Shown here one piece after another: positions 1 through 64,000 of a stretch of 64,000 bases of DNA. Below the pieces are notes generated by a model that worked only from the letters and a program-made list of their open reading frames with translations, did no database searches and was not told where the DNA came from. Within the stretch, counting starts at the first letter, position 1, and each line of letters begins with the position of its first letter. Made by a program: the position numbers and the translations under genes. This DNA is from Planctomycetota bacterium (GTDB lineage: Bacteria; Planctomycetota; UBA11346), in assembly GCA_014193115.1 (NCBI GenBank), contig BJHQ01000007.1:1-64000 (forward strand). The letters run 5' to 3'.

Positions 1-66
1 GGTGGCGTCGAAGCGACGGCGCACGCTGTCAGCCTTGGGTGAAGGGGTGGTGGTTGATCGTGCCAT
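1..66 (-). CDS. 5' end of an unidentified gene, cut by the left edge
   Basis: Reading leftward from an ATG at 66, 22 codons stay open to the window edge and give a start MARSTTTPSPKADSVRRRFD. An AGAGGA Shine-Dalgarno-like sequence lies about nine bases upstream of the ATG. The Ser/Thr/Pro-rich start followed by a basic stretch is plausible for a cytosolic protein, but too little is visible to name a family. It is oriented like purL and would be downstream of it, after a gap of about 250 bases (67-317) in which I see no other gene. It could be a chance open frame. Confidence 0.4.
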   Translation of the reverse strand, partial: MARSTTTPSPKADSVRRRFDAT

Positions 67-317
67 GATGGCATCCTCTCAGAGCTTTCGCTCTTGTCAG
101 GGTGTCCACCAAACGGGGGGAAGTTCAAACAAGGCGCGCGTTGCAGAGCGTCGATGCCCTCATCGCCGACGCGACGCAGGAATCGTTGGCAGCCTGGTCA
201 GATCGTGGCCGCTGTTTTGATTTGGGATGGTTCCGTGATTCCGAGCAATTCCGGCGATGTGGGCATCGCCGGACCGGATCTGCGCAAGGTCATCCTGCGC
301 AATCCATAACTTGCAGA

Positions 318-3197
318 TCACACCGATCGCAGCGTCCCTTGCCAGGCTTCCTTCAAGCTGGCAAGGGGTGCGCTGAGCGATGCGCCCAGACCGGAGATGC
401 GCAATTCAGATCCTGCGGTCACCGTACCGACGTTGGCGTGAGGTACCGACCGCAGCAGCTGCTCAGCCTGGGCCACCCGGGACGCGGGCACGGTCAACAC
501 GATGCGGCTGTGGCTTTCGCTGAACAGCAACGTGTCGAGGCGTCGGATCGACGATGACCTCGGCACCAGGCTGGCGTCGATATCAAGGCCGAAACCACCG
601 GCGAAGGCCATTTCTGCCAAGGTGACGCCCAAACCACCATCGGAGCAGTCGTGGGCGGCATTGACCAATCCGGCCTTGGTGCAAGCCGCGACCGCGTGCA
701 GCACCGGTTTTGACAGATGTTTGTCGATGCGCGGCGTGCGGCCGCCAGAACGACCGAGGGAACCCAAGTACTCGCTTCCACCGAGTTCTTCACGGGTTTC
801 ACCGACGACGATGACGGCATCACCAGGACGCTTGACGTCCATAGTGATCGCCCGAGTCACATCGGGCACCACCGTCATCGCGGTGATCAGCAAGGTATGC
901 GGGATGCGGATCGTCTTGCCCTGCCAGGTGAACTCGTTCGACAGGCTGTCCTTGCCCGAGATGAACGGCGTTCCGTAATACAGCGCATATTCTTTGCACG
1001 CTTGGCAGGCCCGCACCAAGGCCCCGAACACTGCGGGGTCGGTGCATTTCGCCCAACTGAAATTGTCGAGAATCGCCACCCGATCGAGGGGAGCGCCAAC
1101 GCAGACCAGGTTGCGCAGGGCTTCCTCGATGCCGGCGGCAGCGGCCAGCCAGGCGTCGGTCTCGGCGAAATTGGTGTTGAGCCCGCAGGCCACCGCGACG
1201 CCGCGATTGCTGCCAGGAATCGGGGCCACCACGGCGCCGTCGCTCGGACCGTCGTGGGCCACGCCGACCAACGGCTTGACGATCGAACCGGCCTGGACCT
1301 CGTGATCGTACTGGCGGATCACCCATTCCTTGCTGGCGACATTGGGTCGGGCCAGGATCCGATGGAGGACCGCGCCGAGATCACCTGGCGCCGGAATAGT
1401 GACTTCAGTTTCGATCACTGGAGTGAACACCGCCGACCGTTGCAGGCGAGGGACACCATCGTGCAGGAAATGCATGTCGAGATCACCGACGGATTCGCCG
1501 TGCCAGCGCAGGACCAGGCGTCCGGTCGATTCGATCCTGCCGATGACCGTGGCATCGACCCCCTCGGCGTGGCAGATGTCGAGACATTCCTGCAATTTGA
1601 CTGACGGGACCGTGGCAACCATGCGTTCCTGGGATTCGCTGATCCAGACCTCGGTTGCAGACAAACCCGCATATTTCACCGGGACCAGATCGAGTTCCAC
1701 CGAGCAACCATGCTCGGCCGCAATCTCGCCACAGGCCGACGACAGGCCGCCTGCACCGCAGTCGGTCAAAGCGGTGAAGCAGCCGGCATCGCGGGCTTGC
1801 AACACCACATCCTGGACCCGCTTCTCTTCGATAGCATTGCCGATCTGGACCGCGCCGCTCGAAACGACTTCGGATTTCTCATGCAATTCAGCGCTGCTAA
1901 AGGTTGCGCCATGGATGCCGTCGCGGCCGGTTCGGCCACCGATCACCACCAGATGATCGCCCGGATGGGCGGCCTTGGCGATGGCTGATCTGGGGATCAG
2001 ACCGCCAGTGCCGCAGAACACCAAAGGGTTGCCGACATAGCGATGATCGAACCGGATCGCGCCGTTGACCGTGGGGATGCCCATGCGGTTGCCGTAATCA
2101 CGCACCCCAGAGACCACTCCCCGCATCAGCCGGCGGGGATGGATGGTTCCTGGCGGCAGTGCTGCTGCCTCGGCGTCGAGATCTCCGAAGCAGAACACAT
2201 CAGTATTGAAGATCGGCCGGGCGCCGAGACCGGTGCCGAGGACATCGCGGATCACACCACCCAGGCCGGTGTTCGCACCGCCGTAGGGCTCGATGGCGCT
2301 CGGACGATTGTGGGTCTCGACCTTCAAACAGACGCCGAACCGCTCGTCGAATTCGATTACGCCACTGTTGTCCTTGAACACCGACAAACACCAGGGCAGC
2401 GCCAACTCTGCGGTTCCTGCAGCGATGGTGGTCTTCAGCAGATTGTCGATGGTCACGGTCGCGATCGGCCCGTGCTCCCCGACCGGGCCGGTGTAGGAGA
2501 TCAGCCCCTTCAAGGTCTTGTGGACGCAGTGTTCAGACCAGGTCTGAGCCAAGGATTCCAGCTCGGCTTCGCTCGGCTCCCGGCCTTGACCTCGGTAATG
2601 GGCCTGGATCGCCTGCATCTCTTCCAAGGTCAAGCTGAGCGTGCGCTCACGAGACAGCGCCAGCAAGGCATCGGGACCGAGCCCGAGCAACGGCACCACC
2701 CGTCGACCTGCACCGCGACCCGCGGCAGGCTGGCCGAATCGGACCGGCTCGGCCGGGTCGATGGCGACCTCATCAACCGCCTGGTTGGCCAGGCCTTTCC
2801 ATGCCAACAGCACCAAATCGTCGTTGCTGGCAGCTGCCACCTCGACCCGCAATCCGATCCGGACCTGGCTGAGGGCGATGCCCAGATCGGCCGCACCTTT
2901 GATGACCGAATCCTCCACCGGATCCATGACCCCGGTCTTGCGCTGGACCTCGATCACCCGGCGTGCCTCCGCCGCATGCGGCGCGGATCGAGCACTTTCG
3001 ATCACTGGATCAGCGAGCAGCGAATTCCCCAGCCGGTCGGCGTCCTCCCGGCTCAGACCCTCGCCGCGCAGGAGATAATACCGTGATTTACGCAGGTCGC
3101 GGAGATGGCTCAGACCCAACCCGGCAGCCAAGGCAGCAAGATGCGGATCAGGAACGGACTTCAGGGGACGGACATCGACGCGAAGGGTCTCGGACAT
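318..3197 (-). CDS. purL: Phosphoribosylformylglycinamidine synthase, PurL subunit (PurS-PurL fusion type)
   Basis: This enzyme makes FGAM from FGAR, ATP and ammonia in purine synthesis in the cytosol; the ammonia comes from PurQ, encoded at 44498-45244. The 959-residue product has a short N-terminal PurS-like region, then the synthase core with TWSEHCVHKT, the substrate/ATP region HNRPSAIEPYGGANTG, and a glycine-rich DCGAGGLSSACGE segment, followed by a second half with PISGKDS-like and CSDGGL motifs (read as TPFISGKDSLSN and DCSDGGLGVTLAE). It is longer than the roughly 740-residue Bacillus-type PurL and shorter than the roughly 1300-residue enzymes with fused glutaminase, as expected when PurS is fused and PurQ is separate. 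I chose the ATG at 3197 (MSETLRVDVRPLK); the frame is open to 3263. No good Shine-Dalgarno is visible. Confidence 0.95.
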   Translation of the reverse strand: MSETLRVDVRPLKSVPDPHLAALAAGLGLSHLRDLRKSRYYLLRGEGLSREDADRLGNSLLADPVIESARSAPHAAEARRVIEVQRKTGVMDPVEDSVIKGAADLGIALSQVRIGLRVEVAAASNDDLVLLAWKGLANQAVDEVAIDPAEPVRFGQPAAGRGAGRRVVPLLGLGPDALLALSRERTLSLTLEEMQAIQAHYRGQGREPSEAELESLAQTWSEHCVHKTLKGLISYTGPVGEHGPIATVTIDNLLKTTIAAGTAELALPWCLSVFKDNSGVIEFDERFGVCLKVETHNRPSAIEPYGGANTGLGGVIRDVLGTGLGARPIFNTDVFCFGDLDAEAAALPPGTIHPRRLMRGVVSGVRDYGNRMGIPTVNGAIRFDHRYVGNPLVFCGTGGLIPRSAIAKAAHPGDHLVVIGGRTGRDGIHGATFSSAELHEKSEVVSSGAVQIGNAIEEKRVQDVVLQARDAGCFTALTDCGAGGLSSACGEIAAEHGCSVELDLVPVKYAGLSATEVWISESQERMVATVPSVKLQECLDICHAEGVDATVIGRIESTGRLVLRWHGESVGDLDMHFLHDGVPRLQRSAVFTPVIETEVTIPAPGDLGAVLHRILARPNVASKEWVIRQYDHEVQAGSIVKPLVGVAHDGPSDGAVVAPIPGSNRGVAVACGLNTNFAETDAWLAAAAGIEEALRNLVCVGAPLDRVAILDNFSWAKCTDPAVFGALVRACQACKEYALYYGTPFISGKDSLSNEFTWQGKTIRIPHTLLITAMTVVPDVTRAITMDVKRPGDAVIVVGETREELGGSEYLGSLGRSGGRTPRIDKHLSKPVLHAVAACTKAGLVNAAHDCSDGGLGVTLAEMAFAGGFGLDIDASLVPRSSSIRRLDTLLFSESHSRIVLTVPASRVAQAEQLLRSVPHANVGTVTAGSELRISGLGASLSAPLASLKEAWQGTLRSV

Positions 3198-3316
3198 GGC
3201 GGGCGGAAGGTTAGGTCTACCCGCAGCGACGCCAGCCTGGCCTGCCCGCGGATCGGCCAGCACTGCCGAACCAATTCGGATGGATGACCCGCCGTGGCCG
3301 CCCTTCCAGATCCGGC

Positions 3317-4909
3317 TCAGAACGCAACGTTGGTCAGATCCCGTCCTGCCCCGGCTCGCCGCGGATCAAGGCGCATGGCGATGGGTTCGACCAGGAATTG
3401 GGGCACGCCCTTGCGCCGGGTTCCGATGCCGGGGTGGCTGGCGAGGAAATCCTCAACGAGCGGCGGCAGCGGGTCGAGGCCGCGACTACGGAGGTGCTCG
3501 GCCATGGCGACGTACAGTTCCTGCTCTGCGATTGCGTATTCGCGGTTGAAGCGGGCCGACAGATCATCAGCCAAGGCGAGGAACGCCGCTGATGGGCTCG
3601 GAGCGGTGTCGACCACTGCGGCCAAGGCCCGGTCGAACCGGTGGCTGTTGGCGGTCAGTTCGACCCAACGAGCCAGACGCTTGAGGCGCAGCAAGGTGGT
3701 GAAGTCCAGATCCCGGGTCGCCAGCACTTCATACGGTGGATCAGGATCGAAAACCATGGAGAACGCTTCGCGATGCCGGACCAGCGGCGTACCGGGCAGC
3801 AGCTTCAGAATGCCGACTTGGAGATCCGCTGCGCGTCCACCGCCAGGATCCATGCACGCCGGGTACAAACGGTCGAACCCAGCGCAGAAGCCTGCGAGCC
3901 CTTCGCCGGGCAGGCCGACAATGAGATCGACGTGCAGATGACAGCCAGTGCGCTCGCGCAACCAGCGCAGGTTGGCGATGGCTTTGTCAGCGACCTGATG
4001 CCGACTGATCCGATCGTTGACCGTCTCGTCGAGGGATTGGATGCCGATCTCCAACTGCACGCCACCTTCGGGGAACAACGGCAACAACTCGACCAGGGGC
4101 GGGATCAGCCGGTCGGGCACCATCTCGAAATGCAGGAAAAACGCACCGCTTTCCGGCCCCCCTGCGAGCGGATCGTGGGAGCCGATACGTTCACCGGCAG
4201 CGTTTTTCGGCCAACGTTCAAGAAAGAACTCGATGATCGCCCGGCAGCGCCGGGGATCGAGGTTGAAAGTGCGATCGACGAAGCGGAAAGTCCGGCAGCC
4301 GCGGGCGATCAGCCGGTCAAGACCAGCCAGCACCAGGTCGAGGGAATAACCACGCACGCCGCGATCGAGCGATGATAAGCAGAATTCACAGGAATAGGCG
4401 CAGCCGCGAGTCGCTTCCACCGAGATCAGCCGGGTTGCCAGATCGCGATCGTCATATTCGTCGAAGGGCAGTGCGGTGCTGGCCAGATCCGGTTTCACCG
4501 CGTCGATCCGGCGCGGTAGCCGTTCTCCAGCGATCACCTTGCGGCAGGCCTCGGCGAAAGCGATGTCGGCCTCGCCACCGATGATGGTATCCGCGGCCTG
4601 GGCCAGCGGATCCTCAGACGAAGCATAGGTCGGTTCCGGCCCACCAAGGATGATGGTCATGGTTGAGTCGGCTGCGCGCAGCAAGCGGATCAGTCGCAAC
4701 GTGGGGGTGCGGTTCCAAATGCTGACTGACAATCCGACGATTCGCGGATGAGGAGCCAATATGCGTTCCGCCATCCGCATCAGGTCATCGTTGATCGTCC
4801 CTTCGACAAGGACAGCCTTTGCGCGCAGGTCGCCCAGATTGGCAAGCAGGCAGCGCAACCCGAGATGGGCATGGGCGTGCCGAGCGTTGAGGGTGGCGAG
4901 GACGATCAT
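3317..4909 (-). CDS. B12-binding-type radical SAM protein (DUF4080-like)
   Basis: The 530-residue product has an N-terminal region resembling a cobalamin-binding fold (starting MIVLATLNARHAHAHLGLR), then a radical SAM domain with the cluster motif CxxxCxxC (C170, C174, C177, in GCAYSCEFC), and a C-terminal region typical of the DUF4080 group. Such enzymes use a 4Fe-4S cluster and S-adenosylmethionine to start radical reactions; the substrate of this group is not known to me. The ATG at 4909 fits the family start; the frame can also begin with a GTG at 4933. It ends 119 bases upstream of the purL start, in the same direction, so co-transcription is possible but unproven. Confidence 0.85.
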   Translation of the reverse strand: MIVLATLNARHAHAHLGLRCLLANLGDLRAKAVLVEGTINDDLMRMAERILAPHPRIVGLSVSIWNRTPTLRLIRLLRAADSTMTIILGGPEPTYASSEDPLAQAADTIIGGEADIAFAEACRKVIAGERLPRRIDAVKPDLASTALPFDEYDDRDLATRLISVEATRGCAYSCEFCLSSLDRGVRGYSLDLVLAGLDRLIARGCRTFRFVDRTFNLDPRRCRAIIEFFLERWPKNAAGERIGSHDPLAGGPESGAFFLHFEMVPDRLIPPLVELLPLFPEGGVQLEIGIQSLDETVNDRISRHQVADKAIANLRWLRERTGCHLHVDLIVGLPGEGLAGFCAGFDRLYPACMDPGGGRAADLQVGILKLLPGTPLVRHREAFSMVFDPDPPYEVLATRDLDFTTLLRLKRLARWVELTANSHRFDRALAAVVDTAPSPSAAFLALADDLSARFNREYAIAEQELYVAMAEHLRSRGLDPLPPLVEDFLASHPGIGTRRKGVPQFLVEPIAMRLDPRRAGAGRDLTNVAF

Positions 4910-5050
4910 CCGCAAGCCATCGTGGCGACGCACCTCGCCAGGGAACCCTGCTCGGTGTCCTACGATTCGCCAGCGAGAGATCCCCGCCCCCTGTCAGCTA
5001 TCAGTTCACTACCGGGTTGGCTATGCTGATCGGTAAGGCATCGTCACCGC

Positions 5051-6040
5051 TCAAGGCTTTGCACCGTCGACCTTCTTCTTTTCCCGCACAAAGCCCATCA
5101 AATATCGATGCCGATCCATGGTCAAGGTTATCGTCGCTGATTTCTGAGGGAACGGATGCGTGTCCTGGTTTCCGGCATAATCCATATCGACCCACTGGCT
5201 GAATTCGAAATCTCCCGGAGGTGGTACCAACATCACCGTGACCTTCGATCCAGCCGGATAACTGGGTAGATCTGGAACCAGGGTGAAGGTCCCCCATACT
5301 CCAGTGGCCCATAGTTCCCGCATCGAGACGAGGCGGAGTTGGTAGTTCTTCCATACGGGTTTCAATCCGAATGCCTGAAGGAATGTTGCCGCCGAGAGAG
5401 TCTCGCCGACCGCGCTGAGGTGGCAGCCGTCCCTGGTCGGATCGGTGCCAGGCAGACGCTTCCCATCTTTGGTGTTGGCCGTGATATGCGCGACGTGGGC
5501 AGCGTTGAGATCAATCAAGGGGCAATTGACTTCTGCCGCGACGGAGCGGGCCATTGCCGCGTACGGTTCCATCGTCTTGAGGTCCCGAAGAGTGGTCGGC
5601 GCGCACAACACTGCGCTCATCTTGCGCTCGCGGATGTCCTGGACCATCCTGCGCAGATTGTCGCCATAGGCAGGGATTCCTGCGCCGCGTCCGGTGTCAT
5701 TGAGTCCGATGTTGATCACGACCACCGTCGGCACCCGGCCGCCTTTATTCAGCAACTGGTCTAGGTGCGGTGCCACGAACTTCACATGGTCGACAGACGT
5801 TGCTCCGCTGCCGCCATGGAATCCATCGACCAGGAGATTTTTGCCCGGAAGCTGCTCCTGCACGGCCTGGTTGGTCAGCGGAACGTATCCGGCCGGTTTC
5901 GTGCCGTCTTCAGTGGTCGAGTCGCCGATAACATAGACATAATCGTTCGGTTTGAGGTCATAGACCTTTGCGTGCTCGTAGGCCGAAACCTGTCCGATCG
6001 CGATCATGACCAGGATTCTGAAGAAGAAAGACAACATCAT
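5051..6040 (-). CDS. Secreted SGNH/GDSL hydrolase with C-terminal InlB-like repeat domain
   Basis: Likely an extracytoplasmic esterase or deacetylase acting on an acylated carbohydrate; the substrate is unknown. The 329-residue product has a signal peptide (about residues 1-20), SGNH block I as GDSTT (Ser41), block III as GLND (Asn114), and block V as DGCH (Asp204, His207), so the catalytic set is complete. The last 70 residues (YPAGSKVTVMLVPP, then a Trp, then TMDRH) look like a divergent InlB B-repeat, a surface or carbohydrate-associated module. The ATG at 6040 has a GGAG sequence about nine bases upstream. It is last in a unit with a paralogue (6124-7101) and a propeller protein (7136-9175). 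Confidence 0.85.
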   Translation of the reverse strand: MMLSFFFRILVMIAIGQVSAYEHAKVYDLKPNDYVYVIGDSTTEDGTKPAGYVPLTNQAVQEQLPGKNLLVDGFHGGSGATSVDHVKFVAPHLDQLLNKGGRVPTVVVINIGLNDTGRGAGIPAYGDNLRRMVQDIRERKMSAVLCAPTTLRDLKTMEPYAAMARSVAAEVNCPLIDLNAAHVAHITANTKDGKRLPGTDPTRDGCHLSAVGETLSAATFLQAFGLKPVWKNYQLRLVSMRELWATGVWGTFTLVPDLPSYPAGSKVTVMLVPPPGDFEFSQWVDMDYAGNQDTHPFPQKSATITLTMDRHRYLMGFVREKKKVDGAKP

Positions 6041-6123
6041 GGCGTGGCTCCAAAGGTGCGCAGGGTGATTCTATTATTTTCGGACCGCATTCAGATGTAC
6101 CGCAAGATCATATCGCGAACGGT

Positions 6124-7101
6124 TCAGGGACTTGATTCAGCAAAGATCCACATGGGCCGGTCCATGGTCACAGTCACTTTGTCGGTGGTGTCCTTGACTG
6201 TTCCCTCGAAATTGAACCACCTGACGAACTTTGCTCCAGCGTCCGGGGTGAAGGTCAGGGTGACCTTAGTGCCCGGATCATAGGCCGGACGTTCCTTTTC
6301 GCCCGATGGTGCCGGGTCGGCCTTGATCTGACCTTTTCCTTTCACGGAAAGGCACAGTTGGTATTTCTTCCAATCGGGCTTGAGGCCCAGCGCCTTCAAG
6401 ATGGTCTGCGCCGACAACGTATTGCCCAGGACGCCCAGATGCAGGCCGATCACTGGTTCCTCCGTATCAAATAACTGCGTTCCGGTCAGAACCTTTCCAT
6501 CCTTCATGTTTTTGGTGACATGATCAGCATAGGCGGCGTACAGATCGATGAGTGGACATTTAAGCTCGGTGGCCAAGACGCGCGCAGCCTCCGCGTAGGG
6601 TTTTGTCTGATCGTAACCGGCCCACAGCGTCGGTGTGGTGAGGATCACCGTCTGCCTCCGCTCACGCAGCAAACCCACGGCTTCGCGCAGTTTCCTGGTA
6701 TAAGGTTCTACACCGCCCGGACCGGCCTTGGAGTCGTTGAGTCCTAGGACGATGATGGAGATGGTCGGAGCCGGTTCTGACTGCCGCAATTTCTCAAAGA
6801 ATTTGGCTCCAAGAATCCATCCGTCAGGTCCAAGCAACGAATCTGTGGTCCGAGTGTTCTTGCAGATCGCGCTGACTTTAACTCCAGGAATCTGTTCTTC
6901 CATGGCCTGATTTAGGAGCTGGACGTAGCCAGTCGGTTTCAAGCCGCCCGCTGTTGTCGAATCGCCGAAGATGACGATGTGGTCCTTGGCCTGGAGTTGC
7001 TGCACGGCCGGCTGCTCATAGGCAGAGGCCGGCGCGGCCATCTGCCCTGCAACAAGAAGGAATGCCAACGCGGCATGACGGGTCGTGGCTGTGGCGTTCA
7101 T
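6124..7101 (-). CDS. Secreted SGNH/GDSL-like protein, paralogue with an altered block V
   Basis: The 325-residue product parallels its downstream neighbour: signal peptide (residues 1-27), GDSTT (Ser48), GLND (Asn122), and a C-terminal InlB-like repeat ending VTVTMDRPMW. The two share most landmarks and probably arose by tandem duplication. In block V the Asp three residues before the catalytic His is replaced: the segment reads IGLH (Ile218, His221) where the neighbour has DGCH. Some SGNH enzymes work with a Ser-His dyad, so activity may be reduced, altered or lost. It starts 34 bases after the stop of the upstream propeller gene and 83 bases before the next gene, consistent with an operon. 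Confidence 0.82.
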   Translation of the reverse strand: MNATATTRHAALAFLLVAGQMAAPASAYEQPAVQQLQAKDHIVIFGDSTTAGGLKPTGYVQLLNQAMEEQIPGVKVSAICKNTRTTDSLLGPDGWILGAKFFEKLRQSEPAPTISIIVLGLNDSKAGPGGVEPYTRKLREAVGLLRERRQTVILTTPTLWAGYDQTKPYAEAARVLATELKCPLIDLYAAYADHVTKNMKDGKVLTGTQLFDTEEPVIGLHLGVLGNTLSAQTILKALGLKPDWKKYQLCLSVKGKGQIKADPAPSGEKERPAYDPGTKVTLTFTPDAGAKFVRWFNFEGTVKDTTDKVTVTMDRPMWIFAESSP

Positions 7102-7135
7102 GGTGTGGTTTCAGAAAGAGGTTTGATGGTCAGCA

Positions 7136-9175
7136 CTACGGTTTCTTCGCCGGTGCACGCAGGTCATAACAATAGATGGCATCGCGTCCGCGCATGAACA
7201 TCCGGCCATCCACCACCGGGCTGGGCGTACCCATATTGGCATAGGCCGTGGTGTGGGCGTGGGGCGGATCCCACTCCGGGTGTGCTGCTGGGGTCTTTCC
7301 GCGCATTGTTTTCGTCGGGTCAAGCACCCGGAAATCACTGGGATCGCTGGTCAGCATCTGCATGCAATACCCCCCATGACGGCCTTCGGTGTTGATGAAG
7401 AGGCGATTGTCGGCCAACCAGATTGCCTGATTGCGGGCGCCGCCAGCGCCATCCGCTCGCGCCAATTCCTTGCCGGTGGCCAGATCCAGACAGAAAACCG
7501 ATTGAAAAGCTGACACATACACCCGGCCAGTTCCTGCCGCCATGCCCACTCGATCGACCACCTCAACCGGTGAATTCCAGCGCCAGATCTCCTTCATGCC
7601 ATCGGTGGCAAGCCGATAGGCGATCAAGGCCCCTCCGCCGCCGGAACCTTCGCCTTGTTTGTTAAGCTTTGCGTCTAATTGCTTGGCACAACCAATCAGA
7701 ATTCCATCTGCGATCATGGTCAGGTCGTTGTCCCCGACCAGAGCCGAGGGCTGCTCCCAGGCCTGCTTGCCGGTGAGCGGATCCACGCATTGCACCATCA
7801 CTGGCGAATGCGGTGCGGCGTTCAACAATATCAGGCTGGTGCGTTCCTGATCCCTCCAGGGCAAGGCCGTAGAACATGCCCAAGGGCTGCATTTCGCCTC
7901 CCAGAGCAGCTTGCCGCTGGCGACATCCATGCCGGCCAAACCGAGGTGCGTCACGGTCTCGCCGATGACGCAGGCGCCCGGTCCCAAAGCCGGCGCACCG
8001 CGCTGTTTTGCAGAGGTGTATTCCCAGAGCACCTTTCCGGTCTTGGCGTCTAATGCCGCCATGTGCTGTTCCAGATCGAATACGAACACCCGTCCGCCAG
8101 CGACGGTCGGTGAGGGGTTCATTCCGCGCCACTTGTGCTGTTGGACGTTTTTGAATCGGGCGGATAATGTAGTGCGCCACAGGGTCTGCCCAGTCGCGCC
8201 ATCGAGACAGGCGACCACCGTGTCGTTCTTCTCCCGGAACAGGTCATCAACCTTTTCCTGGGGAAAAACCTGCTCTCCGTAGACCGCTTTCCATTCCTTG
8301 ACGATTGCTTCGTAGTCTCCGCGGACCTTGATTCCCCTGCCATCGAAAGGTTTGCCGCGCGCGGGGACATAATGGCAGACATACACCCGGCCATCGGCAA
8401 CGACCGGCGTCGCACTGCCGCCACGGTTGTTGGTGGCGTGGAAATCGATGGCGGAACTATTGTTCCCCCATCCGCAGCCCAGAGGTTCCTCGCTTTTCCA
8501 TACCGGTTTCGCCAGCGCCAGGTCGGTGATTAAAGAACAGTTGCTGTCGGGACCGCGATAGCTGCCGCCTTCACCAAAATGCCACGGCCAATGCTGATCG
8601 GTCCGCAACGGTTCCTTGGCCGCGATCAACCGCCCCGCAACGGCGCCGGTGGTTTCCGGCGCGGCAACGAAGCCAAAAGGAACCTTTCCGGTGAACCGTA
8701 CCGTATAGGAGCCGCTGATGGCGGTACCGCTGATGGTGGTGTCCAAGGAAATCGTGATCACGGACGGACCGATGATCTCGCCCAGATGGATGTTCCCGGA
8801 CAGGCGTTCACCGGTTCGTTTCACGGTGATCTCGCGCACCCAACCCCGGCCATTCCCGCGACCGGTCGTTGTAGATGAGGCGATCCAGGCCATGACTCCG
8901 TGCTGCTCGCGCAGACCCAGGATCAGACGCGCCGATTCCTTGTTTAAACCCCAGCAACCAGCCAGATCCAGTTCCGCCAACTGATAGTCGCCGGTCAGCG
9001 TCTCGGTCAGGTCCTTGCCCACCGAGACCGGTCCCGCCGGCGGGGGAAAGTACAGCGATTGGCTGGTATCGGATTCGGCTGCGCAGGCTAAGCCCACGGC
9101 CGCGATACCCATGCCGATGACCCATAGGGCCGTCAGCCAAGAGCAAGCAGGGTGTACGGAAAAGCGATTACTCAT
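7136..9175 (-). CDS. Secreted PQQ-like beta-propeller protein
   Basis: The 679-residue product begins with a signal peptide (MSNRFSVHPACSWLTALW, cleavage near the Ala-Cys-Ala-Ala stretch). Residues of about 50-180 form a beta-rich region that I do not recognise (repeated ISLDTTISGTAISGSYTV-like strands). The remainder consists of PQQ/BamB-like propeller blades, seen as repeated VACLDGATGQTLWRT, AALDAKTGKVLWEY and CLDLATGKELA. Such secreted propellers are numerous in planctomycetes and usually lack proven function; no catalytic residues are evident. The ATG at 9175 was chosen for the signal peptide; the frame is open to 9214 but the extra codons run into the operator. It heads the unit with the two SGNH genes and sits 29 bases downstream of operator copy 1. 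Confidence 0.85.
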   Translation of the reverse strand: MSNRFSVHPACSWLTALWVIGMGIAAVGLACAAESDTSQSLYFPPPAGPVSVGKDLTETLTGDYQLAELDLAGCWGLNKESARLILGLREQHGVMAWIASSTTTGRGNGRGWVREITVKRTGERLSGNIHLGEIIGPSVITISLDTTISGTAISGSYTVRFTGKVPFGFVAAPETTGAVAGRLIAAKEPLRTDQHWPWHFGEGGSYRGPDSNCSLITDLALAKPVWKSEEPLGCGWGNNSSAIDFHATNNRGGSATPVVADGRVYVCHYVPARGKPFDGRGIKVRGDYEAIVKEWKAVYGEQVFPQEKVDDLFREKNDTVVACLDGATGQTLWRTTLSARFKNVQQHKWRGMNPSPTVAGGRVFVFDLEQHMAALDAKTGKVLWEYTSAKQRGAPALGPGACVIGETVTHLGLAGMDVASGKLLWEAKCSPWACSTALPWRDQERTSLILLNAAPHSPVMVQCVDPLTGKQAWEQPSALVGDNDLTMIADGILIGCAKQLDAKLNKQGEGSGGGGALIAYRLATDGMKEIWRWNSPVEVVDRVGMAAGTGRVYVSAFQSVFCLDLATGKELARADGAGGARNQAIWLADNRLFINTEGRHGGYCMQMLTSDPSDFRVLDPTKTMRGKTPAAHPEWDPPHAHTTAYANMGTPSPVVDGRMFMRGRDAIYCYDLRAPAKKP

Positions 9176-9204
9176 GCTATTATTTACTACCCGTTCTGAC
9201 GATC

Positions 9205-9234
9205 GTTGCGCCAAAATCTACGCGGCTTGCGACA
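9205..9234 (-). promoter_or_regulatory. Operator-like 30-bp motif, copy 1 (upstream of propeller/SGNH unit)
   Basis: First of four related 30-mers. On the plus strand it reads GTTGCGCCA, three variable bases, TCTACGC, a variable base, GCTTG, then CGACA. Across the four copies 23 of 30 positions are invariant. On the transcribed (minus) strand it is a set of CGTAAA/CGCAAC-like direct repeats, the usual layout for AraC-family operators. It lies 29 bases upstream of the ATG of the propeller gene; an AGTAAAT sequence follows in between and may be part of the promoter. Binding by the regulator at 28257-29450 is inferred. Confidence 0.75.
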
Positions 9235-9271
9235 AGCTCTCGATGCATGCAAAATCGACCAGCTTGGCGTA

Positions 9272-11491
9272 TCACTTTTTGACCGGTCCGGCATTCGCCG
9301 ACTCCACATTCGCCGCAGGCGCTTTCACCGCAGGCGCTTTCACCGCAGGCGCATGCGCTGCAGCATCCACTGTAGGTTTTTTCGCGTCTACAGGCCGGGG
9401 CTCCGGTGGTTTTGGCGGCGGCAAAGCAGGAAAGAGAAAGGTACGTTCGCCGATGGTCAGGCCATTATCGATCACGGCCATTTCAGGGTGCTCGCCGGTT
9501 GGTGAACACGTCAGTACATTGATAAGTGCGGACTTGGCATATTGCTCGATCCCCTCGCGGGTTTGACCTACGCGTACCAAGGTGCGGTCGCCTGCAGTTG
9601 GGGTGAGCGATTGGGGGAGTTCCAGCGGCGATTGCCTGCGTCGCCAGACCGCGCCGTCGCTCCAGGCGATGACATGGCCGTGCGGAGCGAGGCGTCCACG
9701 GAACAATCCGTTAGCCAGGTTGAGCGACAACCGATCGCCGGCAATGGTGCCGACCACGGTTTTTCCATGGCCCCACGGATTGTCGGCGGCGATGATGAAC
9801 TGCTCACCCTGCTGATCGAGATGGATGGCCAATTCCCGTGAACAGCTCCAGTCACCAGTGAGGTCGAATCGGGAAACGCGGTCGGCATCCCCGAAATCTC
9901 CAACGATCTGCGGTCCTTGCGTGATCACCACACCATCGATCGAGCCCGATCGATTCAGGTCGATCATGATGCGCGGCGCTTTGCTCTCGTCCCGGCTGAA
10001 ATGCACCAGCCAGCGTTTATCGCTGACTTCATTCATGCGAATGATTTCTCCTGGCACTCCCCCGGCGAACCCAGTGGCGCCGAGGAAATTGAACATGTAG
10101 CGCCGTCCATGAGCCCAAATCCGGCATCGGCCACTGGGATTTGTCGCAGTGGCCAATGACCGATTCTTGTTGGGATCATCATGCGTGAGCATGAACGCGA
10201 CCAGAATATCATCGGGTCCTGACCATGCATTGCGCATCATTAGTGTTGAAAAAGCCTTGGAATCAATGCGGGTTGATCCCACCTGGACGTGGGCAGGAAG
10301 AACCTCACCGGGATACCGCGCTGGTTCTTCGAACGGCCAGTTGATCAGCGCCAGCATCGAACGGTGCGGATACGGACCGACGGTATCGAAATCATTCTGG
10401 CCATCCTTCACGCCGCTGGATGGAAAATCCCGTCCCAGCGTCGAGACGCAGAAATGTTCATATACCCAGCGTAACGCGGCGCGCCGGTCCGGGCTGGCGA
10501 TGCCCATGGCTTGGACGAATTGGCCGCCCCCGGCCAACTCAATACGATTTAGATGCTGGCTGCCCATGGGTGCGTGATCGTAGGGTACTACCAATTGCAG
10601 GCCGCATCGGGCCGGCATCGCCAGCCAGAGCAGGCGATCGACCAGGGTCTGAATCTTGGGCTGGATTTTGGCCAGATCGACACCACCGGCGACCCTCAGA
10701 GACTGGATCGCCAAGGGCAGCGTGACATCACGCAACGCATCGGTCAGGTCGTTATCACGTCCACCCACTCCATACGGAGAGATCTGTGCGAATTCGCTCG
10801 TTATGGTATAGATATGATCGGTGGCCGGTATCACCAAACGCAACGGTTGACTGCCGAGGGTGTCGCCTGCGAAGGCAAGCCCATAGAGGATTTTCGCGCT
10901 CCCGCTGCACGTCATCATCACCTCTGCAGTCAATGCCTGAAATATCTGCGTACGTACCTCGTCTGACCAGACGTCATAGCACAGGTCATACGCCATGGCC
11001 AAGGCCGCGACCGCGGCGCCGCTGTACTCGCCGCCCGCTGGGGCTTTCAAACCGAAGCGGGCATCCCGATCACTCTGCCCATGGGCGACCAGGATGGCCG
11101 CCTCGCGCGCTGCGTCAGCAGCGGCCTTGTCGCCGGTGAGATGCCAGAGCATGCCATAGCCGACCGCGTGGAAGATCGTGAACACTTTGCCCACCGGCTC
11201 TGACATCAGATCGCCGGGATCATTGCCAGCTGGCAGCGGATTGCGCTTGGCAGGCAGGGTGTTGCCGGCACCGCTATCCAACTGGAAGCGCAAACGGGCA
11301 ATGATCTGTTTGCCTTCCGAAGTAGCCGCCCTGGCTTTCAGTTTGTCCAGGTCGGTGGTTCTGAAGAAAAGGCGAGGATGCTCGTTGGGCGCGGGTTTGA
11401 CGAAACCGGGCACGCTGGAATCCTTGGCAGGTTCGCCGCCCTGACATACGGCGGCGACTAGCACTGCGATCATGATGACGATGCGTGGCAT
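9272..11491 (-). CDS. Heparinase II/III-like secreted protein, cassette A
   Basis: Predicted secreted (alpha/alpha)-toroid protein of 739 residues, possibly a polysaccharide lyase or glycan-binding protein. A signal peptide (MPRIVIMIAVLVAAVCQGG) is followed by the HPRLFFRTTDLDKLKARA start seen in heparinase/alginate-lyase-like families, then helical segments such as GYGMLWHLTGDKAAAD and AGGEYSGAAVAALAMAYDL. A beta-rich C-terminal region contains DLTGDWSCSREL, VVGTIAGD and ISWSDGAVWRR-like strands (here VIAWSDGAVWRR). The extreme end is an Ala/Pro/Lys-rich tail of about 50 residues with a 15-bp DNA repeat. The ATG at 11491 is only 11 bases after the DUF1552 stop; the frame remains open far upstream, but those codons overlap DUF1552. 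Catalytic residues cannot be assigned with confidence. Confidence 0.8.
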   Translation of the reverse strand: MPRIVIMIAVLVAAVCQGGEPAKDSSVPGFVKPAPNEHPRLFFRTTDLDKLKARAATSEGKQIIARLRFQLDSGAGNTLPAKRNPLPAGNDPGDLMSEPVGKVFTIFHAVGYGMLWHLTGDKAAADAAREAAILVAHGQSDRDARFGLKAPAGGEYSGAAVAALAMAYDLCYDVWSDEVRTQIFQALTAEVMMTCSGSAKILYGLAFAGDTLGSQPLRLVIPATDHIYTITSEFAQISPYGVGGRDNDLTDALRDVTLPLAIQSLRVAGGVDLAKIQPKIQTLVDRLLWLAMPARCGLQLVVPYDHAPMGSQHLNRIELAGGGQFVQAMGIASPDRRAALRWVYEHFCVSTLGRDFPSSGVKDGQNDFDTVGPYPHRSMLALINWPFEEPARYPGEVLPAHVQVGSTRIDSKAFSTLMMRNAWSGPDDILVAFMLTHDDPNKNRSLATATNPSGRCRIWAHGRRYMFNFLGATGFAGGVPGEIIRMNEVSDKRWLVHFSRDESKAPRIMIDLNRSGSIDGVVITQGPQIVGDFGDADRVSRFDLTGDWSCSRELAIHLDQQGEQFIIAADNPWGHGKTVVGTIAGDRLSLNLANGLFRGRLAPHGHVIAWSDGAVWRRRQSPLELPQSLTPTAGDRTLVRVGQTREGIEQYAKSALINVLTCSPTGEHPEMAVIDNGLTIGERTFLFPALPPPKPPEPRPVDAKKPTVDAAAHAPAVKAPAVKAPAANVESANAGPVKK
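9315..9352 (-). repeat. 15-bp tandem repeat in the tail of heparinase-like gene A
   Basis: Two and a half copies of GCAGGCGCTTTCACC (plus strand; 9315-9329, 9330-9344, then eight bases). It encodes the repeated Ala-Val-Lys-Ala-Pro units of the low-complexity C-terminal tail and keeps frame because the unit is 15 bp. Confidence 0.9.
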
Positions 11492-11502
11492 GGAGTCCCC
11501 GG

Positions 11503-12840
11503 TCAGGCGGTGAGCAGGTCGGCGACCTTGCCATCGGCATTGGCGAACTTCGGTTCGTCGATGCCATAGCAGGTCAGCAACGTGGCGAAGAGATTTCCGA
11601 GGTTGCCATCGGGATAGCGCAGATGGCGGCCATGCTTCAACCCGAGCTTGGTGCCTCCGATCAGCAAGGTCGGGTAGTTGCGATTCCAGTGGACATCGCT
11701 GCACTGGCTGCCGAACAGGATGATGGTGTTGTCGAGCACGCTGCCGTCGCCTTCCTTTAATTCGGACAGCCGTTTGGCCAGTAGTCCGACCTGATCGCTC
11801 ATGCATTGGCACCAGATTCCCCAATTCTTGTAATAGTCGGGATTGCCGCTGTCGTGGCTCAGTCCATGGGTGTCCAGCACTCCGCACAGTTTGGAAATAT
11901 GTTCATTATGCCCGACTTCAGGTTGCAACGTGAACTGCGCCGTGCGCGATGAATCGGTAGCAAAGGCGAGGACAATGGTTTCGATGTGGTTGGCGAAGTA
12001 TCGTTCGAGCTGGGCGCGATCCTTGCAGGTGGACGTACCTGAGGGCCAGGCATCGATCTTCGCATCGACCGTGGGACGTGGCTTGTCGAGCCAGGACTCG
12101 GCGCGGATCAGATTCTTTTCGCTCTCGCGGATCGCCTCCAGGTGCTGATCCAGGCGTTGACGATCGGCGCTCCCGAGCTGAACATGCAACGCTTTGGTTT
12201 GCATGAGCGCGAGATCGAGTACGCTCCGCTCCTGAACGTATAAAGCGCGCTGTCGTTCGATCGACTTGGCGTCACGTCCGAACAGCAATTCAAACGTTTT
12301 TCGAGGATCGCACTGCGCCGGAACTGCCTGGCCGCGCGCATCGAAGGTACGTGCCGGCGGTGCAACCGTGCTTCCTGCTGCCGGAGAACTGGTCAGGACC
12401 AGCGACGGCTGGAAAACCTCCTGGGCGGTGCGATCAGCGATCAGGCCGTCGATAGAAATGCTGTTCTTTCCGTAAGGCCGCGCCCCGGTCAGCCACTGCG
12501 CGGTGCAGGAGTGACCATCTGAAATGCGGGCCAGATGATGGTCCATACCGCTGACAAAGGTCATCTGGTCGCGGAACGGAACGAGGGCGCGATGAATCTC
12601 GCTGAGTGCATAATCACGGCCGGTCTTGGTCGGGAACCAGCTCCACGCATCGCGATGCCCGTGACCTGGTGGGGGCAGCGGAACACCCAAGCCGAAATTC
12701 ATCGAGACGAACCGAGCTGGTGGTTTGACCGGCGAGGCGCCAGTACCATCGCCGGCCCAGCCCATCGCGTCGAGCAAGGGCAGAGCGATGGTGGCTGCGG
12801 CAGATTTCAGGACTGTTCGGCGATCGATACGGAACGTCAT
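11503..12840 (-). CDS. DUF1552 family protein with Tat signal, cassette A
   Basis: The 445-residue product belongs to DUF1552, a family found beside PSD-type cytochrome proteins in planctomycetes and related bacteria, with unknown function. The N-terminus has a twin-arginine signal (DRRTVLKSAAATIALPLLDA), so it is probably exported folded, perhaps with a cofactor. Further landmarks are the conserved PARFVSMNFGLGVPLPPPGH, GMDHHLARISDGHSCTAQWL and SHDSGNPDYYKNWGIW. The ATG at 12840 has AGGAGCC just upstream. It starts 13 bases after the PSD stop and ends 11 bases before the heparinase-like start, so the three genes are very likely co-transcribed and translationally coupled. It resembles the cassette C copy more than the B copy in the segment around its PEVGHNEHIS motif. 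Confidence 0.9.
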   Translation of the reverse strand: MTFRIDRRTVLKSAAATIALPLLDAMGWAGDGTGASPVKPPARFVSMNFGLGVPLPPPGHGHRDAWSWFPTKTGRDYALSEIHRALVPFRDQMTFVSGMDHHLARISDGHSCTAQWLTGARPYGKNSISIDGLIADRTAQEVFQPSLVLTSSPAAGSTVAPPARTFDARGQAVPAQCDPRKTFELLFGRDAKSIERQRALYVQERSVLDLALMQTKALHVQLGSADRQRLDQHLEAIRESEKNLIRAESWLDKPRPTVDAKIDAWPSGTSTCKDRAQLERYFANHIETIVLAFATDSSRTAQFTLQPEVGHNEHISKLCGVLDTHGLSHDSGNPDYYKNWGIWCQCMSDQVGLLAKRLSELKEGDGSVLDNTIILFGSQCSDVHWNRNYPTLLIGGTKLGLKHGRHLRYPDGNLGNLFATLLTCYGIDEPKFANADGKVADLLTA

Positions 12841-12853
12841 GGTAGGCTCCTGG

Positions 12854-15415
12854 TCAACGGGTGCGGAAGAGTGGGCTGAGGACGATGGCTAGCACCAGAT
12901 CGCGGGTGCCGCCCCCGGCAGCGGTCCAGCGTTTGGCCACGTCATCGAGCAGCGGCTGGTCGCTGAACTCCATAGTCCGGCCAAGCAGGTAGGAAGCGAG
13001 GCGATGGATCAGGGTGCGGTCGAAACGGTCCTTGGCAGCGCTGCCCAGATAGCTGCGCAGGTCGTCGAGACCGGACACCGCAGTACCATCGGGCAAGGTC
13101 GATGTGCATTCGATCGCCTGACCAGTCCATACCGTGTGCCGACCTCCGGCGAGATCGAAGACGAAATAACGCCCCTTGGCTTCGTTGCGAGGCAGGCCGG
13201 TGGGATCGAATCGCTCGAAGGGCAGGCCGTACGGATCGATGCTCGCATGGCAGTCGCGGCAGGCGTCTTTATTGCGATGGGCGATCAATCGCTGGGTCAG
13301 CGAAAGTCCTGAGAAATCCTCGGGCACTGATGGAACCGCTGGCGGCGGATCGCCCGGTGGCTGGTCGAGCAGATTGCGGCGGAACCACACCGCACGCTTG
13401 ATCGGATGAGAATGCTCGCCGGTCGAATTCATCAGATGCACGGCGGACAGGTGCAGGATGCCACCTTGGCGACCGGAACCTGCCGCAGGCACCGCGACGA
13501 AGTCATTGCCCGGAACCAGTGGAATCCCGTAATGGCGCGACATCCGCCGGTCGACTACCAGGAAATCGGCGTTGATCAGGTTGGCTGACGGCAGATTGCG
13601 ACGGAAGATGTGCGCGACGAAATGCCGGGCTTCACCACGCATCGCTGCCTTCAAAGGATCCGGTTCGACGGAGGTAAAGAACTCGGGGTTGATGTTCACG
13701 CCGTCAAGCGCATGCAGACCGAGGTACGCGTCGGCAAATCCGAGAAGGAATACATTGCTGCGCGCATCGGCGAGCAAGCGTTCGGTTTCGCGGCGCAGGC
13801 CGGCATCGCTGGTCAGATCGCCGGAAACGCACGCGGCGTGCAACGCCGGATCGGGCAGCGTACCGGTCAAACCATACGCCAGGCGCGACGCCAGCGCCCA
13901 AGCGTTCAGAGGAGAACGCTGCGATCCGTCGCGGACCGGCTCGGGATAATAGATGAACTGCGGTGCGATCAGAACATTAGCCAGGGTTTCACGAAGCGCC
14001 TCGATCGGACCAGGATACTTCGATCGAATCTTCTGATGGAACTCGGCGTAGGCATCAATTTCCTCTGTGGTCGGCGGGCGGCGCCAGGCACGCTGCATGA
14101 AACGACCGAGAATCCGTTTGACCCCCTCAGCATCGTCAACGGAATCATTTCCGGTGATGGCGACATGCGACGGCGGCGGCCACGACGCATAATAGGGCAC
14201 CTCAAGAGTTGCCTCGTACAGCAATAAGACAGGGTTCAGCTTGGGCGCTTTCTTCTTCGGATCCGGCAAATATTTAGCCTCAATTGCCGGAGTCGGCGTC
14301 GGATCCATCAGCAGATCCGGTTCCATATGACGGATAAATATGACCTCGCCGTGATCGGGCAGAGCCACCAGCTGCCAGGGCATGCGGAACTCGATTTCGG
14401 TCGGCGTGGCGCTGGTGACCAGGGCCTGGCCGACGAACTGGTGCGGTTCCATGTCCGAACCGATATAACCGACATCGATGCGGAGGTTCGGCACCTGGTC
14501 GCCATCGGTCCGGCCGCTGACCTTCGCCACCACCCGCAGTTCACCAGTACGAGGTATATCCTTTATGCCGGCAAGGTACCATGCTGAACCAGCTCTAGTT
14601 TTTGGGCCTAGCATATCGCGATACTCCCGTGGCAGGGATAACCCGCCATCGAGGATGCTCGCCCTGGTATGGAGTTTCGGCTGCTCGTGGGCCGCGATCT
14701 TCTTCGGAGGGTCGAACACGGTTGAAACCAGTACATGGTCTGTCGGTCCCCCATTCCGCTTCTCGACATTGTTTATGTGGCCTGCCGCTGCCTTCAACGT
14801 CGCCTTCATGCTCGGAGGTTTATCTCCCGTAACCAACGCAATCGCCAGCCCGGCCCGGGCGCGATCGAGCAGTACGGACAGGTGGGTGGTATTGAACGAC
14901 ATTTCCCGGCTGTCGTTGTCGAATCCAGTCTCGCGGTTGCGATTTTCCTCGGGGAACCCCTGACCGAAATCGACGATGGTGACTCCGAGCAAGTCCTGCA
15001 TGGACTGCACATATTCCTTGCGGGTCAACCGGCGCATGGCGCCTTGGCCGCCGGTGCTGCTGCGCACCTTGGCCGCTAAACGCAGTTCCTGACGCAGCCA
15101 CGACAGCAGTTTCTGACGCTCATCGCTGGTCGGCTGATTGGCATGCTTGGGCGGTGGCATCTCCAGGACCTGGGTCTTGTTAAGAACCTCTTCCCAACCG
15201 TGCAGCGAAGCGCCACGCACGATGTCGGGGTCGAGGGTATCGACCCGGAAATTGCCCTTCTGGACCTTGGCCGAGTGGCACTCGGCGCAGGTTCGGTCGA
15301 GCAGCGGTTTCACGTGCTGGCGAAACGTCGCGAGATCGGCAGCAGGTTCGCCGGCGGCCACGATGAACACCGTGGCCATCAAGGCCACAGATCGGCCGAT
15401 CCGGAACTGAAGCAT
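12854..15415 (-). CDS. Secreted di-haem PSD-type protein (PSCyt1/DUF1587/1595/1592/1588/1585), cassette A
   Basis: The 853-residue product has a signal peptide ending near VAAGEPAAD, then a planctomycete cytochrome c domain with haem motif CAECH (C43-H47). Next come DUF1587 (MRRLTRKEYVQSMQDLLG), a beta-rich middle segment (GELRVVAKVSGR), DUF1595 (FMQRAWRRPPTTEEID), DUF1592 (LRETLANVLIAPQFIY), DUF1588 with a second haem motif CRDCH (about residues 719-723), and DUF1585 at the end (LASYLLGRTMEFSDQPLL). Two c-type haems suggest periplasmic electron transfer; the substrate is unknown. I chose the ATG at 15415 because the signal peptide follows directly. An in-frame ATG at 15520 lies exactly 30 bases from operator copy 2. 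First gene of its cassette. Confidence 0.9.
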   Translation of the reverse strand: MLQFRIGRSVALMATVFIVAAGEPAADLATFRQHVKPLLDRTCAECHSAKVQKGNFRVDTLDPDIVRGASLHGWEEVLNKTQVLEMPPPKHANQPTSDERQKLLSWLRQELRLAAKVRSSTGGQGAMRRLTRKEYVQSMQDLLGVTIVDFGQGFPEENRNRETGFDNDSREMSFNTTHLSVLLDRARAGLAIALVTGDKPPSMKATLKAAAGHINNVEKRNGGPTDHVLVSTVFDPPKKIAAHEQPKLHTRASILDGGLSLPREYRDMLGPKTRAGSAWYLAGIKDIPRTGELRVVAKVSGRTDGDQVPNLRIDVGYIGSDMEPHQFVGQALVTSATPTEIEFRMPWQLVALPDHGEVIFIRHMEPDLLMDPTPTPAIEAKYLPDPKKKAPKLNPVLLLYEATLEVPYYASWPPPSHVAITGNDSVDDAEGVKRILGRFMQRAWRRPPTTEEIDAYAEFHQKIRSKYPGPIEALRETLANVLIAPQFIYYPEPVRDGSQRSPLNAWALASRLAYGLTGTLPDPALHAACVSGDLTSDAGLRRETERLLADARSNVFLLGFADAYLGLHALDGVNINPEFFTSVEPDPLKAAMRGEARHFVAHIFRRNLPSANLINADFLVVDRRMSRHYGIPLVPGNDFVAVPAAGSGRQGGILHLSAVHLMNSTGEHSHPIKRAVWFRRNLLDQPPGDPPPAVPSVPEDFSGLSLTQRLIAHRNKDACRDCHASIDPYGLPFERFDPTGLPRNEAKGRYFVFDLAGGRHTVWTGQAIECTSTLPDGTAVSGLDDLRSYLGSAAKDRFDRTLIHRLASYLLGRTMEFSDQPLLDDVAKRWTAAGGGTRDLVLAIVLSPLFRTR

Positions 15416-15550
15416 CTTTGTCCATTCGGACCCTGCACAGCGCACTCGAACATCGGGACGCCATCCGACAGTTTCGAAAAGTCGTTTTACGCGGGTGGCC
15501 AGGTCGTAATATAGGCTCATGGCTAGGCTTACGTGGCACTTGCCATACTT

Positions 15551-15580
15551 GTTGCGCCAAGTTTTACGCCGTTTACGACA
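15551..15580 (-). promoter_or_regulatory. Operator-like 30-bp motif, copy 2 (cassette A)
   Basis: Plus strand: GTTGCGCCA, AGT, TTTACGC, C, GTTTA, CGACA. It matches copies 1, 3 and 4 at the 23 invariant positions. It is 136 bases upstream of the chosen start of PSD gene A and 30 bases upstream of an in-frame ATG at 15520; a CGTAA sequence sits 17 bases after the motif on the minus strand, at the same place as in copies 3 and 4. The rest of the gap 15416-15644 shows no other gene. Confidence 0.8.
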
Positions 15581-15644
15581 AATCAGGAAGCCCGGCAGAA
15601 TCACTTGGGGCAACTTGCCGCCAATCGTGGCCTGTTACTGCACC

Positions 15645-17723
15645 TTACGGCTTCGCTGTACTTGGCTTCGCCGCCTCGCCTTTCACCGCCGGCGGCTTGG
15701 GCGTTTCCGGCTCAGGGAAAAGGAAAGTACGTTCGCCGATGGTCACCCCACCCTTGATCGATTTCAGTTCGGAATGCTGACCGGTAGGTGAACAGGTCAA
15801 CACGGATAAATTCGAGGATTGGTCAGCAACACGCACATCCTTTCCAAAGACCGTGGTTCCGCGCACCTGGGTATGCGATACCTCGATGACCTTGATCAAC
15901 TGGGGAAGTTCAAGCAGGGAATTCTTTCGTCGCCACACCGCTCCGTCATCCCAGGTGATGACATGGCCATGTGGCGCCATCCGTCCACGAATCAAACCGT
16001 TGGCCCGGGTCAAGGATACCCACTCTCCATTTATGGTGCCGACCACTGGTTTACCGCGGCCCCACGGGTTGTCGGCAGCGACGGTGAACTGCTTGTCCGC
16101 CTGGTCGACATGCACGACCAGTTCCCTCGAACAACTCCAATCTCCAGTCAGATCGAAATGATCAGGACGTCCGGCGTCGGAGAAATCGCCAATGATGTTC
16201 AAGCCATGGCTGATGACGACGGCATCGAGACCGCCAGCGCTATTGAAATCGATGAGAATTCGTGGTACCGAATAATTCTTCCCGAAAAACAGGAGCCAAC
16301 TCCCCTCACCGCGCTGACGCATACCGACCTGGGTGACATGGCTCGGAAGATCAAACAGGTAGCGTTGCCCATAAGCCCACAGCTGGCATCGTTTTTTCGC
16401 ATCACGCGGTGTCGCCAAATCCCGGCCTTCGACCCGCGCCAGCTGGAACGCCACCAGGACATCGTCGGGGCCACTCCAGGCATTGCGCACCACGAAAAAC
16501 GAGGCATCGCCATTAGGATTCGTAGCCTGTGGCGGAAGGACTTCTGCTGGATTGCGTGGCGCTTCGTCGAATGGCCAATTGATCAACGCCAGGAGCGCAC
16601 GATGGGGATACGGTCCCACCGTATCGAAATCGTTCTCTCCGTCCTTCACCCCGCTGGCCGGAAAATCACGTCCAAGAGTCGGAACGCAGAAATGCTCGTA
16701 CACCCAGCGCAGCGCTGCCCGCCGATCTGGGCTGGCCATCCCCATGGCCTGGACGAACTGTCCGCCTCCGGCTAAACCGGTGCGGTCAAGATGCATGCTG
16801 CTCATCGGTGCATGCTCGAATGGGAGGGCGATCTGCACGCCGCAGCGACCGGGCATCACCAGCCAGAGCAGGCGGTCGACCAATCCGACCATGGCCGGGT
16901 AGCCCTTGGCAAGATCGATTCCACCGGCCACCCGCATGGCTTGGATGGCCAAGGGCTGGGTAACATCAAACAGGGCGAAGCGCATATCGCTGTCGCGCCC
17001 TCCGATTCCGAATGGCGGCATGCGTGCGTATTCTCCCCCGACAAATGGCAAGGGATCCCTGGCGACGATCCTGATCGGCTTCCCGGCCAGGGTATCTCCG
17101 AGGAAAGCGAGGTAGGCGAGGCAGCTTGCACTCGAACTGGTCTTCCCCAGCCGATCCGTGGTGAGCGCGTCAATGACGATCTGCTTCGTCGCATCGGACC
17201 AGACATCGTGGCAGAGATCATAGGCGATCGCCAGCGCAGCGACGGCCGCACCGCTATACTCACCTCCGGCCGGGGCATTCAGTCCGAACCGGGCATCACG
17301 GTCGCTCTGGCCCTTGGCGACCAGGATCGCGGACTCGCTTGCGAGGTCTCCTGCAGCTTTGTCACCGGTTAGTCGCCACAGCATGCCGTAGCCGACTGAG
17401 TGGAAGAGCGTGAATACCGATCCATAGGGTGCTGGGCGCAAGTCGCCTGGATCGTCTCCGGCCTCAAGCGGATTGCGCTTGGCCGGCAGGGATGTCCCAT
17501 TCCCGCCATCGAGCAGGAAGCGCAAACGGGCAATAATCCGTTTCCCTTCCGTAGTCGCTGCCCGTTCCTTCAATTTCGGCAGGTCGGCGGCTCTGAAGAA
17601 CAGTCGAGGATGCTCGTTGACCGCCGGATTGACGAAACCGGTCAGGCTGAAGTCCGGGGCTGGTTCGCCAGCTTGGCAGAGAGCGAAGACCAGCACCAGC
17701 ACCATGTGGAAGCATCGGGTCAT
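15645..17723 (-). CDS. Heparinase II/III-like secreted protein, cassette B
   Basis: The 692-residue paralogue of the cassette A and C proteins has a signal peptide (MTRCFHMVLVLVFALCQAG), the HPRLFFRAADLPKLKERA start, the helical repeats GYGMLWRLTGDKAAGD and AGGEYSGAAVAALAIAYDL, the conserved LPFEHAPMSSMHLDRTGLAG stretch, and the beta-rich C-terminus with TWDDGAVWRR. Its tail is the shortest of the three. Predicted export and an (alpha/alpha)-toroid fold fit a lyase or glycan-binding role, but the substrate and active site are unknown. It follows DUF1552 gene B by 11 bases and ends 64 bases before operator copy 2, so the next cassette has its own promoter region. Confidence 0.8.
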   Translation of the reverse strand: MTRCFHMVLVLVFALCQAGEPAPDFSLTGFVNPAVNEHPRLFFRAADLPKLKERAATTEGKRIIARLRFLLDGGNGTSLPAKRNPLEAGDDPGDLRPAPYGSVFTLFHSVGYGMLWRLTGDKAAGDLASESAILVAKGQSDRDARFGLNAPAGGEYSGAAVAALAIAYDLCHDVWSDATKQIVIDALTTDRLGKTSSSASCLAYLAFLGDTLAGKPIRIVARDPLPFVGGEYARMPPFGIGGRDSDMRFALFDVTQPLAIQAMRVAGGIDLAKGYPAMVGLVDRLLWLVMPGRCGVQIALPFEHAPMSSMHLDRTGLAGGGQFVQAMGMASPDRRAALRWVYEHFCVPTLGRDFPASGVKDGENDFDTVGPYPHRALLALINWPFDEAPRNPAEVLPPQATNPNGDASFFVVRNAWSGPDDVLVAFQLARVEGRDLATPRDAKKRCQLWAYGQRYLFDLPSHVTQVGMRQRGEGSWLLFFGKNYSVPRILIDFNSAGGLDAVVISHGLNIIGDFSDAGRPDHFDLTGDWSCSRELVVHVDQADKQFTVAADNPWGRGKPVVGTINGEWVSLTRANGLIRGRMAPHGHVITWDDGAVWRRKNSLLELPQLIKVIEVSHTQVRGTTVFGKDVRVADQSSNLSVLTCSPTGQHSELKSIKGGVTIGERTFLFPEPETPKPPAVKGEAAKPSTAKP

Positions 17724-17734
17724 GGGGATCAGGC

Positions 17735-19069
17735 TCAGGCGGTGAACAATTCGGCGATCTTGCCATCGGCATTCGCAAAACGCGGCTCATCGATGCCATA
17801 ACAGGTCAGCAATGTGGCCAGCACATTCCCGAAATTGCCATCGGGATAGCGCAGATGGCGGCCATGCTTCAGGCCAAGTTTTTCTCCACCGACGAGCAAG
17901 GTCGGATAGTTGCGATTCCAATGGACATCGCTGGTCTGGCTTCCGAACAGGATGATGGTGTGGTCGAGCACCGTGCCATCGCCTTCCTTCAGTTCGGACA
18001 GACGCTTGGCCAACAGGCCGACCTGATCGCTCATGCACTGTGCCCAGAGTCCCCAGTTCTTGTAGTAGTCCGGATTGCCGCTGTCGTGGCTTATTCCATG
18101 GTTATCCATCAAACCAAGCAATGATGACGGCGAGCCGTGATTCGACTCCGGCATCAAGGTGAATTGCGCCGTTCGCGACGAATCGGTGGCGAAGGCCAGC
18201 GCGATGGTCTCAACGTGGTTGGCGTAGAACCGTTCGAGCTGGACGCGATCCTTGCATGTTCCATACCCGGAAGTCCAGGCGTCAACTTTCGCATCGACCG
18301 TGGGCCGCGGTTTGTCAAGCCAGGACTCGGCGCGGATCAGATTCTTTTCACTGGCCCGGATCGCCTCCAAATGCTGATCCATGTTTTGACGATCGGTGCT
18401 GCCGAGCTGCGCGTACAATGCCTTGGCTTGGCTGAGATTCAAATCGAGCACACTGTGTTCCTGGGCGAGCACGGCACGCTGCCGTTCGATCGACTTGGCA
18501 TCGCGACCGAACAGCAGTTCAAAGGTCTTGCGCGGATCGCATTGCGCCGGCACTGCCTGGCCACGAGCATCGAACGTTCTGGCTCGTGGCTGGTTCGTGT
18601 TCTCAGGCGACCCTGAACCGGTCAGGACCAGTGACGGCTGGAAGACCTCCTGGGCAGTTCGGTCAGCGATGAGGCTGTCGATGGAGATGCTGTTTTTACC
18701 GAATGGCCGCGCCCCGGTCAGCCACTGCGCGGTGCAGGAGTGGCCATCGGCGATCCGAGCCAGGTGATGGTCCGTGCCGCTGATGAAGGTCAGGCGGTCG
18801 CGGAACGGGGCGAGGGCGCGGTGGATTTCGCTGAGGACATAATCGCGGCCGGTCTGGGTCGGGAACCAGCTCCATGTGTCACGGTGGGCATGACCGGGCG
18901 GCGGCAATGGCACGCCCACGCCATAATTCATCGAGACGAACCGTGCCGGCGGTTTGACCGGGCCATTTCCCGCGGCATCGCCGGCCCAGCCCATCGCGTC
19001 GAGCAAGGGCAGGGCGATGGTAGCTGCGGCCGACTTCAGGACGGTGCGGCGGTCGATACGGAACGTCAT
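17735..19069 (-). CDS. DUF1552 family protein with Tat signal, cassette B
   Basis: The 444-residue paralogue has the twin-arginine start (DRRTVLKSAAATIALPLLDA) identical to copy A, and the shared core (PARFVSMNYGVGVPLPPPGH, GTDHHLARIADGHSCTAQWL). Copies A and C agree with each other where B differs, around residues 300-330: B reads TLMPESNHGSPSSLLGLMDN while A and C have the PEV-HNEHIS-LCGVLDTHG form. This mosaic pattern hints at recombination or loss of constraint in B. Function unknown; predicted extracytoplasmic partner of the PSD protein encoded just upstream (14-base gap). Confidence 0.9.
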   Translation of the reverse strand: MTFRIDRRTVLKSAAATIALPLLDAMGWAGDAAGNGPVKPPARFVSMNYGVGVPLPPPGHAHRDTWSWFPTQTGRDYVLSEIHRALAPFRDRLTFISGTDHHLARIADGHSCTAQWLTGARPFGKNSISIDSLIADRTAQEVFQPSLVLTGSGSPENTNQPRARTFDARGQAVPAQCDPRKTFELLFGRDAKSIERQRAVLAQEHSVLDLNLSQAKALYAQLGSTDRQNMDQHLEAIRASEKNLIRAESWLDKPRPTVDAKVDAWTSGYGTCKDRVQLERFYANHVETIALAFATDSSRTAQFTLMPESNHGSPSSLLGLMDNHGISHDSGNPDYYKNWGLWAQCMSDQVGLLAKRLSELKEGDGTVLDHTIILFGSQTSDVHWNRNYPTLLVGGEKLGLKHGRHLRYPDGNFGNVLATLLTCYGIDEPRFANADGKIAELFTA

Positions 19070-19083
19070 GACGGGCTCCTGGA

Positions 19084-21651
19084 TTATCGGGTTCGGAAGA
19101 GCGGGCTGAGGACGAGGGCAAGCACCAAGTCTCGGGTGCCGCCACCGGCATCCGTCCAGCGTTTGGCAACGTCATCGAGCAGCGGCTGGTCGCTGAACTC
19201 CATGGTCCGTCCGAGCAAATATGAAGCGAGGCGGTTGAGCAACGTACGATCGAAACGTTCCTTGGTAGCACCACCCAGATAGGCACGCAGGTCGTCGAGT
19301 CCGGTCACTGCCGTGCCATCGGGCAAGGTCGAGGTGCATTCGATGGCCTGCCCGGTCCACACCGTGTGCCGGCCACCTGCCATGTCGAAGACGAAATAAC
19401 GACCCTTGGCTTCGTTGCGGGGCAGTCCGGTGGGATCGTAACCCTCAAATGGCAAGCCATAGGGATCGATGCTGGCGTGGCAGTCGCGGCAGGCGTCTTT
19501 GTTGCGATGGGCGATCAACCGCTGGGTCAGCGACAGCCCGGAAAAATCCTCGGGCACCGACGGCACTGCTGGCGGCGGATCGCCTGGCGGCTGATCGAGC
19601 AGATTGCGCCGGAACCACACCGCACGCTTGATCGGATGGGAATGTTCGCCCGTCGAATTCATCAGATGCACCGCGGACAAATGCAGGATCCCGCCTTGCC
19701 GTCCGGAGCCCGCTGCTGGAACCGCAACGAAATCATTGCCGGGTACCAGCGGAATGCCGTAATGACGCGCCATCCGCCGATCGACCACCAGGAAATCAGC
19801 GTTGATCAGGCTGGCAGACGGCAGGTTCTTGCGGAAGACCGTGGCGAGGAAATGACGGGCTTCGTCGCGCATCGCATCCTTCAAGGGTCCCGGCTCAACC
19901 GCGGTGAAGAACTCGGGATTGATGTTCACACCATCGAGCGCTTGCAGACCGAGATAGGCATCGGCGAATCCGAGCAGTAACCGGTCGCTGCGCGGATCGG
20001 CCAGAAGGCGTTCGGCTTCGCGGCGCAGCCCGGCATCGCTGGTCAGATCGCCTTTTTCGCAGGCCGCCTGCAAGGCCGAATCGGGCAGCGTACCGGTCAG
20101 ACCATAGGCCAGACGTGATGCCAACGCCCAGGCATTGAGTGGAGAACGCTGCGCGCCATCGCGGATCGGCTCGGTGAAATAGATGAACTGCGGAGCGATC
20201 AGGACATTGGCCAGGGTTTCACGCAGGGCTTCGACCGGACCAGGCTGCTTGGCGCGGGTGCGTAGATGGAACTCGGCATACGTCGCGATCTCATCCGCAA
20301 TCGGCGGGCGCCGCCAGGCGCGCTGCATGAATCGGGCTAGGATTCGCTTGATGCCCTCAGCGTCATCCACGGAATCACTGCCCACGATGGAAACGTGGGA
20401 CGGCGGCGGCCAGGACTCGTAATACGGCAATTCAACAGTGACTTCATGCAAGAGCAGGACGGGATTCGGCTTGGCAATCTTTACCTTCGGATCGGGCAGG
20501 TATCGGGCTTCCATGGCTCGTGTCGCCATGGCCTCCATCAGCAGATCCGGCTCGGTATGACGGATGAAGATCACATTGCCCAGGTCAGGTTGGGCGAGCA
20601 ACTGCCACGGCATGCGGAACTCGATCTCCACCGGCGTTGCGCTGGTGACCAGAGTCTGGCCCACGAACAGGTGCGGACTCATCAGGGAACCGAGATAGCC
20701 GATATCGACCCGCACATGCGGCACCTGATCTCCGTCGGGCCGACCGCTGACCTTTGCCACCACGCGGAGTTCACCGGTGCGAGGAATATCCTTATATGGC
20801 CCGATATGCCACCTGATGCCACCACCGTGGGTATAAGCGCCATTCATATCCCGATAGCCGCGAGGCAGTGAGATCGCCCCGTCAAGAATGCTTATCGGGC
20901 CATTGAGGTGGGGCAGCTCATGTGCAGGAACCTTGGTCGGCAAATCGAACACGGTCGACAACAGCACGTCGTCTGTCGGGCCGCCTTTTCTTTTATCGAC
21001 ATTATTGATGTGGCCCGGCGCCGCCTTCAAGCTCGCTTTCATACCTGGCGGTTTGTTGCCAGTGACCAGCGCCTCGGCCAGACCGGCCCGGGCACGATCG
21101 AGTAGCACCGCCAAGTGGGTGGTATTGAACGACATCTCCCGGCTGTCGTTGGCGAATCCGGTTTCGCGATTGCGGTTTTCCTCGGGGAAACCCTGGCCGA
21201 AATCGACGATGGTGACGCCGAGCAGGTCCTTCATCGATTGCACGTATTCGGTGCGGGTCAGCCGGCGCATGGCCCCCTGGCCGCCGGTGCTGCTATGCAC
21301 CTTGGCCGCCAGCCGCAATTCCTGGCGCAGCCACGATAGCAGCTTCTGGCGCTCGTCACTGGTCGGCTGGATGGCATGCTTGGGCGGCGGCATCTCCAAA
21401 ACCTGGGTCTTGTTCAGGACTTCTTCCCAACCATGAAGCGTCTTTCCGTGCACGATGTCGGGATCGAGGGTGTCGACCCGGAAATTGCCCTTCTGGACCT
21501 TGGCCGAATGGCATTCGGCGCAGGTCCGATCCAGCATTGGTTTGATATGCTGCTGGTAGGTCGCAAGGTCGGCCGTCGGCTCACCTGCGGCAGCGGTCAA
21601 GACCGCTGCCATCATGGCCGCCGAAGACAAGAAAGATGACGAACGACGCAT
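19084..21651 (-). CDS. Secreted di-haem PSD-type protein, cassette B
   Basis: The 855-residue paralogue has the same domain order as copy A: signal peptide (MRRSSSFLSSAAMMAAVLTA), CAECH haem domain, DUF1587, beta-rich segment, DUF1595, DUF1592, DUF1588 with CRDCH, DUF1585. Residues of about 62-194 are encoded by DNA identical to cassette C over 399 bp (21071-21469). The start at 21651 was chosen because the signal peptide follows and an AGGGA sequence precedes it; the frame is open to 21921, and an in-frame ATG at 21765 sits 30 bases from operator copy 3. Likely periplasmic electron-transfer or redox protein; partner and substrate unknown. Confidence 0.9.
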   Translation of the reverse strand: MRRSSSFLSSAAMMAAVLTAAAGEPTADLATYQQHIKPMLDRTCAECHSAKVQKGNFRVDTLDPDIVHGKTLHGWEEVLNKTQVLEMPPPKHAIQPTSDERQKLLSWLRQELRLAAKVHSSTGGQGAMRRLTRTEYVQSMKDLLGVTIVDFGQGFPEENRNRETGFANDSREMSFNTTHLAVLLDRARAGLAEALVTGNKPPGMKASLKAAPGHINNVDKRKGGPTDDVLLSTVFDLPTKVPAHELPHLNGPISILDGAISLPRGYRDMNGAYTHGGGIRWHIGPYKDIPRTGELRVVAKVSGRPDGDQVPHVRVDIGYLGSLMSPHLFVGQTLVTSATPVEIEFRMPWQLLAQPDLGNVIFIRHTEPDLLMEAMATRAMEARYLPDPKVKIAKPNPVLLLHEVTVELPYYESWPPPSHVSIVGSDSVDDAEGIKRILARFMQRAWRRPPIADEIATYAEFHLRTRAKQPGPVEALRETLANVLIAPQFIYFTEPIRDGAQRSPLNAWALASRLAYGLTGTLPDSALQAACEKGDLTSDAGLRREAERLLADPRSDRLLLGFADAYLGLQALDGVNINPEFFTAVEPGPLKDAMRDEARHFLATVFRKNLPSASLINADFLVVDRRMARHYGIPLVPGNDFVAVPAAGSGRQGGILHLSAVHLMNSTGEHSHPIKRAVWFRRNLLDQPPGDPPPAVPSVPEDFSGLSLTQRLIAHRNKDACRDCHASIDPYGLPFEGYDPTGLPRNEAKGRYFVFDMAGGRHTVWTGQAIECTSTLPDGTAVTGLDDLRAYLGGATKERFDRTLLNRLASYLLGRTMEFSDQPLLDDVAKRWTDAGGGTRDLVLALVLSPLFRTR
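21071..21469 (-). repeat. 399-bp tract identical to 27468-27866
   Basis: Within PSD gene B. By direct reading the two tracts match base for base and end at single mismatches (21070 versus 27467, and 21470 versus 27867). Flanking parts of the same two genes show many silent and amino-acid differences. The offset is 6397 bases. Confidence 0.88.
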
Positions 21652-21795
21652 GATCCCTATGTCATGCATGAATAAATACCCTGGAAAGCTCGCGGTTGCC
21701 GATCGGATCATGGAGGATCTCAGGCCGGAGCAGCCTGAATCATCTGCGACCAAGCGACCGTGCATATTCTTGTTTACGTAGGAGATCTGCCGACT

Positions 21796-21825
21796 GTTGC
21801 GCCAGAGTTTACGCAGATTCCGACA
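21796..21825 (-). promoter_or_regulatory. Operator-like 30-bp motif, copy 3 (cassette B)
   Basis: Plus strand: GTTGCGCCA, GAG, TTTACGC, A, GATTC, CGACA. It lies 30 bases upstream of an in-frame ATG at 21765 and about 144 bases upstream of the chosen PSD start. A CGTAAAC sequence follows at the conserved position 17 bases after the motif on the minus strand. The gap 21652-21927 shows no other gene. Confidence 0.8.
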
Positions 21826-21927
21826 TTCCTGGGTCCTGGCTGAGCATTGCGATCCATCTACCCGTGATTTACGTCGGCCGTCCTCGGCCAGCGATTGGCT
21901 TGCAGAGGGTAGCCGTTCCACGCGGGT

Positions 21928-24087
21928 TTACGGCAACTTGGTGGCTGCTGCTTTGGGTTGATCAGCTTTGGTCCCAGACCCAGCCGACGGTTTGGTTCCG
22001 CCTTCAGCTTGCGGCGCCGGACTCGGAGCATTCGGGTCAGGAGAAAATGAGAAGCTTCGTTCGCCGACGGCGACCACGGGGAAATCTCCACCCACGCAGG
22101 TGAACTCTTCATGCCGACCGTCCGCAGAGCAGGTCAAAATGCACATCAACGTGTTGCGTGGTTTGTTGTTGGTCTGCCGTACCAGCGTGCGCTGACCAGG
22201 CTCGGAGGTCAGTCTCATCGGAGCCTCCAGCGGCGAACTGGTGCGCCGCCAGACGGCGCCGTCCTCCCAGGTGATCACGTGGCCATGGGGTGCAACCAAG
22301 CCGCGAGCCACACCATTGCCGGTACGGATCAGGGAAACCTGATCGCCGACGATGCGACCGACCACGGGCTTCCCGTTCCCCCAGGGATTGTCGGCGGCGA
22401 CGTGGAAGGCACTGCCTTCCTGATTGACGCTCACGGTCAAAGACGATGAACAGCGCCATTGTCCGCCGAGATCGAAGCGCGTGACGCGGTCGGCGTCGGG
22501 AAGGTCGCCAATGATGTTCACCGCTTCGGTGATGATCACAGCGTCACGTCCGTCACGGCCGCCGAGATCGACAATCAAGCGCGCCGGTGGCGGATGAGAT
22601 GTACTTGCCCCCCAGTTCTTTGAGAACGACACCAGCCAGCGCCGCTCAGCGACCTGCTTGAGACCATACACTAAACCGACTGGTCGATCGAACCCATTGC
22701 TGGTCCCCACCATCACGTAGCGCTTACCACATGCCCAGATCCGGCACAGCAGACCCGGCTTGCGTGGCTCTGCCAGTTCGCGTCCCTGTAGTCCCACACC
22801 ACCCATGATCGTCACCACGATGTCGTCGGGACCGTTCCAGCCACCGCGGAAGATGCAGATCGGGATCCCCCGGTTCGCATCTTCCGCCGTCACGATGGGC
22901 GGCAGAACCGTGGCTGGATCGCGGGCCGGCTCGTCGAAGGGCCAGCAGGTCAGCGCAAGCATGGCGCGGTGGGGGTAAGGACCGACCGTGTCGTAGTCGT
23001 GCTCTCCATCGCGCACACCGCTGTTTGGGTGGTCACGGCCGAGCCTTGGTACGCAAAAATGTTCGTAGATGAAACGCAAGGCGGACCGCTGCACGGGCGT
23101 GGACATCGCCATGGCCTGCACGAACTCTCCGCCACCGGCCAAGCCGGTACGATCCAGATGCTGTCCGTACATCGGTAAATAGTCGTAGGGCAACGCCAAT
23201 TGCAGGCCGCTTGGCCCGGGCACCGCGAGATAGATCAGACGGTCGACCAATTGACCGAGGCGCGGCTGGCCGGCAACCAGGTCGATGCCGCCAGCGACGC
23301 GCGACGCGTGAACGACGAGCGGCAGCAAAACATCGCGCATGGCATCATGCACGTCCACATCTCGCCCACTGAAGCCGAAAGGTGGCAACCGGGCGAGTTC
23401 GCCGGACAACCTCGACAAGGGATCGTTGGTACGGATCGGCTTGCCGCCAATGGCATCGCCAGCCACGGCAAGTTGCCACAGCACGGCCGCGAGAAAAGAA
23501 GGATTGCCGCTCTTGGCAGTCGATTCTATGGCGTCGACGACCCGTTGGCGCGTGGCATCGTCCCAGGCGTCATGGCACAGATCGTAGGCCAGCGCCAAGG
23601 CCGCCACAGCGGCGCCACTGTACTCGCCGCCGGCAGGTGCTTTCAGGCCAAAGCGCGCGTCGCGATCGCTCTGTCCGCTGATTACCAACATGGCGGCTTC
23701 GCTGGCCAGCTCGGCGGCGGCTTTGTCGCCGGTCAACCGCCACAACATGCCATAGCCGGCAGAGTGGAAGAGCGTGAACACGCTGCCAACGGGCTCTGAC
23801 AGCAGCTCGCCGGGATCATCGCCAGCCGGCAACGGGTTGCGCTTGGCCGGCAAGGTGGTGCCAGAGCCACCATCCAACTGGTAGCGCAACCGGGCAATGA
23901 TGCGTTTGCCTTCCGGTGTCGCCGCTCGTTCCTTCAGTTTGGCGAGGTCGGCGGCTCTGAAGAACAGTCGGGGATGCTCATTGGCAGCGGGTTTGACGAA
24001 ACCAGGCACGCTGAAATCCTTGGCCGGCTCGCCAGCAGGACAGCAGCTGATGGCCATCAGCAGGATCACGACAATGAATCGTGGCAT
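21928..24087 (-). CDS. Heparinase II/III-like secreted protein, cassette C
   Basis: The 719-residue paralogue has a signal peptide (MPRFIVVILLMAISCCPAG), the HPRLFFRAADLAKLKERA start, GYGMLWRLTGDKAAAE, AGGEYSGAAVAALALAYDL, a middle region clearly diverged from A and B (IFRGGWNGPDDIVVTIMGG), and the beta-rich end with TWEDGAVWRR. The tail is Pro/Ala/Gly/Lys-rich (about 40 residues). The divergent middle compared with the nearly constant PSD and DUF1552 partners suggests that this component changes fastest, possibly following different substrates. It lies 43 bases downstream of DUF1552 gene C, a wider gap than in the other cassettes. Confidence 0.8.
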   Translation of the reverse strand: MPRFIVVILLMAISCCPAGEPAKDFSVPGFVKPAANEHPRLFFRAADLAKLKERAATPEGKRIIARLRYQLDGGSGTTLPAKRNPLPAGDDPGELLSEPVGSVFTLFHSAGYGMLWRLTGDKAAAELASEAAMLVISGQSDRDARFGLKAPAGGEYSGAAVAALALAYDLCHDAWDDATRQRVVDAIESTAKSGNPSFLAAVLWQLAVAGDAIGGKPIRTNDPLSRLSGELARLPPFGFSGRDVDVHDAMRDVLLPLVVHASRVAGGIDLVAGQPRLGQLVDRLIYLAVPGPSGLQLALPYDYLPMYGQHLDRTGLAGGGEFVQAMAMSTPVQRSALRFIYEHFCVPRLGRDHPNSGVRDGEHDYDTVGPYPHRAMLALTCWPFDEPARDPATVLPPIVTAEDANRGIPICIFRGGWNGPDDIVVTIMGGVGLQGRELAEPRKPGLLCRIWACGKRYVMVGTSNGFDRPVGLVYGLKQVAERRWLVSFSKNWGASTSHPPPARLIVDLGGRDGRDAVIITEAVNIIGDLPDADRVTRFDLGGQWRCSSSLTVSVNQEGSAFHVAADNPWGNGKPVVGRIVGDQVSLIRTGNGVARGLVAPHGHVITWEDGAVWRRTSSPLEAPMRLTSEPGQRTLVRQTNNKPRNTLMCILTCSADGRHEEFTCVGGDFPVVAVGERSFSFSPDPNAPSPAPQAEGGTKPSAGSGTKADQPKAAATKLP

Positions 24088-24130
24088 GGGCGCTCCGATC
24101 AGGCGGTGGAGAGGTCAGCCGGAGATCCCG

Positions 24131-25465
24131 TCAAACGGCGAGCAGTTCGGTGATCTTGCCGTCGGCATGAGCGAACTGCGGTTCATTGATGCCGTAGCAG
24201 GTCAGCAACGTGGCAAGCACATTGCCGAAATTGCCATCGGGATAGCGCAGATGCCGGCCATGTTTCAGGCCAAGTTTTTCCCCACCGATCACCAGGGTCG
24301 GATAGTTTTGACTCCAGTGCACATCGCTGGTCTGGCTGCCAAACAGGATGATGGTGTTATCGAGTACGGTTCCGTCTCCTTCCTTCAATTCGGACAGCCG
24401 TTTGGCCAGGAGGCCGACCTGATCGCTCATGCATTGGCACCAGATGCCCCAATTCTTGTAATAGTCGGGATTGCCGCTGTCGTGGCTCAGGCCGTGGGTG
24501 TCGAGCACTCCGCACAGCGTGGAAATATGCTCATTATGATTTACCTCAGGCTGCATGGTGAACTGCGCGGTGCGTGATGAATCAGTGGCGAAGGCTAAGG
24601 CGATGGTCTCGATGTGGTTTGCGAAATACCGTTCGAGCTGGGTGCGATCCTTGCAGGTGGAAGTGCCCGAAGGCCAGGGATCGATTTTCGCATCGACCGT
24701 GGGACGCGGCTTGTCGAGCCACGACTCAGCGCGTTTCAGATTCTTTTCGGTATCGCGGATCGCCTCCAGGTGCTGATCCAGTCGTTGGCGGTCCGCACTC
24801 CCCAGCTGGGCATGCAATTCCTTGGCCTGTCTGAGGTTGAAATCGATCACGCTGTGTTCCCTGGCGATCTGGGCGCGTTGGCGCTCAATCGACTTGGCGT
24901 CACGCCCGAACAGCAGTTCGAAGGTTTTTCGCGGATCACATTGCGCCGGCACTGCCTGGCCACGCGCATCGAAAGTCCTCGCTGGTGGTGCGATGGTGCT
25001 CCCTGATCTACTTGAGCCGGTCAGGACCAGCGACGGCAGGAAGACCTCCTGAGCAGTGCGATCCGCGATGAGGCTGTCGATGGAAATGGTGTTTTTTCCC
25101 AGAAATTCCGCACCGGTCAGCCATACCGCGGTACCGCCATGGCCACCTCCAGGGCGCGCCAGACGGTGGTCCGTCCCGCTGATGAACGTCATCCGATCAC
25201 GGAACGGCGCGAGGCTGCGGTGGATCTCGCTGAGGACGTAGTCGCGTCCGGTCCGGGTTGGAAACCAGCTCCATGCATCGCGATGGGCGTGTCCGGGTGG
25301 CGGCAGGGGCACGCCCAGACCGAAATTCATCGAGACGAACCGGGCCGGTGGCGCTGCCGGACCAGATCCGGGCTCGCCGGCCCAGCCCATCGCATCGAGC
25401 CAGGGCAGGGCGATGGTGGCGGCAGCCGATTTCAGAACGGTGCGACGGTCGAGGCGAAGGGTCAT
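24131..25465 (-). CDS. DUF1552 family protein with Tat signal, cassette C
   Basis: The 444-residue paralogue has a twin-arginine signal (DRRTVLKSAAATIALPWLDA). Core motifs match copies A and B, but the segment after GTDHRLARPGG differs: A and B have DGHSCTAQWLTGARP while C has GHGGTAVWLTGAEF. This replaces a Ser-Cys pair present in the other two. The C-terminal half, including PEVNHNEHISTLCGVLDTHG, follows copy A. Function unknown; predicted exported and encoded directly after PSD gene C (15-base gap). Confidence 0.9.
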   Translation of the reverse strand: MTLRLDRRTVLKSAAATIALPWLDAMGWAGEPGSGPAAPPARFVSMNFGLGVPLPPPGHAHRDAWSWFPTRTGRDYVLSEIHRSLAPFRDRMTFISGTDHRLARPGGGHGGTAVWLTGAEFLGKNTISIDSLIADRTAQEVFLPSLVLTGSSRSGSTIAPPARTFDARGQAVPAQCDPRKTFELLFGRDAKSIERQRAQIAREHSVIDFNLRQAKELHAQLGSADRQRLDQHLEAIRDTEKNLKRAESWLDKPRPTVDAKIDPWPSGTSTCKDRTQLERYFANHIETIALAFATDSSRTAQFTMQPEVNHNEHISTLCGVLDTHGLSHDSGNPDYYKNWGIWCQCMSDQVGLLAKRLSELKEGDGTVLDNTIILFGSQTSDVHWSQNYPTLVIGGEKLGLKHGRHLRYPDGNFGNVLATLLTCYGINEPQFAHADGKITELLAV

Positions 25466-25480
25466 GGTTGGCTCCTAGGA

Positions 25481-28048
25481 TCAACGCGTGCGGAACAACG
25501 GGCTGAGAACGAGGGCAATGACCAAGTCACGGGTACCGCCACCGGCAGCGGTCCAGCGTTTGGCCACGTCATCGAGCAGCGACTGGTCGCTGAACTCCAT
25601 GGTCCGGCCGAGCAGGTACGATGCGAGTCGATTGACCAGGGAATGGTCGAAACGTTCCTTGGCAGCGCTCCCAAGATACTTGCGCAGGTCGTCCAGCCCG
25701 TTCACCGCGGTGCCATCCGGCAGGGTCGACGTGCATTCGATCGCCTGACCGGTCCACACCGTGTGCCGACCGCCTGACATGTCGAAGACGAAATAGCGGC
25801 TGCGCGCTTCGTTGCGGGGCAGGCCGGTGGGATCGTAACGCTCGAAAGGCAGTCCATAGGGATCGATGCTGGCGTGGCAATCGCGGCAGGCATCTTTGTT
25901 GCGATGGGCGATCAATCGCTGAGTCAGCGACAGCCCGGAGAAGTCTTCGGGCACCGATGGCACCGCCGGTGGCGGATCGCCCGGCGGTTGATCGAGTAAG
26001 TTGCGCCGGAACCATACTGCGCGCTTGATCGGATGGGAATGCTCGCCGGTCGAATTCATCAGATGCACGGCCGATAGATGCAGGATGCCGCCTTGGCGAC
26101 CGGAGCCGGCCTCGGGGACCGCAACGAAATCGTTGCCAGGCACCAGCGGAATCCCGTACTGTCGGGCCATGCGCCGGTCGACCACGAGGAAATCAGCATT
26201 GATCAGGCTGGCTGACGGCAGGTTCTTGCGGAAGACCGTGGCAACGAAATGGCGGGCTTCGTCGCGCATCGCCTCCTTCAAGAGTCCTGGTTCAACCGCG
26301 GTGAAGAACTCAGGATTGATGTTCACGTTGTCGAGAGCGTGCAATCCGAGATAGGCGTCGGCGAAGCCGAGCAGGAAGCGGTCACTGCACGGATCGGCCA
26401 GCAGGCGTTCGGCTTCGTGGCGCAGGCCAGCATCGCTGATCAGAACGCCTTTGGCACAGGCGTCATGCAGCACCGGATCAGGCAACGTGCCGGTCAAGCC
26501 AAAGGACAATCGCGATGCCAGAGCCCAGGCATTGAGCGGTGTACGCTCAGCGCCATCACGGACCGGCTCGGTGAAATAGACGAAATTCGGATTGATCAGG
26601 ACATTGGCCAGCGTCTCGCGCAGCGTTTCGATCGGACCTGGGAAATGCGCCCGCATGCGCTGGTGGAAATCCAGGAAGGTCTCGACTTCAGCCGAGGTCG
26701 GAGGCCGCCGCCAAGCCCGTTGCATGAAGCGGGCAAGGATTCGTTTGACACCCTCTGCGTCATCCACGGAGTCATTGCCGACGATGGCGACGTGGGACGG
26801 AGGCGGCCACGAAGCATAATAGGGGATCTCGACCGTGGCTTCATGAAGCAGGAGGATCGGATTCAGTTTGGTTGTTTTCTTTTTCTGATCCGGCAGATAG
26901 CGAGCTTCCATCGCCGGTGTCGCCAAAGGATCCATCAGCAGATCTGGCTCGGTCTGGCGGATGAAAATGACGTGGCCATGGTCGGGCAGAGCAAGTAGCT
27001 GCCAGGGCATGCGGAACTCAATTTCGGTCGGAGTCGCGCTGGTGACCAGGGCCTGACCGACGAACTGGTGGGGCGATTCGTTCTCGGCTCGACCGATGTC
27101 AACCCGCAGGTTGGGAATCTGGTCGCCATCGGGGCGGCCGCTGACCTTCGCCACCACACGGAGTTCACCAATTCGCGGTATGACCTTGTAAGCGCCCATG
27201 TGCCACCGCACACCACCTCCCATGACCGCGCCGGAGCCGATCATGTCGCGAAACACACGCGGCAGCACGATCGCCCCGTCGAGCAGTGTTATCGAACCGT
27301 TCAATTGCGGTTCTTCATGCCATGGGACCTTGATCGGCAAGTCGAAGACGGTTTCCACGAGAACATCGTTGGTGCGGTGCTTGCGGACCTCCCCGTCATT
27401 GTTGTTCCGGCCAGGCGCCGGTTTCAACGTCGCCTTCAAACCTGGAGGCTTTCCGCCGGTGACCAGAGCCTCGGCCAGACCGGCCCGGGCACGATCGAGT
27501 AGCACCGCCAAGTGGGTGGTATTGAACGACATCTCCCGGCTGTCGTTGGCGAATCCGGTTTCGCGATTGCGGTTTTCCTCGGGGAAACCCTGGCCGAAAT
27601 CGACGATGGTGACGCCGAGCAGGTCCTTCATCGATTGCACGTATTCGGTGCGGGTCAGCCGGCGCATGGCCCCCTGGCCGCCGGTGCTGCTATGCACCTT
27701 GGCCGCCAGCCGCAATTCCTGGCGCAGCCACGATAGCAGCTTCTGGCGCTCGTCACTGGTCGGCTGGATGGCATGCTTGGGCGGCGGCATCTCCAAAACC
27801 TGGGTCTTGTTCAGGACTTCTTCCCAACCATGAAGCGTCTTTCCGTGCACGATGTCGGGATCGAGGTTGTCGACCCGGAAATTGCCCTTCTGAACCTTGG
27901 CTGAGTGGCACTCGACGCAGGTTCTGTCGAGCAGCGGTTTCACATGCTGGCGATACGTCGCGAGATCGGCGGCGGGTTCACCGGCGGCGGTGGTCGCGAC
28001 CAGGGCCAGGATGGCCACGAAAGCAACTAGGAAATATGAGCGGCGCAT
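25481..28048 (-). CDS. Secreted di-haem PSD-type protein, cassette C
   Basis: The 855-residue paralogue starts at an ATG (28048) with a strong GGAGGG Shine-Dalgarno and a signal peptide (MRRSYFLVAFVAILALVATT). It has a CVECH haem motif (Val instead of the Ala in A and B), DUF1587, a beta-rich segment, DUF1595, DUF1592, DUF1588 with CRDCH, and DUF1585. The N-terminal 130 residues after the haem domain are identical to copy B at the DNA level. The frame is open to 28342, overlapping the divergent regulator; an in-frame ATG at 28171 lies 30 bases from operator copy 4. First gene of the cassette next to the regulator. Confidence 0.9.
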   Translation of the reverse strand: MRRSYFLVAFVAILALVATTAAGEPAADLATYRQHVKPLLDRTCVECHSAKVQKGNFRVDNLDPDIVHGKTLHGWEEVLNKTQVLEMPPPKHAIQPTSDERQKLLSWLRQELRLAAKVHSSTGGQGAMRRLTRTEYVQSMKDLLGVTIVDFGQGFPEENRNRETGFANDSREMSFNTTHLAVLLDRARAGLAEALVTGGKPPGLKATLKPAPGRNNNDGEVRKHRTNDVLVETVFDLPIKVPWHEEPQLNGSITLLDGAIVLPRVFRDMIGSGAVMGGGVRWHMGAYKVIPRIGELRVVAKVSGRPDGDQIPNLRVDIGRAENESPHQFVGQALVTSATPTEIEFRMPWQLLALPDHGHVIFIRQTEPDLLMDPLATPAMEARYLPDQKKKTTKLNPILLLHEATVEIPYYASWPPPSHVAIVGNDSVDDAEGVKRILARFMQRAWRRPPTSAEVETFLDFHQRMRAHFPGPIETLRETLANVLINPNFVYFTEPVRDGAERTPLNAWALASRLSFGLTGTLPDPVLHDACAKGVLISDAGLRHEAERLLADPCSDRFLLGFADAYLGLHALDNVNINPEFFTAVEPGLLKEAMRDEARHFVATVFRKNLPSASLINADFLVVDRRMARQYGIPLVPGNDFVAVPEAGSGRQGGILHLSAVHLMNSTGEHSHPIKRAVWFRRNLLDQPPGDPPPAVPSVPEDFSGLSLTQRLIAHRNKDACRDCHASIDPYGLPFERYDPTGLPRNEARSRYFVFDMSGGRHTVWTGQAIECTSTLPDGTAVNGLDDLRKYLGSAAKERFDHSLVNRLASYLLGRTMEFSDQSLLDDVAKRWTAAGGGTRDLVIALVLSPLFRTR
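27468..27866 (-). repeat. 399-bp tract identical to 21071-21469
   Basis: Within PSD gene C; partner of the tract in PSD gene B. It encodes part of the region from the end of the haem domain through DUF1587. Confidence 0.88.
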
Positions 28049-28201
28049 GGTCCCTCCGTTCGCGATGTCCATCAAGGATACATAACCTGCAAATCCGGCG
28101 TTCGCCAATCGGATCGGGAAAGGCTCCGGACGGATGAGTTCAGGATCGGCTACGACCAAGTACTCGTTCATGCCCTTGTTTACGCTGCCATTCCGCAGAT
28201 C

Positions 28202-28231
28202 GTTGCGCCATCCTTTACGCTGTTTACGACA
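28202..28231. promoter_or_regulatory. Operator-like 30-bp motif, copy 4 (divergent: cassette C and regulator)
   Basis: Plus strand: GTTGCGCCA, TCC, TTTACGC, T, GTTTA, CGACA. On the minus strand CGTAAA appears twice, nine bases apart, then CGCAAC 12 bases later, and again CGTAAAC 17 bases after the motif. It sits between the PSD gene C start and the regulator start (25 bases before the ATG at 28257), so it could control both directions, including autoregulation. Confidence 0.8.
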
Positions 28232-28256
28232 TAACGCAAAGCCTGGAAAGTGCCTT

Positions 28257-29450
28257 ATGACCGACCTGCCATCTTCAGCGCCGACCATCTTGACCGTGCT
28301 TGATCCGCGACTGCCGGAATCCGTGGCGGTGGTCAGCGGCATCCGTCAGCACGCGCCCGGATGGAAATTGGTGGTCAACCTGTGGGATCTGGCGTTCACC
28401 AGCAGCCATAGCGACGCCCCGACCCTCTTGGCGGCACTCACTGGCCTGCCCCGAATACACGCCACCATCGGCCATCTGCACTCGAATCGTCTGATGGATT
28501 GGGCGAAGGCGTTGGGTGGTCCGGTGGTGAACTTGGCTACGGCGTGGATGGAACCCGGAGTCCATTATGTGATCGTCGATGGCTTCCTGGCCGGCAAGCA
28601 GGCCGGAGCACATTTGCGGATGCGAGGGGTGCGCCGATTCGCCTGCGTCACCCGTGCGTATGGCATGTTTCCTCAGGTCACCAGAAAAGATGAGGAACGG
28701 TTCGGTTCACAAAAACGCGTGGTGGGCTTCCGTGAAGAAATCGGCGATATCGCGCTTTTCATTGCGGGCGATTTCTCGCCTGACCGGGTCGCGCCGATCC
28801 TGACCTGGATCCGTGCTGGTGGTGGACCGGCTGGAATCTTCGTTACCAGCGATGCAGTCGCTCGCCAACTGCTGACAGTACTCGAAGATGCAGGAGTTCG
28901 GGTACCGCTCGATGTCCTCGTGGTATCGTCCGATGACGAAGTCGGCATGTGCCAGGCTTGCCGGCCAACTCTGAGCAGCGTACGCATGCCCTACCAGGCG
29001 ATCGGGAGGCGGGCTGCTGAAGTGGTCACCGAATTGCTCGCCGGAGGCCCGGCACCAGAAACCGTCCTGTTGCCTCCCCTTGGGGTCAGCGTCCGGGTCT
29101 CAAGCGATATCGTCGCTTGCGACGATCCGCTCACCAAGCGCTGTCTGAACTGGATGCATGAGCACAGCGAAAGCAGCATCCGCCAGGTCGATGAAATCTG
29201 CAAGGCGGTATCCACCTCACGACGGGCGCTGGAGCGACGGTTCGCAGCCACCATCGGAATCAGCCCCGGTGAAATGCTGCGCCGCATTTGCCTCGATGCC
29301 GCAGGCCGGCGCCTGCTGACCAGTGACGCTCCGGTGGCCGAGATCGGTCGACGGGCCGGGTTCACCAGCGCGACGGCCTTCGACCGCGCTTTCCGCCAAG
29401 TGACCGGCAGCACACCGCTTGCGTGGCGAAAACAACAGAGCGGACGGTAG
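28257..29450 (+). CDS. XylR-like AraC-family transcriptional regulator
   Basis: The 397-residue product has an N-terminal periplasmic-binding-protein-like sensor (SAPTILTVLDPRLPES start, then repeated Rossmann-type segments such as GPAGIFVTSDAVARQLL and VVSSDDEVGMCQACRP) and a C-terminal AraC-type helix-turn-helix (QVDEICKAVSTSRRALERRF, then AEIGRRAGFTSATAFDRAFR). This is the layout of XylR, which senses a sugar and activates catabolic genes, and it is common in PVC bacteria. I chose the ATG at 28257, with a GGAAAG sequence about ten bases upstream, over an earlier ATG at 28134 that would place the operator inside the gene. It is divergent to cassette C and the only regulator near the four operator copies, so it is the best candidate to bind them. 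Confidence 0.9.
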   Translation: MTDLPSSAPTILTVLDPRLPESVAVVSGIRQHAPGWKLVVNLWDLAFTSSHSDAPTLLAALTGLPRIHATIGHLHSNRLMDWAKALGGPVVNLATAWMEPGVHYVIVDGFLAGKQAGAHLRMRGVRRFACVTRAYGMFPQVTRKDEERFGSQKRVVGFREEIGDIALFIAGDFSPDRVAPILTWIRAGGGPAGIFVTSDAVARQLLTVLEDAGVRVPLDVLVVSSDDEVGMCQACRPTLSSVRMPYQAIGRRAAEVVTELLAGGPAPETVLLPPLGVSVRVSSDIVACDDPLTKRCLNWMHEHSESSIRQVDEICKAVSTSRRALERRFAATIGISPGEMLRRICLDAAGRRLLTSDAPVAEIGRRAGFTSATAFDRAFRQVTGSTPLAWRKQQSGR

Positions 29451-29533
29451 CCATCGCTCCGATTCTGAGCAGTTCTCACCCGCTCGGTCGAGGACCAGGC
29501 AACCGTTCGGAAAACTGGTCGTATAAACCAGCC

Positions 29534-32500
29534 ATGCGCCATGTCGTCTGCTTACTCCTCCTGATGGCGGTCTGCGCCGCTGCCGACCCCCTCACATTCG
29601 CAGCCGGCGGTCGTGGTCTCGCTGTCCATGTCCATGGCGAGGTTCCGGCCACAGCGCGAACCCTGGCCCTGGCCAAGGCCGGCGAGTGGGTGATCCATGC
29701 CTTGGCCAACGATGCCCATGCTCTGTCCGGAGCGATCCGGGGCGCGGATCTCGATGATCGAATCCAAGTCGAACCATGGACGTCGAGCCGTCTTCCCCAC
29801 GCGAACCATGCGGTGGATCTGCTGGTCGTCGAAACCGGCGTCTCGATTTCCGACGCTGACATCCGGCGCGTCTTGTCGCCGAGCGGCACAGCGTTGATCG
29901 CGGAAGGCAACGGTTGGAAGACCGTACCAGGTCTTCCGGCAGCCGGCGCTGACGACTGGACCCACCAACGTCATGGCGCCGACGGCAACGCCGTGAGCCG
30001 CGACGCGGCGTTTGACGACCAGCAACGGGCCATTCCCAATCAGCTGCGCTGGATCGCCGACACCACCGAGGCCTGGCCGGAGTCGGTACGGGTCGCCGGA
30101 GGACGGTTCCTGTTGTTCGATAAAAAGCCGAAGGATTCCAAGAACGCCTGGATCAGGGCACGCAGCGCGTGGAACGGCATGCTGCTGTGGGAGTCGGTCA
30201 TACCCGATGCCGCGCCGGGATCCTCGCCAGGCAAGGTCCGCAATCGTCCCATCGCCACCGCCAATCGGATTTATCTGCGCAATCAGCGGATCGTGGCGGT
30301 GGACGCCACCAATGGCAAAGAAGTCGCTTCAACCCAGTTGATCACCTTTGATCTCATCGCTCCGGCCGATGGTGCCACCGGCGTGATCGTCGCCCGCACC
30401 GCCGAGGCGGTCATCGCCTTGGACGCCCGGGATCTGACCGAACGTTGGCGCGTGTCGGCGCCTTTATCACCAGCAGATCTGGCGATCGAGCCCCGTTCCG
30501 CCCAGTCGATGGCGGAACGGCTGCCCGGAGTGGTATCGGATGGCCAGTCGGCCTTTGCCGTGCGCGATGGAACGACGGCGGTGGGCTGGTCCCTGGCCGA
30601 TGGCCGCGAAACCTGGTCGAGCGCCGGAAGCGATCTCGGTTCCCACGTCGTTCCGATCCTGGTCGCCAACGGCGTGCTGATCGTCGCTGGCGGCGCCCAG
30701 GTGCATGGACTGCCGATCACCGGCCGTGGCCAGCCATGGAAGGTCACCGTTGCCGAGACCGTCACCGACAAGAAGACCCAGAAGACCACTACGAAACCTG
30801 GCGATGCCCTGCGCCTGGTCGCCAAGTGCGCCATGGTCGTCAAGAACCGGTTGTGGTTGCAGGATTCCCTGACCACCCGTTGGAATGGTGCCGAGACCAA
30901 TCTGTTCCCGGTCATGGGCTGGGTCGGCATCGATCTGGGAACCGGTGCCATCGACCAGCGCGTCGGCTATCCGGTGATCCGACCTTGGGGGGGCATTGGA
31001 CCAGACGGCCAGTTGCAGCCGTCGCTCGATCAACCGGTGGTGCGCAACTGGTCGCCACGTTGCTACGCCGACATTGCGACAGGCAACGCCATTCTCAGCC
31101 AGACCATGGAACTGGTCGGGGTGGCTGGAGAGGAGCCTCAATTCCTGCGCGGTGTGCGCGGCCATTGCGGTATCGGCTTCACCCTTGGTTCCCTGGGTCT
31201 GCTGTCGCCGCCGAATCAATGCATCGGCTGCTATCCGATGGTGCGGGGCGCGGTCGGTTACGAACCCGCCAGCGAATCCGCCTTCCCAATACCTGACGAT
31301 CAGCGCTTGGTGCGCGGCCCGGCGTTCGCCATCGACCGCGATGGTTCCCTGCCGGCCGCAAAGCCACATGACTGGCCGATGTATCGCCGCGATCCGCTGC
31401 GCACCGGATGCACTCCGGTCGCCTTCGATCCAGGATCCGTGAAGGAATCCTGGGCAACCGCGGTCGGGGGTCAGAACACCCAGGCCCTGATCACTCGTGG
31501 CCTGGTGGTGGTGGCTGCGGTCGATCGGGGCCGGATCACCGCCCTCGACGAAGGCACTGGAAACATCCGATGGCAGGTCGGCCTTCCCGGACGGATCGAT
31601 ACCGCTCCCACCATCCACGGCGATCGGGTGTTCGTCGGCTGCCACGATGGGCGTGTCTATGCCTTGGATCTCTACGATGGACGGCAAGCGTGGCGATTCA
31701 CCGCTGCCGCCGCCGAACGCCGGATCGTCAACGGCGAACACGTGGAAAGTCCGTGGCCGGTCATCGGCGCGGTGCTGTTCCACGACGGCGCCATCCACGC
31801 CATGGCTGGGCACCTTTCCGCGCTCGACGGAGGCTTGCAGCGTTGGGCATTGGATCCTGCAACCGGAATTCCCAAATGGTATCAGGTCTTCAAAGGTCTG
31901 GGAGATACCACTGGTGGCGGAAAGGCGGTGATCCTGCCCACCCACGCCTATCGCCATGATGAACATGCGTTGAACAATGTGCTGCTTGGTGGCGAGGTCG
32001 ACGGCCAGAGCGTGGTGCGACTCTATGATGAATGGGGCGGGTGGGATTTCCGGACCAGCGATGGAACGTTGCTGCGCCAGCATGGCGCCGTGCCCCAGCC
32101 CGGATTCCCGGTCGGACGGGTGTCACCGGGACCGATCGGAGCGGCCGATCGCTGGCCGTGGGTCGGACACGACCGGGTGACTGCCGGGAATCTGCTGCGC
32201 GGGTTGCCGATCACCCATGAAAAGACCCTGGAAACCGATCCCCGGACCCGGTTCAGCGGTAGTCGCGGAAATTTCTTCCTGTTTCCCGCCCCAGGAGCGA
32301 TGGGCGTGCTGATCACGGTCAAGGATGGGGCCACCACCATCGATCCGGAACCCTGGCTGATCCCCACCGATCCCAAGATTTTCACCACCGCCGGAACCTT
32401 CGCCAAAGACCCTGCCCGACTCGCCGTCGATCCTGGAGGCCCGCAACGATTCCCGATCGTTGCCGCCGGAGCGCTGCTGACCGGTGGGAATCTGTTGTGG

Positions 32501-32686
32501 ATCGCGGGATCCGTCACCGAAACCCCTGGTCAAAGCGCGTTGATCGCCATCACTTTGCCAAGCGGGAAGGAAGTCGGGCGCTGGACCTTTGCCGGCGCGG
32601 TAGCGTTCGAAGGCGTGTCAGCGAACGACCGCAGCGTAGTGATCACTCAGAACGATGGGATGGTACGCAGGTTCGCCCAGCGGTGA
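29534..32686 (+). CDS. Large secreted PQQ-like beta-propeller protein
   Basis: The 1050-residue product has a signal peptide (MRHVVCLLLLMAVCAAADP). The first 150 residues resemble a worn-down Rossmann or methyltransferase-like domain (LVVETGVSISDADIRRVLSP), followed by the DDWTHQRHGADGNAVSRD motif that often introduces this planctomycete propeller group, then many PQQ/BamB-like blades (AVDATNGKEVASTQ, ALDEGTGNIRWQVGLPG, ALDLYDGRQAWRF). No enzymatic residues are evident. It starts 83 bases after the regulator in the same direction, without an operator copy or a clear Shine-Dalgarno, and could be transcribed with the regulator. The long open frame antisense to it is a shadow. Confidence 0.82.
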   Translation: MRHVVCLLLLMAVCAAADPLTFAAGGRGLAVHVHGEVPATARTLALAKAGEWVIHALANDAHALSGAIRGADLDDRIQVEPWTSSRLPHANHAVDLLVVETGVSISDADIRRVLSPSGTALIAEGNGWKTVPGLPAAGADDWTHQRHGADGNAVSRDAAFDDQQRAIPNQLRWIADTTEAWPESVRVAGGRFLLFDKKPKDSKNAWIRARSAWNGMLLWESVIPDAAPGSSPGKVRNRPIATANRIYLRNQRIVAVDATNGKEVASTQLITFDLIAPADGATGVIVARTAEAVIALDARDLTERWRVSAPLSPADLAIEPRSAQSMAERLPGVVSDGQSAFAVRDGTTAVGWSLADGRETWSSAGSDLGSHVVPILVANGVLIVAGGAQVHGLPITGRGQPWKVTVAETVTDKKTQKTTTKPGDALRLVAKCAMVVKNRLWLQDSLTTRWNGAETNLFPVMGWVGIDLGTGAIDQRVGYPVIRPWGGIGPDGQLQPSLDQPVVRNWSPRCYADIATGNAILSQTMELVGVAGEEPQFLRGVRGHCGIGFTLGSLGLLSPPNQCIGCYPMVRGAVGYEPASESAFPIPDDQRLVRGPAFAIDRDGSLPAAKPHDWPMYRRDPLRTGCTPVAFDPGSVKESWATAVGGQNTQALITRGLVVVAAVDRGRITALDEGTGNIRWQVGLPGRIDTAPTIHGDRVFVGCHDGRVYALDLYDGRQAWRFTAAAAERRIVNGEHVESPWPVIGAVLFHDGAIHAMAGHLSALDGGLQRWALDPATGIPKWYQVFKGLGDTTGGGKAVILPTHAYRHDEHALNNVLLGGEVDGQSVVRLYDEWGGWDFRTSDGTLLRQHGAVPQPGFPVGRVSPGPIGAADRWPWVGHDRVTAGNLLRGLPITHEKTLETDPRTRFSGSRGNFFLFPAPGAMGVLITVKDGATTIDPEPWLIPTDPKIFTTAGTFAKDPARLAVDPGGPQRFPIVAAGALLTGGNLLWIAGSVTETPGQSALIAITLPSGKEVGRWTFAGAVAFEGVSANDRSVVITQNDGMVRRFAQR

Positions 32687-32820
32687 TGCCGGAGAAGGTC
32701 GTCATTGCTGTCATTTACCGGGTTGGGCGAGGTCAATTCGCGTGAGCGGTTATCCCCCGTCAATATGGACGGACCGCTGGCTTCAGCAGGACCAGCCAGG
32801 CCATGGCAGCCAGGCCAGGC

Positions 32821-32850
32821 CAGGTCATGACAGGTCATGACTGGTCATGC
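32821..32850. repeat. Three 10-bp direct repeats (GGTCATG core)
   Basis: CAGGTCATGA occurs twice in direct succession, followed by CTGGTCATGC; the period is exactly 10 bp. The preceding 40 bases are rich in CCAGG repeats. The block lies in the 196-base gap (32687-32882) between the propeller gene and the deacetylase gene, 33 bases before the deacetylase start. It may be a helically phased regulator site or just slippage-prone sequence. Confidence 0.6.
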
Positions 32851-32882
32851 AACACGCAGCGGTTGCCTGGGTAGCACCTGCG

Positions 32883-33785
32883 ATGCGCTTCTACCTGTTC
32901 CTGGCCTTGACCGCGTATTCAGCGCTGACCGCGGCGGAGCCCCAGATCTGCCGCTGGCTCGGGGACAAAACCGCGGCGGTAAGCTTCACTTTTGATGACG
33001 GCCCGGCGGTGCATGTGCGTGACCTAGCGCCGCGTCTTGAGGCCAACGGCATGCGCGGGACGTTCTTCATCATCGTCGGCCGCACCCCGGATGCGCCGCA
33101 GACCGGTCCGAAGGCGATGATCTCGTGGCCGGAACTGCGCGACGCGGCGCAGCGCGGCCACGAAATCGGCAATCATTCCTGGACCCATCGCGATCTGCGC
33201 AAGGTGACCGATCTCGACCACGAGATCGTCGCCAGCGCCGAGCGCATCCGCGAGCAGGTCGGGGTCGCGCCGCTGTCGTTCGCCTGGCCGTTCTGCAAAA
33301 GCACGCCGGAGGCCAAGGCCTTGTGCCTTCGTCATCATCTTGCCGAGCGTGGCTACCATCCGCTGTACGAGGGCACCTATGACCCGGCGAAAGCCTTGGC
33401 CGAGACCGAGGCGGCGATGGCCGCCGGCAGCTGGCTGGTGCGCCTGAGCCACGGCATCGATGGCGCTGCGTTCAGTTCGCATCTCGCTGATCTGGTCAGC
33501 CGGCCGGTGTGGGTGGCGCCGTATGGCACGGTGGCGGCCTATGCCGCGGCCCGTGAACGCGCCAAGATCGCTTGGACAGCGACGGAAGCGTCGGGTGGCA
33601 GCCTGGCGGTGACTCTGGACGACCAAGCTCCGGCCACGCTCCGCCAAACGACGCTCACCGTCGCAATCGCCGCACCAGGCACGGAGGTCCCGACCAGCGA
33701 ACCGGGGACGATCGTCCGCCGGGTCGGAGAGCGCGTGCTGATCGACCTCATTCCAGATGGTCGGGCAGTCCGACTGCGCTGGTAA
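32883..33785 (+). CDS. Secreted polysaccharide deacetylase (NodB-like)
   Basis: The 300-residue product has a signal peptide (MRFYLFLALTAYSALTAAEP) and a NodB/CE4 domain with the metal-binding TFDDGP (Asp38, Asp39) and HSWTH (His98, His102) motifs. It would remove N- or O-acetyl groups from a polysaccharide outside the cytoplasm. About 85 C-terminal residues after the catalytic domain are beta-rich and unassigned. I chose the ATG at 32883 for the signal peptide; the frame also has an ATG at 32847. It lies at the border of the polymer-attack region but has no 30-bp operator. Confidence 0.88.
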   Translation: MRFYLFLALTAYSALTAAEPQICRWLGDKTAAVSFTFDDGPAVHVRDLAPRLEANGMRGTFFIIVGRTPDAPQTGPKAMISWPELRDAAQRGHEIGNHSWTHRDLRKVTDLDHEIVASAERIREQVGVAPLSFAWPFCKSTPEAKALCLRHHLAERGYHPLYEGTYDPAKALAETEAAMAAGSWLVRLSHGIDGAAFSSHLADLVSRPVWVAPYGTVAAYAAARERAKIAWTATEASGGSLAVTLDDQAPATLRQTTLTVAIAAPGTEVPTSEPGTIVRRVGERVLIDLIPDGRAVRLRW

Positions 33786-33926
33786 TCAGCTTTATCGACG
33801 TTGATTGCTCCTGTGCATTCCGGACATCCGCCCCTGACAATCCACGGCCAACCAGAACCAATCATTTCGGGGATGATGGCGCGACGGTCCATTCCCATGG
33901 CTGGCACCACTGAATCATAGCCGGGC

Positions 33927-34616
33927 ATGGTGGACTTCCCTGCGACCCGGTGGTCGTTGATCGCCCGGCTTCCCGACGATCCGTTGCAAGCATCGGCCCT
34001 GGTCGGCCTGTATGCCGATGCCATCGGCGGATACCTGGCTGCGAAACTGCACGGCGAGGACGCCGATCGGATCGCTGATGTCGTACAGGAAGTGCTGCTC
34101 GATCTGCTCAACCGGCCAACCGCCCTCGGCCAGGCCCGTCCTGGTCCCGGCAGCCGGTATCGCCATTTCCTGATGCATCTGGCGTGGCAGTCGGCGCTGA
34201 ACCGCCTGCGCCACCACCGTCGGAGGGATGGTCAGAGCCTCGATCAGCCATCGATGGACCTGTCAGCTCCGGACGATCCACCAGCGCCAGAGGTCCAGGC
34301 CATGGATCGCAGTTGGGCGCTGTCGGTGGTCCAGCAAGCACTGGCTGGGATGCATCAGGCGGCCGAGCAGGGGACCATCGATCATGATTCGGTGGTGGTG
34401 CTCGAAGCCCATCTGATCGATGGCCGGAATCTGCGCGATATCGCGGCAAAAACCGGATGGTCCTTGGCGACCTGTTCCCGGCGCTTGGCCCAGGCCAGGC
34501 AATTCGTGCAGCGCGCCATTGCCGAACGGCTGCGCCTGGCCGGTGAAATCGGGGCCGATGAAAGCGATCAGGTCGCTGGCGCTCGGCTGCTCGAATCCCT
34601 GTCGATTCCCAGGTGA
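33927..34616 (+). CDS. ECF-type RNA polymerase sigma factor
   Basis: The 229-residue product begins MVDFPATRWSLIARLPDD, a start typical of planctomycete ECF sigma factors. It has a region 2-like segment (ADRIADVVQEVLLDLLNRPT, RYRHFLMHLAWQSALNRLR) and a region 4 helix-turn-helix (NLRDIAAKTGWSLATCSRRL). Such factors direct RNA polymerase to a small promoter set and are often encoded beside Ser/Thr kinases. Here a kinase gene converges on it (34700-36982). No anti-sigma factor gene is visible. The gap 33786-33926 before it shows no gene or clear site. Confidence 0.85.
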   Translation: MVDFPATRWSLIARLPDDPLQASALVGLYADAIGGYLAAKLHGEDADRIADVVQEVLLDLLNRPTALGQARPGPGSRYRHFLMHLAWQSALNRLRHHRRRDGQSLDQPSMDLSAPDDPPAPEVQAMDRSWALSVVQQALAGMHQAAEQGTIDHDSVVVLEAHLIDGRNLRDIAAKTGWSLATCSRRLAQARQFVQRAIAERLRLAGEIGADESDQVAGARLLESLSIPR

Positions 34617-34628
34617 TTCAGCGGGTAC

Positions 34629-34644
34629 GCCAGGCTGTCCTGGC
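34629..34644. terminator. Short hairpin between convergent sigma and kinase genes
   Basis: Perfect 6-bp stem GCCAGG/CCTGGC with a CTGT loop, 12 bases after the sigma-factor stop and 55 bases beyond the kinase stop. There is no T-run, so it is at best a weak terminator. Confidence 0.4.
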
Positions 34645-34699
34645 TCCAGCGCACGAATGCACGGGCGCACGGATATAAAGGCGACGAGACGTACGACAT

Positions 34700-36982
34700 T
34701 CAATGCCCGTGGGGCACCGATATCGGCCCCAGATCGGGCTCGGCCTGGGCGATGGTCAGGCCAGCAGCGACTGCTGCATCGACCGCCCGTTCCATCGGAT
34801 GGCCGACGCGGTGGATCAGATGGTAGCGCAGATGGCCGGCGGGCAGTGCGTTGATGACCGCCTGGGCTTCGCTCCGGCGATCGTTGTTCGCCAGGCCGAC
34901 CGCCCGCAACACGCGCAACTCGGCATGGGTCTGGTCGGCGATCAGCCCGCGTTCCGCTTGATGGAGTACTTCCGGCCAGTCGCGACCTTCCAATGACACA
35001 TAGGCGAGAACGACATGAGGGAGCAGGCTGGCGGGCTCGGCGCCGAACGCGGTGTAGGCCAGACGTTGCGCATTCGCCAGATCGCGGGCGGCCAGGGCCG
35101 CCTGGGCGGCGGCGATCAGCGGCCAGAACTCGCCAGGGTTGGTCATCAACCGCTGCCGGGCATAGGCGGCAAGCCGAGGTTCCGGGCCGAACAAGGCGAC
35201 GGCGACGGCCGCAGCCCGCGGATCGGCCAAGGCCGATTCAGAGTCCGCGCAGACGCAGAAGATCGGATCGTGGGCGCGGAAACCGGTTTTTCCCAACACC
35301 CTGCCGAGGGCCTTCCAGCCATCGGTCGGTCCGCCTCCAGCCAGGACTGCGGCGGTATTGGCGGCGTGATGGTCGGCGCCGCGTTCGCGTTCGGCGCGCC
35401 ACAGGAATGCCAATCCTTCGGCCAGTTCGTTGTTCAACTCCGCGGCCGCGAGTGCGGCGCTGTCGGCGGTGATGCGTTCCGCATCCAAGGTCAGTCCAGC
35501 GGTGCGCAGCACTGCCCGTAGAGCGTGAATCTGGTCGGTGGCCGGCCCGGCGATCCGGGTGCGATGGAGCAATTCGATCAGCTGCGAACGCTGATGCGCG
35601 GCGCGTTGGGTCGCCTGGGCGACCTCCCAGGCGGCGGTCAGCCGGGCATCGAGATCGGCCGCCTCGCGCAAATTGGGGAAACGTGAGCGGACGGTGCGCA
35701 CTTCGGCCCTGGCCACAGCCACCGCCTCCACCTGGTCCAGCGGCACGGTCGCGACGAGTTCTGCGACGCGGTTCCGGACGGCGTCGATGGCGGCGGCCTG
35801 CTGCCACCACCACAGCAAGGCCAGGAGGGCCAGACCGACCAGCGCAGTACATAACGCGGTCATCATCCGCGGGGCGTGGCGCAGCCGCATCCAAGCCGAT
35901 TCCCATGGCCAGGCCCGCTGGGCCTTGGTGATGCCCTCGTCCAGCCATCGCCGGAGGTCGTCAGCCACGGCCTGGGCGTCTGGATAACGCTCGGCCGGTT
36001 CGATCCGCAGGCACCGCCGCGCCACCGCCGCCAGGCCGCGTGGGACGCCCCGGCGGTCAAGGGCGCTGTCGTCCACGGCTTCGAGTGCAGACGGATCCGG
36101 CCGCGGGCTGTGGCCGGTCAGGACCAGAAACAGCAATCCGCCCAGGGCGAACACATCCAGTCGTGGATTCACCGCACCAGGCCAGGCCTGTTCCGGAGCC
36201 ATCCAGGCCGGGGTGCCGACCCGGGCGGCAGTCTCTGCGCCGATGCGCTCAGCGACGCCCCAATCCAGCACATACACCGCGCCGAACTCGCCGATCAGGA
36301 TATTGGCCGGCGACAGGTCGCGATGGACCAGTCCGCGGCTGTGGGCGAAGGCCACCGCTTCGGCCACCCGCAGCACCGCCTGGACCAGCTTGGCGAGGGA
36401 CAGCTGGCCGTCCTCGACCACCAGATCGAGGGACCGGCCGGTGACCCGCTGCATGATGAAGGCCGGACGACCATCGGTGATGCCGACATCGTGGACCGGG
36501 ACGATGGCGGGGTGCTCCAGGGCCGCGGTCCGGGCGGCCTCGCGGCGGAAGGCGGTTTCGCGGAGCAGAAAGGATTCCAGCGATTCATCCGCCTGCCGAG
36601 GCTTCAGCACTTTCATTGCCACGATCCGGTCGAGCGCCTGGTCGCGGACCTCGAACACCACCGCCATGCCGCCTTCGCCGAGCCTGCTGCCCGGGCGATG
36701 TCGGGTGGCGGCGCGTTCCGCCTGGAATCCGGGCGGCGGGCCTGGTCGCCTGGCGATCAAACCGGGCAGCGGTCCTGCCGGCGCATCGATGTCGGCCAAG
36801 GCCTGTTCCACATCCGGTCCGCTCTGCCTGGCGAGCCAGGCATCGACCGCTGCGAAGCGGTCGGCGGGAAGCTTTCCGGTGATGAAGGCACGCAGGTCAG
36901 CCGCTGACGGAACGTCGTGTCCGTGGTCGCCTGAGCCATTGGCCTGATCCATGGGCGCGGCGGCTCCTTCGCCTTCCAGCAT
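34700..36982 (-). CDS. Membrane Ser/Thr protein kinase with altered catalytic loop
   Basis: The 760-residue product has a short N-terminal region, a Hanks-type kinase domain (about residues 98-345), one membrane helix (about 373-393), and a long helical C-terminal part, likely TPR-like. The glycine loop reads GEGGMAVVF, the ATP-binding Lys is K124 (AMKVLK) and the activation segment has GTPAWMAPEQ. The catalytic loop reads HRDLSPAN (Asp222, Asn227) with Ser224 in place of the usual Lys, and the metal motif is DWG (Asp240) instead of DFG. DWG is common in planctomycete kinases; the Ser change is less usual and may lower activity. The start could be 36982 or 36952. It converges on the ECF sigma gene, a likely functional partner. 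Confidence 0.85.
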   Translation of the reverse strand: MLEGEGAAAPMDQANGSGDHGHDVPSAADLRAFITGKLPADRFAAVDAWLARQSGPDVEQALADIDAPAGPLPGLIARRPGPPPGFQAERAATRHRPGSRLGEGGMAVVFEVRDQALDRIVAMKVLKPRQADESLESFLLRETAFRREAARTAALEHPAIVPVHDVGITDGRPAFIMQRVTGRSLDLVVEDGQLSLAKLVQAVLRVAEAVAFAHSRGLVHRDLSPANILIGEFGAVYVLDWGVAERIGAETAARVGTPAWMAPEQAWPGAVNPRLDVFALGGLLFLVLTGHSPRPDPSALEAVDDSALDRRGVPRGLAAVARRCLRIEPAERYPDAQAVADDLRRWLDEGITKAQRAWPWESAWMRLRHAPRMMTALCTALVGLALLALLWWWQQAAAIDAVRNRVAELVATVPLDQVEAVAVARAEVRTVRSRFPNLREAADLDARLTAAWEVAQATQRAAHQRSQLIELLHRTRIAGPATDQIHALRAVLRTAGLTLDAERITADSAALAAAELNNELAEGLAFLWRAERERGADHHAANTAAVLAGGGPTDGWKALGRVLGKTGFRAHDPIFCVCADSESALADPRAAAVAVALFGPEPRLAAYARQRLMTNPGEFWPLIAAAQAALAARDLANAQRLAYTAFGAEPASLLPHVVLAYVSLEGRDWPEVLHQAERGLIADQTHAELRVLRAVGLANNDRRSEAQAVINALPAGHLRYHLIHRVGHPMERAVDAAVAAGLTIAQAEPDLGPISVPHGH

Positions 36983-37084
36983 CGTCCTGGGGCCAGCAGC
37001 GGGAACGGCCGGTTCCTGGCGGGCGGCACAGACAGCTGGCCCAGGCGATCAGCCTGGATTTGCGTGTTGCTCGGCGGGCACGGA

Positions 37085-37124
37085 AACCCGGTTCCATCGG
37101 CGAAGTCGCCGATGGAACCGGGTT
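37085..37124 (-). terminator. Perfect 19-bp inverted repeat, probable terminator
   Basis: The arms 37085-37103 and 37106-37124 are exactly complementary (AACCCGGTTCCATCGGCGA and its complement). It begins 18 bases after the stop of the small secreted-protein gene at 37142, and on that strand it ends in GGGTTT, so a terminator for that gene is likely. Confidence 0.75.
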
Positions 37125-37141
37125 GGTGGAATCGACCGGGT

Positions 37142-37456
37142 TCAGTGCTTTTCGTCGGACTTCGGCGCGGTGGCGCCGGCGGTCGCTGAACCCGCTTTGG
37201 CGGTTTCCAGCTTCTTCAGGAACTTGGCTGGATCCTTGTCGAAATCCTTGGTGCAGCCCTTGCAGCAGAACTTGACCTCTTGATCGCCAACGACCTTGAC
37301 GATCGGGGCGCCCATGCCGCCGAGCTTTTCGCCGCTGACGATGCAGGTGTCGAGGGGATAGGGTTTGACCGCGGCCTTGTCGGCGGCGTCGTCGGCGGCG
37401 ACAGATGCGCCGGTGAAGGCCGCCAGGGCCAGGAAGGGAAACAGGATGCGGGACAT
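37142..37456 (-). CDS. Small secreted cysteine-rich protein, TRASH/YHS-like
   Basis: The 104-residue product has a signal peptide (MSRILFPFLALAAFTGASVAA) and a compact domain with DTCIVSGEKLGG and, about 25 residues later, FCCKGCTKDF. This spacing resembles TRASH/YHS-type metal-binding domains, which bind a soft metal such as copper or zinc. The C-terminal 20 residues are Ala/Lys-rich. I chose the ATG at 37456 because of the signal peptide and a GGAG sequence eight bases upstream; the frame is open to 37513. Probably a periplasmic metal-handling protein. It is monocistronic, with a strong terminator behind it. Confidence 0.72.
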   Translation of the reverse strand: MSRILFPFLALAAFTGASVAADDAADKAAVKPYPLDTCIVSGEKLGGMGAPIVKVVGDQEVKFCCKGCTKDFDKDPAKFLKKLETAKAGSATAGATAPKSDEKH

Positions 37457-37615
37457 GGAGTTGGCTCCGTGGGGTTCATCACAGGAACCACCGCCGATGG
37501 CGCGCTGTTTCACGATTGGTGGGCCAGGCCGCCTGCGCCGCCACTCCAGGCCGCTCCCAGCCCCCCCCCGGGATGCCCTGTTCCAGGTCTATCGGCAGGC
37601 GTGAGGCTGTCGGCC

Positions 37616-38959
37616 ATGAGTCCCGGCCGCCAGGCCCTGCTCCGCGTCGTCCGCGATCCGCTGGCCATGGGCGGCGCGGTCGTGGTCGTGGTCGTCGGAT
37701 TCCTGTGCTGTTTCGCGCCCTGGTTCTGCTCGTCGCCGACCGAGCAGCGGTTATGGCTGGGTGTGACTCCGCCGGGCAGCAGCCATCCGGCGGTTCCCGG
37801 CCAGATCCATCTTCAGGTGGGCGCGTCGTCGAGCCAGGATTGGACGGGATTCAGCCAAGTCACCATCGCCGTCGAGGAGGCTACCTACGAGGATGTCCGG
37901 GTGCGTCTGCGCCGCGGAGTGCTCGAAATCCAGAAGATCACCGGCGCCGAACGCCTCGAACGATTGGATCTCGATGCGCTACCGGCGCGGGTGCTTGGCC
38001 CGGGCGATATGCTTGGTGAACCACGGCGCGGCCAGCTGGTCGCTGGCCAGCCTCCGCCAGACGGCTTTTTTCCGACCGGCGAAAGCCTGCTGATCCTGCG
38101 CCGATCGGGTCCCAGCGCGCCGGTGGTCTGGACGATCAGCGTGAACGATGGACGGATCACGAACCTCCTGCGCGATGCAACGCCGCAGACATCGGCTGAA
38201 ATTCCTGGCGAAACGGTGCGGAGCATCGCCGGCGATGGCCGCGACCTGCGTCTGACCCATCCCCTGGGCACCGATCCCCTGGGCCGGGATGTCTGGGCCC
38301 GCTTGCTGTATGGCGGACGGATTTCGCTCTTGGTCGGGCTGGTGGCGACCCTGGTCAGCGTGGTCATCGGTGTCGCAGTGGGCGCGGTGGCGGGTTTCGC
38401 CGGCGGCCGCCTCGACCGCTGGCTGATGGGCGCGGTTGATGTGCTCTACGCCATTCCCTTTATCTTCCTGGTGATCCTGCTCATGGTCACCGTCCGCGGC
38501 GAGGGCGGCAAGAACGAATTCCGGGATTTATTGCTGCTGTTCGCGGCGCTTGGCGCGGTGCAGTGGCTGACCATGGCACGCATCGTCCGGGGCAGCGTGC
38601 AGTCGTTGGCGGCGCGGGATTTCGTCCTCGCCGGGCGGGCGGTCGGCCTGACCCCGACGCGCCTGCTGATCCGCCATGTCCTGCCCAACTGCCTGGGCGT
38701 CATCGTGGTCTACGCCACGTTGACCGTGCCCATCGTGATCATGGAAGAGAGCTTCCTCGCCTTCATCGGCCTGGGCGTGTCGGCGGGCGGAGTCGATGCC
38801 TGGGGCGCCCAGGTCGATCTTGGCAACCAGCACATCGCCTGGGCGACGGGCGACCGGTGGTGGCTGCTGGCCGCGCCGGTCGGAGCGATGGTCACGGTGC
38901 TCGCCGGGCTCAGCTTGTTCGGCGACCGGCTGCGCACCCAGCTTGACCCGAAGGGCTGA
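37616..38959 (+). CDS. OppC/DppC-like ABC transporter permease with large inserted domain
   Basis: The 447-residue product has a first membrane helix (about residues 18-38), an unusual insertion of about 170 residues, and a C-terminal permease domain with further helices and the EAA-type loop around AARDFVLAGRAVGLTPTRLL. The DPLGRDVWARLLYGGRISL start of the permease domain is typical of OppC. OppC proteins usually have about 300 residues and only a short periplasmic segment after helix 1. It would be half of a peptide-type importer or exporter, but no partner permease, ATPase or binding protein is encoded nearby. GTG at 37601 is an alternative start. A run of nine C bases lies at 37561-37569 upstream. 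Confidence 0.82.
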   Translation: MSPGRQALLRVVRDPLAMGGAVVVVVVGFLCCFAPWFCSSPTEQRLWLGVTPPGSSHPAVPGQIHLQVGASSSQDWTGFSQVTIAVEEATYEDVRVRLRRGVLEIQKITGAERLERLDLDALPARVLGPGDMLGEPRRGQLVAGQPPPDGFFPTGESLLILRRSGPSAPVVWTISVNDGRITNLLRDATPQTSAEIPGETVRSIAGDGRDLRLTHPLGTDPLGRDVWARLLYGGRISLLVGLVATLVSVVIGVAVGAVAGFAGGRLDRWLMGAVDVLYAIPFIFLVILLMVTVRGEGGKNEFRDLLLLFAALGAVQWLTMARIVRGSVQSLAARDFVLAGRAVGLTPTRLLIRHVLPNCLGVIVVYATLTVPIVIMEESFLAFIGLGVSAGGVDAWGAQVDLGNQHIAWATGDRWWLLAAPVGAMVTVLAGLSLFGDRLRTQLDPKG

Positions 38960-38967
38960 GGCGACCC

Positions 38968-40767
38968 TTACCGTGCCAAACTGCTGGCCATTTCCACGAG
39001 TTTGATGAACTCGCTGCGCTGGCCGCTGGGGTCTTCCCCACGATTGGCCCGGGCAAGACGTTCCACCTGATCCCAGGTCAGACTCCCGGCATAGGGCGAA
39101 CTGCGCAGCAGCATGCCGAATCCGGCAACGGCGGAGGCGAAGCGGAGATCCCCATCCGGATCGCCGACCTGGTCGGACACATCCTGTTCGAGCAGCTGAC
39201 TGGTGCCGCCATTGGGCTGCTTGTAGCGCAGGCGCAGGCGGCACAGCAGATGCGCGTCAGCGCCGCGGACGTGTTCCGGCGTGGCGCCGGGTTGGGCGCC
39301 TGGAAGGAAGGGATTGGGATCGGAACCTGCCGGAACCGCGACCCCGGTGGGGACGATCTCGTACAAGACGGTGCACGCATGTCCGGCGCCGAGATCGCCG
39401 GCATCCTTGGTGTCATCGTTGAAATCTTCGCGGTTCAACCGGCGTTTTTCATACCCGATCTGGCGCCATCCGGCGACTGTCGTGGGATTGAAGAACACCT
39501 GGACCTTGGCGTCCTGGGCGATGGTCACCAGCTGGCCGATCAGGCCGCTGCCGGCCAGGCGCCGCGCCTCGTGATAGGAATCGACGTAAGAATACACACC
39601 ATTGCCGCGATTGGCGATGGCTGATGCGGTGCGGTCCTGGTAATTTCCGGTGCCATAGCCGAACACGTTCAGAAAGACGCCGGTCTTGGCCTGCTCGGCG
39701 ATCAGGTCCTTCAATTGCGCGGGATCGGACACGCCGACATTGAAGTCGCCGTCAGTGCACAGGATCACCCGGGATTGCACCGGGCCGTCGTGGCCGCGGA
39801 GCGATTCTCTGCCCGCAACCGCTTCAGCGTAGGCGCGAAGGATGCCGCCGGCACCATTGGTCGATCCGCCCGACGACAGGTCATCGAGAGCCCGGCTGAT
39901 GGTCCGTCGCTCGCTGCCCGCAGTCGCTTTCAACACCACCCGGTCGGCTCCGGCATAGGTGACGATGGCGATCCGGTCGCGGGCCTCCATCCGGTCGGCA
40001 ATGAGTTTGAGGGTCTGGATGACCAGCGGCAATTTATTGGGTTCGCCCATCGAACCCGACACATCGACCAGGAAGACCAGATTCATCGCCGGCCGGGCTT
40101 CGGGGCCGACCGTGCGGCCCTGCACCGCCACGCGCAACAGGCGATGCGCCGGCTGCCACGGGCACGGGGCCCGTGCGGCAGCAAAGCGGAACGGATGGGG
40201 CTCGGGCGCAATTGGCGGCGTATAGCCGTACGAAAAAGCGTTGACCAGTTCCTCGATCCGCACGGCTGCTTTCGGTGGACGCTGGCCACCGGTCAAAAAC
40301 CGCCGGATGTTACTGTACGAGGCGGTATCGACATCGAGTCCGAAGGTCGATGCGTCACCGCCGGGATCGCTGGCCCTGGTGAACGGATGGTCAGTGACAC
40401 CGTCGTAACCCTCGCGCTCTTCACGATGACGGACCACATCACCGAGCTTTTCGCCGCCGGATCCGGCGCCGAGGTCGCGGGATTCGGGTTCGACTGGGCC
40501 ACCAGTGACCTTGCCTGCCAGAGGCTTCGCTTCTGAAGCAGCATAGGCAGAAGCGTGTAGATTGGCCCACTTTTTCTTTGCGGGACCTTCAGGTCCATTA
40601 ACAAGTGGTTCGGCCGTCAGGTCCTTGGCATCGCGGGCTTGGCTTCCTGGAGCAGGAGTCGGCGTTGGCGATGCGGATCGTTCCGGGCCACGTTGTGAAC
40701 AGCCGGCGACGAACACCATCGCGACGAGAGCGATGGCGGCAGCGAGCAGGAGGAAGCGTTGGAACAT
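38968..40767 (-). CDS. VWA-domain lipoprotein (YfbK-like)
   Basis: The 599-residue product has a lipoprotein signal peptide with lipobox VAGC (about residues 19-22), a Pro/Thr/Ser-rich linker, the YfbK-type N-terminal domain (FGLDVDTASYSNIRRFL), a von Willebrand factor A domain with metal-binding MIDAS motif DVSGSMG and the second segment SSGGSTNGAGG, and a C-terminal DUF3520-like domain (RLRYKQPNGGTSQLLEQ). Such proteins bind partner proteins through a divalent cation at the envelope; the partner is unknown. The ATG at 40767 has a GGAG sequence upstream. It lies 16 bases after the TetR gene in the same direction, so the two are probably one operon controlled at 41329-41364. Confidence 0.88.
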   Translation of the reverse strand: MFQRFLLLAAAIALVAMVFVAGCSQRGPERSASPTPTPAPGSQARDAKDLTAEPLVNGPEGPAKKKWANLHASAYAASEAKPLAGKVTGGPVEPESRDLGAGSGGEKLGDVVRHREEREGYDGVTDHPFTRASDPGGDASTFGLDVDTASYSNIRRFLTGGQRPPKAAVRIEELVNAFSYGYTPPIAPEPHPFRFAAARAPCPWQPAHRLLRVAVQGRTVGPEARPAMNLVFLVDVSGSMGEPNKLPLVIQTLKLIADRMEARDRIAIVTYAGADRVVLKATAGSERRTISRALDDLSSGGSTNGAGGILRAYAEAVAGRESLRGHDGPVQSRVILCTDGDFNVGVSDPAQLKDLIAEQAKTGVFLNVFGYGTGNYQDRTASAIANRGNGVYSYVDSYHEARRLAGSGLIGQLVTIAQDAKVQVFFNPTTVAGWRQIGYEKRRLNREDFNDDTKDAGDLGAGHACTVLYEIVPTGVAVPAGSDPNPFLPGAQPGATPEHVRGADAHLLCRLRLRYKQPNGGTSQLLEQDVSDQVGDPDGDLRFASAVAGFGMLLRSSPYAGSLTWDQVERLARANRGEDPSGQRSEFIKLVEMASSLAR

Positions 40768-40783
40768 AGTTGGGCTCCGAGGA

Positions 40784-41320
40784 TCAGGGGAGGAGGCGGA
40801 TGAGGCGGGCGGCATGGGCCGCGGCGAAGGGAGACATGGTGCCGCTGCGCCGGCGCAGGAAGCGGTCCTGCAACGGTCCCGTGAGGGCGCCCCACAGGAT
40901 CGCCGCGTCGTCGGCATCGAGCCGGGTCAGGGCGGTCAGCACGCTGCGGACCGCCCGGGGATTGGCGGGATCGATCTCCCACGGCGTGAACTCGTGGGGC
41001 GGAAAGATCAGCAACGCCGTCATCCGCGGGCGTTCGTCGTAGGCCCGGTACAGCAGCTCAACCGCCGTGGTCACCGCTGCTCCGGGCTCAGGCGCGCTGG
41101 CGGTCAGGTCGGCAAACTGGTGCTGCAAAGGCGCCAGGGCGAGGGCGTACAATTCCCGGCCAAGCGACTCTTTGCTGGGGAAATGCTTGAACATCGAAGC
41201 CGGACCGACCTTCGCAGCGGCGGCGATGGCGCGGGTCGAGACCGCTTCGTAACCCTCGACCGCGATCAGGTCGAAAGCCGCTGCCAGGATGCGGTCGCGG
41301 ACGAAAGCAGGCCTACCCAT
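40784..41320 (-). CDS. TetR-family transcriptional regulator
   Basis: The 178-residue product has an N-terminal TetR helix-turn-helix (RDRILAAAFDLIAVEGYEAV, then TRAIAAAAKVGPASMFKHFP) and a helical ligand-binding C-terminal half. TetR proteins usually repress their own operon until they bind a small molecule. An 11-bp inverted repeat lies nine bases upstream of the start codon, and the VWA lipoprotein gene follows 16 bases downstream, so both are probable targets. The ligand is unknown. Confidence 0.9.
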   Translation of the reverse strand: MGRPAFVRDRILAAAFDLIAVEGYEAVSTRAIAAAAKVGPASMFKHFPSKESLGRELYALALAPLQHQFADLTASAPEPGAAVTTAVELLYRAYDERPRMTALLIFPPHEFTPWEIDPANPRAVRSVLTALTRLDADDAAILWGALTGPLQDRFLRRRSGTMSPFAAAHAARLIRLLP

Positions 41321-41328
41321 GATTGGGG

Positions 41329-41364
41329 AGCATCTGCTTTCTTAAGAATAGTCAAGCAGATGCT
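41329..41364 (-). promoter_or_regulatory. Palindromic operator upstream of the TetR gene
   Basis: Perfect inverted repeat: AGCATCTGCTT (41329-41339) and AAGCAGATGCT (41354-41364) with a 14-base AT-rich spacer that itself contains the palindrome TCTTAAGA. It lies nine bases upstream of the regulator start, where a TetR dimer could block its own promoter. Part of the right arm (ATGCTTTCTTA) also repeats in direct orientation. Confidence 0.75.
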
Positions 41365-41457
41365 TTCTTATTCTACCTAGCCGGTCGGAATGGCGTGAAG
41401 TGGCGATGGTGGAGGGAAAATCTCGTGGCCCAGTTCGTCAAACCCGGGCGACTCGTC

Positions 41458-41520
41458 CTGGGAGAGGCGAGCCCCTGCTCGCCGTTGTCCACGAGGCGAG
41501 CTGGGGCTCGCGTCTCCCAG
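41458..41520. repeat. Long imperfect hairpin, REP-like element
   Basis: Arms 41458-41483 and 41495-41520 pair at 24 of 26 positions around an 11-base loop. Each arm also contains its own small hairpin (GGCGAG/CTCGCC on the left; GCGAGC/GCTCGC on the right), so it can form a cruciform with sub-hairpins. It lies in the gap 41365-41556 between the TetR operator and the end of the guanylyltransferase gene, 37 bases beyond that gene's stop. It may be a terminator or a dispersed REP-like repeat. Confidence 0.65.
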
Positions 41521-41556
41521 GGCTTCGCCTTTTCCGAACTTCGCCGCCCGGGGATT

Positions 41557-42645
41557 TTACAGCAGGTCGCTGCGGCCGCGGGCCTTGAGCGCTTCGACCA
41601 CCTGCTTGACCTCCTGGCTGCGACCTTTGGGCAGGACCAGGATGGCGTCGCGGGTGGCGACCACGATCAGATGGTCGAGGCCGATCCCGGCGACCAGCGC
41701 CGGCGATTCGTTGACGATCAGGCTGTCGCGGCAGTCCACCGTCAGCACCTCGCCGCGGGCGATGACCTGCGCGGCATCGGCCGGCAGGTGGCCTTCCAGG
41801 GAATCCCAGCTGCCCACATCATCCCAGGAGAAATCGCCGGTGATCGCCACGATGTTCTGGGCTTTCTCCATCAAGGCGAAGTCGATCGAGATCTTCTTCA
41901 GCGGGGCGTAGATCTCGGCCAGCCGGATCGCGAAGCCAGCGGTACCCCAGTGCTCGGCCAACGGCGCCAGAGCGTTGGTCAGCCACGGGCAATGGGTCGC
42001 CAGCTCGCGCCACACCACATCGCTGCGCCAGGTGAAGATGCCGCTGTTCCAACGATAGCCGCCATCGGCGAGATAAGCTGCCGCGGTGACAGCATCGGGT
42101 TTTTCGACGAACCGGCGGACCGCGGCGACGGCGCAGCCGCCTTCACCCGCCTGAGCATCGCCGAGCTGGATGTAACCATAGCCGCTGGCGGCGAATCGCG
42201 GCGGAATGCCATAAGTCACCAGACTGCCACGCCGGGCGACGGCGACCCCGGCGGCCAGCGCCTGCTGGAAACGGTCGGCGGGCGTGATCACCTGATCCGC
42301 TGGCAACAGGATCATCGGAGCGCCCGGAGCGATGCGCTCGACGATGAGCGCAGCCAGAGCAACGGCAGCTGCGGTGTCCCGGCCCACCGGCTCGGCGATG
42401 ATGTGCTCGGGCCGCAACATCGGCAATTGCCGACGGGTTTCCTCAGCCAGGGCGGCGGTGGTGATGATCAGCACCCGCTCGGCCGGGATCAGCGGCTGCA
42501 ACCGCGCCACCGTCGCCTGGATCATCGTCGCGTCGCCAACGATGCGCACGAGCTGCTTGGGCGCGGCGGCGCGGCTCACCGGCCAGAACCGGGTGCCGCC
42601 GCCTCCGGCCATGATCACAGCGTAGGGAGCGGGATGTTCGGGCAT
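41557..42645 (-). CDS. manC: Mannose-1-phosphate guanylyltransferase
   Basis: Makes GDP-mannose from mannose-1-phosphate and GTP for polysaccharide or glycoconjugate synthesis in the cytosol. The 362-residue product has the nucleotidyltransferase signature MAGGGGTRFWPVSR followed by PKQL, then EPVGRDTAAAVALAAL and the sugar-binding region around FVEKPD and YRWNSGIF. Its length shows a single-function enzyme lacking the C-terminal phosphomannose isomerase domain of the longer type. The ATG at 42645 lacks a strong Shine-Dalgarno. It is in the same direction as the formaldehyde dehydrogenase gene but separated from it by 184 bases containing terminator-like hairpins. Confidence 0.92.
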   Translation of the reverse strand: MPEHPAPYAVIMAGGGGTRFWPVSRAAAPKQLVRIVGDATMIQATVARLQPLIPAERVLIITTAALAEETRRQLPMLRPEHIIAEPVGRDTAAAVALAALIVERIAPGAPMILLPADQVITPADRFQQALAAGVAVARRGSLVTYGIPPRFAASGYGYIQLGDAQAGEGGCAVAAVRRFVEKPDAVTAAAYLADGGYRWNSGIFTWRSDVVWRELATHCPWLTNALAPLAEHWGTAGFAIRLAEIYAPLKKISIDFALMEKAQNIVAITGDFSWDDVGSWDSLEGHLPADAAQVIARGEVLTVDCRDSLIVNESPALVAGIGLDHLIVVATRDAILVLPKGRSQEVKQVVEALKARGRSDLL

Positions 42646-42782
42646 GGCTGGTTCCGTCAGCGTGATGCTCTGGCGCGGAACACCGGCGTACAGCGATCGG
42701 CCGTGGATGGAGCGTTATACCTGCTCAAGCAGCATGCAAAGTCTCCCCATGTAATCGAGCGCCGACCAAGGCCGGGGGGCAG

Positions 42783-42807
42783 GCATTCGGCCCAGCGGGC
42801 CGAATGC
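42783..42807 (-). terminator. GC-rich hairpin after the formaldehyde dehydrogenase gene
   Basis: Perfect 11-bp stem GCATTCGGCCC/GGGCCGAATGC with loop AGC, 22 bases beyond the stop at 42830. Next to it, at 42812-42824, is a second small hairpin (GGGGG, AAG, CCCCC) followed by five A on the plus strand. Probable transcription end for the upstream minus-strand gene, although no T-run follows the large stem. Confidence 0.55.
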
Positions 42808-42829
42808 CGGGGGGGGAAGCCCCCAAAAA

Positions 42830-44023
42830 TCACGCCGCCAGGCCGTGGGGGTCGATGACGAACTTCTTGGCCGCGCCTTTGTCGAAGTCCTGATAGCCCT
42901 TGGGCGCGTCGTCGAGCTTGATCAGCTGGACGTTCACCGCCTTGGCGATCTGGATCTTGTCGTGCAGGATGGCCTGCATCAGGTTGCGGTGGTACTTCAT
43001 CACCGGGCATTGGCCGGTGGCGAAGGTATGGCTCTTGGCCCAGCCCAGACCGATGCGGATCGACAAGCTGCCGATCTTGGCGGCTTCGTCGACGGCGCCG
43101 GGGTCGCCGGTGACGTACAGACCGGGGATGCCGATGCCGCCGCCGGCCTTGGTCAGTTCCATCATGCTGTTGAGTACGGTGGCGGGGCGCTCGACCTTGG
43201 CTTCGCCGCCGTGGCCGCGGGCCTCGAAGCCGACGCAGTCGACGCCGCAGTCGACCTCGGGCACGCCGAGGATGGCGGCGATCTGCTCGGCGATCGGGGT
43301 GCCGTTGCCGACATCGACTATTTCGCAGCCCATTTTCTTGGCTTGCTTCAGGCGATCCTTCATCAGGTCGCCGACGATGACCACTGCGGCTCCGAGCAGG
43401 TGGCAGCTGGCGGCGCAGGCCAGGCCGACCGGGCCGGCACCGGCGATGTACACGGTGGAACCGGGCCCGACGCCGGCGGTGACTGCGCCATGGAAACCGG
43501 TGGGAAAGATGTCAGACAGCAGGGCCAGATCGGTAATCTTGGCCATCGCCTGATCTTTGTCAGGGAATTTCAGCAGATTGAAATCAGCATAGGGAATCAT
43601 CACGAACTCAGCCTGGCCGCCGATCCAGCCGCCCATGTCGACGTAGCCATAGGCCGCGCCGGGCCGGGCCGGGTTGACGTTCAGGCAAATCCCGGTCTTG
43701 CCGGCCTTGCAGTTGGCGCAGCGTCCGCAAGCGATGTTGAAGGGTACGCTGACCAGATCGCCGACCTTGATGTATTCGACGTCCTTGCCGACCTCGATCA
43801 CTTCGCCGGTGATCTCGTGGCCCAGGACCAGGCCGGCCGGGGCGGTGGTGCGGCCGCGGACCATGTGCTGATCGCTGCCGCAGATGTTGGTGCAGACGAC
43901 CTTCAGGATCGCGCCGTGCTGGCACTTGCGCTTCTGATCCTTGAGTTCGAGCTTCGGGAAGTCGATGTTGACGACTTCGACCACGCCGGGCCGTTGGTAG
44001 ATGACGCCGCGATTGGTGGGCAT
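42830..44023 (-). CDS. fdhA: Glutathione-independent formaldehyde dehydrogenase (zinc alcohol dehydrogenase family)
   Basis: Oxidises formaldehyde to formate with NAD in the cytosol, using a nicotinoprotein-type mechanism in the best studied homologue. The 397-residue product matches the family length. It has the catalytic zinc region CTNICGSDQHMVRG and GHEITGEV, the structural zinc cluster CGRCANCKAGKTGIC, and the nucleotide fold AGAGPVGLACAASC. The ATG at 44023 has AGGAG ten bases upstream and fits the family start (MPTNRGVIYQRPG). It may serve in detoxification; no neighbouring C1 genes are seen. Confidence 0.93.
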   Translation of the reverse strand: MPTNRGVIYQRPGVVEVVNIDFPKLELKDQKRKCQHGAILKVVCTNICGSDQHMVRGRTTAPAGLVLGHEITGEVIEVGKDVEYIKVGDLVSVPFNIACGRCANCKAGKTGICLNVNPARPGAAYGYVDMGGWIGGQAEFVMIPYADFNLLKFPDKDQAMAKITDLALLSDIFPTGFHGAVTAGVGPGSTVYIAGAGPVGLACAASCHLLGAAVVIVGDLMKDRLKQAKKMGCEIVDVGNGTPIAEQIAAILGVPEVDCGVDCVGFEARGHGGEAKVERPATVLNSMMELTKAGGGIGIPGLYVTGDPGAVDEAAKIGSLSIRIGLGWAKSHTFATGQCPVMKYHRNLMQAILHDKIQIAKAVNVQLIKLDDAPKGYQDFDKGAAKKFVIDPHGLAA

Positions 44024-44196
44024 AGGGAGGGCTCCTGTCCGCGAGGACGCTGGGTGCTGGACGCAACAGACGCAGGCACGCAAACATGGCCACGCGGGCC
44101 ATGCGACTTCCCATTCGGTGTGTCACCCGGATAAGCAGTGCGGCCATACCGGCAGGTCGCGATTGCAGTCGGAGACCGCTGACAAGGCTGCCACAC

Positions 44197-44445
44197 ATGC
44201 CCACCTATGTGTACGAAACCGTCCCAGGTTCGGGACGGCCATCGCGCAAGATCGAGATCGTGCAGCGCATGGCTGATGCCCCGTTGACCACCGATCCGGC
44301 CAGCGGAGAGCCGATCCGCCGGGTGGTGAGCGGCGGTTTTGGCTACCTCGGTCCGGCAGATGGGCCGACGTCGGTCGCCACCGCTTGCCAGCCGGGCTGC
44401 GCCTGCCACAGCGGTTCCGGCCGCCAACCCGGCTGGAATCGCTGA
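44197..44445 (+). CDS. FmdB-like small protein
   Basis: The 82-residue product begins MPTYVYE, the hallmark of the FmdB family of putative regulatory zinc-ribbon proteins, followed by IEIVQRMADAPLTTDPASGEPIRRVVSGGFG. The usual two CxxC pairs after the start are absent; cysteines occur only near the C-terminus (CQPGCAC), so the zinc ribbon is degenerate or rearranged. It lies 52 bases before purQ in the same direction. Function unknown. Confidence 0.7.
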   Translation: MPTYVYETVPGSGRPSRKIEIVQRMADAPLTTDPASGEPIRRVVSGGFGYLGPADGPTSVATACQPGCACHSGSGRQPGWNR

Positions 44446-44497
44446 CCGGCCGGTTCCGGGTTGCGCCGTGCCGCCCTGCGGTTGAATCCCCGCCCGC

Positions 44498-45244
44498 ATG
44501 CGTCCACTCGCCCTTGTCCTGCGCGCCGCCGGCACCAATTGCGATGCAGAGACCGCCTACGCCTTCGGACTGGTGGGAGCGCAGGCCGAAGTCCTCCATA
44601 TCAATCAGCTGCGCGAACGGCCCAGCCGGCTGCGCGAGGTCCAGATCATCGCCATTCCAGGGGGATTCAGCTACGGCGACGACATCGCCTCGGGCCGGAT
44701 CTTCGCCAATGAATTGACGACATTCTTGCGCGATGAACTGAACGCGTTCGTCGCTCGGGGCGGATTCGTGATCGGCATCTGCAATGGCTTCCAAGTGCTG
44801 GTGAAATCGGGTCTGCTACCAGGCGGAACCGCCGGCGTCCAGGATGCGACGCTGTGCGACAACGTTGGCGGGACGTACCGCGATTGCTGGGTCGCTGCGG
44901 TCGGCGATCCGACCCGCTGCGCATGGGTTCCCGACGCGGCCGAGGTCGAACTGCCAGTGGCCCATGGCGAGGGCCGGTTCGTGGCCAGCGACCAGGTCCT
45001 TGACCGCCTTGCAGCGGGAAGGCAGATCGCGCTGCGCTATGCCGATGGCAGCAATCCCAACGGCAGCCAACGCGACATTGCCGGGGTATGCGATCCCACC
45101 GGACGGGTCTTTGGGCTGATGCCGCATCCCGAGCGTTTCCTGCGCTGGGAGAACCACCCTCGCTGGACCCGGGAACCGCGCCGCGCCGAAGGCGATGGCG
45201 TGCGGTTCTTCCGTACAGCCGTGGCGAAGCTCACCGGGGCCTGA
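44498..45244 (+). CDS. purQ: Phosphoribosylformylglycinamidine synthase, PurQ glutaminase subunit
   Basis: Releases ammonia from glutamine for PurL (318-3197). The 248-residue product has the class I glutaminase nucleophile in GICNGFQVL, the oxyanion region IPGGFSYGDDIASGRIFANE, and the C-terminal His-Glu pair in LMPHPERF. The start MRPLALVLRAAGTNCDAET fits the family. No separate purS is seen, in line with PurS being fused to PurL. It is not in an operon with purL. Confidence 0.95.
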   Translation: MRPLALVLRAAGTNCDAETAYAFGLVGAQAEVLHINQLRERPSRLREVQIIAIPGGFSYGDDIASGRIFANELTTFLRDELNAFVARGGFVIGICNGFQVLVKSGLLPGGTAGVQDATLCDNVGGTYRDCWVAAVGDPTRCAWVPDAAEVELPVAHGEGRFVASDQVLDRLAAGRQIALRYADGSNPNGSQRDIAGVCDPTGRVFGLMPHPERFLRWENHPRWTREPRRAEGDGVRFFRTAVAKLTGA

Positions 45245-45403
45245 AGGACTTCCGCCAAAGTCTCCATGGTGTGCGGCAATGTGGGCGTGGGGCTGCCAAT
45301 TTTATCAAGCCGCACAGAGCGAGGCGCTCCGAGTTGCTTGGTTTTGGCCCAGGCTGATCGCTGCCGCTGGCGGCGCCAATTCCATCAGCTAGCGTCCCCG
45401 CCC

Positions 45404-46780
45404 ATGCGCCAGCGCCTCATCCCCGCCCTCGCCCTCGTCTGCGGACTCGGGTTCACCGCCGATGACCCGGGATTGAAGCCCGAGCCTCTGGTCGTCCCTG
45501 AAACCAACCAGCAGATCCCGGTATCGAGCAAAAAGGATCTGACCTTTCCGCTGGTCGCCGATCCCGATCTCGCCAGCCGCGAGCTGTACTTCCAAATCCA
45601 TGATGGTCAGGCGTGGGGCGCATGGCAGAAGCATGGCCAGGCCTACGCCAAGGATGCTCCGGTGGTGTGGGCTCCGCCCGAAGGCCACCTGCGCATCTAT
45701 TTCAACAAGATCCTGTCCAGCGGCATCAGCACCGGCGTTCCGACCGCGGCGACCAAAGCCACTGCCGAGTTCATCATCGACCGGACCTCTCCGACCGTCG
45801 GCATCACCTTCCCGGCGGCCAAGGCCAAGCTGCGCGGCGGCGACCGCTACACCGTGACTTGGGCCGCCGACGACAAGTACCTGCGATCGAACCCGATCGC
45901 GGTTAAATTCAGCCGCGACGGCAACGGCACCTTCGAGACCCTGGCTACCGGCATACCGAACAGCGGCTCATGGGACTGGACCGTGCCGATGAGCATGACC
46001 ACCAGCGGGGTCCTGCGCATCGAAGCCGCCGACAAGGCCGCCAACCTCGGTGGCACGGAAATCTCCGGTCTGGTCATCGACTCGATCAAACCCCGGGGCA
46101 AGGTCCTCGGTCCGGCCATCGCCAACCGCGCCGATGTGACTTTCGATCTCGACGTCAGCGACCAGGGTCCGGCGACCCTGACCAACGCGCGGCTGTGGGT
46201 CAGCCAGGACGACGGCACCAGCTGGTCGGAAGGCCCGGTGATCGACGCGCCGTTCAAACAGGTGGCGTGGAAGGCTCCGGCCGATGGCCGATTCCGGTTG
46301 TATGTCGTCGCCACCGATGGCGCTGGCAACATCACCGCTGCGCCAAAGGGCAAGGACGGCAGCGAAGTCCTGATCGTCGATTCGACCGCGCCGGTGATCA
46401 CCCTCGCCGCTGCGATCGGCATCACCGAAGCCAGCACCGCCAAGCCCGGGGCGCGCACCGACTTCAAACCGGGCGACCGGGTCCAGGTGCCGTTCTCGGT
46501 CAAGGATGCGAATCTCACCGCGAATTCCGTGACGGTTTCGATTCAGTACGACGCGACCATGCCGTGGCGTGAACTCGCCAAGGGACAGGCCACCGACGCC
46601 GCTTATTTCTTTGCCATCCCCGCCGACGCCAAGGACACCAAGCAGGCCCGGGTGCGGGTGACCGCAGTGGACAATGCCGGCAACCAGGGCGAAGCGATCT
46701 CATCCCAGCCCTTCGCCATCCAGACCAAGGTGCAGGCGGAGACCTTGCAGGGCGACATCAACAACATCCTGAATCCGTGA
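45404..46780 (+). CDS. Secreted protein with Ig-like repeats, unknown function
   Basis: The 458-residue product has a short signal peptide (MRQRLIPALALVCGLGFTA) and three or four repeats of a bacterial Ig-like type, each with a segment such as FIIDRTSPTVGITFP, LVIDSIKPRGKVLGP or LIVDSTAPVITLAAA followed by YVVATDGAGN or RVTAVDNAGN. Such repeats usually form a rod-like scaffold; no catalytic domain is visible. Its last codons overlap the GTG start of dxs by four bases, so the two are translationally coupled despite unrelated roles. The gap 45245-45403 before it shows nothing recognisable. Confidence 0.78.
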   Translation: MRQRLIPALALVCGLGFTADDPGLKPEPLVVPETNQQIPVSSKKDLTFPLVADPDLASRELYFQIHDGQAWGAWQKHGQAYAKDAPVVWAPPEGHLRIYFNKILSSGISTGVPTAATKATAEFIIDRTSPTVGITFPAAKAKLRGGDRYTVTWAADDKYLRSNPIAVKFSRDGNGTFETLATGIPNSGSWDWTVPMSMTTSGVLRIEAADKAANLGGTEISGLVIDSIKPRGKVLGPAIANRADVTFDLDVSDQGPATLTNARLWVSQDDGTSWSEGPVIDAPFKQVAWKAPADGRFRLYVVATDGAGNITAAPKGKDGSEVLIVDSTAPVITLAAAIGITEASTAKPGARTDFKPGDRVQVPFSVKDANLTANSVTVSIQYDATMPWRELAKGQATDAAYFFAIPADAKDTKQARVRVTAVDNAGNQGEAISSQPFAIQTKVQAETLQGDINNILNP

Positions 46781-48819
46781 ATCCTCGTTCCTTGACCCCG
46801 GCGCGGGGCGCGCCGGTGGTGAGCAGCCCGGCGCTGGTTCCTCCGCCGCCGATCCTGGATGGCCTGTTGTCGCCAGCGGATCTCCGCCGCCTGACCGCAG
46901 CTGAGCTGGCTCAGCTCGGCGACGAAATCCGTCACCGGATCAAGACCGTGGTGTCGGCCAATGGAGGACACCTGTCCTCGAACCTGGGCACGGTGGAATT
47001 GACCATCGCGCTGCACCGAGTCTTTGATTTCACTGCGGATCGGTTGCTGTGGGATGTCGGCCATCAGGCCTATCCACACAAACTGCTGACTGGCCGGGCG
47101 CGGAACTTCCACACCAACCGGACCCGGGATGGCCTCAGCGGCTTCCCCGATCCCCAGGAAAGCCCCTACGACCTGGCCAAGGTCGGGCACAGCAGCACCG
47201 GCATCTCGACCGGCGTTGGCGTCGCTGAAGCCTATCGCCGGTTGGGTCAGAAGCGGCGGACGGTGGTGGTGGTGGGCGACGGCGCCCTCACCGGCGGCAT
47301 GGCTTTCGAAGGGCTGATCAACGCCGGCCAGCTGAAGAGCGATCTGCTGGTGATCCTGAACGACAACGGCACCTTCATCGATGCGCCGGTGGGCAGCCTG
47401 CACACCCACCTCGACCGGATCCGCACCGGCCGGCTGTACAACCACATCCGCACCCGTTTCCTCTCGACGCTGAAAGGCCTGTGGGCCGGGGCTGAACTGG
47501 AGCGCTTCGCCGAGCAGCTCGAACACGCCGCCCACAAGGTGATCTCGCCGGGCTACATCTTCGAAGATCTCGGCTTCCGCTATTTCGGCCCGATCGATGG
47601 CCACGACCTGCACACCGTCGAAGACAACCTCAAGCGCATCGCGACCTTGTGTGAGAGTGGCCAGGCCGACCGGCCGGTGCTGCTCCACGTCCTGACCCGG
47701 AAGGGCGGCGGCTGGGAGCCGTCAGCCAAGGATCCGCTGAAATTCCACGGTCCCCGCGGTTTCAACATCGATTCCGGCGAGTTCCTGCCCAAGCCGCCGG
47801 CGGCCAAGACCTATTCCCAGATCTTCGCCGAGGCCTGCATCGAGCTGGCGGCGGAGGACGAGCGGGTGGTGGCGATCACCGCGGCCATGCCCACCGGCAC
47901 CGGCCTGCTCGCCTTCGGAAAGAAGTATCCCGATCGCCTGTACGATGTCGGCATCTGCGAGCAGCATTCCTTCGCTTTTGCCCAAGGTTTGGCCATCGCC
48001 GGACTCCACCCGATCCTCGGTCACTATTCGTCCTTCGCCCAGCGCGGATACGACCAGCTGTTCCAGGAGCTGGTGGTCAACCGCGACCTCGGCGTGGTCG
48101 TGACCCTCGACCGGGCTGGGATGGTCGGCGAGGACGGCGAGACCCATCATGGGCTCTACGACATCGCCTGGGCCCGTTGCCTGCCTGGCCTGGTCCTGAT
48201 GGCGCCGAAGGATGGCCCTGAATTGAGATCGATGCTGCGCTGGGCCCACGCAGAACGGCTGAAGCCGCGGAGCGAACGCGCGGCTGGCTATCTGATCCGC
48301 TATCCCCGTGAGGAAGCTCCGGATTTCGCCGTCGCTGCGCCCATTGCCCAGGGCAAGGCGGAAGTGCTCGCAGACGGCAAAGCCGATGCAGAAGGTCGCC
48401 GGCCACTGCTCATTTGGGCCTATGGCGCCGCTGTCCGGTTCTGCCGCGATGCGCTGGCTGACCTGGGTGACCGGGCCGCCGGCGTCACCTTGGTCAATGC
48501 CCGCTTCGCGAAGCCGCTGGACAGCGAGCTGCTCGCCGCCCAGGCCGCGCACCACGATCGTCTCCTGACGGTTGAGGATCATGCGCTGGCCGGCGGATTT
48601 GGTTCGGTGGTCGCCGAAGCTGTCGCCGATCTCGGTCTGTCGATCCCGATGACCAGGCTCGGTGTGCGGGATGAGCTGGTAGCCCATGCCACCCGCGATC
48701 AGCAATTGGCAGCTCATGGGCTGGACCGGGCCGGGCTTGCGGCACGCATCGCCACCTTGATCGCGCCGGTCCTGGATCGGTCGCAGTCGGTGTCGATACC
48801 GTTCCCGCGATCGGCTTGA
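46777..48819 (+). CDS. dxs: 1-Deoxy-D-xylulose-5-phosphate synthase
   Basis: First enzyme of the MEP isoprenoid pathway, condensing pyruvate and glyceraldehyde 3-phosphate with thiamine diphosphate. The 680-residue product has the thiamine diphosphate motif GDGALTGGMAFEGL through ILNDNGTF, the catalytic Glu in VGICEQHSFAFAQGLA, and a transketolase C-terminal domain. The start is GTG at 46777, overlapping the preceding stop codon (GTGA). The N-terminus is about 25 residues longer than usual and Pro-rich, so an internal start is possible, but GTG with the overlap seems best. Confidence 0.94.
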   Translation: MNPRSLTPARGAPVVSSPALVPPPPILDGLLSPADLRRLTAAELAQLGDEIRHRIKTVVSANGGHLSSNLGTVELTIALHRVFDFTADRLLWDVGHQAYPHKLLTGRARNFHTNRTRDGLSGFPDPQESPYDLAKVGHSSTGISTGVGVAEAYRRLGQKRRTVVVVGDGALTGGMAFEGLINAGQLKSDLLVILNDNGTFIDAPVGSLHTHLDRIRTGRLYNHIRTRFLSTLKGLWAGAELERFAEQLEHAAHKVISPGYIFEDLGFRYFGPIDGHDLHTVEDNLKRIATLCESGQADRPVLLHVLTRKGGGWEPSAKDPLKFHGPRGFNIDSGEFLPKPPAAKTYSQIFAEACIELAAEDERVVAITAAMPTGTGLLAFGKKYPDRLYDVGICEQHSFAFAQGLAIAGLHPILGHYSSFAQRGYDQLFQELVVNRDLGVVVTLDRAGMVGEDGETHHGLYDIAWARCLPGLVLMAPKDGPELRSMLRWAHAERLKPRSERAAGYLIRYPREEAPDFAVAAPIAQGKAEVLADGKADAEGRRPLLIWAYGAAVRFCRDALADLGDRAAGVTLVNARFAKPLDSELLAAQAAHHDRLLTVEDHALAGGFGSVVAEAVADLGLSIPMTRLGVRDELVAHATRDQQLAAHGLDRAGLAARIATLIAPVLDRSQSVSIPFPRSA

Positions 48820-48849
48820 ACAGTTTGCCGCTTCCGGCAGGGTAGACCC

Positions 48850-50310
48850 GTGCCAAGCGATTCGCCTCTGCCGGACCGGATCGGGCCCTATCGGGTACTT
48901 AAGCGGATCGGGGCCGGCGCAATGGGCGAGGTCTATCTCGGACAGGATGGGGCCGGGCAAGAGGTGGCGATCAAGGTGATGGCGATCCGGCTGGTCGATT
49001 CGCCTGATTTCCTTGAGCGATTCCACCGGGAATTCAACCTGGTGGCGGGCATCGACCATCCCAACATCGCCCGGGCCATGGGCTCTGGCGAGTTCGATGG
49101 CCAACCCTATCTGGCCATGGAGTACATCCGCGGCCCGGCACTTGACCAGGTTCTGAAGCAGCAAGGCCCGTTGACCGAAGCCACCGCGCTGCGCGTCGCC
49201 ATCGGCGTCGCCAAAGGCCTTGAGTTCGCTTACCAGCGTTCCGGTCTGATTCACCGCGACATCAAGCCGGCCAACATCCTGATTGCGAAGAAAGGCGACG
49301 ACCCGTTCGCTACGCCAGGAGTCGATGAGAACGACCTCGCCAAGGTGATCGACTTCGGCTTGGCCAAATCCGTGAGCAGCGAAGCCCAGGGGCTGACCAT
49401 GACCGGCGCGGTGATGGGAACGCCGCACTACATGGCGCCGGAGCAGATTCGCGGTGAAAAGGACGTGGATGTCCACGCCGACATCTACGCCCTGGGCGCC
49501 ACCCTGTACCACCTGCTGACCGGGGCCTATCCGTATCCAGAGCCCTCACCCGGCCTGGTGATGACCGCCCATCTGACCAAGCCGGTGCCGGATCCGGGCA
49601 CCACGGTGCGGACACTGAGCAAGCCGACCCGCGAATTGGTGATGACCGCGATGCAGAAGCGTCCGGGTGATCGGTTCCTGACCTACCGGGCTTTCCTGGT
49701 GGCCGCTGAAAAATCGCTCCGGACGCTGATCGGAACCGACCAGATGTCGGCAACCCGATCCCGCCGGGTGTCGAGCAGTGCGGCTAGGCCGATTTCGGAC
49801 AGCATCCAACGGGGCACGTTGGCCAGTGGTCAGCGCGAACCGTCTGGCGGCCACCCGACTTCGGGTGCCGTGAAACCAGGAACCGTCCCGGGGCCGCGCC
49901 CGGGCACTGCGGCCTACGTCAAGCGCTCGTCCTCCGGCTCGGCGACTGGCTCGACCTCAAAGCCAGGTACCCAGGCGACGGCAGCGGCTCGGCCGGGCAC
50001 CGGTACACGACCTCGGTCATCGGTGGCGCTGCCCGATCCGACGCCACGGGCGCAGCCGGTCACGGCCAGCGACAGCCGGGCGCCGGCGGTCGGAGGCATC
50101 CGCCCGGTGACCGCATCCATCACCCGGTCATCGAGCAGCGATGTGCGTGCGCCCGGCGCCAAGCGGCACTCGACCACCGGCGTGCCCTTGGCCGACCTGC
50201 CGATGGTCCCGCCGGAGCCGTCCGGCATTTTCAAATATCTCCATTGGATCGTGCTCGGCGTGGCGATCGCCGTCGTCATCGCCGTGCTGGTCATTACCGG
50301 CAGCGTCTGA
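48850..50310 (+). CDS. Membrane Ser/Thr protein kinase
   Basis: The 486-residue product has an N-terminal kinase domain (about residues 14-280) with glycine loop GAGAMGEVYL, ATP-binding Lys42 (VAIKVM), catalytic loop HRDIKPAN (His135 to Asn142), DFG (Asp168) and GTPHYMAPEQ, so it should be active. A 16-residue acidic insertion (GDDPFATPGVDENDLA) lies between the catalytic loop and DFG. About 170 low-complexity Ser/Arg/Pro/Thr-rich residues lead to one C-terminal membrane helix (about 464-483) with only a few residues beyond it, so the kinase is tail-anchored and lacks an outside sensor. The start is GTG at 48850 with AGGG upstream. It follows dxs by 30 bases. Confidence 0.9.
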   Translation: MPSDSPLPDRIGPYRVLKRIGAGAMGEVYLGQDGAGQEVAIKVMAIRLVDSPDFLERFHREFNLVAGIDHPNIARAMGSGEFDGQPYLAMEYIRGPALDQVLKQQGPLTEATALRVAIGVAKGLEFAYQRSGLIHRDIKPANILIAKKGDDPFATPGVDENDLAKVIDFGLAKSVSSEAQGLTMTGAVMGTPHYMAPEQIRGEKDVDVHADIYALGATLYHLLTGAYPYPEPSPGLVMTAHLTKPVPDPGTTVRTLSKPTRELVMTAMQKRPGDRFLTYRAFLVAAEKSLRTLIGTDQMSATRSRRVSSSAARPISDSIQRGTLASGQREPSGGHPTSGAVKPGTVPGPRPGTAAYVKRSSSGSATGSTSKPGTQATAAARPGTGTRPRSSVALPDPTPRAQPVTASDSRAPAVGGIRPVTASITRSSSSDVRAPGAKRHSTTGVPLADLPMVPPEPSGIFKYLHWIVLGVAIAVVIAVLVITGSV

Positions 50311-50507
50311 ACGGGCAGCGCCTGAGCCTGATGCCGTTGCGCTCAGGCCTTCTCAATCGCGGGCGGAAAATGCTGCTCAAGAGCGGCCGGATGGTGACCG
50401 ATGCTCTGTGCTGAGACCGGTCCATCCCCTGCTTGCGACTCCGCCCAGGCCCTGACCCCTGATCAACGGAACGGTCCTTGCGTCTCACCAGGTCAGCGAG
50501 GTATCCT

Positions 50508-50954
50508 ATGCTGATGGCCGCCGAACCTGTCCAACAGATCAACGTCGTGCCCGACGCGCTGGTCGATCTCGATTTCATCGTACCGCTGCTCGGTTTCCCC
50601 AAGCTGACCCGGTATCGGCTCCAGCATCCCAAACCTGGTCCGCTCTGGTGGCTGGAAAGCCTTCAGCAGAGCGATGTGAACTTCTGCCTCCTGGCCCCAT
50701 TCTCTGCCGGTCTGGACTGGGATCTGGTCATCGCACCAGACGATCTGGCGGACATCGGTGCCAAAACGGTCACCGAGGTCGATGTCTTCACCGTGGTCGT
50801 GCTCCACGCCGATCCTGCCCAGGTTCGCACCAACCTGCGCGCTCCCATCCTGGTCTGCCGCCGATCGGCCCAGGCCAAGCAGCTGGTGCTGAATGACGCT
50901 CGGTTGCCGCTGCGGTTGCCGCTGCGCGATATCAATTCCGGCCTGCGGTTCTGA
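50508..50954 (+). CDS. fliW: FliW, CsrA antagonist
   Basis: FliW binds flagellin or CsrA and relieves CsrA repression of flagellin translation. The 148-residue product shows the family core, including VPLLGFPKLTRYRL, PLWWLESLQQSDVNFCLLAP and LRAPILVCRRSAQAKQLVL. The ATG at 50508 has a GAGG Shine-Dalgarno eight bases upstream. It is directly followed by csrA (52-base gap), the usual arrangement. No flagellin or other motility genes are in the window. The preceding gap 50311-50507 shows no gene. Confidence 0.88.
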   Translation: MLMAAEPVQQINVVPDALVDLDFIVPLLGFPKLTRYRLQHPKPGPLWWLESLQQSDVNFCLLAPFSAGLDWDLVIAPDDLADIGAKTVTEVDVFTVVVLHADPAQVRTNLRAPILVCRRSAQAKQLVLNDARLPLRLPLRDINSGLRF

Positions 50955-51006
50955 GCCGGTGACCTGCCTGCTGCTCGGCCGCCGACTTCCGATCCCGGGT
51001 TGATCC

Positions 51007-51276
51007 GTGCTGGTGCTGGTGCGCAAGACAGGAGAACAGATCGTCGTCAACGGCGAACTGGTCATCACCGTGCTTGAATGCGCAAAGGGTCAGATTCGTC
51101 TGGGATTCGAAGCACCGCATTGCTACCAGATTCTGCGTCGTGAGCTGGCCGATGCGATCGGAGCAGAGAACCTCCAGGCGGCCGCTACGCCGAGCAACCT
51201 GCATGCCGCGCTCGATCTCATGCCAGCGGCCTCCGACAGCCCATCGGCCCGGCCGGCCCACCTCAGCTCAGGCTGA
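51007..51276 (+). CDS. csrA: CsrA, RNA-binding translational regulator
   Basis: The 89-residue product begins MLVLVRKTGEQIVVNGELVI (GTG start), matching the CsrA beta strands, and continues with IRLGFEAP and ILRRELADAI; position 5 is Val where most CsrA proteins have Ser or Thr. CsrA binds GGA motifs in mRNA leaders. The C-terminal 25 residues are an Ala/Ser/Pro extension. FliW is encoded just upstream. Its stop lies two bases from the stop of the convergent gene at 51279, so there is no room for a terminator. Confidence 0.9.
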   Translation: MLVLVRKTGEQIVVNGELVITVLECAKGQIRLGFEAPHCYQILRRELADAIGAENLQAAATPSNLHAALDLMPAASDSPSARPAHLSSG

Positions 51277-51278
51277 GG

Positions 51279-53000
51279 TCACGGGTTCCCATTGGCGGAT
51301 TGATTGCTCGGGGAAGGCCCAACGGCGGTTGGCGGGACTTCTGCGCTTACCGGCCCCGATGGCGTCTTCCCTGAGTCCACCCCGCGCCGCTGCTGCCTCA
51401 ATTTCGCAATGACCCCGCGCATGCGTTCGGCGCCGACCGAATCCTTGCGCGACGACCACACCACCAGGACACCGAGAGCGGCGAGCGCGCTGAGCAAGGC
51501 AATGGTCAAGCCGGTGAAATCGATGCCGAATGGCGATGGAACAGCCTTCCAGTCGTTGGCCACGAACAGGAACGCATACGCCCGGTCCTTGCGCTGGCGG
51601 CGGAGGCCGAGCTCCTGATCGCGGCGCGGGTCAGGCTCCACCGGGATCGCCCGGATTTTCAGGAATCGCCCGGTCGTGGTGATGTCGGCGCCCTTTTCCG
51701 GCAACGGCCGGTCGTCGTTGACCGCCGCCGCGATTTCGAACAGGCGGATCACCAGCTGGTTCTTCACCACCGGCTTGCCATCTGCATCGGTCACCGTCAT
51801 GGGACTCCAATCGCGGCGGTAGCCGAGGATGCGCACGCAGCGCTGCACTCCGAACGGCTGATCCCGGGCCACCAGCTGATCCTCCCAGGACTCGTAGACC
51901 GTCATCCGCAGCGATCGTGGCGATCCGCGGAACGCAGTGGGATCCTGATGAAGATCGTTGGCGGTCAGATTGACGCTCGGGGCATCGGCGTAGGGATCGG
52001 TGTAGGCCCGATCGGCCGCCACCTGGCCAAGCAGAAAATAATACGGACGGGTTTCGAGCACGGTGCGTTCGTCATCGACTTCAGCGAAGATTCCTGGTGG
52101 AAGCGCAGAGAAATTGGTGCGGTAGGGACTTTCCTGGGCCGGTCCGGGCACCGACTTGGCGGCGGTGCGGGCGATCAGCAGCGGCAGGCGGATTTCACCC
52201 TTGCCATCCTGGCGGGGCAGCCGGCAGGAACCGGCATAGCGACCGACCACCATGGCCGGCTCACCAGCCACCAGGTCGGCCACGGCCGCGGCATCGCTGA
52301 TCACGGCCTGGGCGAATTGACCATCCTCCAAAGCCAGGATCAGGCGGCCAAGTTCGGCCGGCGTCTCAGCGACCGTGGTGGCGGGTTGTTCTCCAGGAGC
52401 AGCGGCAGCTTCAGCCGGGATCGCTTCGCGCCGGGCATCGACCAGCCGGCCTTCGACCACGACAGGCGACCCCTGCCGGATCTCACGGTCAACCAGATCG
52501 GTGGCGGTCGGCCGGCCGGGAATCGGCAGTGCCAGGCGGTCGCCAGCCAGTTGCCGCAGTCCCCAGGCCAGGGTCAGCCCATCGAGATCGGTGCCGACCA
52601 GCGCCAGAGTTCCGGGATGTTCGGCCAAGGCGGATAACGGTTCCGCCTGGGCGGCGAGCTGTTCGCGGCTGGGCAACGGTTCGGCTGCATCCAGGGTCGG
52701 CTGGGCCATCGCCGGAACCGAGGTCTGCATCGCGATCGGGCCTGACCGCACCTGCTTGCGCTGGTCGGCCGGCGCAGCGACCAGCGACCAGATCAACCAG
52801 CCGATCATGCCGACCGCGAGCGGCAGCGTCGCCAGGATCCGCCACTCATGCTGTTGCAGGGATGCCTTGCGTCTGGTCACTGGGGCTCCAGGCGCTGCGG
52901 GTGGACGCCCGACCAGACCAGCTGGCCGTCCGCTGCGGCGGACCGGGATCGCAGCCGGGTCGGGCGGGCTATGGCGTCGTTCGCTGCGGAAATCGAGCAT
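51279..53000 (-). CDS. Unknown protein with two predicted membrane helices
   Basis: I do not recognise this 573-residue protein. After a basic N-terminus (MLDFRSERRHSPPDPAAIPV) it has a membrane helix at about residues 56-75 (ILATLPLAVGMIGWLIWSLV), a long region likely outside with Pro/Ala-rich linkers, and a second helix near residue 510 (FTGLTIALLSALAALGVLVV), then a basic tail of about 50 residues. Both ends would thus be cytoplasmic. Three segments of mixed strand character are spaced through the middle. It ends two bases from csrA on the other strand. The long plus-strand frame antisense to it is a shadow. Confidence 0.7.
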   Translation of the reverse strand: MLDFRSERRHSPPDPAAIPVRRSGRPAGLVGRPPAAPGAPVTRRKASLQQHEWRILATLPLAVGMIGWLIWSLVAAPADQRKQVRSGPIAMQTSVPAMAQPTLDAAEPLPSREQLAAQAEPLSALAEHPGTLALVGTDLDGLTLAWGLRQLAGDRLALPIPGRPTATDLVDREIRQGSPVVVEGRLVDARREAIPAEAAAAPGEQPATTVAETPAELGRLILALEDGQFAQAVISDAAAVADLVAGEPAMVVGRYAGSCRLPRQDGKGEIRLPLLIARTAAKSVPGPAQESPYRTNFSALPPGIFAEVDDERTVLETRPYYFLLGQVAADRAYTDPYADAPSVNLTANDLHQDPTAFRGSPRSLRMTVYESWEDQLVARDQPFGVQRCVRILGYRRDWSPMTVTDADGKPVVKNQLVIRLFEIAAAVNDDRPLPEKGADITTTGRFLKIRAIPVEPDPRRDQELGLRRQRKDRAYAFLFVANDWKAVPSPFGIDFTGLTIALLSALAALGVLVVWSSRKDSVGAERMRGVIAKLRQQRRGVDSGKTPSGPVSAEVPPTAVGPSPSNQSANGNP

Positions 53001-53149
53001 GAGAGGATGAACGCTACGCTTGGCTGGGGTTCAACCCAGCGCCAGACCGGCGACCGGCGCACGCATCCGAACCGGCACTCATGGGCGCTAGGCTAGTGCC
53101 AGGTGCGAACGGCGCTGGGGCTCCGCCAGCAGACCGCCGATCAGCCATG

Positions 53150-55483
53150 TCACCAGCGCAGTTCCGCCACCGCCCCATCACCGATGATCCGTACCTGGCC
53201 GTCGGGACTGATGGCGGCGGCCTCAAGCGTGGCCAGGCCGGCATCTGCCGCTTTGCGCTGGTGCAGGCCATTGCCGCTGGGGCCGCGGAAATCGATCACC
53301 TGGACATCCCTCCGGCTGGAATCAGCCAGGTAGATCAGGCCTTGGCGATCGCAGCCGATCGCCACCAGTTCGCGGATCTGACCGGCGGCGTCGCCTTTGC
53401 CTCCGGTGTTGGTCTGGTGCTGCCCCTTGGCTCCGGCCTGATCGAGCTGGAACTTCTTGATCTCGTATTTGTCGGCGTCGTAAACATACAAGGTGCCGCC
53501 ATCCTGGGCTGCCGAGATCAACAACGGTTCGCGCAAGTCCGATGGCGTCTTCCCGCGCTGGCCGACCGAGAACAGGAAATTCGCTCCGGCATCGAAAATA
53601 CTGACTTTGTATTGCTCGGTATCGAGGGCGTACAGCCGGCCAGCCGCATCGCAGGCGATGGCTGCGAGTTCCTCGAACTGGCCATTGTATTTCCCCGGTT
53701 TGCCGAAACCCACCGGCGCAGCGCGCTCGGCTTCGGCCAGGCTGGTGGTGGCGAAGCGCAGCACCTGCTTGCGCTTGTTGTCGGCGACGAACACCGCGGA
53801 GCCGTCGGGCACGCAGGCGATGGCGACGCCCTTGGCGATGCCACCACCGCTGTCGGCGGGGCCTCCGAACCGGCCGAGCAGCCAGCCTTCGGCGTCGTAG
53901 ACCCGTACCCATTGGTCCTCGCCCAGGGCAAAGGAGCGGCCGAGGCCGTCCATGCACCAGGACTTGCCGACATAGCTCGCTGGGCCGCGCACGCCGGCCA
54001 CCGACCCATCGGCGGCATAGCGGATCAATGATCCATCATCATAGGCCACCAGGGCTTGCCCGGCACGATCGACGGCAATGTCGACGGCCTTGGCCGACGA
54101 GGAACCGCCGAGGGTGGTGTCCGCAAGCCGTTTGAGGGTGCCACCGGCGGAACCTTTGGCTGAAAACAGGAGCACCCGTCCGCTCGACAAGGCAACGTGG
54201 ATTCCCTTGGTCGACCAGGCGAGATCCACGGGGGTCTCATCGGCCTGGACCAAGACGCTCCACGTGTCGAGCCGGCGCTGGAAGCGGTCGAAGCGCTGAA
54301 TCTGCTTCTGTTTCGCGTCGAGGCAGAAGAGCTCCCCGGAATCGGCCAAGGCCACCCGGATCAGGCCAGCGAAGGCATCATCGCCTTCGCCGAGCCGGCC
54401 GAGGATGCCGCGGACTTTGCCAGTGGGTTCGATCACTGCGACGCCGCCGAGCGCCTGGTCGGCAACCAGCAGAATACCTTCGCTGGTCACCACCAGATCG
54501 GTCGGGGCCGACAATTGGCCGATGCTGCGCAGCAGCTGCCCGTTCGGCCTATAAACCTTCACCGTCTTGCGGTCGAGCACGAACAGTTCGTCGCCGCGAT
54601 CGACCAGGGCGATCGCCCGTTCCGGCGCGTTCTCCTTGGCCCATGGCAAAGGCAGCGGTAGCGACCAGCCCTGACCATAGGAAGCGACCTGGCCATCATT
54701 GGCTGCAATGCCCCACCAGACCCCGGATCGGTCGCGGATCAGTCGGGCCAGGGCCGGCTGGGCGCCGTTTCCCCAGCGGCTGGCCGCGCGGAAGGCCCGC
54801 TTGTTGACCTCGGCCGGCGGTCCGACCGTGACGACCGCGGCAGCGTGCACGGTCTGGCCGAGCTGGTCGGTGGCAGCGGCGGACACGGTCACTTCACCTG
54901 CGGTAGCTGGCAGCAGGACGGTGTTCGCCGGCCCGCCGGTCGCGCGGGTTTCGACCCGGCCGGTGGTGCCCGCTGGGCCGCTGACCTCCCAGATCACCGA
55001 CAGCGCATCGCCATCGGGATCGCTGATCGGCAAGGTCAGGGTCAGTACACTGCCGGCGGCACCGGTCGGGGTGGGCGGCGTCCCCGCGATGGGCGGCGCG
55101 TTGGGCGCCGACTCCCCCGGCAGCGGGACTGCATCCATGCCCTTGTCGATGGTGCTGCCACCTGACCACACGATCCGCGCCGACACCGGTTCGGCGTCGG
55201 TACGCAGCAGCTGGGCTTTGGCCACCAGCTTGCGCTCCTCGATCATGACCTGCTTGGTCAGCGGATGCTTTTCGATCCGGCCGGGGCCATAGATCGCCAC
55301 CAGCGTGCCCGGAGTCAGCTTGGCCGCCCCATCGAAGCGGATGCTGATCGAGCCATCCGCGGAGGACTCGACCAGACCATGCGGCAGCTTTTCGGCAGCG
55401 GCGATGGTCACGGCCGAGACTGCGAGGAGGGCGATCCAGCGCCCGCTGACCTCACCAAGGTGCGATGCGATAGAGCGTTTCAC
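53150..55483 (-). CDS. Secreted NHL/six-bladed propeller protein
   Basis: The 777-residue product has a signal peptide (about residues 1-29), a Pro-rich region with a cadherin-like or Ig-like module (ISDPDGDALSVIWEVSGPAG), and a long propeller region of NHL-type blades (LFVLDRKTVKVYRPNGQLLR, LYALDTEQYKVSIFDAGANF, LIYLADSSRRDVQVIDFRGP). It is probably a secreted or periplasmic binding scaffold. The GTG start at 55483 overlaps the TGA of the upstream kinase gene (GTGA), so the two are translationally coupled; it may be a kinase partner, though this is inferred only from position. Confidence 0.82.
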   Translation of the reverse strand: MKRSIASHLGEVSGRWIALLAVSAVTIAAAEKLPHGLVESSADGSISIRFDGAAKLTPGTLVAIYGPGRIEKHPLTKQVMIEERKLVAKAQLLRTDAEPVSARIVWSGGSTIDKGMDAVPLPGESAPNAPPIAGTPPTPTGAAGSVLTLTLPISDPDGDALSVIWEVSGPAGTTGRVETRATGGPANTVLLPATAGEVTVSAAATDQLGQTVHAAAVVTVGPPAEVNKRAFRAASRWGNGAQPALARLIRDRSGVWWGIAANDGQVASYGQGWSLPLPLPWAKENAPERAIALVDRGDELFVLDRKTVKVYRPNGQLLRSIGQLSAPTDLVVTSEGILLVADQALGGVAVIEPTGKVRGILGRLGEGDDAFAGLIRVALADSGELFCLDAKQKQIQRFDRFQRRLDTWSVLVQADETPVDLAWSTKGIHVALSSGRVLLFSAKGSAGGTLKRLADTTLGGSSSAKAVDIAVDRAGQALVAYDDGSLIRYAADGSVAGVRGPASYVGKSWCMDGLGRSFALGEDQWVRVYDAEGWLLGRFGGPADSGGGIAKGVAIACVPDGSAVFVADNKRKQVLRFATTSLAEAERAAPVGFGKPGKYNGQFEELAAIACDAAGRLYALDTEQYKVSIFDAGANFLFSVGQRGKTPSDLREPLLISAAQDGGTLYVYDADKYEIKKFQLDQAGAKGQHQTNTGGKGDAAGQIRELVAIGCDRQGLIYLADSSRRDVQVIDFRGPSGNGLHQRKAADAGLATLEAAAISPDGQVRIIGDGAVAELRW

Positions 55484-58413
55484 GGGGCGTCCTCCAACTG
55501 GGCGCTGGTCACCTGCCAGCTCTGGCCGCTGCGGCTCAGCTCCAAGCGGTAGCGCAGGGTGGTCTCTGGGAACAGATCTTTGATCGCGTGACGGATGGCG
55601 ACCTTGGCCACCGCCTTGTCGCCGGTGCGGTTCAGTTCAAGCAGCCGGCTGTCGAAGGTCATTCCCGGATACTTTCCGATGGCTGACAGGGCGGAGGCGA
55701 AGTCGCGGTCCGCGATCACCTGGGCGATGCCGGCCGCATCGGTCTTGCCAACTGATTGGTCGAGTCCGACCAGGCCGCCGGCGAACTGTTCGATCGCCCG
55801 GCGGTCTTCGATCCGGTCGCGGATCACCGGTACCGCCGGATCGTTGGCTCCGGCCTGGGCGACGAAAGCAGCCAGGTCGGTTTCGAGGGTTGCGATCGGC
55901 CGGGCTGGATCGGCGATGCCTTCGAGGATGCGCTTGGCCGCGACGTTCTTCTTTGCGAGGCTTTCCGCCTCGGCATCGGCCAGGCGCTGGCGGAGGTCCT
56001 TGAGCGCGTTGGCAGCTTGGAGTGCGACCGCTGCCGGAGCGACGGCGTTGAGCGCCGTCAACGCCGTTTCGGCCTGGGCGAGCGACTCGGCGGCGATGGC
56101 GGCATCGAAGGTGGCGCGGGCCGCCTTCAGGCTGCTGCGGGCCTTGGCCACCGCCACCAGGCCGTCTTTCGCCTTGGCATTGGCCGGATCCTGGCTTGCG
56201 GCGCTTTCATAGCACGACGCAGCGGTATCGAAATCTCGGCTGGCCAAGGCCAATTCGGCCTTGTCGATGAGCTCAGTGACCGCCTTGGCCTTCGCCGCTT
56301 GGCTTTCGGCGGCCATCCGGGCGGTGATCGCCCGGGCCAGGGCAGCGGCGGCCTCGGTGTTGTTCGGGTGGCGACCGACCAGATCCCGGGCCGCAGTTTC
56401 GGCAGCGATTGCCTGGCCTTTGGCGAGCAGGCCGTCGATCTCGGCCAGGGCGGCGCGCAGGGCATCGCGCTCTGCCTGCTTGGCGGCGATGGTTTTCAGC
56501 GCCGTTTTCAGCTCAGGGCTGTCAGGGACCAGCCGGCGCGCGGCTTCGGCCTTGATCACCGCAGTATCGAGTTCATTCGCGACCAGCGCCACCAGCGCCT
56601 GCTGGACCAGCGCGCCACCTTCGGTGTCGTCGATCAGCTTGGCCAGGGTCGGCCATTCAGGATCGTCGGGAGCTGCGCTCCGGCCCCGCTCCAGGGCCTG
56701 GCGTGCAGGCGCGAACCGCTGACCGGCCAGCGCTGTCTGGATCTCCAGCTTGGCGATGCGGACCGAATCGGTGCCGGCTGGCTTGGGTGATTCCGGCCCA
56801 GTCGGTTCGGCCTTGGTAAGTTCTGGCGGCTTGGCGTCAGTAGGCGGTTTGGCGTCAGCTGGCTTGGGATCCGCTGGCTTGGCATCGGCTAACTTGGGAT
56901 CGATTGGCTTGGCCACATCGGTCGGAGGTTTGCCAGCTGGACTCGTCACCGTGTCAGCAGGGGTTGTTTTCACTGCTTCGACCGGCTTCGCCGATTCGGA
57001 CGCTGTTTTGGCGGTCTCGGCCGTTGGCCGGACGTCCGTCGCCAATCCGCTTCCGGATGGCGACGCAGGTGCGGCGGCGCTGCCGCCGAGCAGCCACCAG
57101 CCGACACCGCCCGCGATGGCCGCGGCAACGGCGGCTCCGCCCAGGACCATCGGCAAGGCGCTGGCCTTGGTGCCGGACTTCGCCGCTGCACCGGGCAGAC
57201 GCTGAGGCGGAAGCCCATGCTTCATCCGCTCCAGGTCGGAAACCAGGTCGGCGGCATTCTGGTAGCGATCCTCGGGACGCTTGGCCATCAAGGACAAGGT
57301 CACCCGCTGATAATCCATAGGAATATGCGGGTCGATCGTCCGGGGCTGCTGCGGCTCGACATGGATGTGCTGATAGATGACTGAGGTCGGGTCGGCGCCG
57401 ATGAACGGCAGGCGGCCGGTCAGCAGCTCATAGAACACCACGCCCAGGGCATAGAGGTCGGTGCGCTGGTCACAGGTCTGGCCGCGGGATTGCTCGGGGC
57501 TGAAGTAATTCACCGTGCCCATGACCGTGCCCTGCACGGTCATGCCATAGGCGTCCTTGTTGAACTGGTCGCTGACCACCTTGACCAGCCCGAAATCCAT
57601 GATTTTCAGCACGCCTTTTTTATCCACCATCATGTTGCCCGGCTTGATGTCACGGTGGACGATGCCGAGCTCCCCAGCCGCGGCCAGGCCTCTCGCCGCT
57701 TGCAGCATCAGGTCGAGGGACTGCTCGTAGCTCGGCCGCATGCCGCCCTTGAGCAGCGCCGACAGGTCCCGCCCATCGACGAACTCCATCACGAAATAGT
57801 GGTGGCCCTGGTGGGTCCCGGCGGTGTAGACCTTGATGACGTTGGGGCTCTCGATCCGGGCGACGGCCTTCGCTTCGAGCAGGAATCGGTTGCGGAAATC
57901 ATCGTCTCCGGACAGGTTTTGAGGCAGGACCTTGATCGCCACCGGGCGGTCGAGGCTGATCTGCCGGCCAAGGTAGACCGCGCCCATGCCGCCCTTGCCG
58001 AGCAGGCGGACGAATTCGAAATCGCTCCAGACCTCGCCCTTGTGGGTCCCGCTGCCGGTGGTGCCCGGCGCCCGGGTGCCGTCGACGTGCAGATGGGTGT
58101 GCCCGGTATCCGGCCTGATCTGCCGAGGTCCCCCGGTGTCCTGGACCAGGGTCGGCTGGTCGGGCCCGGCGGTGACCACGGTCAGCAACTCGGAATCCGG
58201 CCGCGGTGTACGCATCGCACCTGGCCTGCTGCCGCTGCCGACCATGGTCGGGACCGCGTCCCGCGGATCATTGATGGGCAGCGGCGTGCGCATCCCGCCG
58301 GGCCGGCCCAGCGGCGCCGGATCGACGGGCACCGCCTGGTTCAGCATGGTTCCGTCAGGCTGATCGCTTGGCGGCAGTTGGCGGGTCGGATAGCGGCGCG
58401 GCTGGTCCGTCAT
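55480..58413 (-). CDS. Membrane Ser/Thr protein kinase with long extracytoplasmic helical region
   Basis: The 977-residue product has an N-terminal Pro-rich segment (1-130), a kinase domain (about 131-395) with GKGGMGAVYL, Lys161, HRDIKPGN (253-260), DFG (Asp273) and the variant VNYFSPEQ, one membrane helix (about 420-443), a Pro/Lys/Ala repeat-rich linker (TDAKPPELTKAEPTGPESP), and about 400 residues of Ala-rich helical repeats, likely TPR-like. The catalytic set is complete. The ATG at 58413 has a good GGAGGAG Shine-Dalgarno. It is coupled by overlap to the propeller gene downstream. Confidence 0.9.
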   Translation of the reverse strand: MTDQPRRYPTRQLPPSDQPDGTMLNQAVPVDPAPLGRPGGMRTPLPINDPRDAVPTMVGSGSRPGAMRTPRPDSELLTVVTAGPDQPTLVQDTGGPRQIRPDTGHTHLHVDGTRAPGTTGSGTHKGEVWSDFEFVRLLGKGGMGAVYLGRQISLDRPVAIKVLPQNLSGDDDFRNRFLLEAKAVARIESPNVIKVYTAGTHQGHHYFVMEFVDGRDLSALLKGGMRPSYEQSLDLMLQAARGLAAAGELGIVHRDIKPGNMMVDKKGVLKIMDFGLVKVVSDQFNKDAYGMTVQGTVMGTVNYFSPEQSRGQTCDQRTDLYALGVVFYELLTGRLPFIGADPTSVIYQHIHVEPQQPRTIDPHIPMDYQRVTLSLMAKRPEDRYQNAADLVSDLERMKHGLPPQRLPGAAAKSGTKASALPMVLGGAAVAAAIAGGVGWWLLGGSAAAPASPSGSGLATDVRPTAETAKTASESAKPVEAVKTTPADTVTSPAGKPPTDVAKPIDPKLADAKPADPKPADAKPPTDAKPPELTKAEPTGPESPKPAGTDSVRIAKLEIQTALAGQRFAPARQALERGRSAAPDDPEWPTLAKLIDDTEGGALVQQALVALVANELDTAVIKAEAARRLVPDSPELKTALKTIAAKQAERDALRAALAEIDGLLAKGQAIAAETAARDLVGRHPNNTEAAAALARAITARMAAESQAAKAKAVTELIDKAELALASRDFDTAASCYESAASQDPANAKAKDGLVAVAKARSSLKAARATFDAAIAAESLAQAETALTALNAVAPAAVALQAANALKDLRQRLADAEAESLAKKNVAAKRILEGIADPARPIATLETDLAAFVAQAGANDPAVPVIRDRIEDRRAIEQFAGGLVGLDQSVGKTDAAGIAQVIADRDFASALSAIGKYPGMTFDSRLLELNRTGDKAVAKVAIRHAIKDLFPETTLRYRLELSRSGQSWQVTSAQLEDAP

Positions 58414-58540
58414 ACGCGAGCGCTCCTCCGCCAGAATCGGCGTGGACAGTTTGCCCGCAGCATCGGACCGTCAACCGGCTGCGGCGCGAAGCAGAACGCC
58501 ACCACAGAGGCCTGAAACGTGCTGGAAAAGCAGCAGATCC

Positions 58541-59110
58541 TTACGCCCGCATACCTGCCAGCGCTTTGGCGCTGTGCTCTGCCACCTGCTGGTGCAGCGA
58601 CCGGCCTTGGCTGTCCATGGTGATGATCACCGGGAAGCGCTCGACCCACAGATGCCAGATCGCCTCGGGGCTGCCCAGGTCCATCCAATCGACCCCGTCG
58701 ACCCGGGTGATGCGCTCGGCGCAGACTTGGGCGGCGCCGCCGATCGCGTGGAAATAGACGCAGCCATATTCCTTGCAGCCCGCCAGGGTTTTCGCTCCCA
58801 TGCCGCCTTTGCCGATCACCCCGCGCAGGCCGTGGTCGCGCATGACCTCCCACTGATACGGCTCTTCGCGGGAAGAGGTCGTCGGCCCAGCGCCTTTGCA
58901 CACCCAGCGGCCGTCTTCCTTGACCATCACCGGACCGCAGTGGTAGAGGACCGCGCCGTGGAGATCCACCGGCGGGGCGATCCCCTGATGCAGGCGGTGA
59001 TGCGCAGCGTCACGGCCGGTGAACAGCCGGCCGGTGAGCTCCACCGTGTCGCCTACAGCCAAGTCGCGGACGGCCGCCTCAGTCAGGGGTGTGGTCAAGG
59101 GAATGGGCAT
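58541..59110 (-). CDS. Class I fumarase/tartrate dehydratase, beta-type subunit
   Basis: The 189-residue product matches the C-terminal (beta) part of iron-sulfur fumarate/tartrate hydratases: LTGRLFTGRDAAHHRL, YHCGPVMVKEDGRW, TSSREEPYQWEVMRDHGLRG and GKGGMGAKTLAGCKEYGCVY. The catalytic unit normally needs an alpha part carrying the 4Fe-4S cluster; none is encoded in the window, so it must be elsewhere or missing. The gene lies 12 bases after the phosphatidyltransferase gene (59123-59824), so co-transcription is likely. Confidence 0.88.
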   Translation of the reverse strand: MPIPLTTPLTEAAVRDLAVGDTVELTGRLFTGRDAAHHRLHQGIAPPVDLHGAVLYHCGPVMVKEDGRWVCKGAGPTTSSREEPYQWEVMRDHGLRGVIGKGGMGAKTLAGCKEYGCVYFHAIGGAAQVCAERITRVDGVDWMDLGSPEAIWHLWVERFPVIITMDSQGRSLHQQVAEHSAKALAGMRA

Positions 59111-59122
59111 GGAATAGCTCGC

Positions 59123-59824
59123 TCAACGTTGTGCTGATGGTTCGTCGCCGGTCCTGACCGCAAGCCCGCGCAGCACATGGCGATTCACCCACAGATATTC
59201 CACCATCGATCCAACGCTGAGCAACGTGCACAGCCAGATCGCGGCGGCCATCACCGGCAGGTGCCAGGTGGCCTGGTGGAAGGTCAGTCCGGGCAAGGCG
59301 CAGACCAAGGTGATGGCAAGACCCTGGAACCACGCCTTGACCTTGCCCGAGGTCCGCGCCGCCAGCACCAGCCCCTGGGTCGCGGTCATCGCCCGCAACG
59401 CCCCGGCGACGAACTCGCGCATCGCCATCAGCACCACTGCCAGCCATGGCGCGCATGCCGTGGCGGTGGTGCCGTTGGGCAGCGCATAGGTCGGCTGGAG
59501 CAGGACCAATTGCACCCACGCAGGCAGATCCCGGCCCCACGGCTCGGTATAGCCGGTGCCGCCGGCGGGCAGCAGAAACGCGAAGAAAATCAACATCCGA
59601 TAGAGCACATCGCAGAACGGATCGGCCAGTTTTCCGAAATCGCTGATTTCGTGGCGCATCCGGGCGATGCGGCCATCCAAATAGTCGGTCAGTTCCGCGA
59701 GACCGCAGACCACGCCGCAAATCCAGAAGCAGAGCATGCCGCTGGTCGGCGCCGCCAGGTACCCGATCACGGCGATCGGCGCCAGGCCGAGCCGCGCCAG
59801 CGTCACCTTGTCGGCCAACGTCAC
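59123..59824 (-). CDS. CDP-alcohol phosphatidyltransferase, PgsA-like
   Basis: The 233-residue integral membrane enzyme probably makes phosphatidylglycerol phosphate from CDP-diacylglycerol and glycerol 3-phosphate. The catalytic signature D-x2-DG-x2-AR-x8-G-x3-D-x3-D is complete in TDYLDGRIARMRHEISDFGK and the following LADPFCD. Several hydrophobic segments flank it. The substrate alcohol cannot be fixed from sequence, so PgsA is a best guess. It lies 16 bases after dapA in the same direction. Confidence 0.85.
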   Translation of the reverse strand: MTLADKVTLARLGLAPIAVIGYLAAPTSGMLCFWICGVVCGLAELTDYLDGRIARMRHEISDFGKLADPFCDVLYRMLIFFAFLLPAGGTGYTEPWGRDLPAWVQLVLLQPTYALPNGTTATACAPWLAVVLMAMREFVAGALRAMTATQGLVLAARTSGKVKAWFQGLAITLVCALPGLTFHQATWHLPVMAAAIWLCTLLSVGSMVEYLWVNRHVLRGLAVRTGDEPSAQR

Positions 59825-59840
59825 GGAGCCGACCCGATGC

Positions 59841-60707
59841 TCAAACCAGCAACCCGTGCTTGCGCAGGCAGGTCAGCATGGCGTCACGCTTGGCCGGAGT
59901 CATCGGCACCAGCGGCAAGCGGACGTCAGGCTTGCAGAAGCCCAGTGCTGCGACTGCTTCCTTGGCCGGAATCGGGTTGGTCTCGATGAAGGCGTGCTTG
60001 GCCAGTTCGACGACGATGCGGTGCAGGCGGCGGCTCTCGGCCAGGTCGCCGCGCGCTGCCGCGTCGCACAGGCTGCGCATGATTTTCGGAGCGAAATTGG
60101 CCACCACGCTGATCACACCCACTGCGCCGAGCATCATGAACGGGAAGGTCATACCGTCGTCGCCCGAGAGCACGGTCACGCCGCGTTCGATCAGGTCCTG
60201 GCATTGGTCGACCGACCCAGAGGCCTCCTTGATCGCGGCGATGTTGCCCAGGGCGTTCACCCGGGCAGTGGTCTCGGGCAGCATGTTGATGCCTGTGCGG
60301 CCTGGGACGTTATAGAGCACCAGCGGCAGGCGGGTGGCCTCGCGAACCGCCTTGAAATGCTGGAACAATCCTTCGGGGGTCGGTTTGTTGTAATACGGCG
60401 TGATGGTCAGGATGCCATCGGCGCCGAGCTTTTCGGCGGCCTGGGCCAGGCTGACGGCTTCGCGGGTGCTGTTGCTGCCGGCGCCGGCGATCACCGGCAC
60501 CCGGCCGGCGACGTACTGGACGACCTCGCCGATCACCCGGTGCTGCTCGTCGTGGCTGAACGTCGCTGACTCACCGGTGGTGCCACAGGGCACGATCCCC
60601 TGGGTACCCTGGGCGATGTGCCAATCGACCAGCCGCTTCAGGGCTGGGAAATCAACCCGATCCTCAAGGAAGGGCGTGACGATGGCGACGATGGAGCCGG
60701 TGAACAT
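59841..60707 (-). CDS. dapA: 4-Hydroxy-tetrahydrodipicolinate synthase
   Basis: Condenses pyruvate with aspartate semialdehyde in lysine and diaminopimelate synthesis. The 288-residue product has the family motifs GTTGESATFSHDEQ, GAGSNSTREAVSLA, the catalytic Tyr in LVLYNVPGRTG, and the Schiff-base Lys in AAIKEASGSVDQ. GAGG lies about ten bases before the ATG at 60707. Diaminopimelate is needed for peptidoglycan. It heads the row of three closely spaced genes dapA, phosphatidyltransferase, fumarase-beta. Confidence 0.95.
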   Translation of the reverse strand: MFTGSIVAIVTPFLEDRVDFPALKRLVDWHIAQGTQGIVPCGTTGESATFSHDEQHRVIGEVVQYVAGRVPVIAGAGSNSTREAVSLAQAAEKLGADGILTITPYYNKPTPEGLFQHFKAVREATRLPLVLYNVPGRTGINMLPETTARVNALGNIAAIKEASGSVDQCQDLIERGVTVLSGDDGMTFPFMMLGAVGVISVVANFAPKIMRSLCDAAARGDLAESRRLHRIVVELAKHAFIETNPIPAKEAVAALGFCKPDVRLPLVPMTPAKRDAMLTCLRKHGLLV

Positions 60708-61084
60708 GGGAAAGCCTCGCGGGGCCGGGAGGCTGGCGACCAGGATGGAATGATCCAGCGGAAAGGTGCGCTGCCTCTCGACCCATCCGGGGCATGGAAC
60801 CGGCGGTCGAAGCGCCAGCTCAACGTCTGCCGCTCAGGATAGCTTGTGCTTGACAGCGCCATGGTCGCCAACTGCACAGAATGTGCATCGAAAGTAGAAC
60901 ATCCACGTGCGAACCAGACCAAAAGTCGTGCTTGGCGATGTATCGCATGGTGCGCATGGTTCCATCCAAACGCACCTGGACTGACGTAACGAAACAGGGC
61001 GTGTGTCGTTTTTCAAGAAATCCGCTTTCGATTCGTACTGGAAAACTTCGGCGACGCAGGTGCTGATGCAGAGTACAATGCAAC
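60708..61084. other. 377-base intergenic region between divergent dapA and kinase genes
   Basis: No convincing gene, tRNA or riboswitch fold was seen. A TACAAT hexamer at 61074-61079 lies five bases before the kinase ATG and would suit a -10 element of a leaderless message; no good -35 accompanies it. A TTGACA at 60850-60855 has no clear -10 partner. Confidence 0.5.
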
Positions 61085-64000
61085 ATGTCACGTCCGACCG
61101 ATCCGACCGCTGCCCCAGCCCACTCGCCTGGCAAGCTGGTTGGCGGGTCGGCCCAGCGCATCCCCAAGGTCATCGCCGGGTTCGAACTGATCGAAAAGCT
61201 TGGCCAGGGCGGTATGGGTGCGGTGTTCAAAGCGCGGCAGGTGTCGATGGATCGGCTGGTGGCGCTCAAGCTGCTGCCGCCGAAATTCGCTCAGAACGCC
61301 AAGTTCATCGAACGGTTCCAGCGCGAGGCGCGGGCCTCGGCCAGGATCACCCATCCCAACGTGGTCCAGGGCATCGATGTCGGTCGTGACGAAGCCAGCG
61401 GGCTGTGGTACTTCGCCATGGAATTGGTCGAGGGCGAGAACCTGCGCGATCGGCTGAAACGCGAGAAAGTGTTCGACGAACGGATCGCGCTCAGTTTGGC
61501 CAAAGACGTCGCCGCCGGGCTCGACGCCGCCAATCGGGTCGGGCTGGTCCACCGCGACATCAAGCCTGACAACATCATGCTCACCGCCACCGGGGCGAAG
61601 ATCCTCGACCTCGGCTTGGCCAAGCAGGCCGAGGACGACTCTGCCCTGACCCAGACCGGGGCGTCGATCGGGACTCCGCTCTACATGGCGCCGGAACAGG
61701 TGCGCGGCCAGCTCGACAAGATCGACACCCGTACCGACCTATACGCGCTGGGCGCGACGCTCTACCACCTGTTGACCGGCAAACCGCCGTTCGTCGGCGA
61801 GACCAGCGCGGTGATCCTCGCCAAGCATCTCACCGAGCAGCCGCCCCGGGCGGACCGGGCCCATCCCGGGGTCAGCAAGGGTGCCGCCGATCTGGTGGCC
61901 CGGCTGCTCCAAAAAGACCAGGCCAAACGCCCCGCCGATCCGGCGACGGTGGTCCGGATCATCGACGGCCTGCTGAGCGGCAAGCCCACAACGCAAAAAT
62001 CCATCACGACCAAGCGGGTATCCGTTGAGGCCGAATCCACAAGGAAAACAGCACGCCTACCGATCCCGGCACTGATCGCCGCCACCATCGCCGGCGTTGC
62101 AGCCCTCGGGCTTGGGGCCTGGCTGTTGCTTGGCCGCCCTGACGCCAAACCAGCAGCAGCCAATGCGCCTGCGGAGGCGACGACAACGGTGTCTAGCCAA
62201 AATGCTCCGGCGGCGGCTGATCGCAAAGCCGAACTGCTGGCGATGCTCGGCTATGTGAAAACCTGGGAAGAGTCCAACCCGGCTCGTCACGACGAGGCCA
62301 TCGAGCGCTACCGCAAGGTCATTACCCAGGCCAAGGGAACCGCATTCGAATTGGAGCTTGCCGATCAGGCCGAGGCTGCGATCAGCGCCGTCGAAATCCG
62401 CCGCCAGGCCTCGGTCGACTCCGCCTTTGCCGACTTGTCGGCCAAAGTGAAGGCCCTCGCCGACCAGGGTGAAATCGACGGCGCCCTGCGGATGTGCATC
62501 GAGCTGCCTCCGGCCTTGGCGAAGCCCCTGGAAAGACGGACGAGATCCCTGGCCAGCGAGCTGAAAGCCGAGGCGGACGCCAAAATCGCCTCGGCCCAGG
62601 CCGCGGTCGACCAGGCTTTCGCCGAGGGCCGGCCTGACTCCGCTGCGGCCGCGGTCGAAGGTCTGGCCAGTCTCTGCTATGCCCCGGCCGCAAGCGCGGT
62701 GGAAACGCTGCGCGCCCGGCTTGCCGATGTCGGAGCCCGGCGGATCGGCGGCCTGCTCGAGCGATTTGATGCCGCGATGCTGAAAACCGGCGATGCCGCT
62801 GCCGCATTGGCGGTGGCTGACGAGGCCGCCAAGGATCCGACCTTGTCCAGCCGCGGCACGACGGTGCAGGCGATGCGATCGCTGGCGATGGCCAGCGTGG
62901 CGGCGGTTGCCGCCAAGCAGTCCGCCATTGACCAGGCTCAGAAGGCGTTGATCGGAACCACCGTCCCGATGAAAGGTGGCGGCCAGGGCACGGTAGTTTC
63001 GATCGACGGAGACGTGGCAGTGATTGAAATCCGGATTGAGGTCGGAAATGGCGCAGTGGCGACTTCGAAACGGAAAGTGCCGGTGGCGGATCTGCCGCTG
63101 CCAAAGGGAACATCGCAGACCGCCGAACCCACAGACGATGCAGGATGGGTCGCAGCGGCGCTGGCCAGAATGCGTTCAGGCACATCAACCGACCTGGAAG
63201 CTTGCGAGACGCTGCTCGGGCGAGCTGAACAGTTCCCGCTGACCGAACGCTATCGCCAGGCGTTGGCGGTGCGCCGCTTGGGCGCCGTCGAGGTCGCTGC
63301 CTTGAACGCCTGGAAACCGCTCGCGGCGCGGGTCGCCAAGCTGGCCGGCGCGCCGGTGACCGAGGCCGAAGCTCCTGCGTTGCAAGCAGCGCTTGATGGT
63401 TTCCTCGCCGTCCATGGCCGCACCAAGGTGGCAGCGGAACGGTCGAGTGACATTGATCAGTTGCGCAACGGACTCGTCACCGCCATGGGCATGGCCAACC
63501 TGCCGCCAGAAGCCCAGGGCGGCATCCGCCTCGGCGACCGCGTCTATCAGGTGGTCAAGCTCGATGATGAAGCAAAGAAAAAAGGCTGGTGGTCTGTGAA
63601 TCTGCGGTGCAGAAACCTGGGCGGCGAATTGGCAGCGGTCGAAGATGCGGCTGGGGATCTCGCCGTGCATCGGCTGGCCATGCAACGGGCACCAGGAGCG
63701 CTGGTGGCGATGGCATTTTCCTATCGCGGGTGGTATGGCCAGCACAAGCCAACGTGGATTCCCGAGGTGTCCGAGAAGCCCGGCGAAGGTCGCTGGGGAA
63801 CCGGCATCATCGGTGGCGAGCAGGCCAAGCCGTGGATAGCGGTCCAAAAGCAGACGATCGACTACGCAATGTGCGAATGGGTGATCGCGAATCGACCGGC
63901 GCCAATTCCGACTCCATCATCACCGCTCACCCAGCATGGCCGCTTCGCCCCGATGAACACCCGGATGTCGTGGGCGGATGCCAAACAGCACTGCGAAGCG
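61085..64000 (+). CDS. Membrane Ser/Thr protein kinase with C-type-lectin-like domains (3' end outside window)
   Basis: Open for 972 codons to the right edge with no stop. Residues 32-300 form a kinase domain: GQGGMGAVFK, ATP-binding Lys62 (VALKLL), catalytic loop HRDIKPDN (156-163), DLG instead of DFG (Asp175), and GTPLYMAPEQ. One membrane helix lies at about 324-349. A long Ala-rich helical region follows. Residues of about 815-935 resemble a C-type lectin-like domain: WWSVNLRCRNLGGELAAV (Cys842) and a terminal YAMCEW (Cys930), the usual first and last cysteines. A second such domain seems to begin at 949 (HGRFAPMNTRMSWADAKQHC). The outside part may bind sugars or proteins and signal inward. 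No Shine-Dalgarno precedes the ATG. Confidence 0.85.
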   Translation, partial: MSRPTDPTAAPAHSPGKLVGGSAQRIPKVIAGFELIEKLGQGGMGAVFKARQVSMDRLVALKLLPPKFAQNAKFIERFQREARASARITHPNVVQGIDVGRDEASGLWYFAMELVEGENLRDRLKREKVFDERIALSLAKDVAAGLDAANRVGLVHRDIKPDNIMLTATGAKILDLGLAKQAEDDSALTQTGASIGTPLYMAPEQVRGQLDKIDTRTDLYALGATLYHLLTGKPPFVGETSAVILAKHLTEQPPRADRAHPGVSKGAADLVARLLQKDQAKRPADPATVVRIIDGLLSGKPTTQKSITTKRVSVEAESTRKTARLPIPALIAATIAGVAALGLGAWLLLGRPDAKPAAANAPAEATTTVSSQNAPAAADRKAELLAMLGYVKTWEESNPARHDEAIERYRKVITQAKGTAFELELADQAEAAISAVEIRRQASVDSAFADLSAKVKALADQGEIDGALRMCIELPPALAKPLERRTRSLASELKAEADAKIASAQAAVDQAFAEGRPDSAAAAVEGLASLCYAPAASAVETLRARLADVGARRIGGLLERFDAAMLKTGDAAAALAVADEAAKDPTLSSRGTTVQAMRSLAMASVAAVAAKQSAIDQAQKALIGTTVPMKGGGQGTVVSIDGDVAVIEIRIEVGNGAVATSKRKVPVADLPLPKGTSQTAEPTDDAGWVAAALARMRSGTSTDLEACETLLGRAEQFPLTERYRQALAVRRLGAVEVAALNAWKPLAARVAKLAGAPVTEAEAPALQAALDGFLAVHGRTKVAAERSSDIDQLRNGLVTAMGMANLPPEAQGGIRLGDRVYQVVKLDDEAKKKGWWSVNLRCRNLGGELAAVEDAAGDLAVHRLAMQRAPGALVAMAFSYRGWYGQHKPTWIPEVSEKPGEGRWGTGIIGGEQAKPWIAVQKQTIDYAMCEWVIANRPAPIPTPSSPLTQHGRFAPMNTRMSWADAKQHCEA

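Follow-up and report, generated by a model that had tools for sequence, protein, structure and literature searches.

A candidate sugar-responsive regulon of PSD–DUF1552 cassettes with toroid proteins that lack residues of the likely lyase active site in a Planctomycetota bacterium

The closest described relatives of the present locus come from freshwater Verrucomicrobia, where, in the available part of the account, PSCyt3/PSD genes usually adjoin one unknown gene family (He et al., 2017; PMC5615132). The PSCyt3 genes are present in many copies in some of these genomes, near sulfatase and carbohydrate genes, and a role in the metabolism of carbohydrates has been suggested in the same part of that study (PMC5615132). 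Glycan-binding pseudoenzymes derived from CAZymes keep the enzyme fold and binding while catalytic residues are lost; the relevant portion of a review names pseudoglycosidases and a pseudoesterase and no pseudo-lyase (PMC7828330). Exported proteins of the DUF1501 family, as far as the accessible text describes them, carry an RR signal and share an operon with DUF1800 (PMC5122149). A literature search on PSD/PSCyt and DUF1552 found no tested function for either, and a search for a system with the composition described here found no description of one.

The locus lies in a window of 64,000 nucleotides and comprises, on the minus strand, three tandem PSD/DUF1552/toroid cassettes and a propeller/two-GDSL unit beside a divergent XylR-like gene (Table 1). 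Pfam scans and reading of the sequence bore out the gene order, strands and families given in an earlier sequence-only reading, whose span of 5051–29450 is also correct. The listed open reading frames begin too far upstream in several genes, the likely starts being 28048 for the PSD protein of cassette 3, 11491 for toroid 1 and 28257 for the regulator. The esterase-like proteins claimed for the fourth unit were recovered as two GDSL proteins (PF13472) together with a PQQ_2 propeller. The ATG of the propeller gene lies 5 bases past a -10-like TAAATA, and its product scores 38.6 bits against TIGR03075 (PQQ-dependent dehydrogenases), below the curated cut-off of 480. Among 19 open reading frames of 318–36982, no SusCD-type marker (TonB receptor, SusD-type) was matched by Pfam at E <= 0.001; a TonB receptor is found near the PSD–DUF1552 pair at L059, elsewhere in the same genome.

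Table 1. Features of the locus, with window positions, strand and supporting evidence.
Feature	Position	Strand	Evidence
XylR-like regulator (sugar-binding-protein-like domain + AraC HTH), divergent from cassette 3	28257..29450	+	PF13377 1.8e-23, PF12833 2.1e-20 on ORF 28134-29450; ATG at 28257
Putative operator copy, unit 3, in divergent gap	28202..28231	-	one of 4 genome sites
PSD di-haem protein, cassette 3	25481..28048	-	six PSD/PSCyt domains; CxxCH at 44 and 721
DUF1552 (HXXSHH) protein with RR signal, cassette 3; predicted alkaline-phosphatase-superfamily fold	24131..25465	-	PF07586 3.3e-60; structure model
Toroid protein, cassette 3; predicted heparinase II/PL17-like fold without family Asn-His/Glu	21928..24087	-	structure model; residue check
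Putative operator copy, unit 2	21796..21825	-	one of 4 genome sites
PSD di-haem protein, cassette 2	19084..21651	-	PSD/PSCyt domains, CxxCH motifs
DUF1552 protein, cassette 2	17735..19069	-	PF07586 7.4e-55
Toroid protein, cassette 2 (P0005), same residue losses	15645..17723	-	58% identity to cassette 3 toroid; residue check
Putative operator copy, unit 1	15551..15580	-	one of 4 genome sites
PSD di-haem protein, cassette 1	12854..15415	-	PSD/PSCyt domains, CxxCH motifs
DUF1552 protein, cassette 1	11503..12840	-	PF07586 1.1e-56
Toroid protein, cassette 1 (P0006), same residue losses	9272..11491	-	54% identity to cassette 3 toroid; residue check
Putative operator copy, unit 4	9205..9234	-	one of 4 genome sites
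PQQ_2/BamB-type beta-propeller protein, unit 4	7136..9175	-	PF13360 1.2e-23 on ORF 7136-9214
GDSL/SGNH-type protein, unit 4	6124..7101	-	PF13472 3.7e-12
GDSL/SGNH-type esterase-like protein, unit 4	5051..6040	-	PF13472 2.6e-17

The 30-bp motif TGTCGNAANNNGCGTANANNNTGGCGCAAC, built from the four sites themselves, occurs 4 times in a scan of the 5.25-Mb genome, always on the minus strand and once per unit. With 3 mismatches allowed, no further site appeared, and the reversed-motif control likewise gave none. All four copies agree in 21 of 30 columns, and any two of them are 77–87% identical within the motif as opposed to 17–43% in the 60 bases upstream. Because the sites are genome-unique and this similar between diverged flanks, the motif stands beyond chance and is distinct from its surroundings. 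Downstream, identity is 37–57% over the first 30 bases and 7–67% over the next 30, the highest value belonging to units 2 and 3, which are also similar in sequence beyond the motif. The genome scan gave no copy at the propeller gene at 29423, a sibling motif sought beside the paralogous unit on C9 was not found, and consensus scans for sigma-70 promoters and terminators did not rise above shuffles.

In the regulator, Pfam places Peripla_BP_3 before HTH_18, the domain order of XylR-like members of the AraC family; among its best 25 matches, no NCBIfam model reached its cut-off. The proposed one-regulator architecture is supported by four genome-unique sites beside the regulator gene, and the adjacency of the two suggests that this protein acts at the motif. 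An AraC regulator also lies within 5 kb of 12 of the 21 PSD–DUF1552 units in this genome (the three cassettes counted as one, outside the 12), where random placement of points on 17 contigs predicts 3.95 and none of 5000 draws reached 12. Toroid-only loci have one at the same distance in 3 of 10 cases. As a general partner of PSD–DUF1552, an AraC regulator was rejected: in genome G015 the nearest of 30 AraC matches over the cut-off is 6064 bases from any of 28 DUF1552 places, and genome G045 has a total of 2 HTH_18.

Each of the three PSD proteins combines six Pfam domains (PSCyt1, PSD3, PSD5, PSD4, PSCyt3, PSD2) with two CxxCH motifs, as expected of the two-haem partner that had been described. 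Their DUF1552 partners (PF07586, HXXSHH; 187–205 bits, cut-off 30) all begin with an RR signal as judged by visual inspection, which is consistent with the proposed Tat-type export. The co-occurrence of the two families proved to be strict in this genome (23/23), and DUF1552 is represented by 23 copies here and by 28 and 29 matches in two relatives. A sequence search of the PDB with DUF1552 and PSD gave no significant match, and NCBIfam holds no name for either. In a structure model, the DUF1552 protein of cassette 3 adopts an alkaline-phosphatase/sulfatase fold with sulfatases and phosphodiesterases as nearest folds (Foldseek TM-score low, about 0.4). The supposed redox module would therefore consist of a di-haem protein and a hydrolase-fold protein, so that the redox label is not supported for DUF1552 itself. 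Among the 23 paralogues the polar residues H109, D130, D208, H324 and H328 are conserved, H383 is near-invariant and HxxSH is kept, the latter being tentatively matched to the phosphatase DxxxH by order and spacing.

The three toroid proteins have no Pfam match at E <= 0.001 and no NCBIfam name. The one modelled, from cassette 3, is predicted to adopt a heparinase II/PL17-like (alpha/alpha) toroid plus beta-sandwich fold, in agreement with the heparinase type first assigned, and aligns over 442–497 residues with PDB entries 2fuq, 8bdd, 8khv, 9o3q and 6hzn, again at a low TM-score of about 0.4. In heparinase II/III-like lyases (PL17, PL21, PL35) the Asn-His segment is catalytic. Judged from sequence alignment, none of the 6 cassette-type toroids has the Asn, the His or the Glu, each of which is retained by 22–24 of the 24 wider-family members in the alignment (Asn-His segment, 0/6 versus 22–23/24), and some 20 residues are deleted at this site; the YPH histidine is kept in all 6. 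For this reason the cassette toroids are more likely glycan-binding pseudo-lyases than the lyase-like enzymes of the sequence-only reading, and an alternative catalytic residue set could be present. The scanned NH form is missing in 14 of 51 non-cassette toroids, mostly distant or partial; one of these, L069, has SNHLG. The toroids at L089, the trio in another genome, and at L059 retain the NH motif. The wider family mostly lacks tyrosines at the YY that follows EG in PL17, so its own lyase activity is itself putative. Between cassettes, the toroids are 54–62% identical versus 80–84% for PSD and DUF1552; they are under purifying selection, with both dN and dS higher than for PSD–DUF1552. Besides diversification, a relaxation of constraint on the toroids or gene conversion within the PSD–DUF1552 part could explain the higher dN.

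Conservation of the third gene beside PSD/DUF1552 was largely refuted: in HMM scans covering 10 other genomes, such neighbours turned up at one of the 18 toroid regions, a count that includes weak members and several contigs ending close to the gene (L080, L081, L083 and L096), and a generally conserved trio was accordingly rejected. The sole case is L089 in G211 (another family). Outside the window, this genome has 13 toroid regions, and 1 of the 11 examined (all except C10:45864 and C31:8794) has the pair, at L059. Across 392 genomes of the phylum, a cassette-type profile (E <= 1e-60, best 2 candidates per genome scored) recovered this genome and one wider-type protein of G211, and a wider toroid profile (best 3 per genome) matched 10 genomes. 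Among 59 relatives the toroid is found in 6, DUF1552 in 20 and both in 2, no better than chance. P0003 (toroid, 64%) and P0038 (DUF1552, 69%) agree in source, in a contig count of 4 and in the length of the longest contig (6718), an indirect sign of a cassette in a second species; as a counter-sign, the 19687-base contig of P0002 matches no DUF1552/PSD cluster among those listed at E <= 1e-60.

The best explanation, advanced tentatively and somewhat short of an even chance, is a sugar-responsive regulon of four operons under the XylR-like regulator, with a constant PSD–DUF1552 core and diversified toroids that bind glycan without cutting it. The regulator, responding to a sugar or oligosaccharide, would bind direct-repeat operators in the 30-bp motif and activate the operons. 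The core, predicted to be exported, would pair a PSD protein with two haem motifs and a DUF1552 protein of predicted alkaline-phosphatase fold. Three versions of the toroid, of predicted heparinase fold, would bind a polysaccharide and offer different forms of a single acyl-substituted glycan to this core, which may modify it chemically at the His-rich, probably metal-binding site of DUF1552 while PSD carries electrons. Ester groups may be removed by the two GDSL proteins that unit 4 encodes.

It is unlikely that the toroids of the cassettes work as lyases or epimerases by means of other residues, in a system that depolymerises a uronic-acid polysaccharide outside the cytoplasm, given the Asn, His and Glu losses in all six and the deletion there. 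Rather less probable still is a stand-alone periplasmic oxidoreductase of PSD and DUF1552 with the toroid as an incidental passenger duplicated along. Pairs without a toroid are common enough to suggest it (19 of 20 other PSD–DUF1552 stretches examined in this genome; G005, G020 and G022 among relatives), but every cassette retains the toroid, under purifying selection and following the shared motif, and a toroid also lies near PSD/DUF1552 in L059 and G211. Sulfatases and phosphodiesterases, as nearest folds of the model, would fit a DUF1552 hydrolase that frees a glycan of its sulfate or phosphate groups beside a structural or sensing haem protein. The usual signature of such enzymes is an Asp-rich metal site and a Cys/Ser nucleophile motif, which the H109/D130/D208/H324/H328/H383 set, as read from the sequence, does not resemble, and this role is about as improbable as that of the passenger. 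That the motif copies are no operators and merely hitch-hiked as remnants of cassette duplication is very improbable: 3 of 4 stand ahead of duplicated genes, and bases 31–60 downstream are 67% alike between units 2 and 3, yet the motif holds at 77–87% where the 60 upstream bases have fallen to 17–43%, and the gene behind the fourth copy is unrelated.

Beyond the sugar-responsive regulon, a doubtful but novel possibility is an extracytoplasmic machine of a new class that processes glycans, in which a constant di-haem/phosphatase-fold pair, PSD–DUF1552, takes exchangeable pseudo-lyase subunits, each reading a different glycan, the whole being tripled under one sugar-sensing regulator. If true, this would give two common orphan families, with 20 to 30 genes per genome in some members of the group, their first function together. 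Because the pair stands here with a partner of assignable fold, a regulator of sugar type and a motif unique to the genome, its function is directly testable, and the choice of sensible experiments shifts with the phosphatase-superfamily fold predicted for DUF1552 and with the residues lost from the toroids.

E. coli XylR and AraC-type activators bind a direct-repeat site near -35, and the regulator here resembles them in domain order and in a putative site of this kind; the predicted targets differ, being haem and predicted phosphatase-fold proteins and no xylose pathway. With the Verrucomicrobia loci, the present one shares PSCyt3/PSD genes beside a constant partner family and a high copy number; that account, in its available part, describes no regulator or operator, no tandem cassettes and no toroid partner, and assigns no fold to the unknown gene (PMC5615132). 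DUF1501 is similar in being a Tat-type exported protein that shares its operon with a functionally uncharacterised partner, but DUF1552 is another Pfam family and its partner is PSD, in contrast to DUF1800 in the described portion of that work (PMC5122149). Heparinase II, PL17 and GAGase (PL35) lyases and dermatan sulfate epimerase have the predicted fold in common with the toroid, whereas the cassette toroids differ in missing the Asn/His/Glu positions. In this combination of a kept fold and lost residues they are like the CAZyme-derived pseudoenzymes, with glycan binding by the toroids themselves being predicted.

Outward from the divergent XylR-like regulator, four minus-strand units are lined up in a genome of 5.25 Mb (36 contigs): three cassettes, each encoding a PSD di-haem protein, a DUF1552 protein and a toroid protein of predicted heparinase II/PL17-like fold, and an outermost propeller-GDSL unit. 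The regulator combines Peripla_BP_3 with HTH_18 (Pfam), the domain order of XylR.

Units of the locus and their putative operators
Unit	Operator	Strand	Genes after the operator	Order outward from the regulator
Unit 3	28202-28231	minus	PSD3, DUF1552-3, toroid 3	first
Unit 2	21796-21825	minus	PSD2, DUF1552-2, toroid 2	second
Unit 1	15551-15580	minus	PSD1, DUF1552-1, toroid 1	third
Unit 4	9205-9234	minus	propeller, GDSL, GDSL	outermost

The sequence-only reading that one 30-bp motif lies upstream of all four minus-strand units is borne out. The degenerate motif has four sites in the genome, three allowed mismatches add none and the reversed motif has none; the pattern was built from these sites, hence exact matching is by construction and the informative result is the absence of a fifth. 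Pairwise identity is 77–87% within the motif (21 of 30 columns invariant) versus 17–43% in the 60 bases upstream, and reaches 37–57% in the first 30 bases downstream and 7–67% in the following 30. CGYAA-like boxes at positions 4, 13 and 25 create a 21-bp direct repeat, the exceptions being the first box of unit 2 (CGGAA) and the second of unit 4 (CGTAG). On the same numbering, a -10-like TAAAYA begins at position 50 (49 in unit 4; TAAGCC in unit 1), followed by an ATG at 61 (60 in unit 4, likely the start codon of the propeller). The third box lies near -35 and would thereby suit an activator of the AraC type, which requires a site there. A sigma-70 consensus scan gave no signal above shuffles. 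The propeller message may be leaderless, because its ATG (window 9175) lies only 5 bases past the -10-like box; in units 1–3 an in-frame ATG at equal distance precedes the likelier PSD start by 35–41 codons.

By coordinate comparison, all 23 DUF1552 genes of this genome have a PSD4 gene (24 in total) next upstream on the same strand, and all 23 proteins start with an RR signal. Among relatives DUF1552 is patchy (20/59 genomes), with 13–29 match rows per genome in genus g5. G001, the one genome compared from the same genus as this one (81% complete), has no DUF1552 matches versus 23 here, while several toroid matches occur in both. Neighbors of the other pairs vary (PhyH, IclR regulators, kinase, PQQ propellers). 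In this genome an AraC-type regulator lies within 5 kb of 12 of 21 PSD-DUF1552 units (3.95 expected), an enrichment not repeated in genome G015. A sibling unit on another contig (C9:88000-106000, at 6016-14350 of that stretch) has a PSD with PA14 domain, a glycoside hydrolase of MGH1-like type and, as at the main locus, a divergent XylR-like regulator; of the own-genome DUF1552 copies outside the window, the one here scores highest by BLAST against the cassette DUF1552 (35%), and a search there for an operator counterpart found none.

The expectation that the toroid is generally conserved as third gene was not upheld. A toroid occurs in 1 of 20 other own-genome DUF1552 stretches, separated from the pair by genes including an AraC-type regulator, and PSD/DUF1552 adjoins 1 of 18 toroid regions examined in other genomes. 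The former toroid has the Asn-His (SNH) segment, which most of the wider family keeps and the cassette toroids lack. The latter region (G211:C105, 5486-15941 of the stretch), from another family of the phylum, has a toroid with intact SNH divergent from the pair and followed by a PQQ-type propeller frame; it was not chosen by context, because this toroid is the sole match from another genome to the cassette toroid profile (E ≤ 1e-60, 392 genomes, up to two candidates scored in each).

Between the cassettes, PSD (80–84%) and DUF1552 (81–84%) are more alike than the toroids (54–62%), with dN of 0.10–0.13 in the pair versus 0.30–0.40 in the toroid and dN/dS of 0.12–0.15 versus 0.21–0.30. Part of this gap may reflect gene conversion in the pair, because dS is also lower there (0.69–0.94 versus 1.33–1.43). 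Within the toroids, residues 31–180 are 67–77% identical, and the least conserved stretches are 181–240 (23–27% in all three), 391–510 (17–27%) and the C-terminal tail 691–719 (7%). The unequal divergence is compatible with, rather than proof of, recognition subunits that vary around a constant core. In the mechanism proposed here, a sugar would activate the four operons, the toroids would capture glycan without cutting, PSD-DUF1552 would use a metal site and electron transfer through haem to act on that glycan, and the unit 4 esterases would remove acyl groups. Of this, just the architecture and the toroid residue loss are observed directly; the folds are predicted, and we infer the inducer, binding and chemistry.

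By eye, the GDSL protein at 6124-7101 keeps GDS and GLND and may be a degenerate esterase, because GLH replaces the D-x-x-H block; that block reads DGCH in its neighbor (5051-6040). Behind the regulator lies a large PQQ-propeller gene (29534-32686) without operator, with homologues near other PSD-DUF1552 units (L046, L060, L061). Elsewhere in the window, a weak sigma-70-like protein (33927-36982, below Pfam cut-offs) adjoins a Ser/Thr protein kinase gene, a second kinase gene occupies 55480-58413, and a PurL-type synthetase (318-3263) and a GATase_5 glutamine amidotransferase domain (44498-45244) are separate genes ~41 kb apart.

The literature excerpts searched contain no description of this gene composition. 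A Rhodopirellula array study tabulates a DUF1552 protein as secreted (PMC2754498), and PSCyt3 genes are described as adjoining a family of unknown genes, with a suggested role in carbohydrate metabolism (He et al., 2017; PMC5615132).
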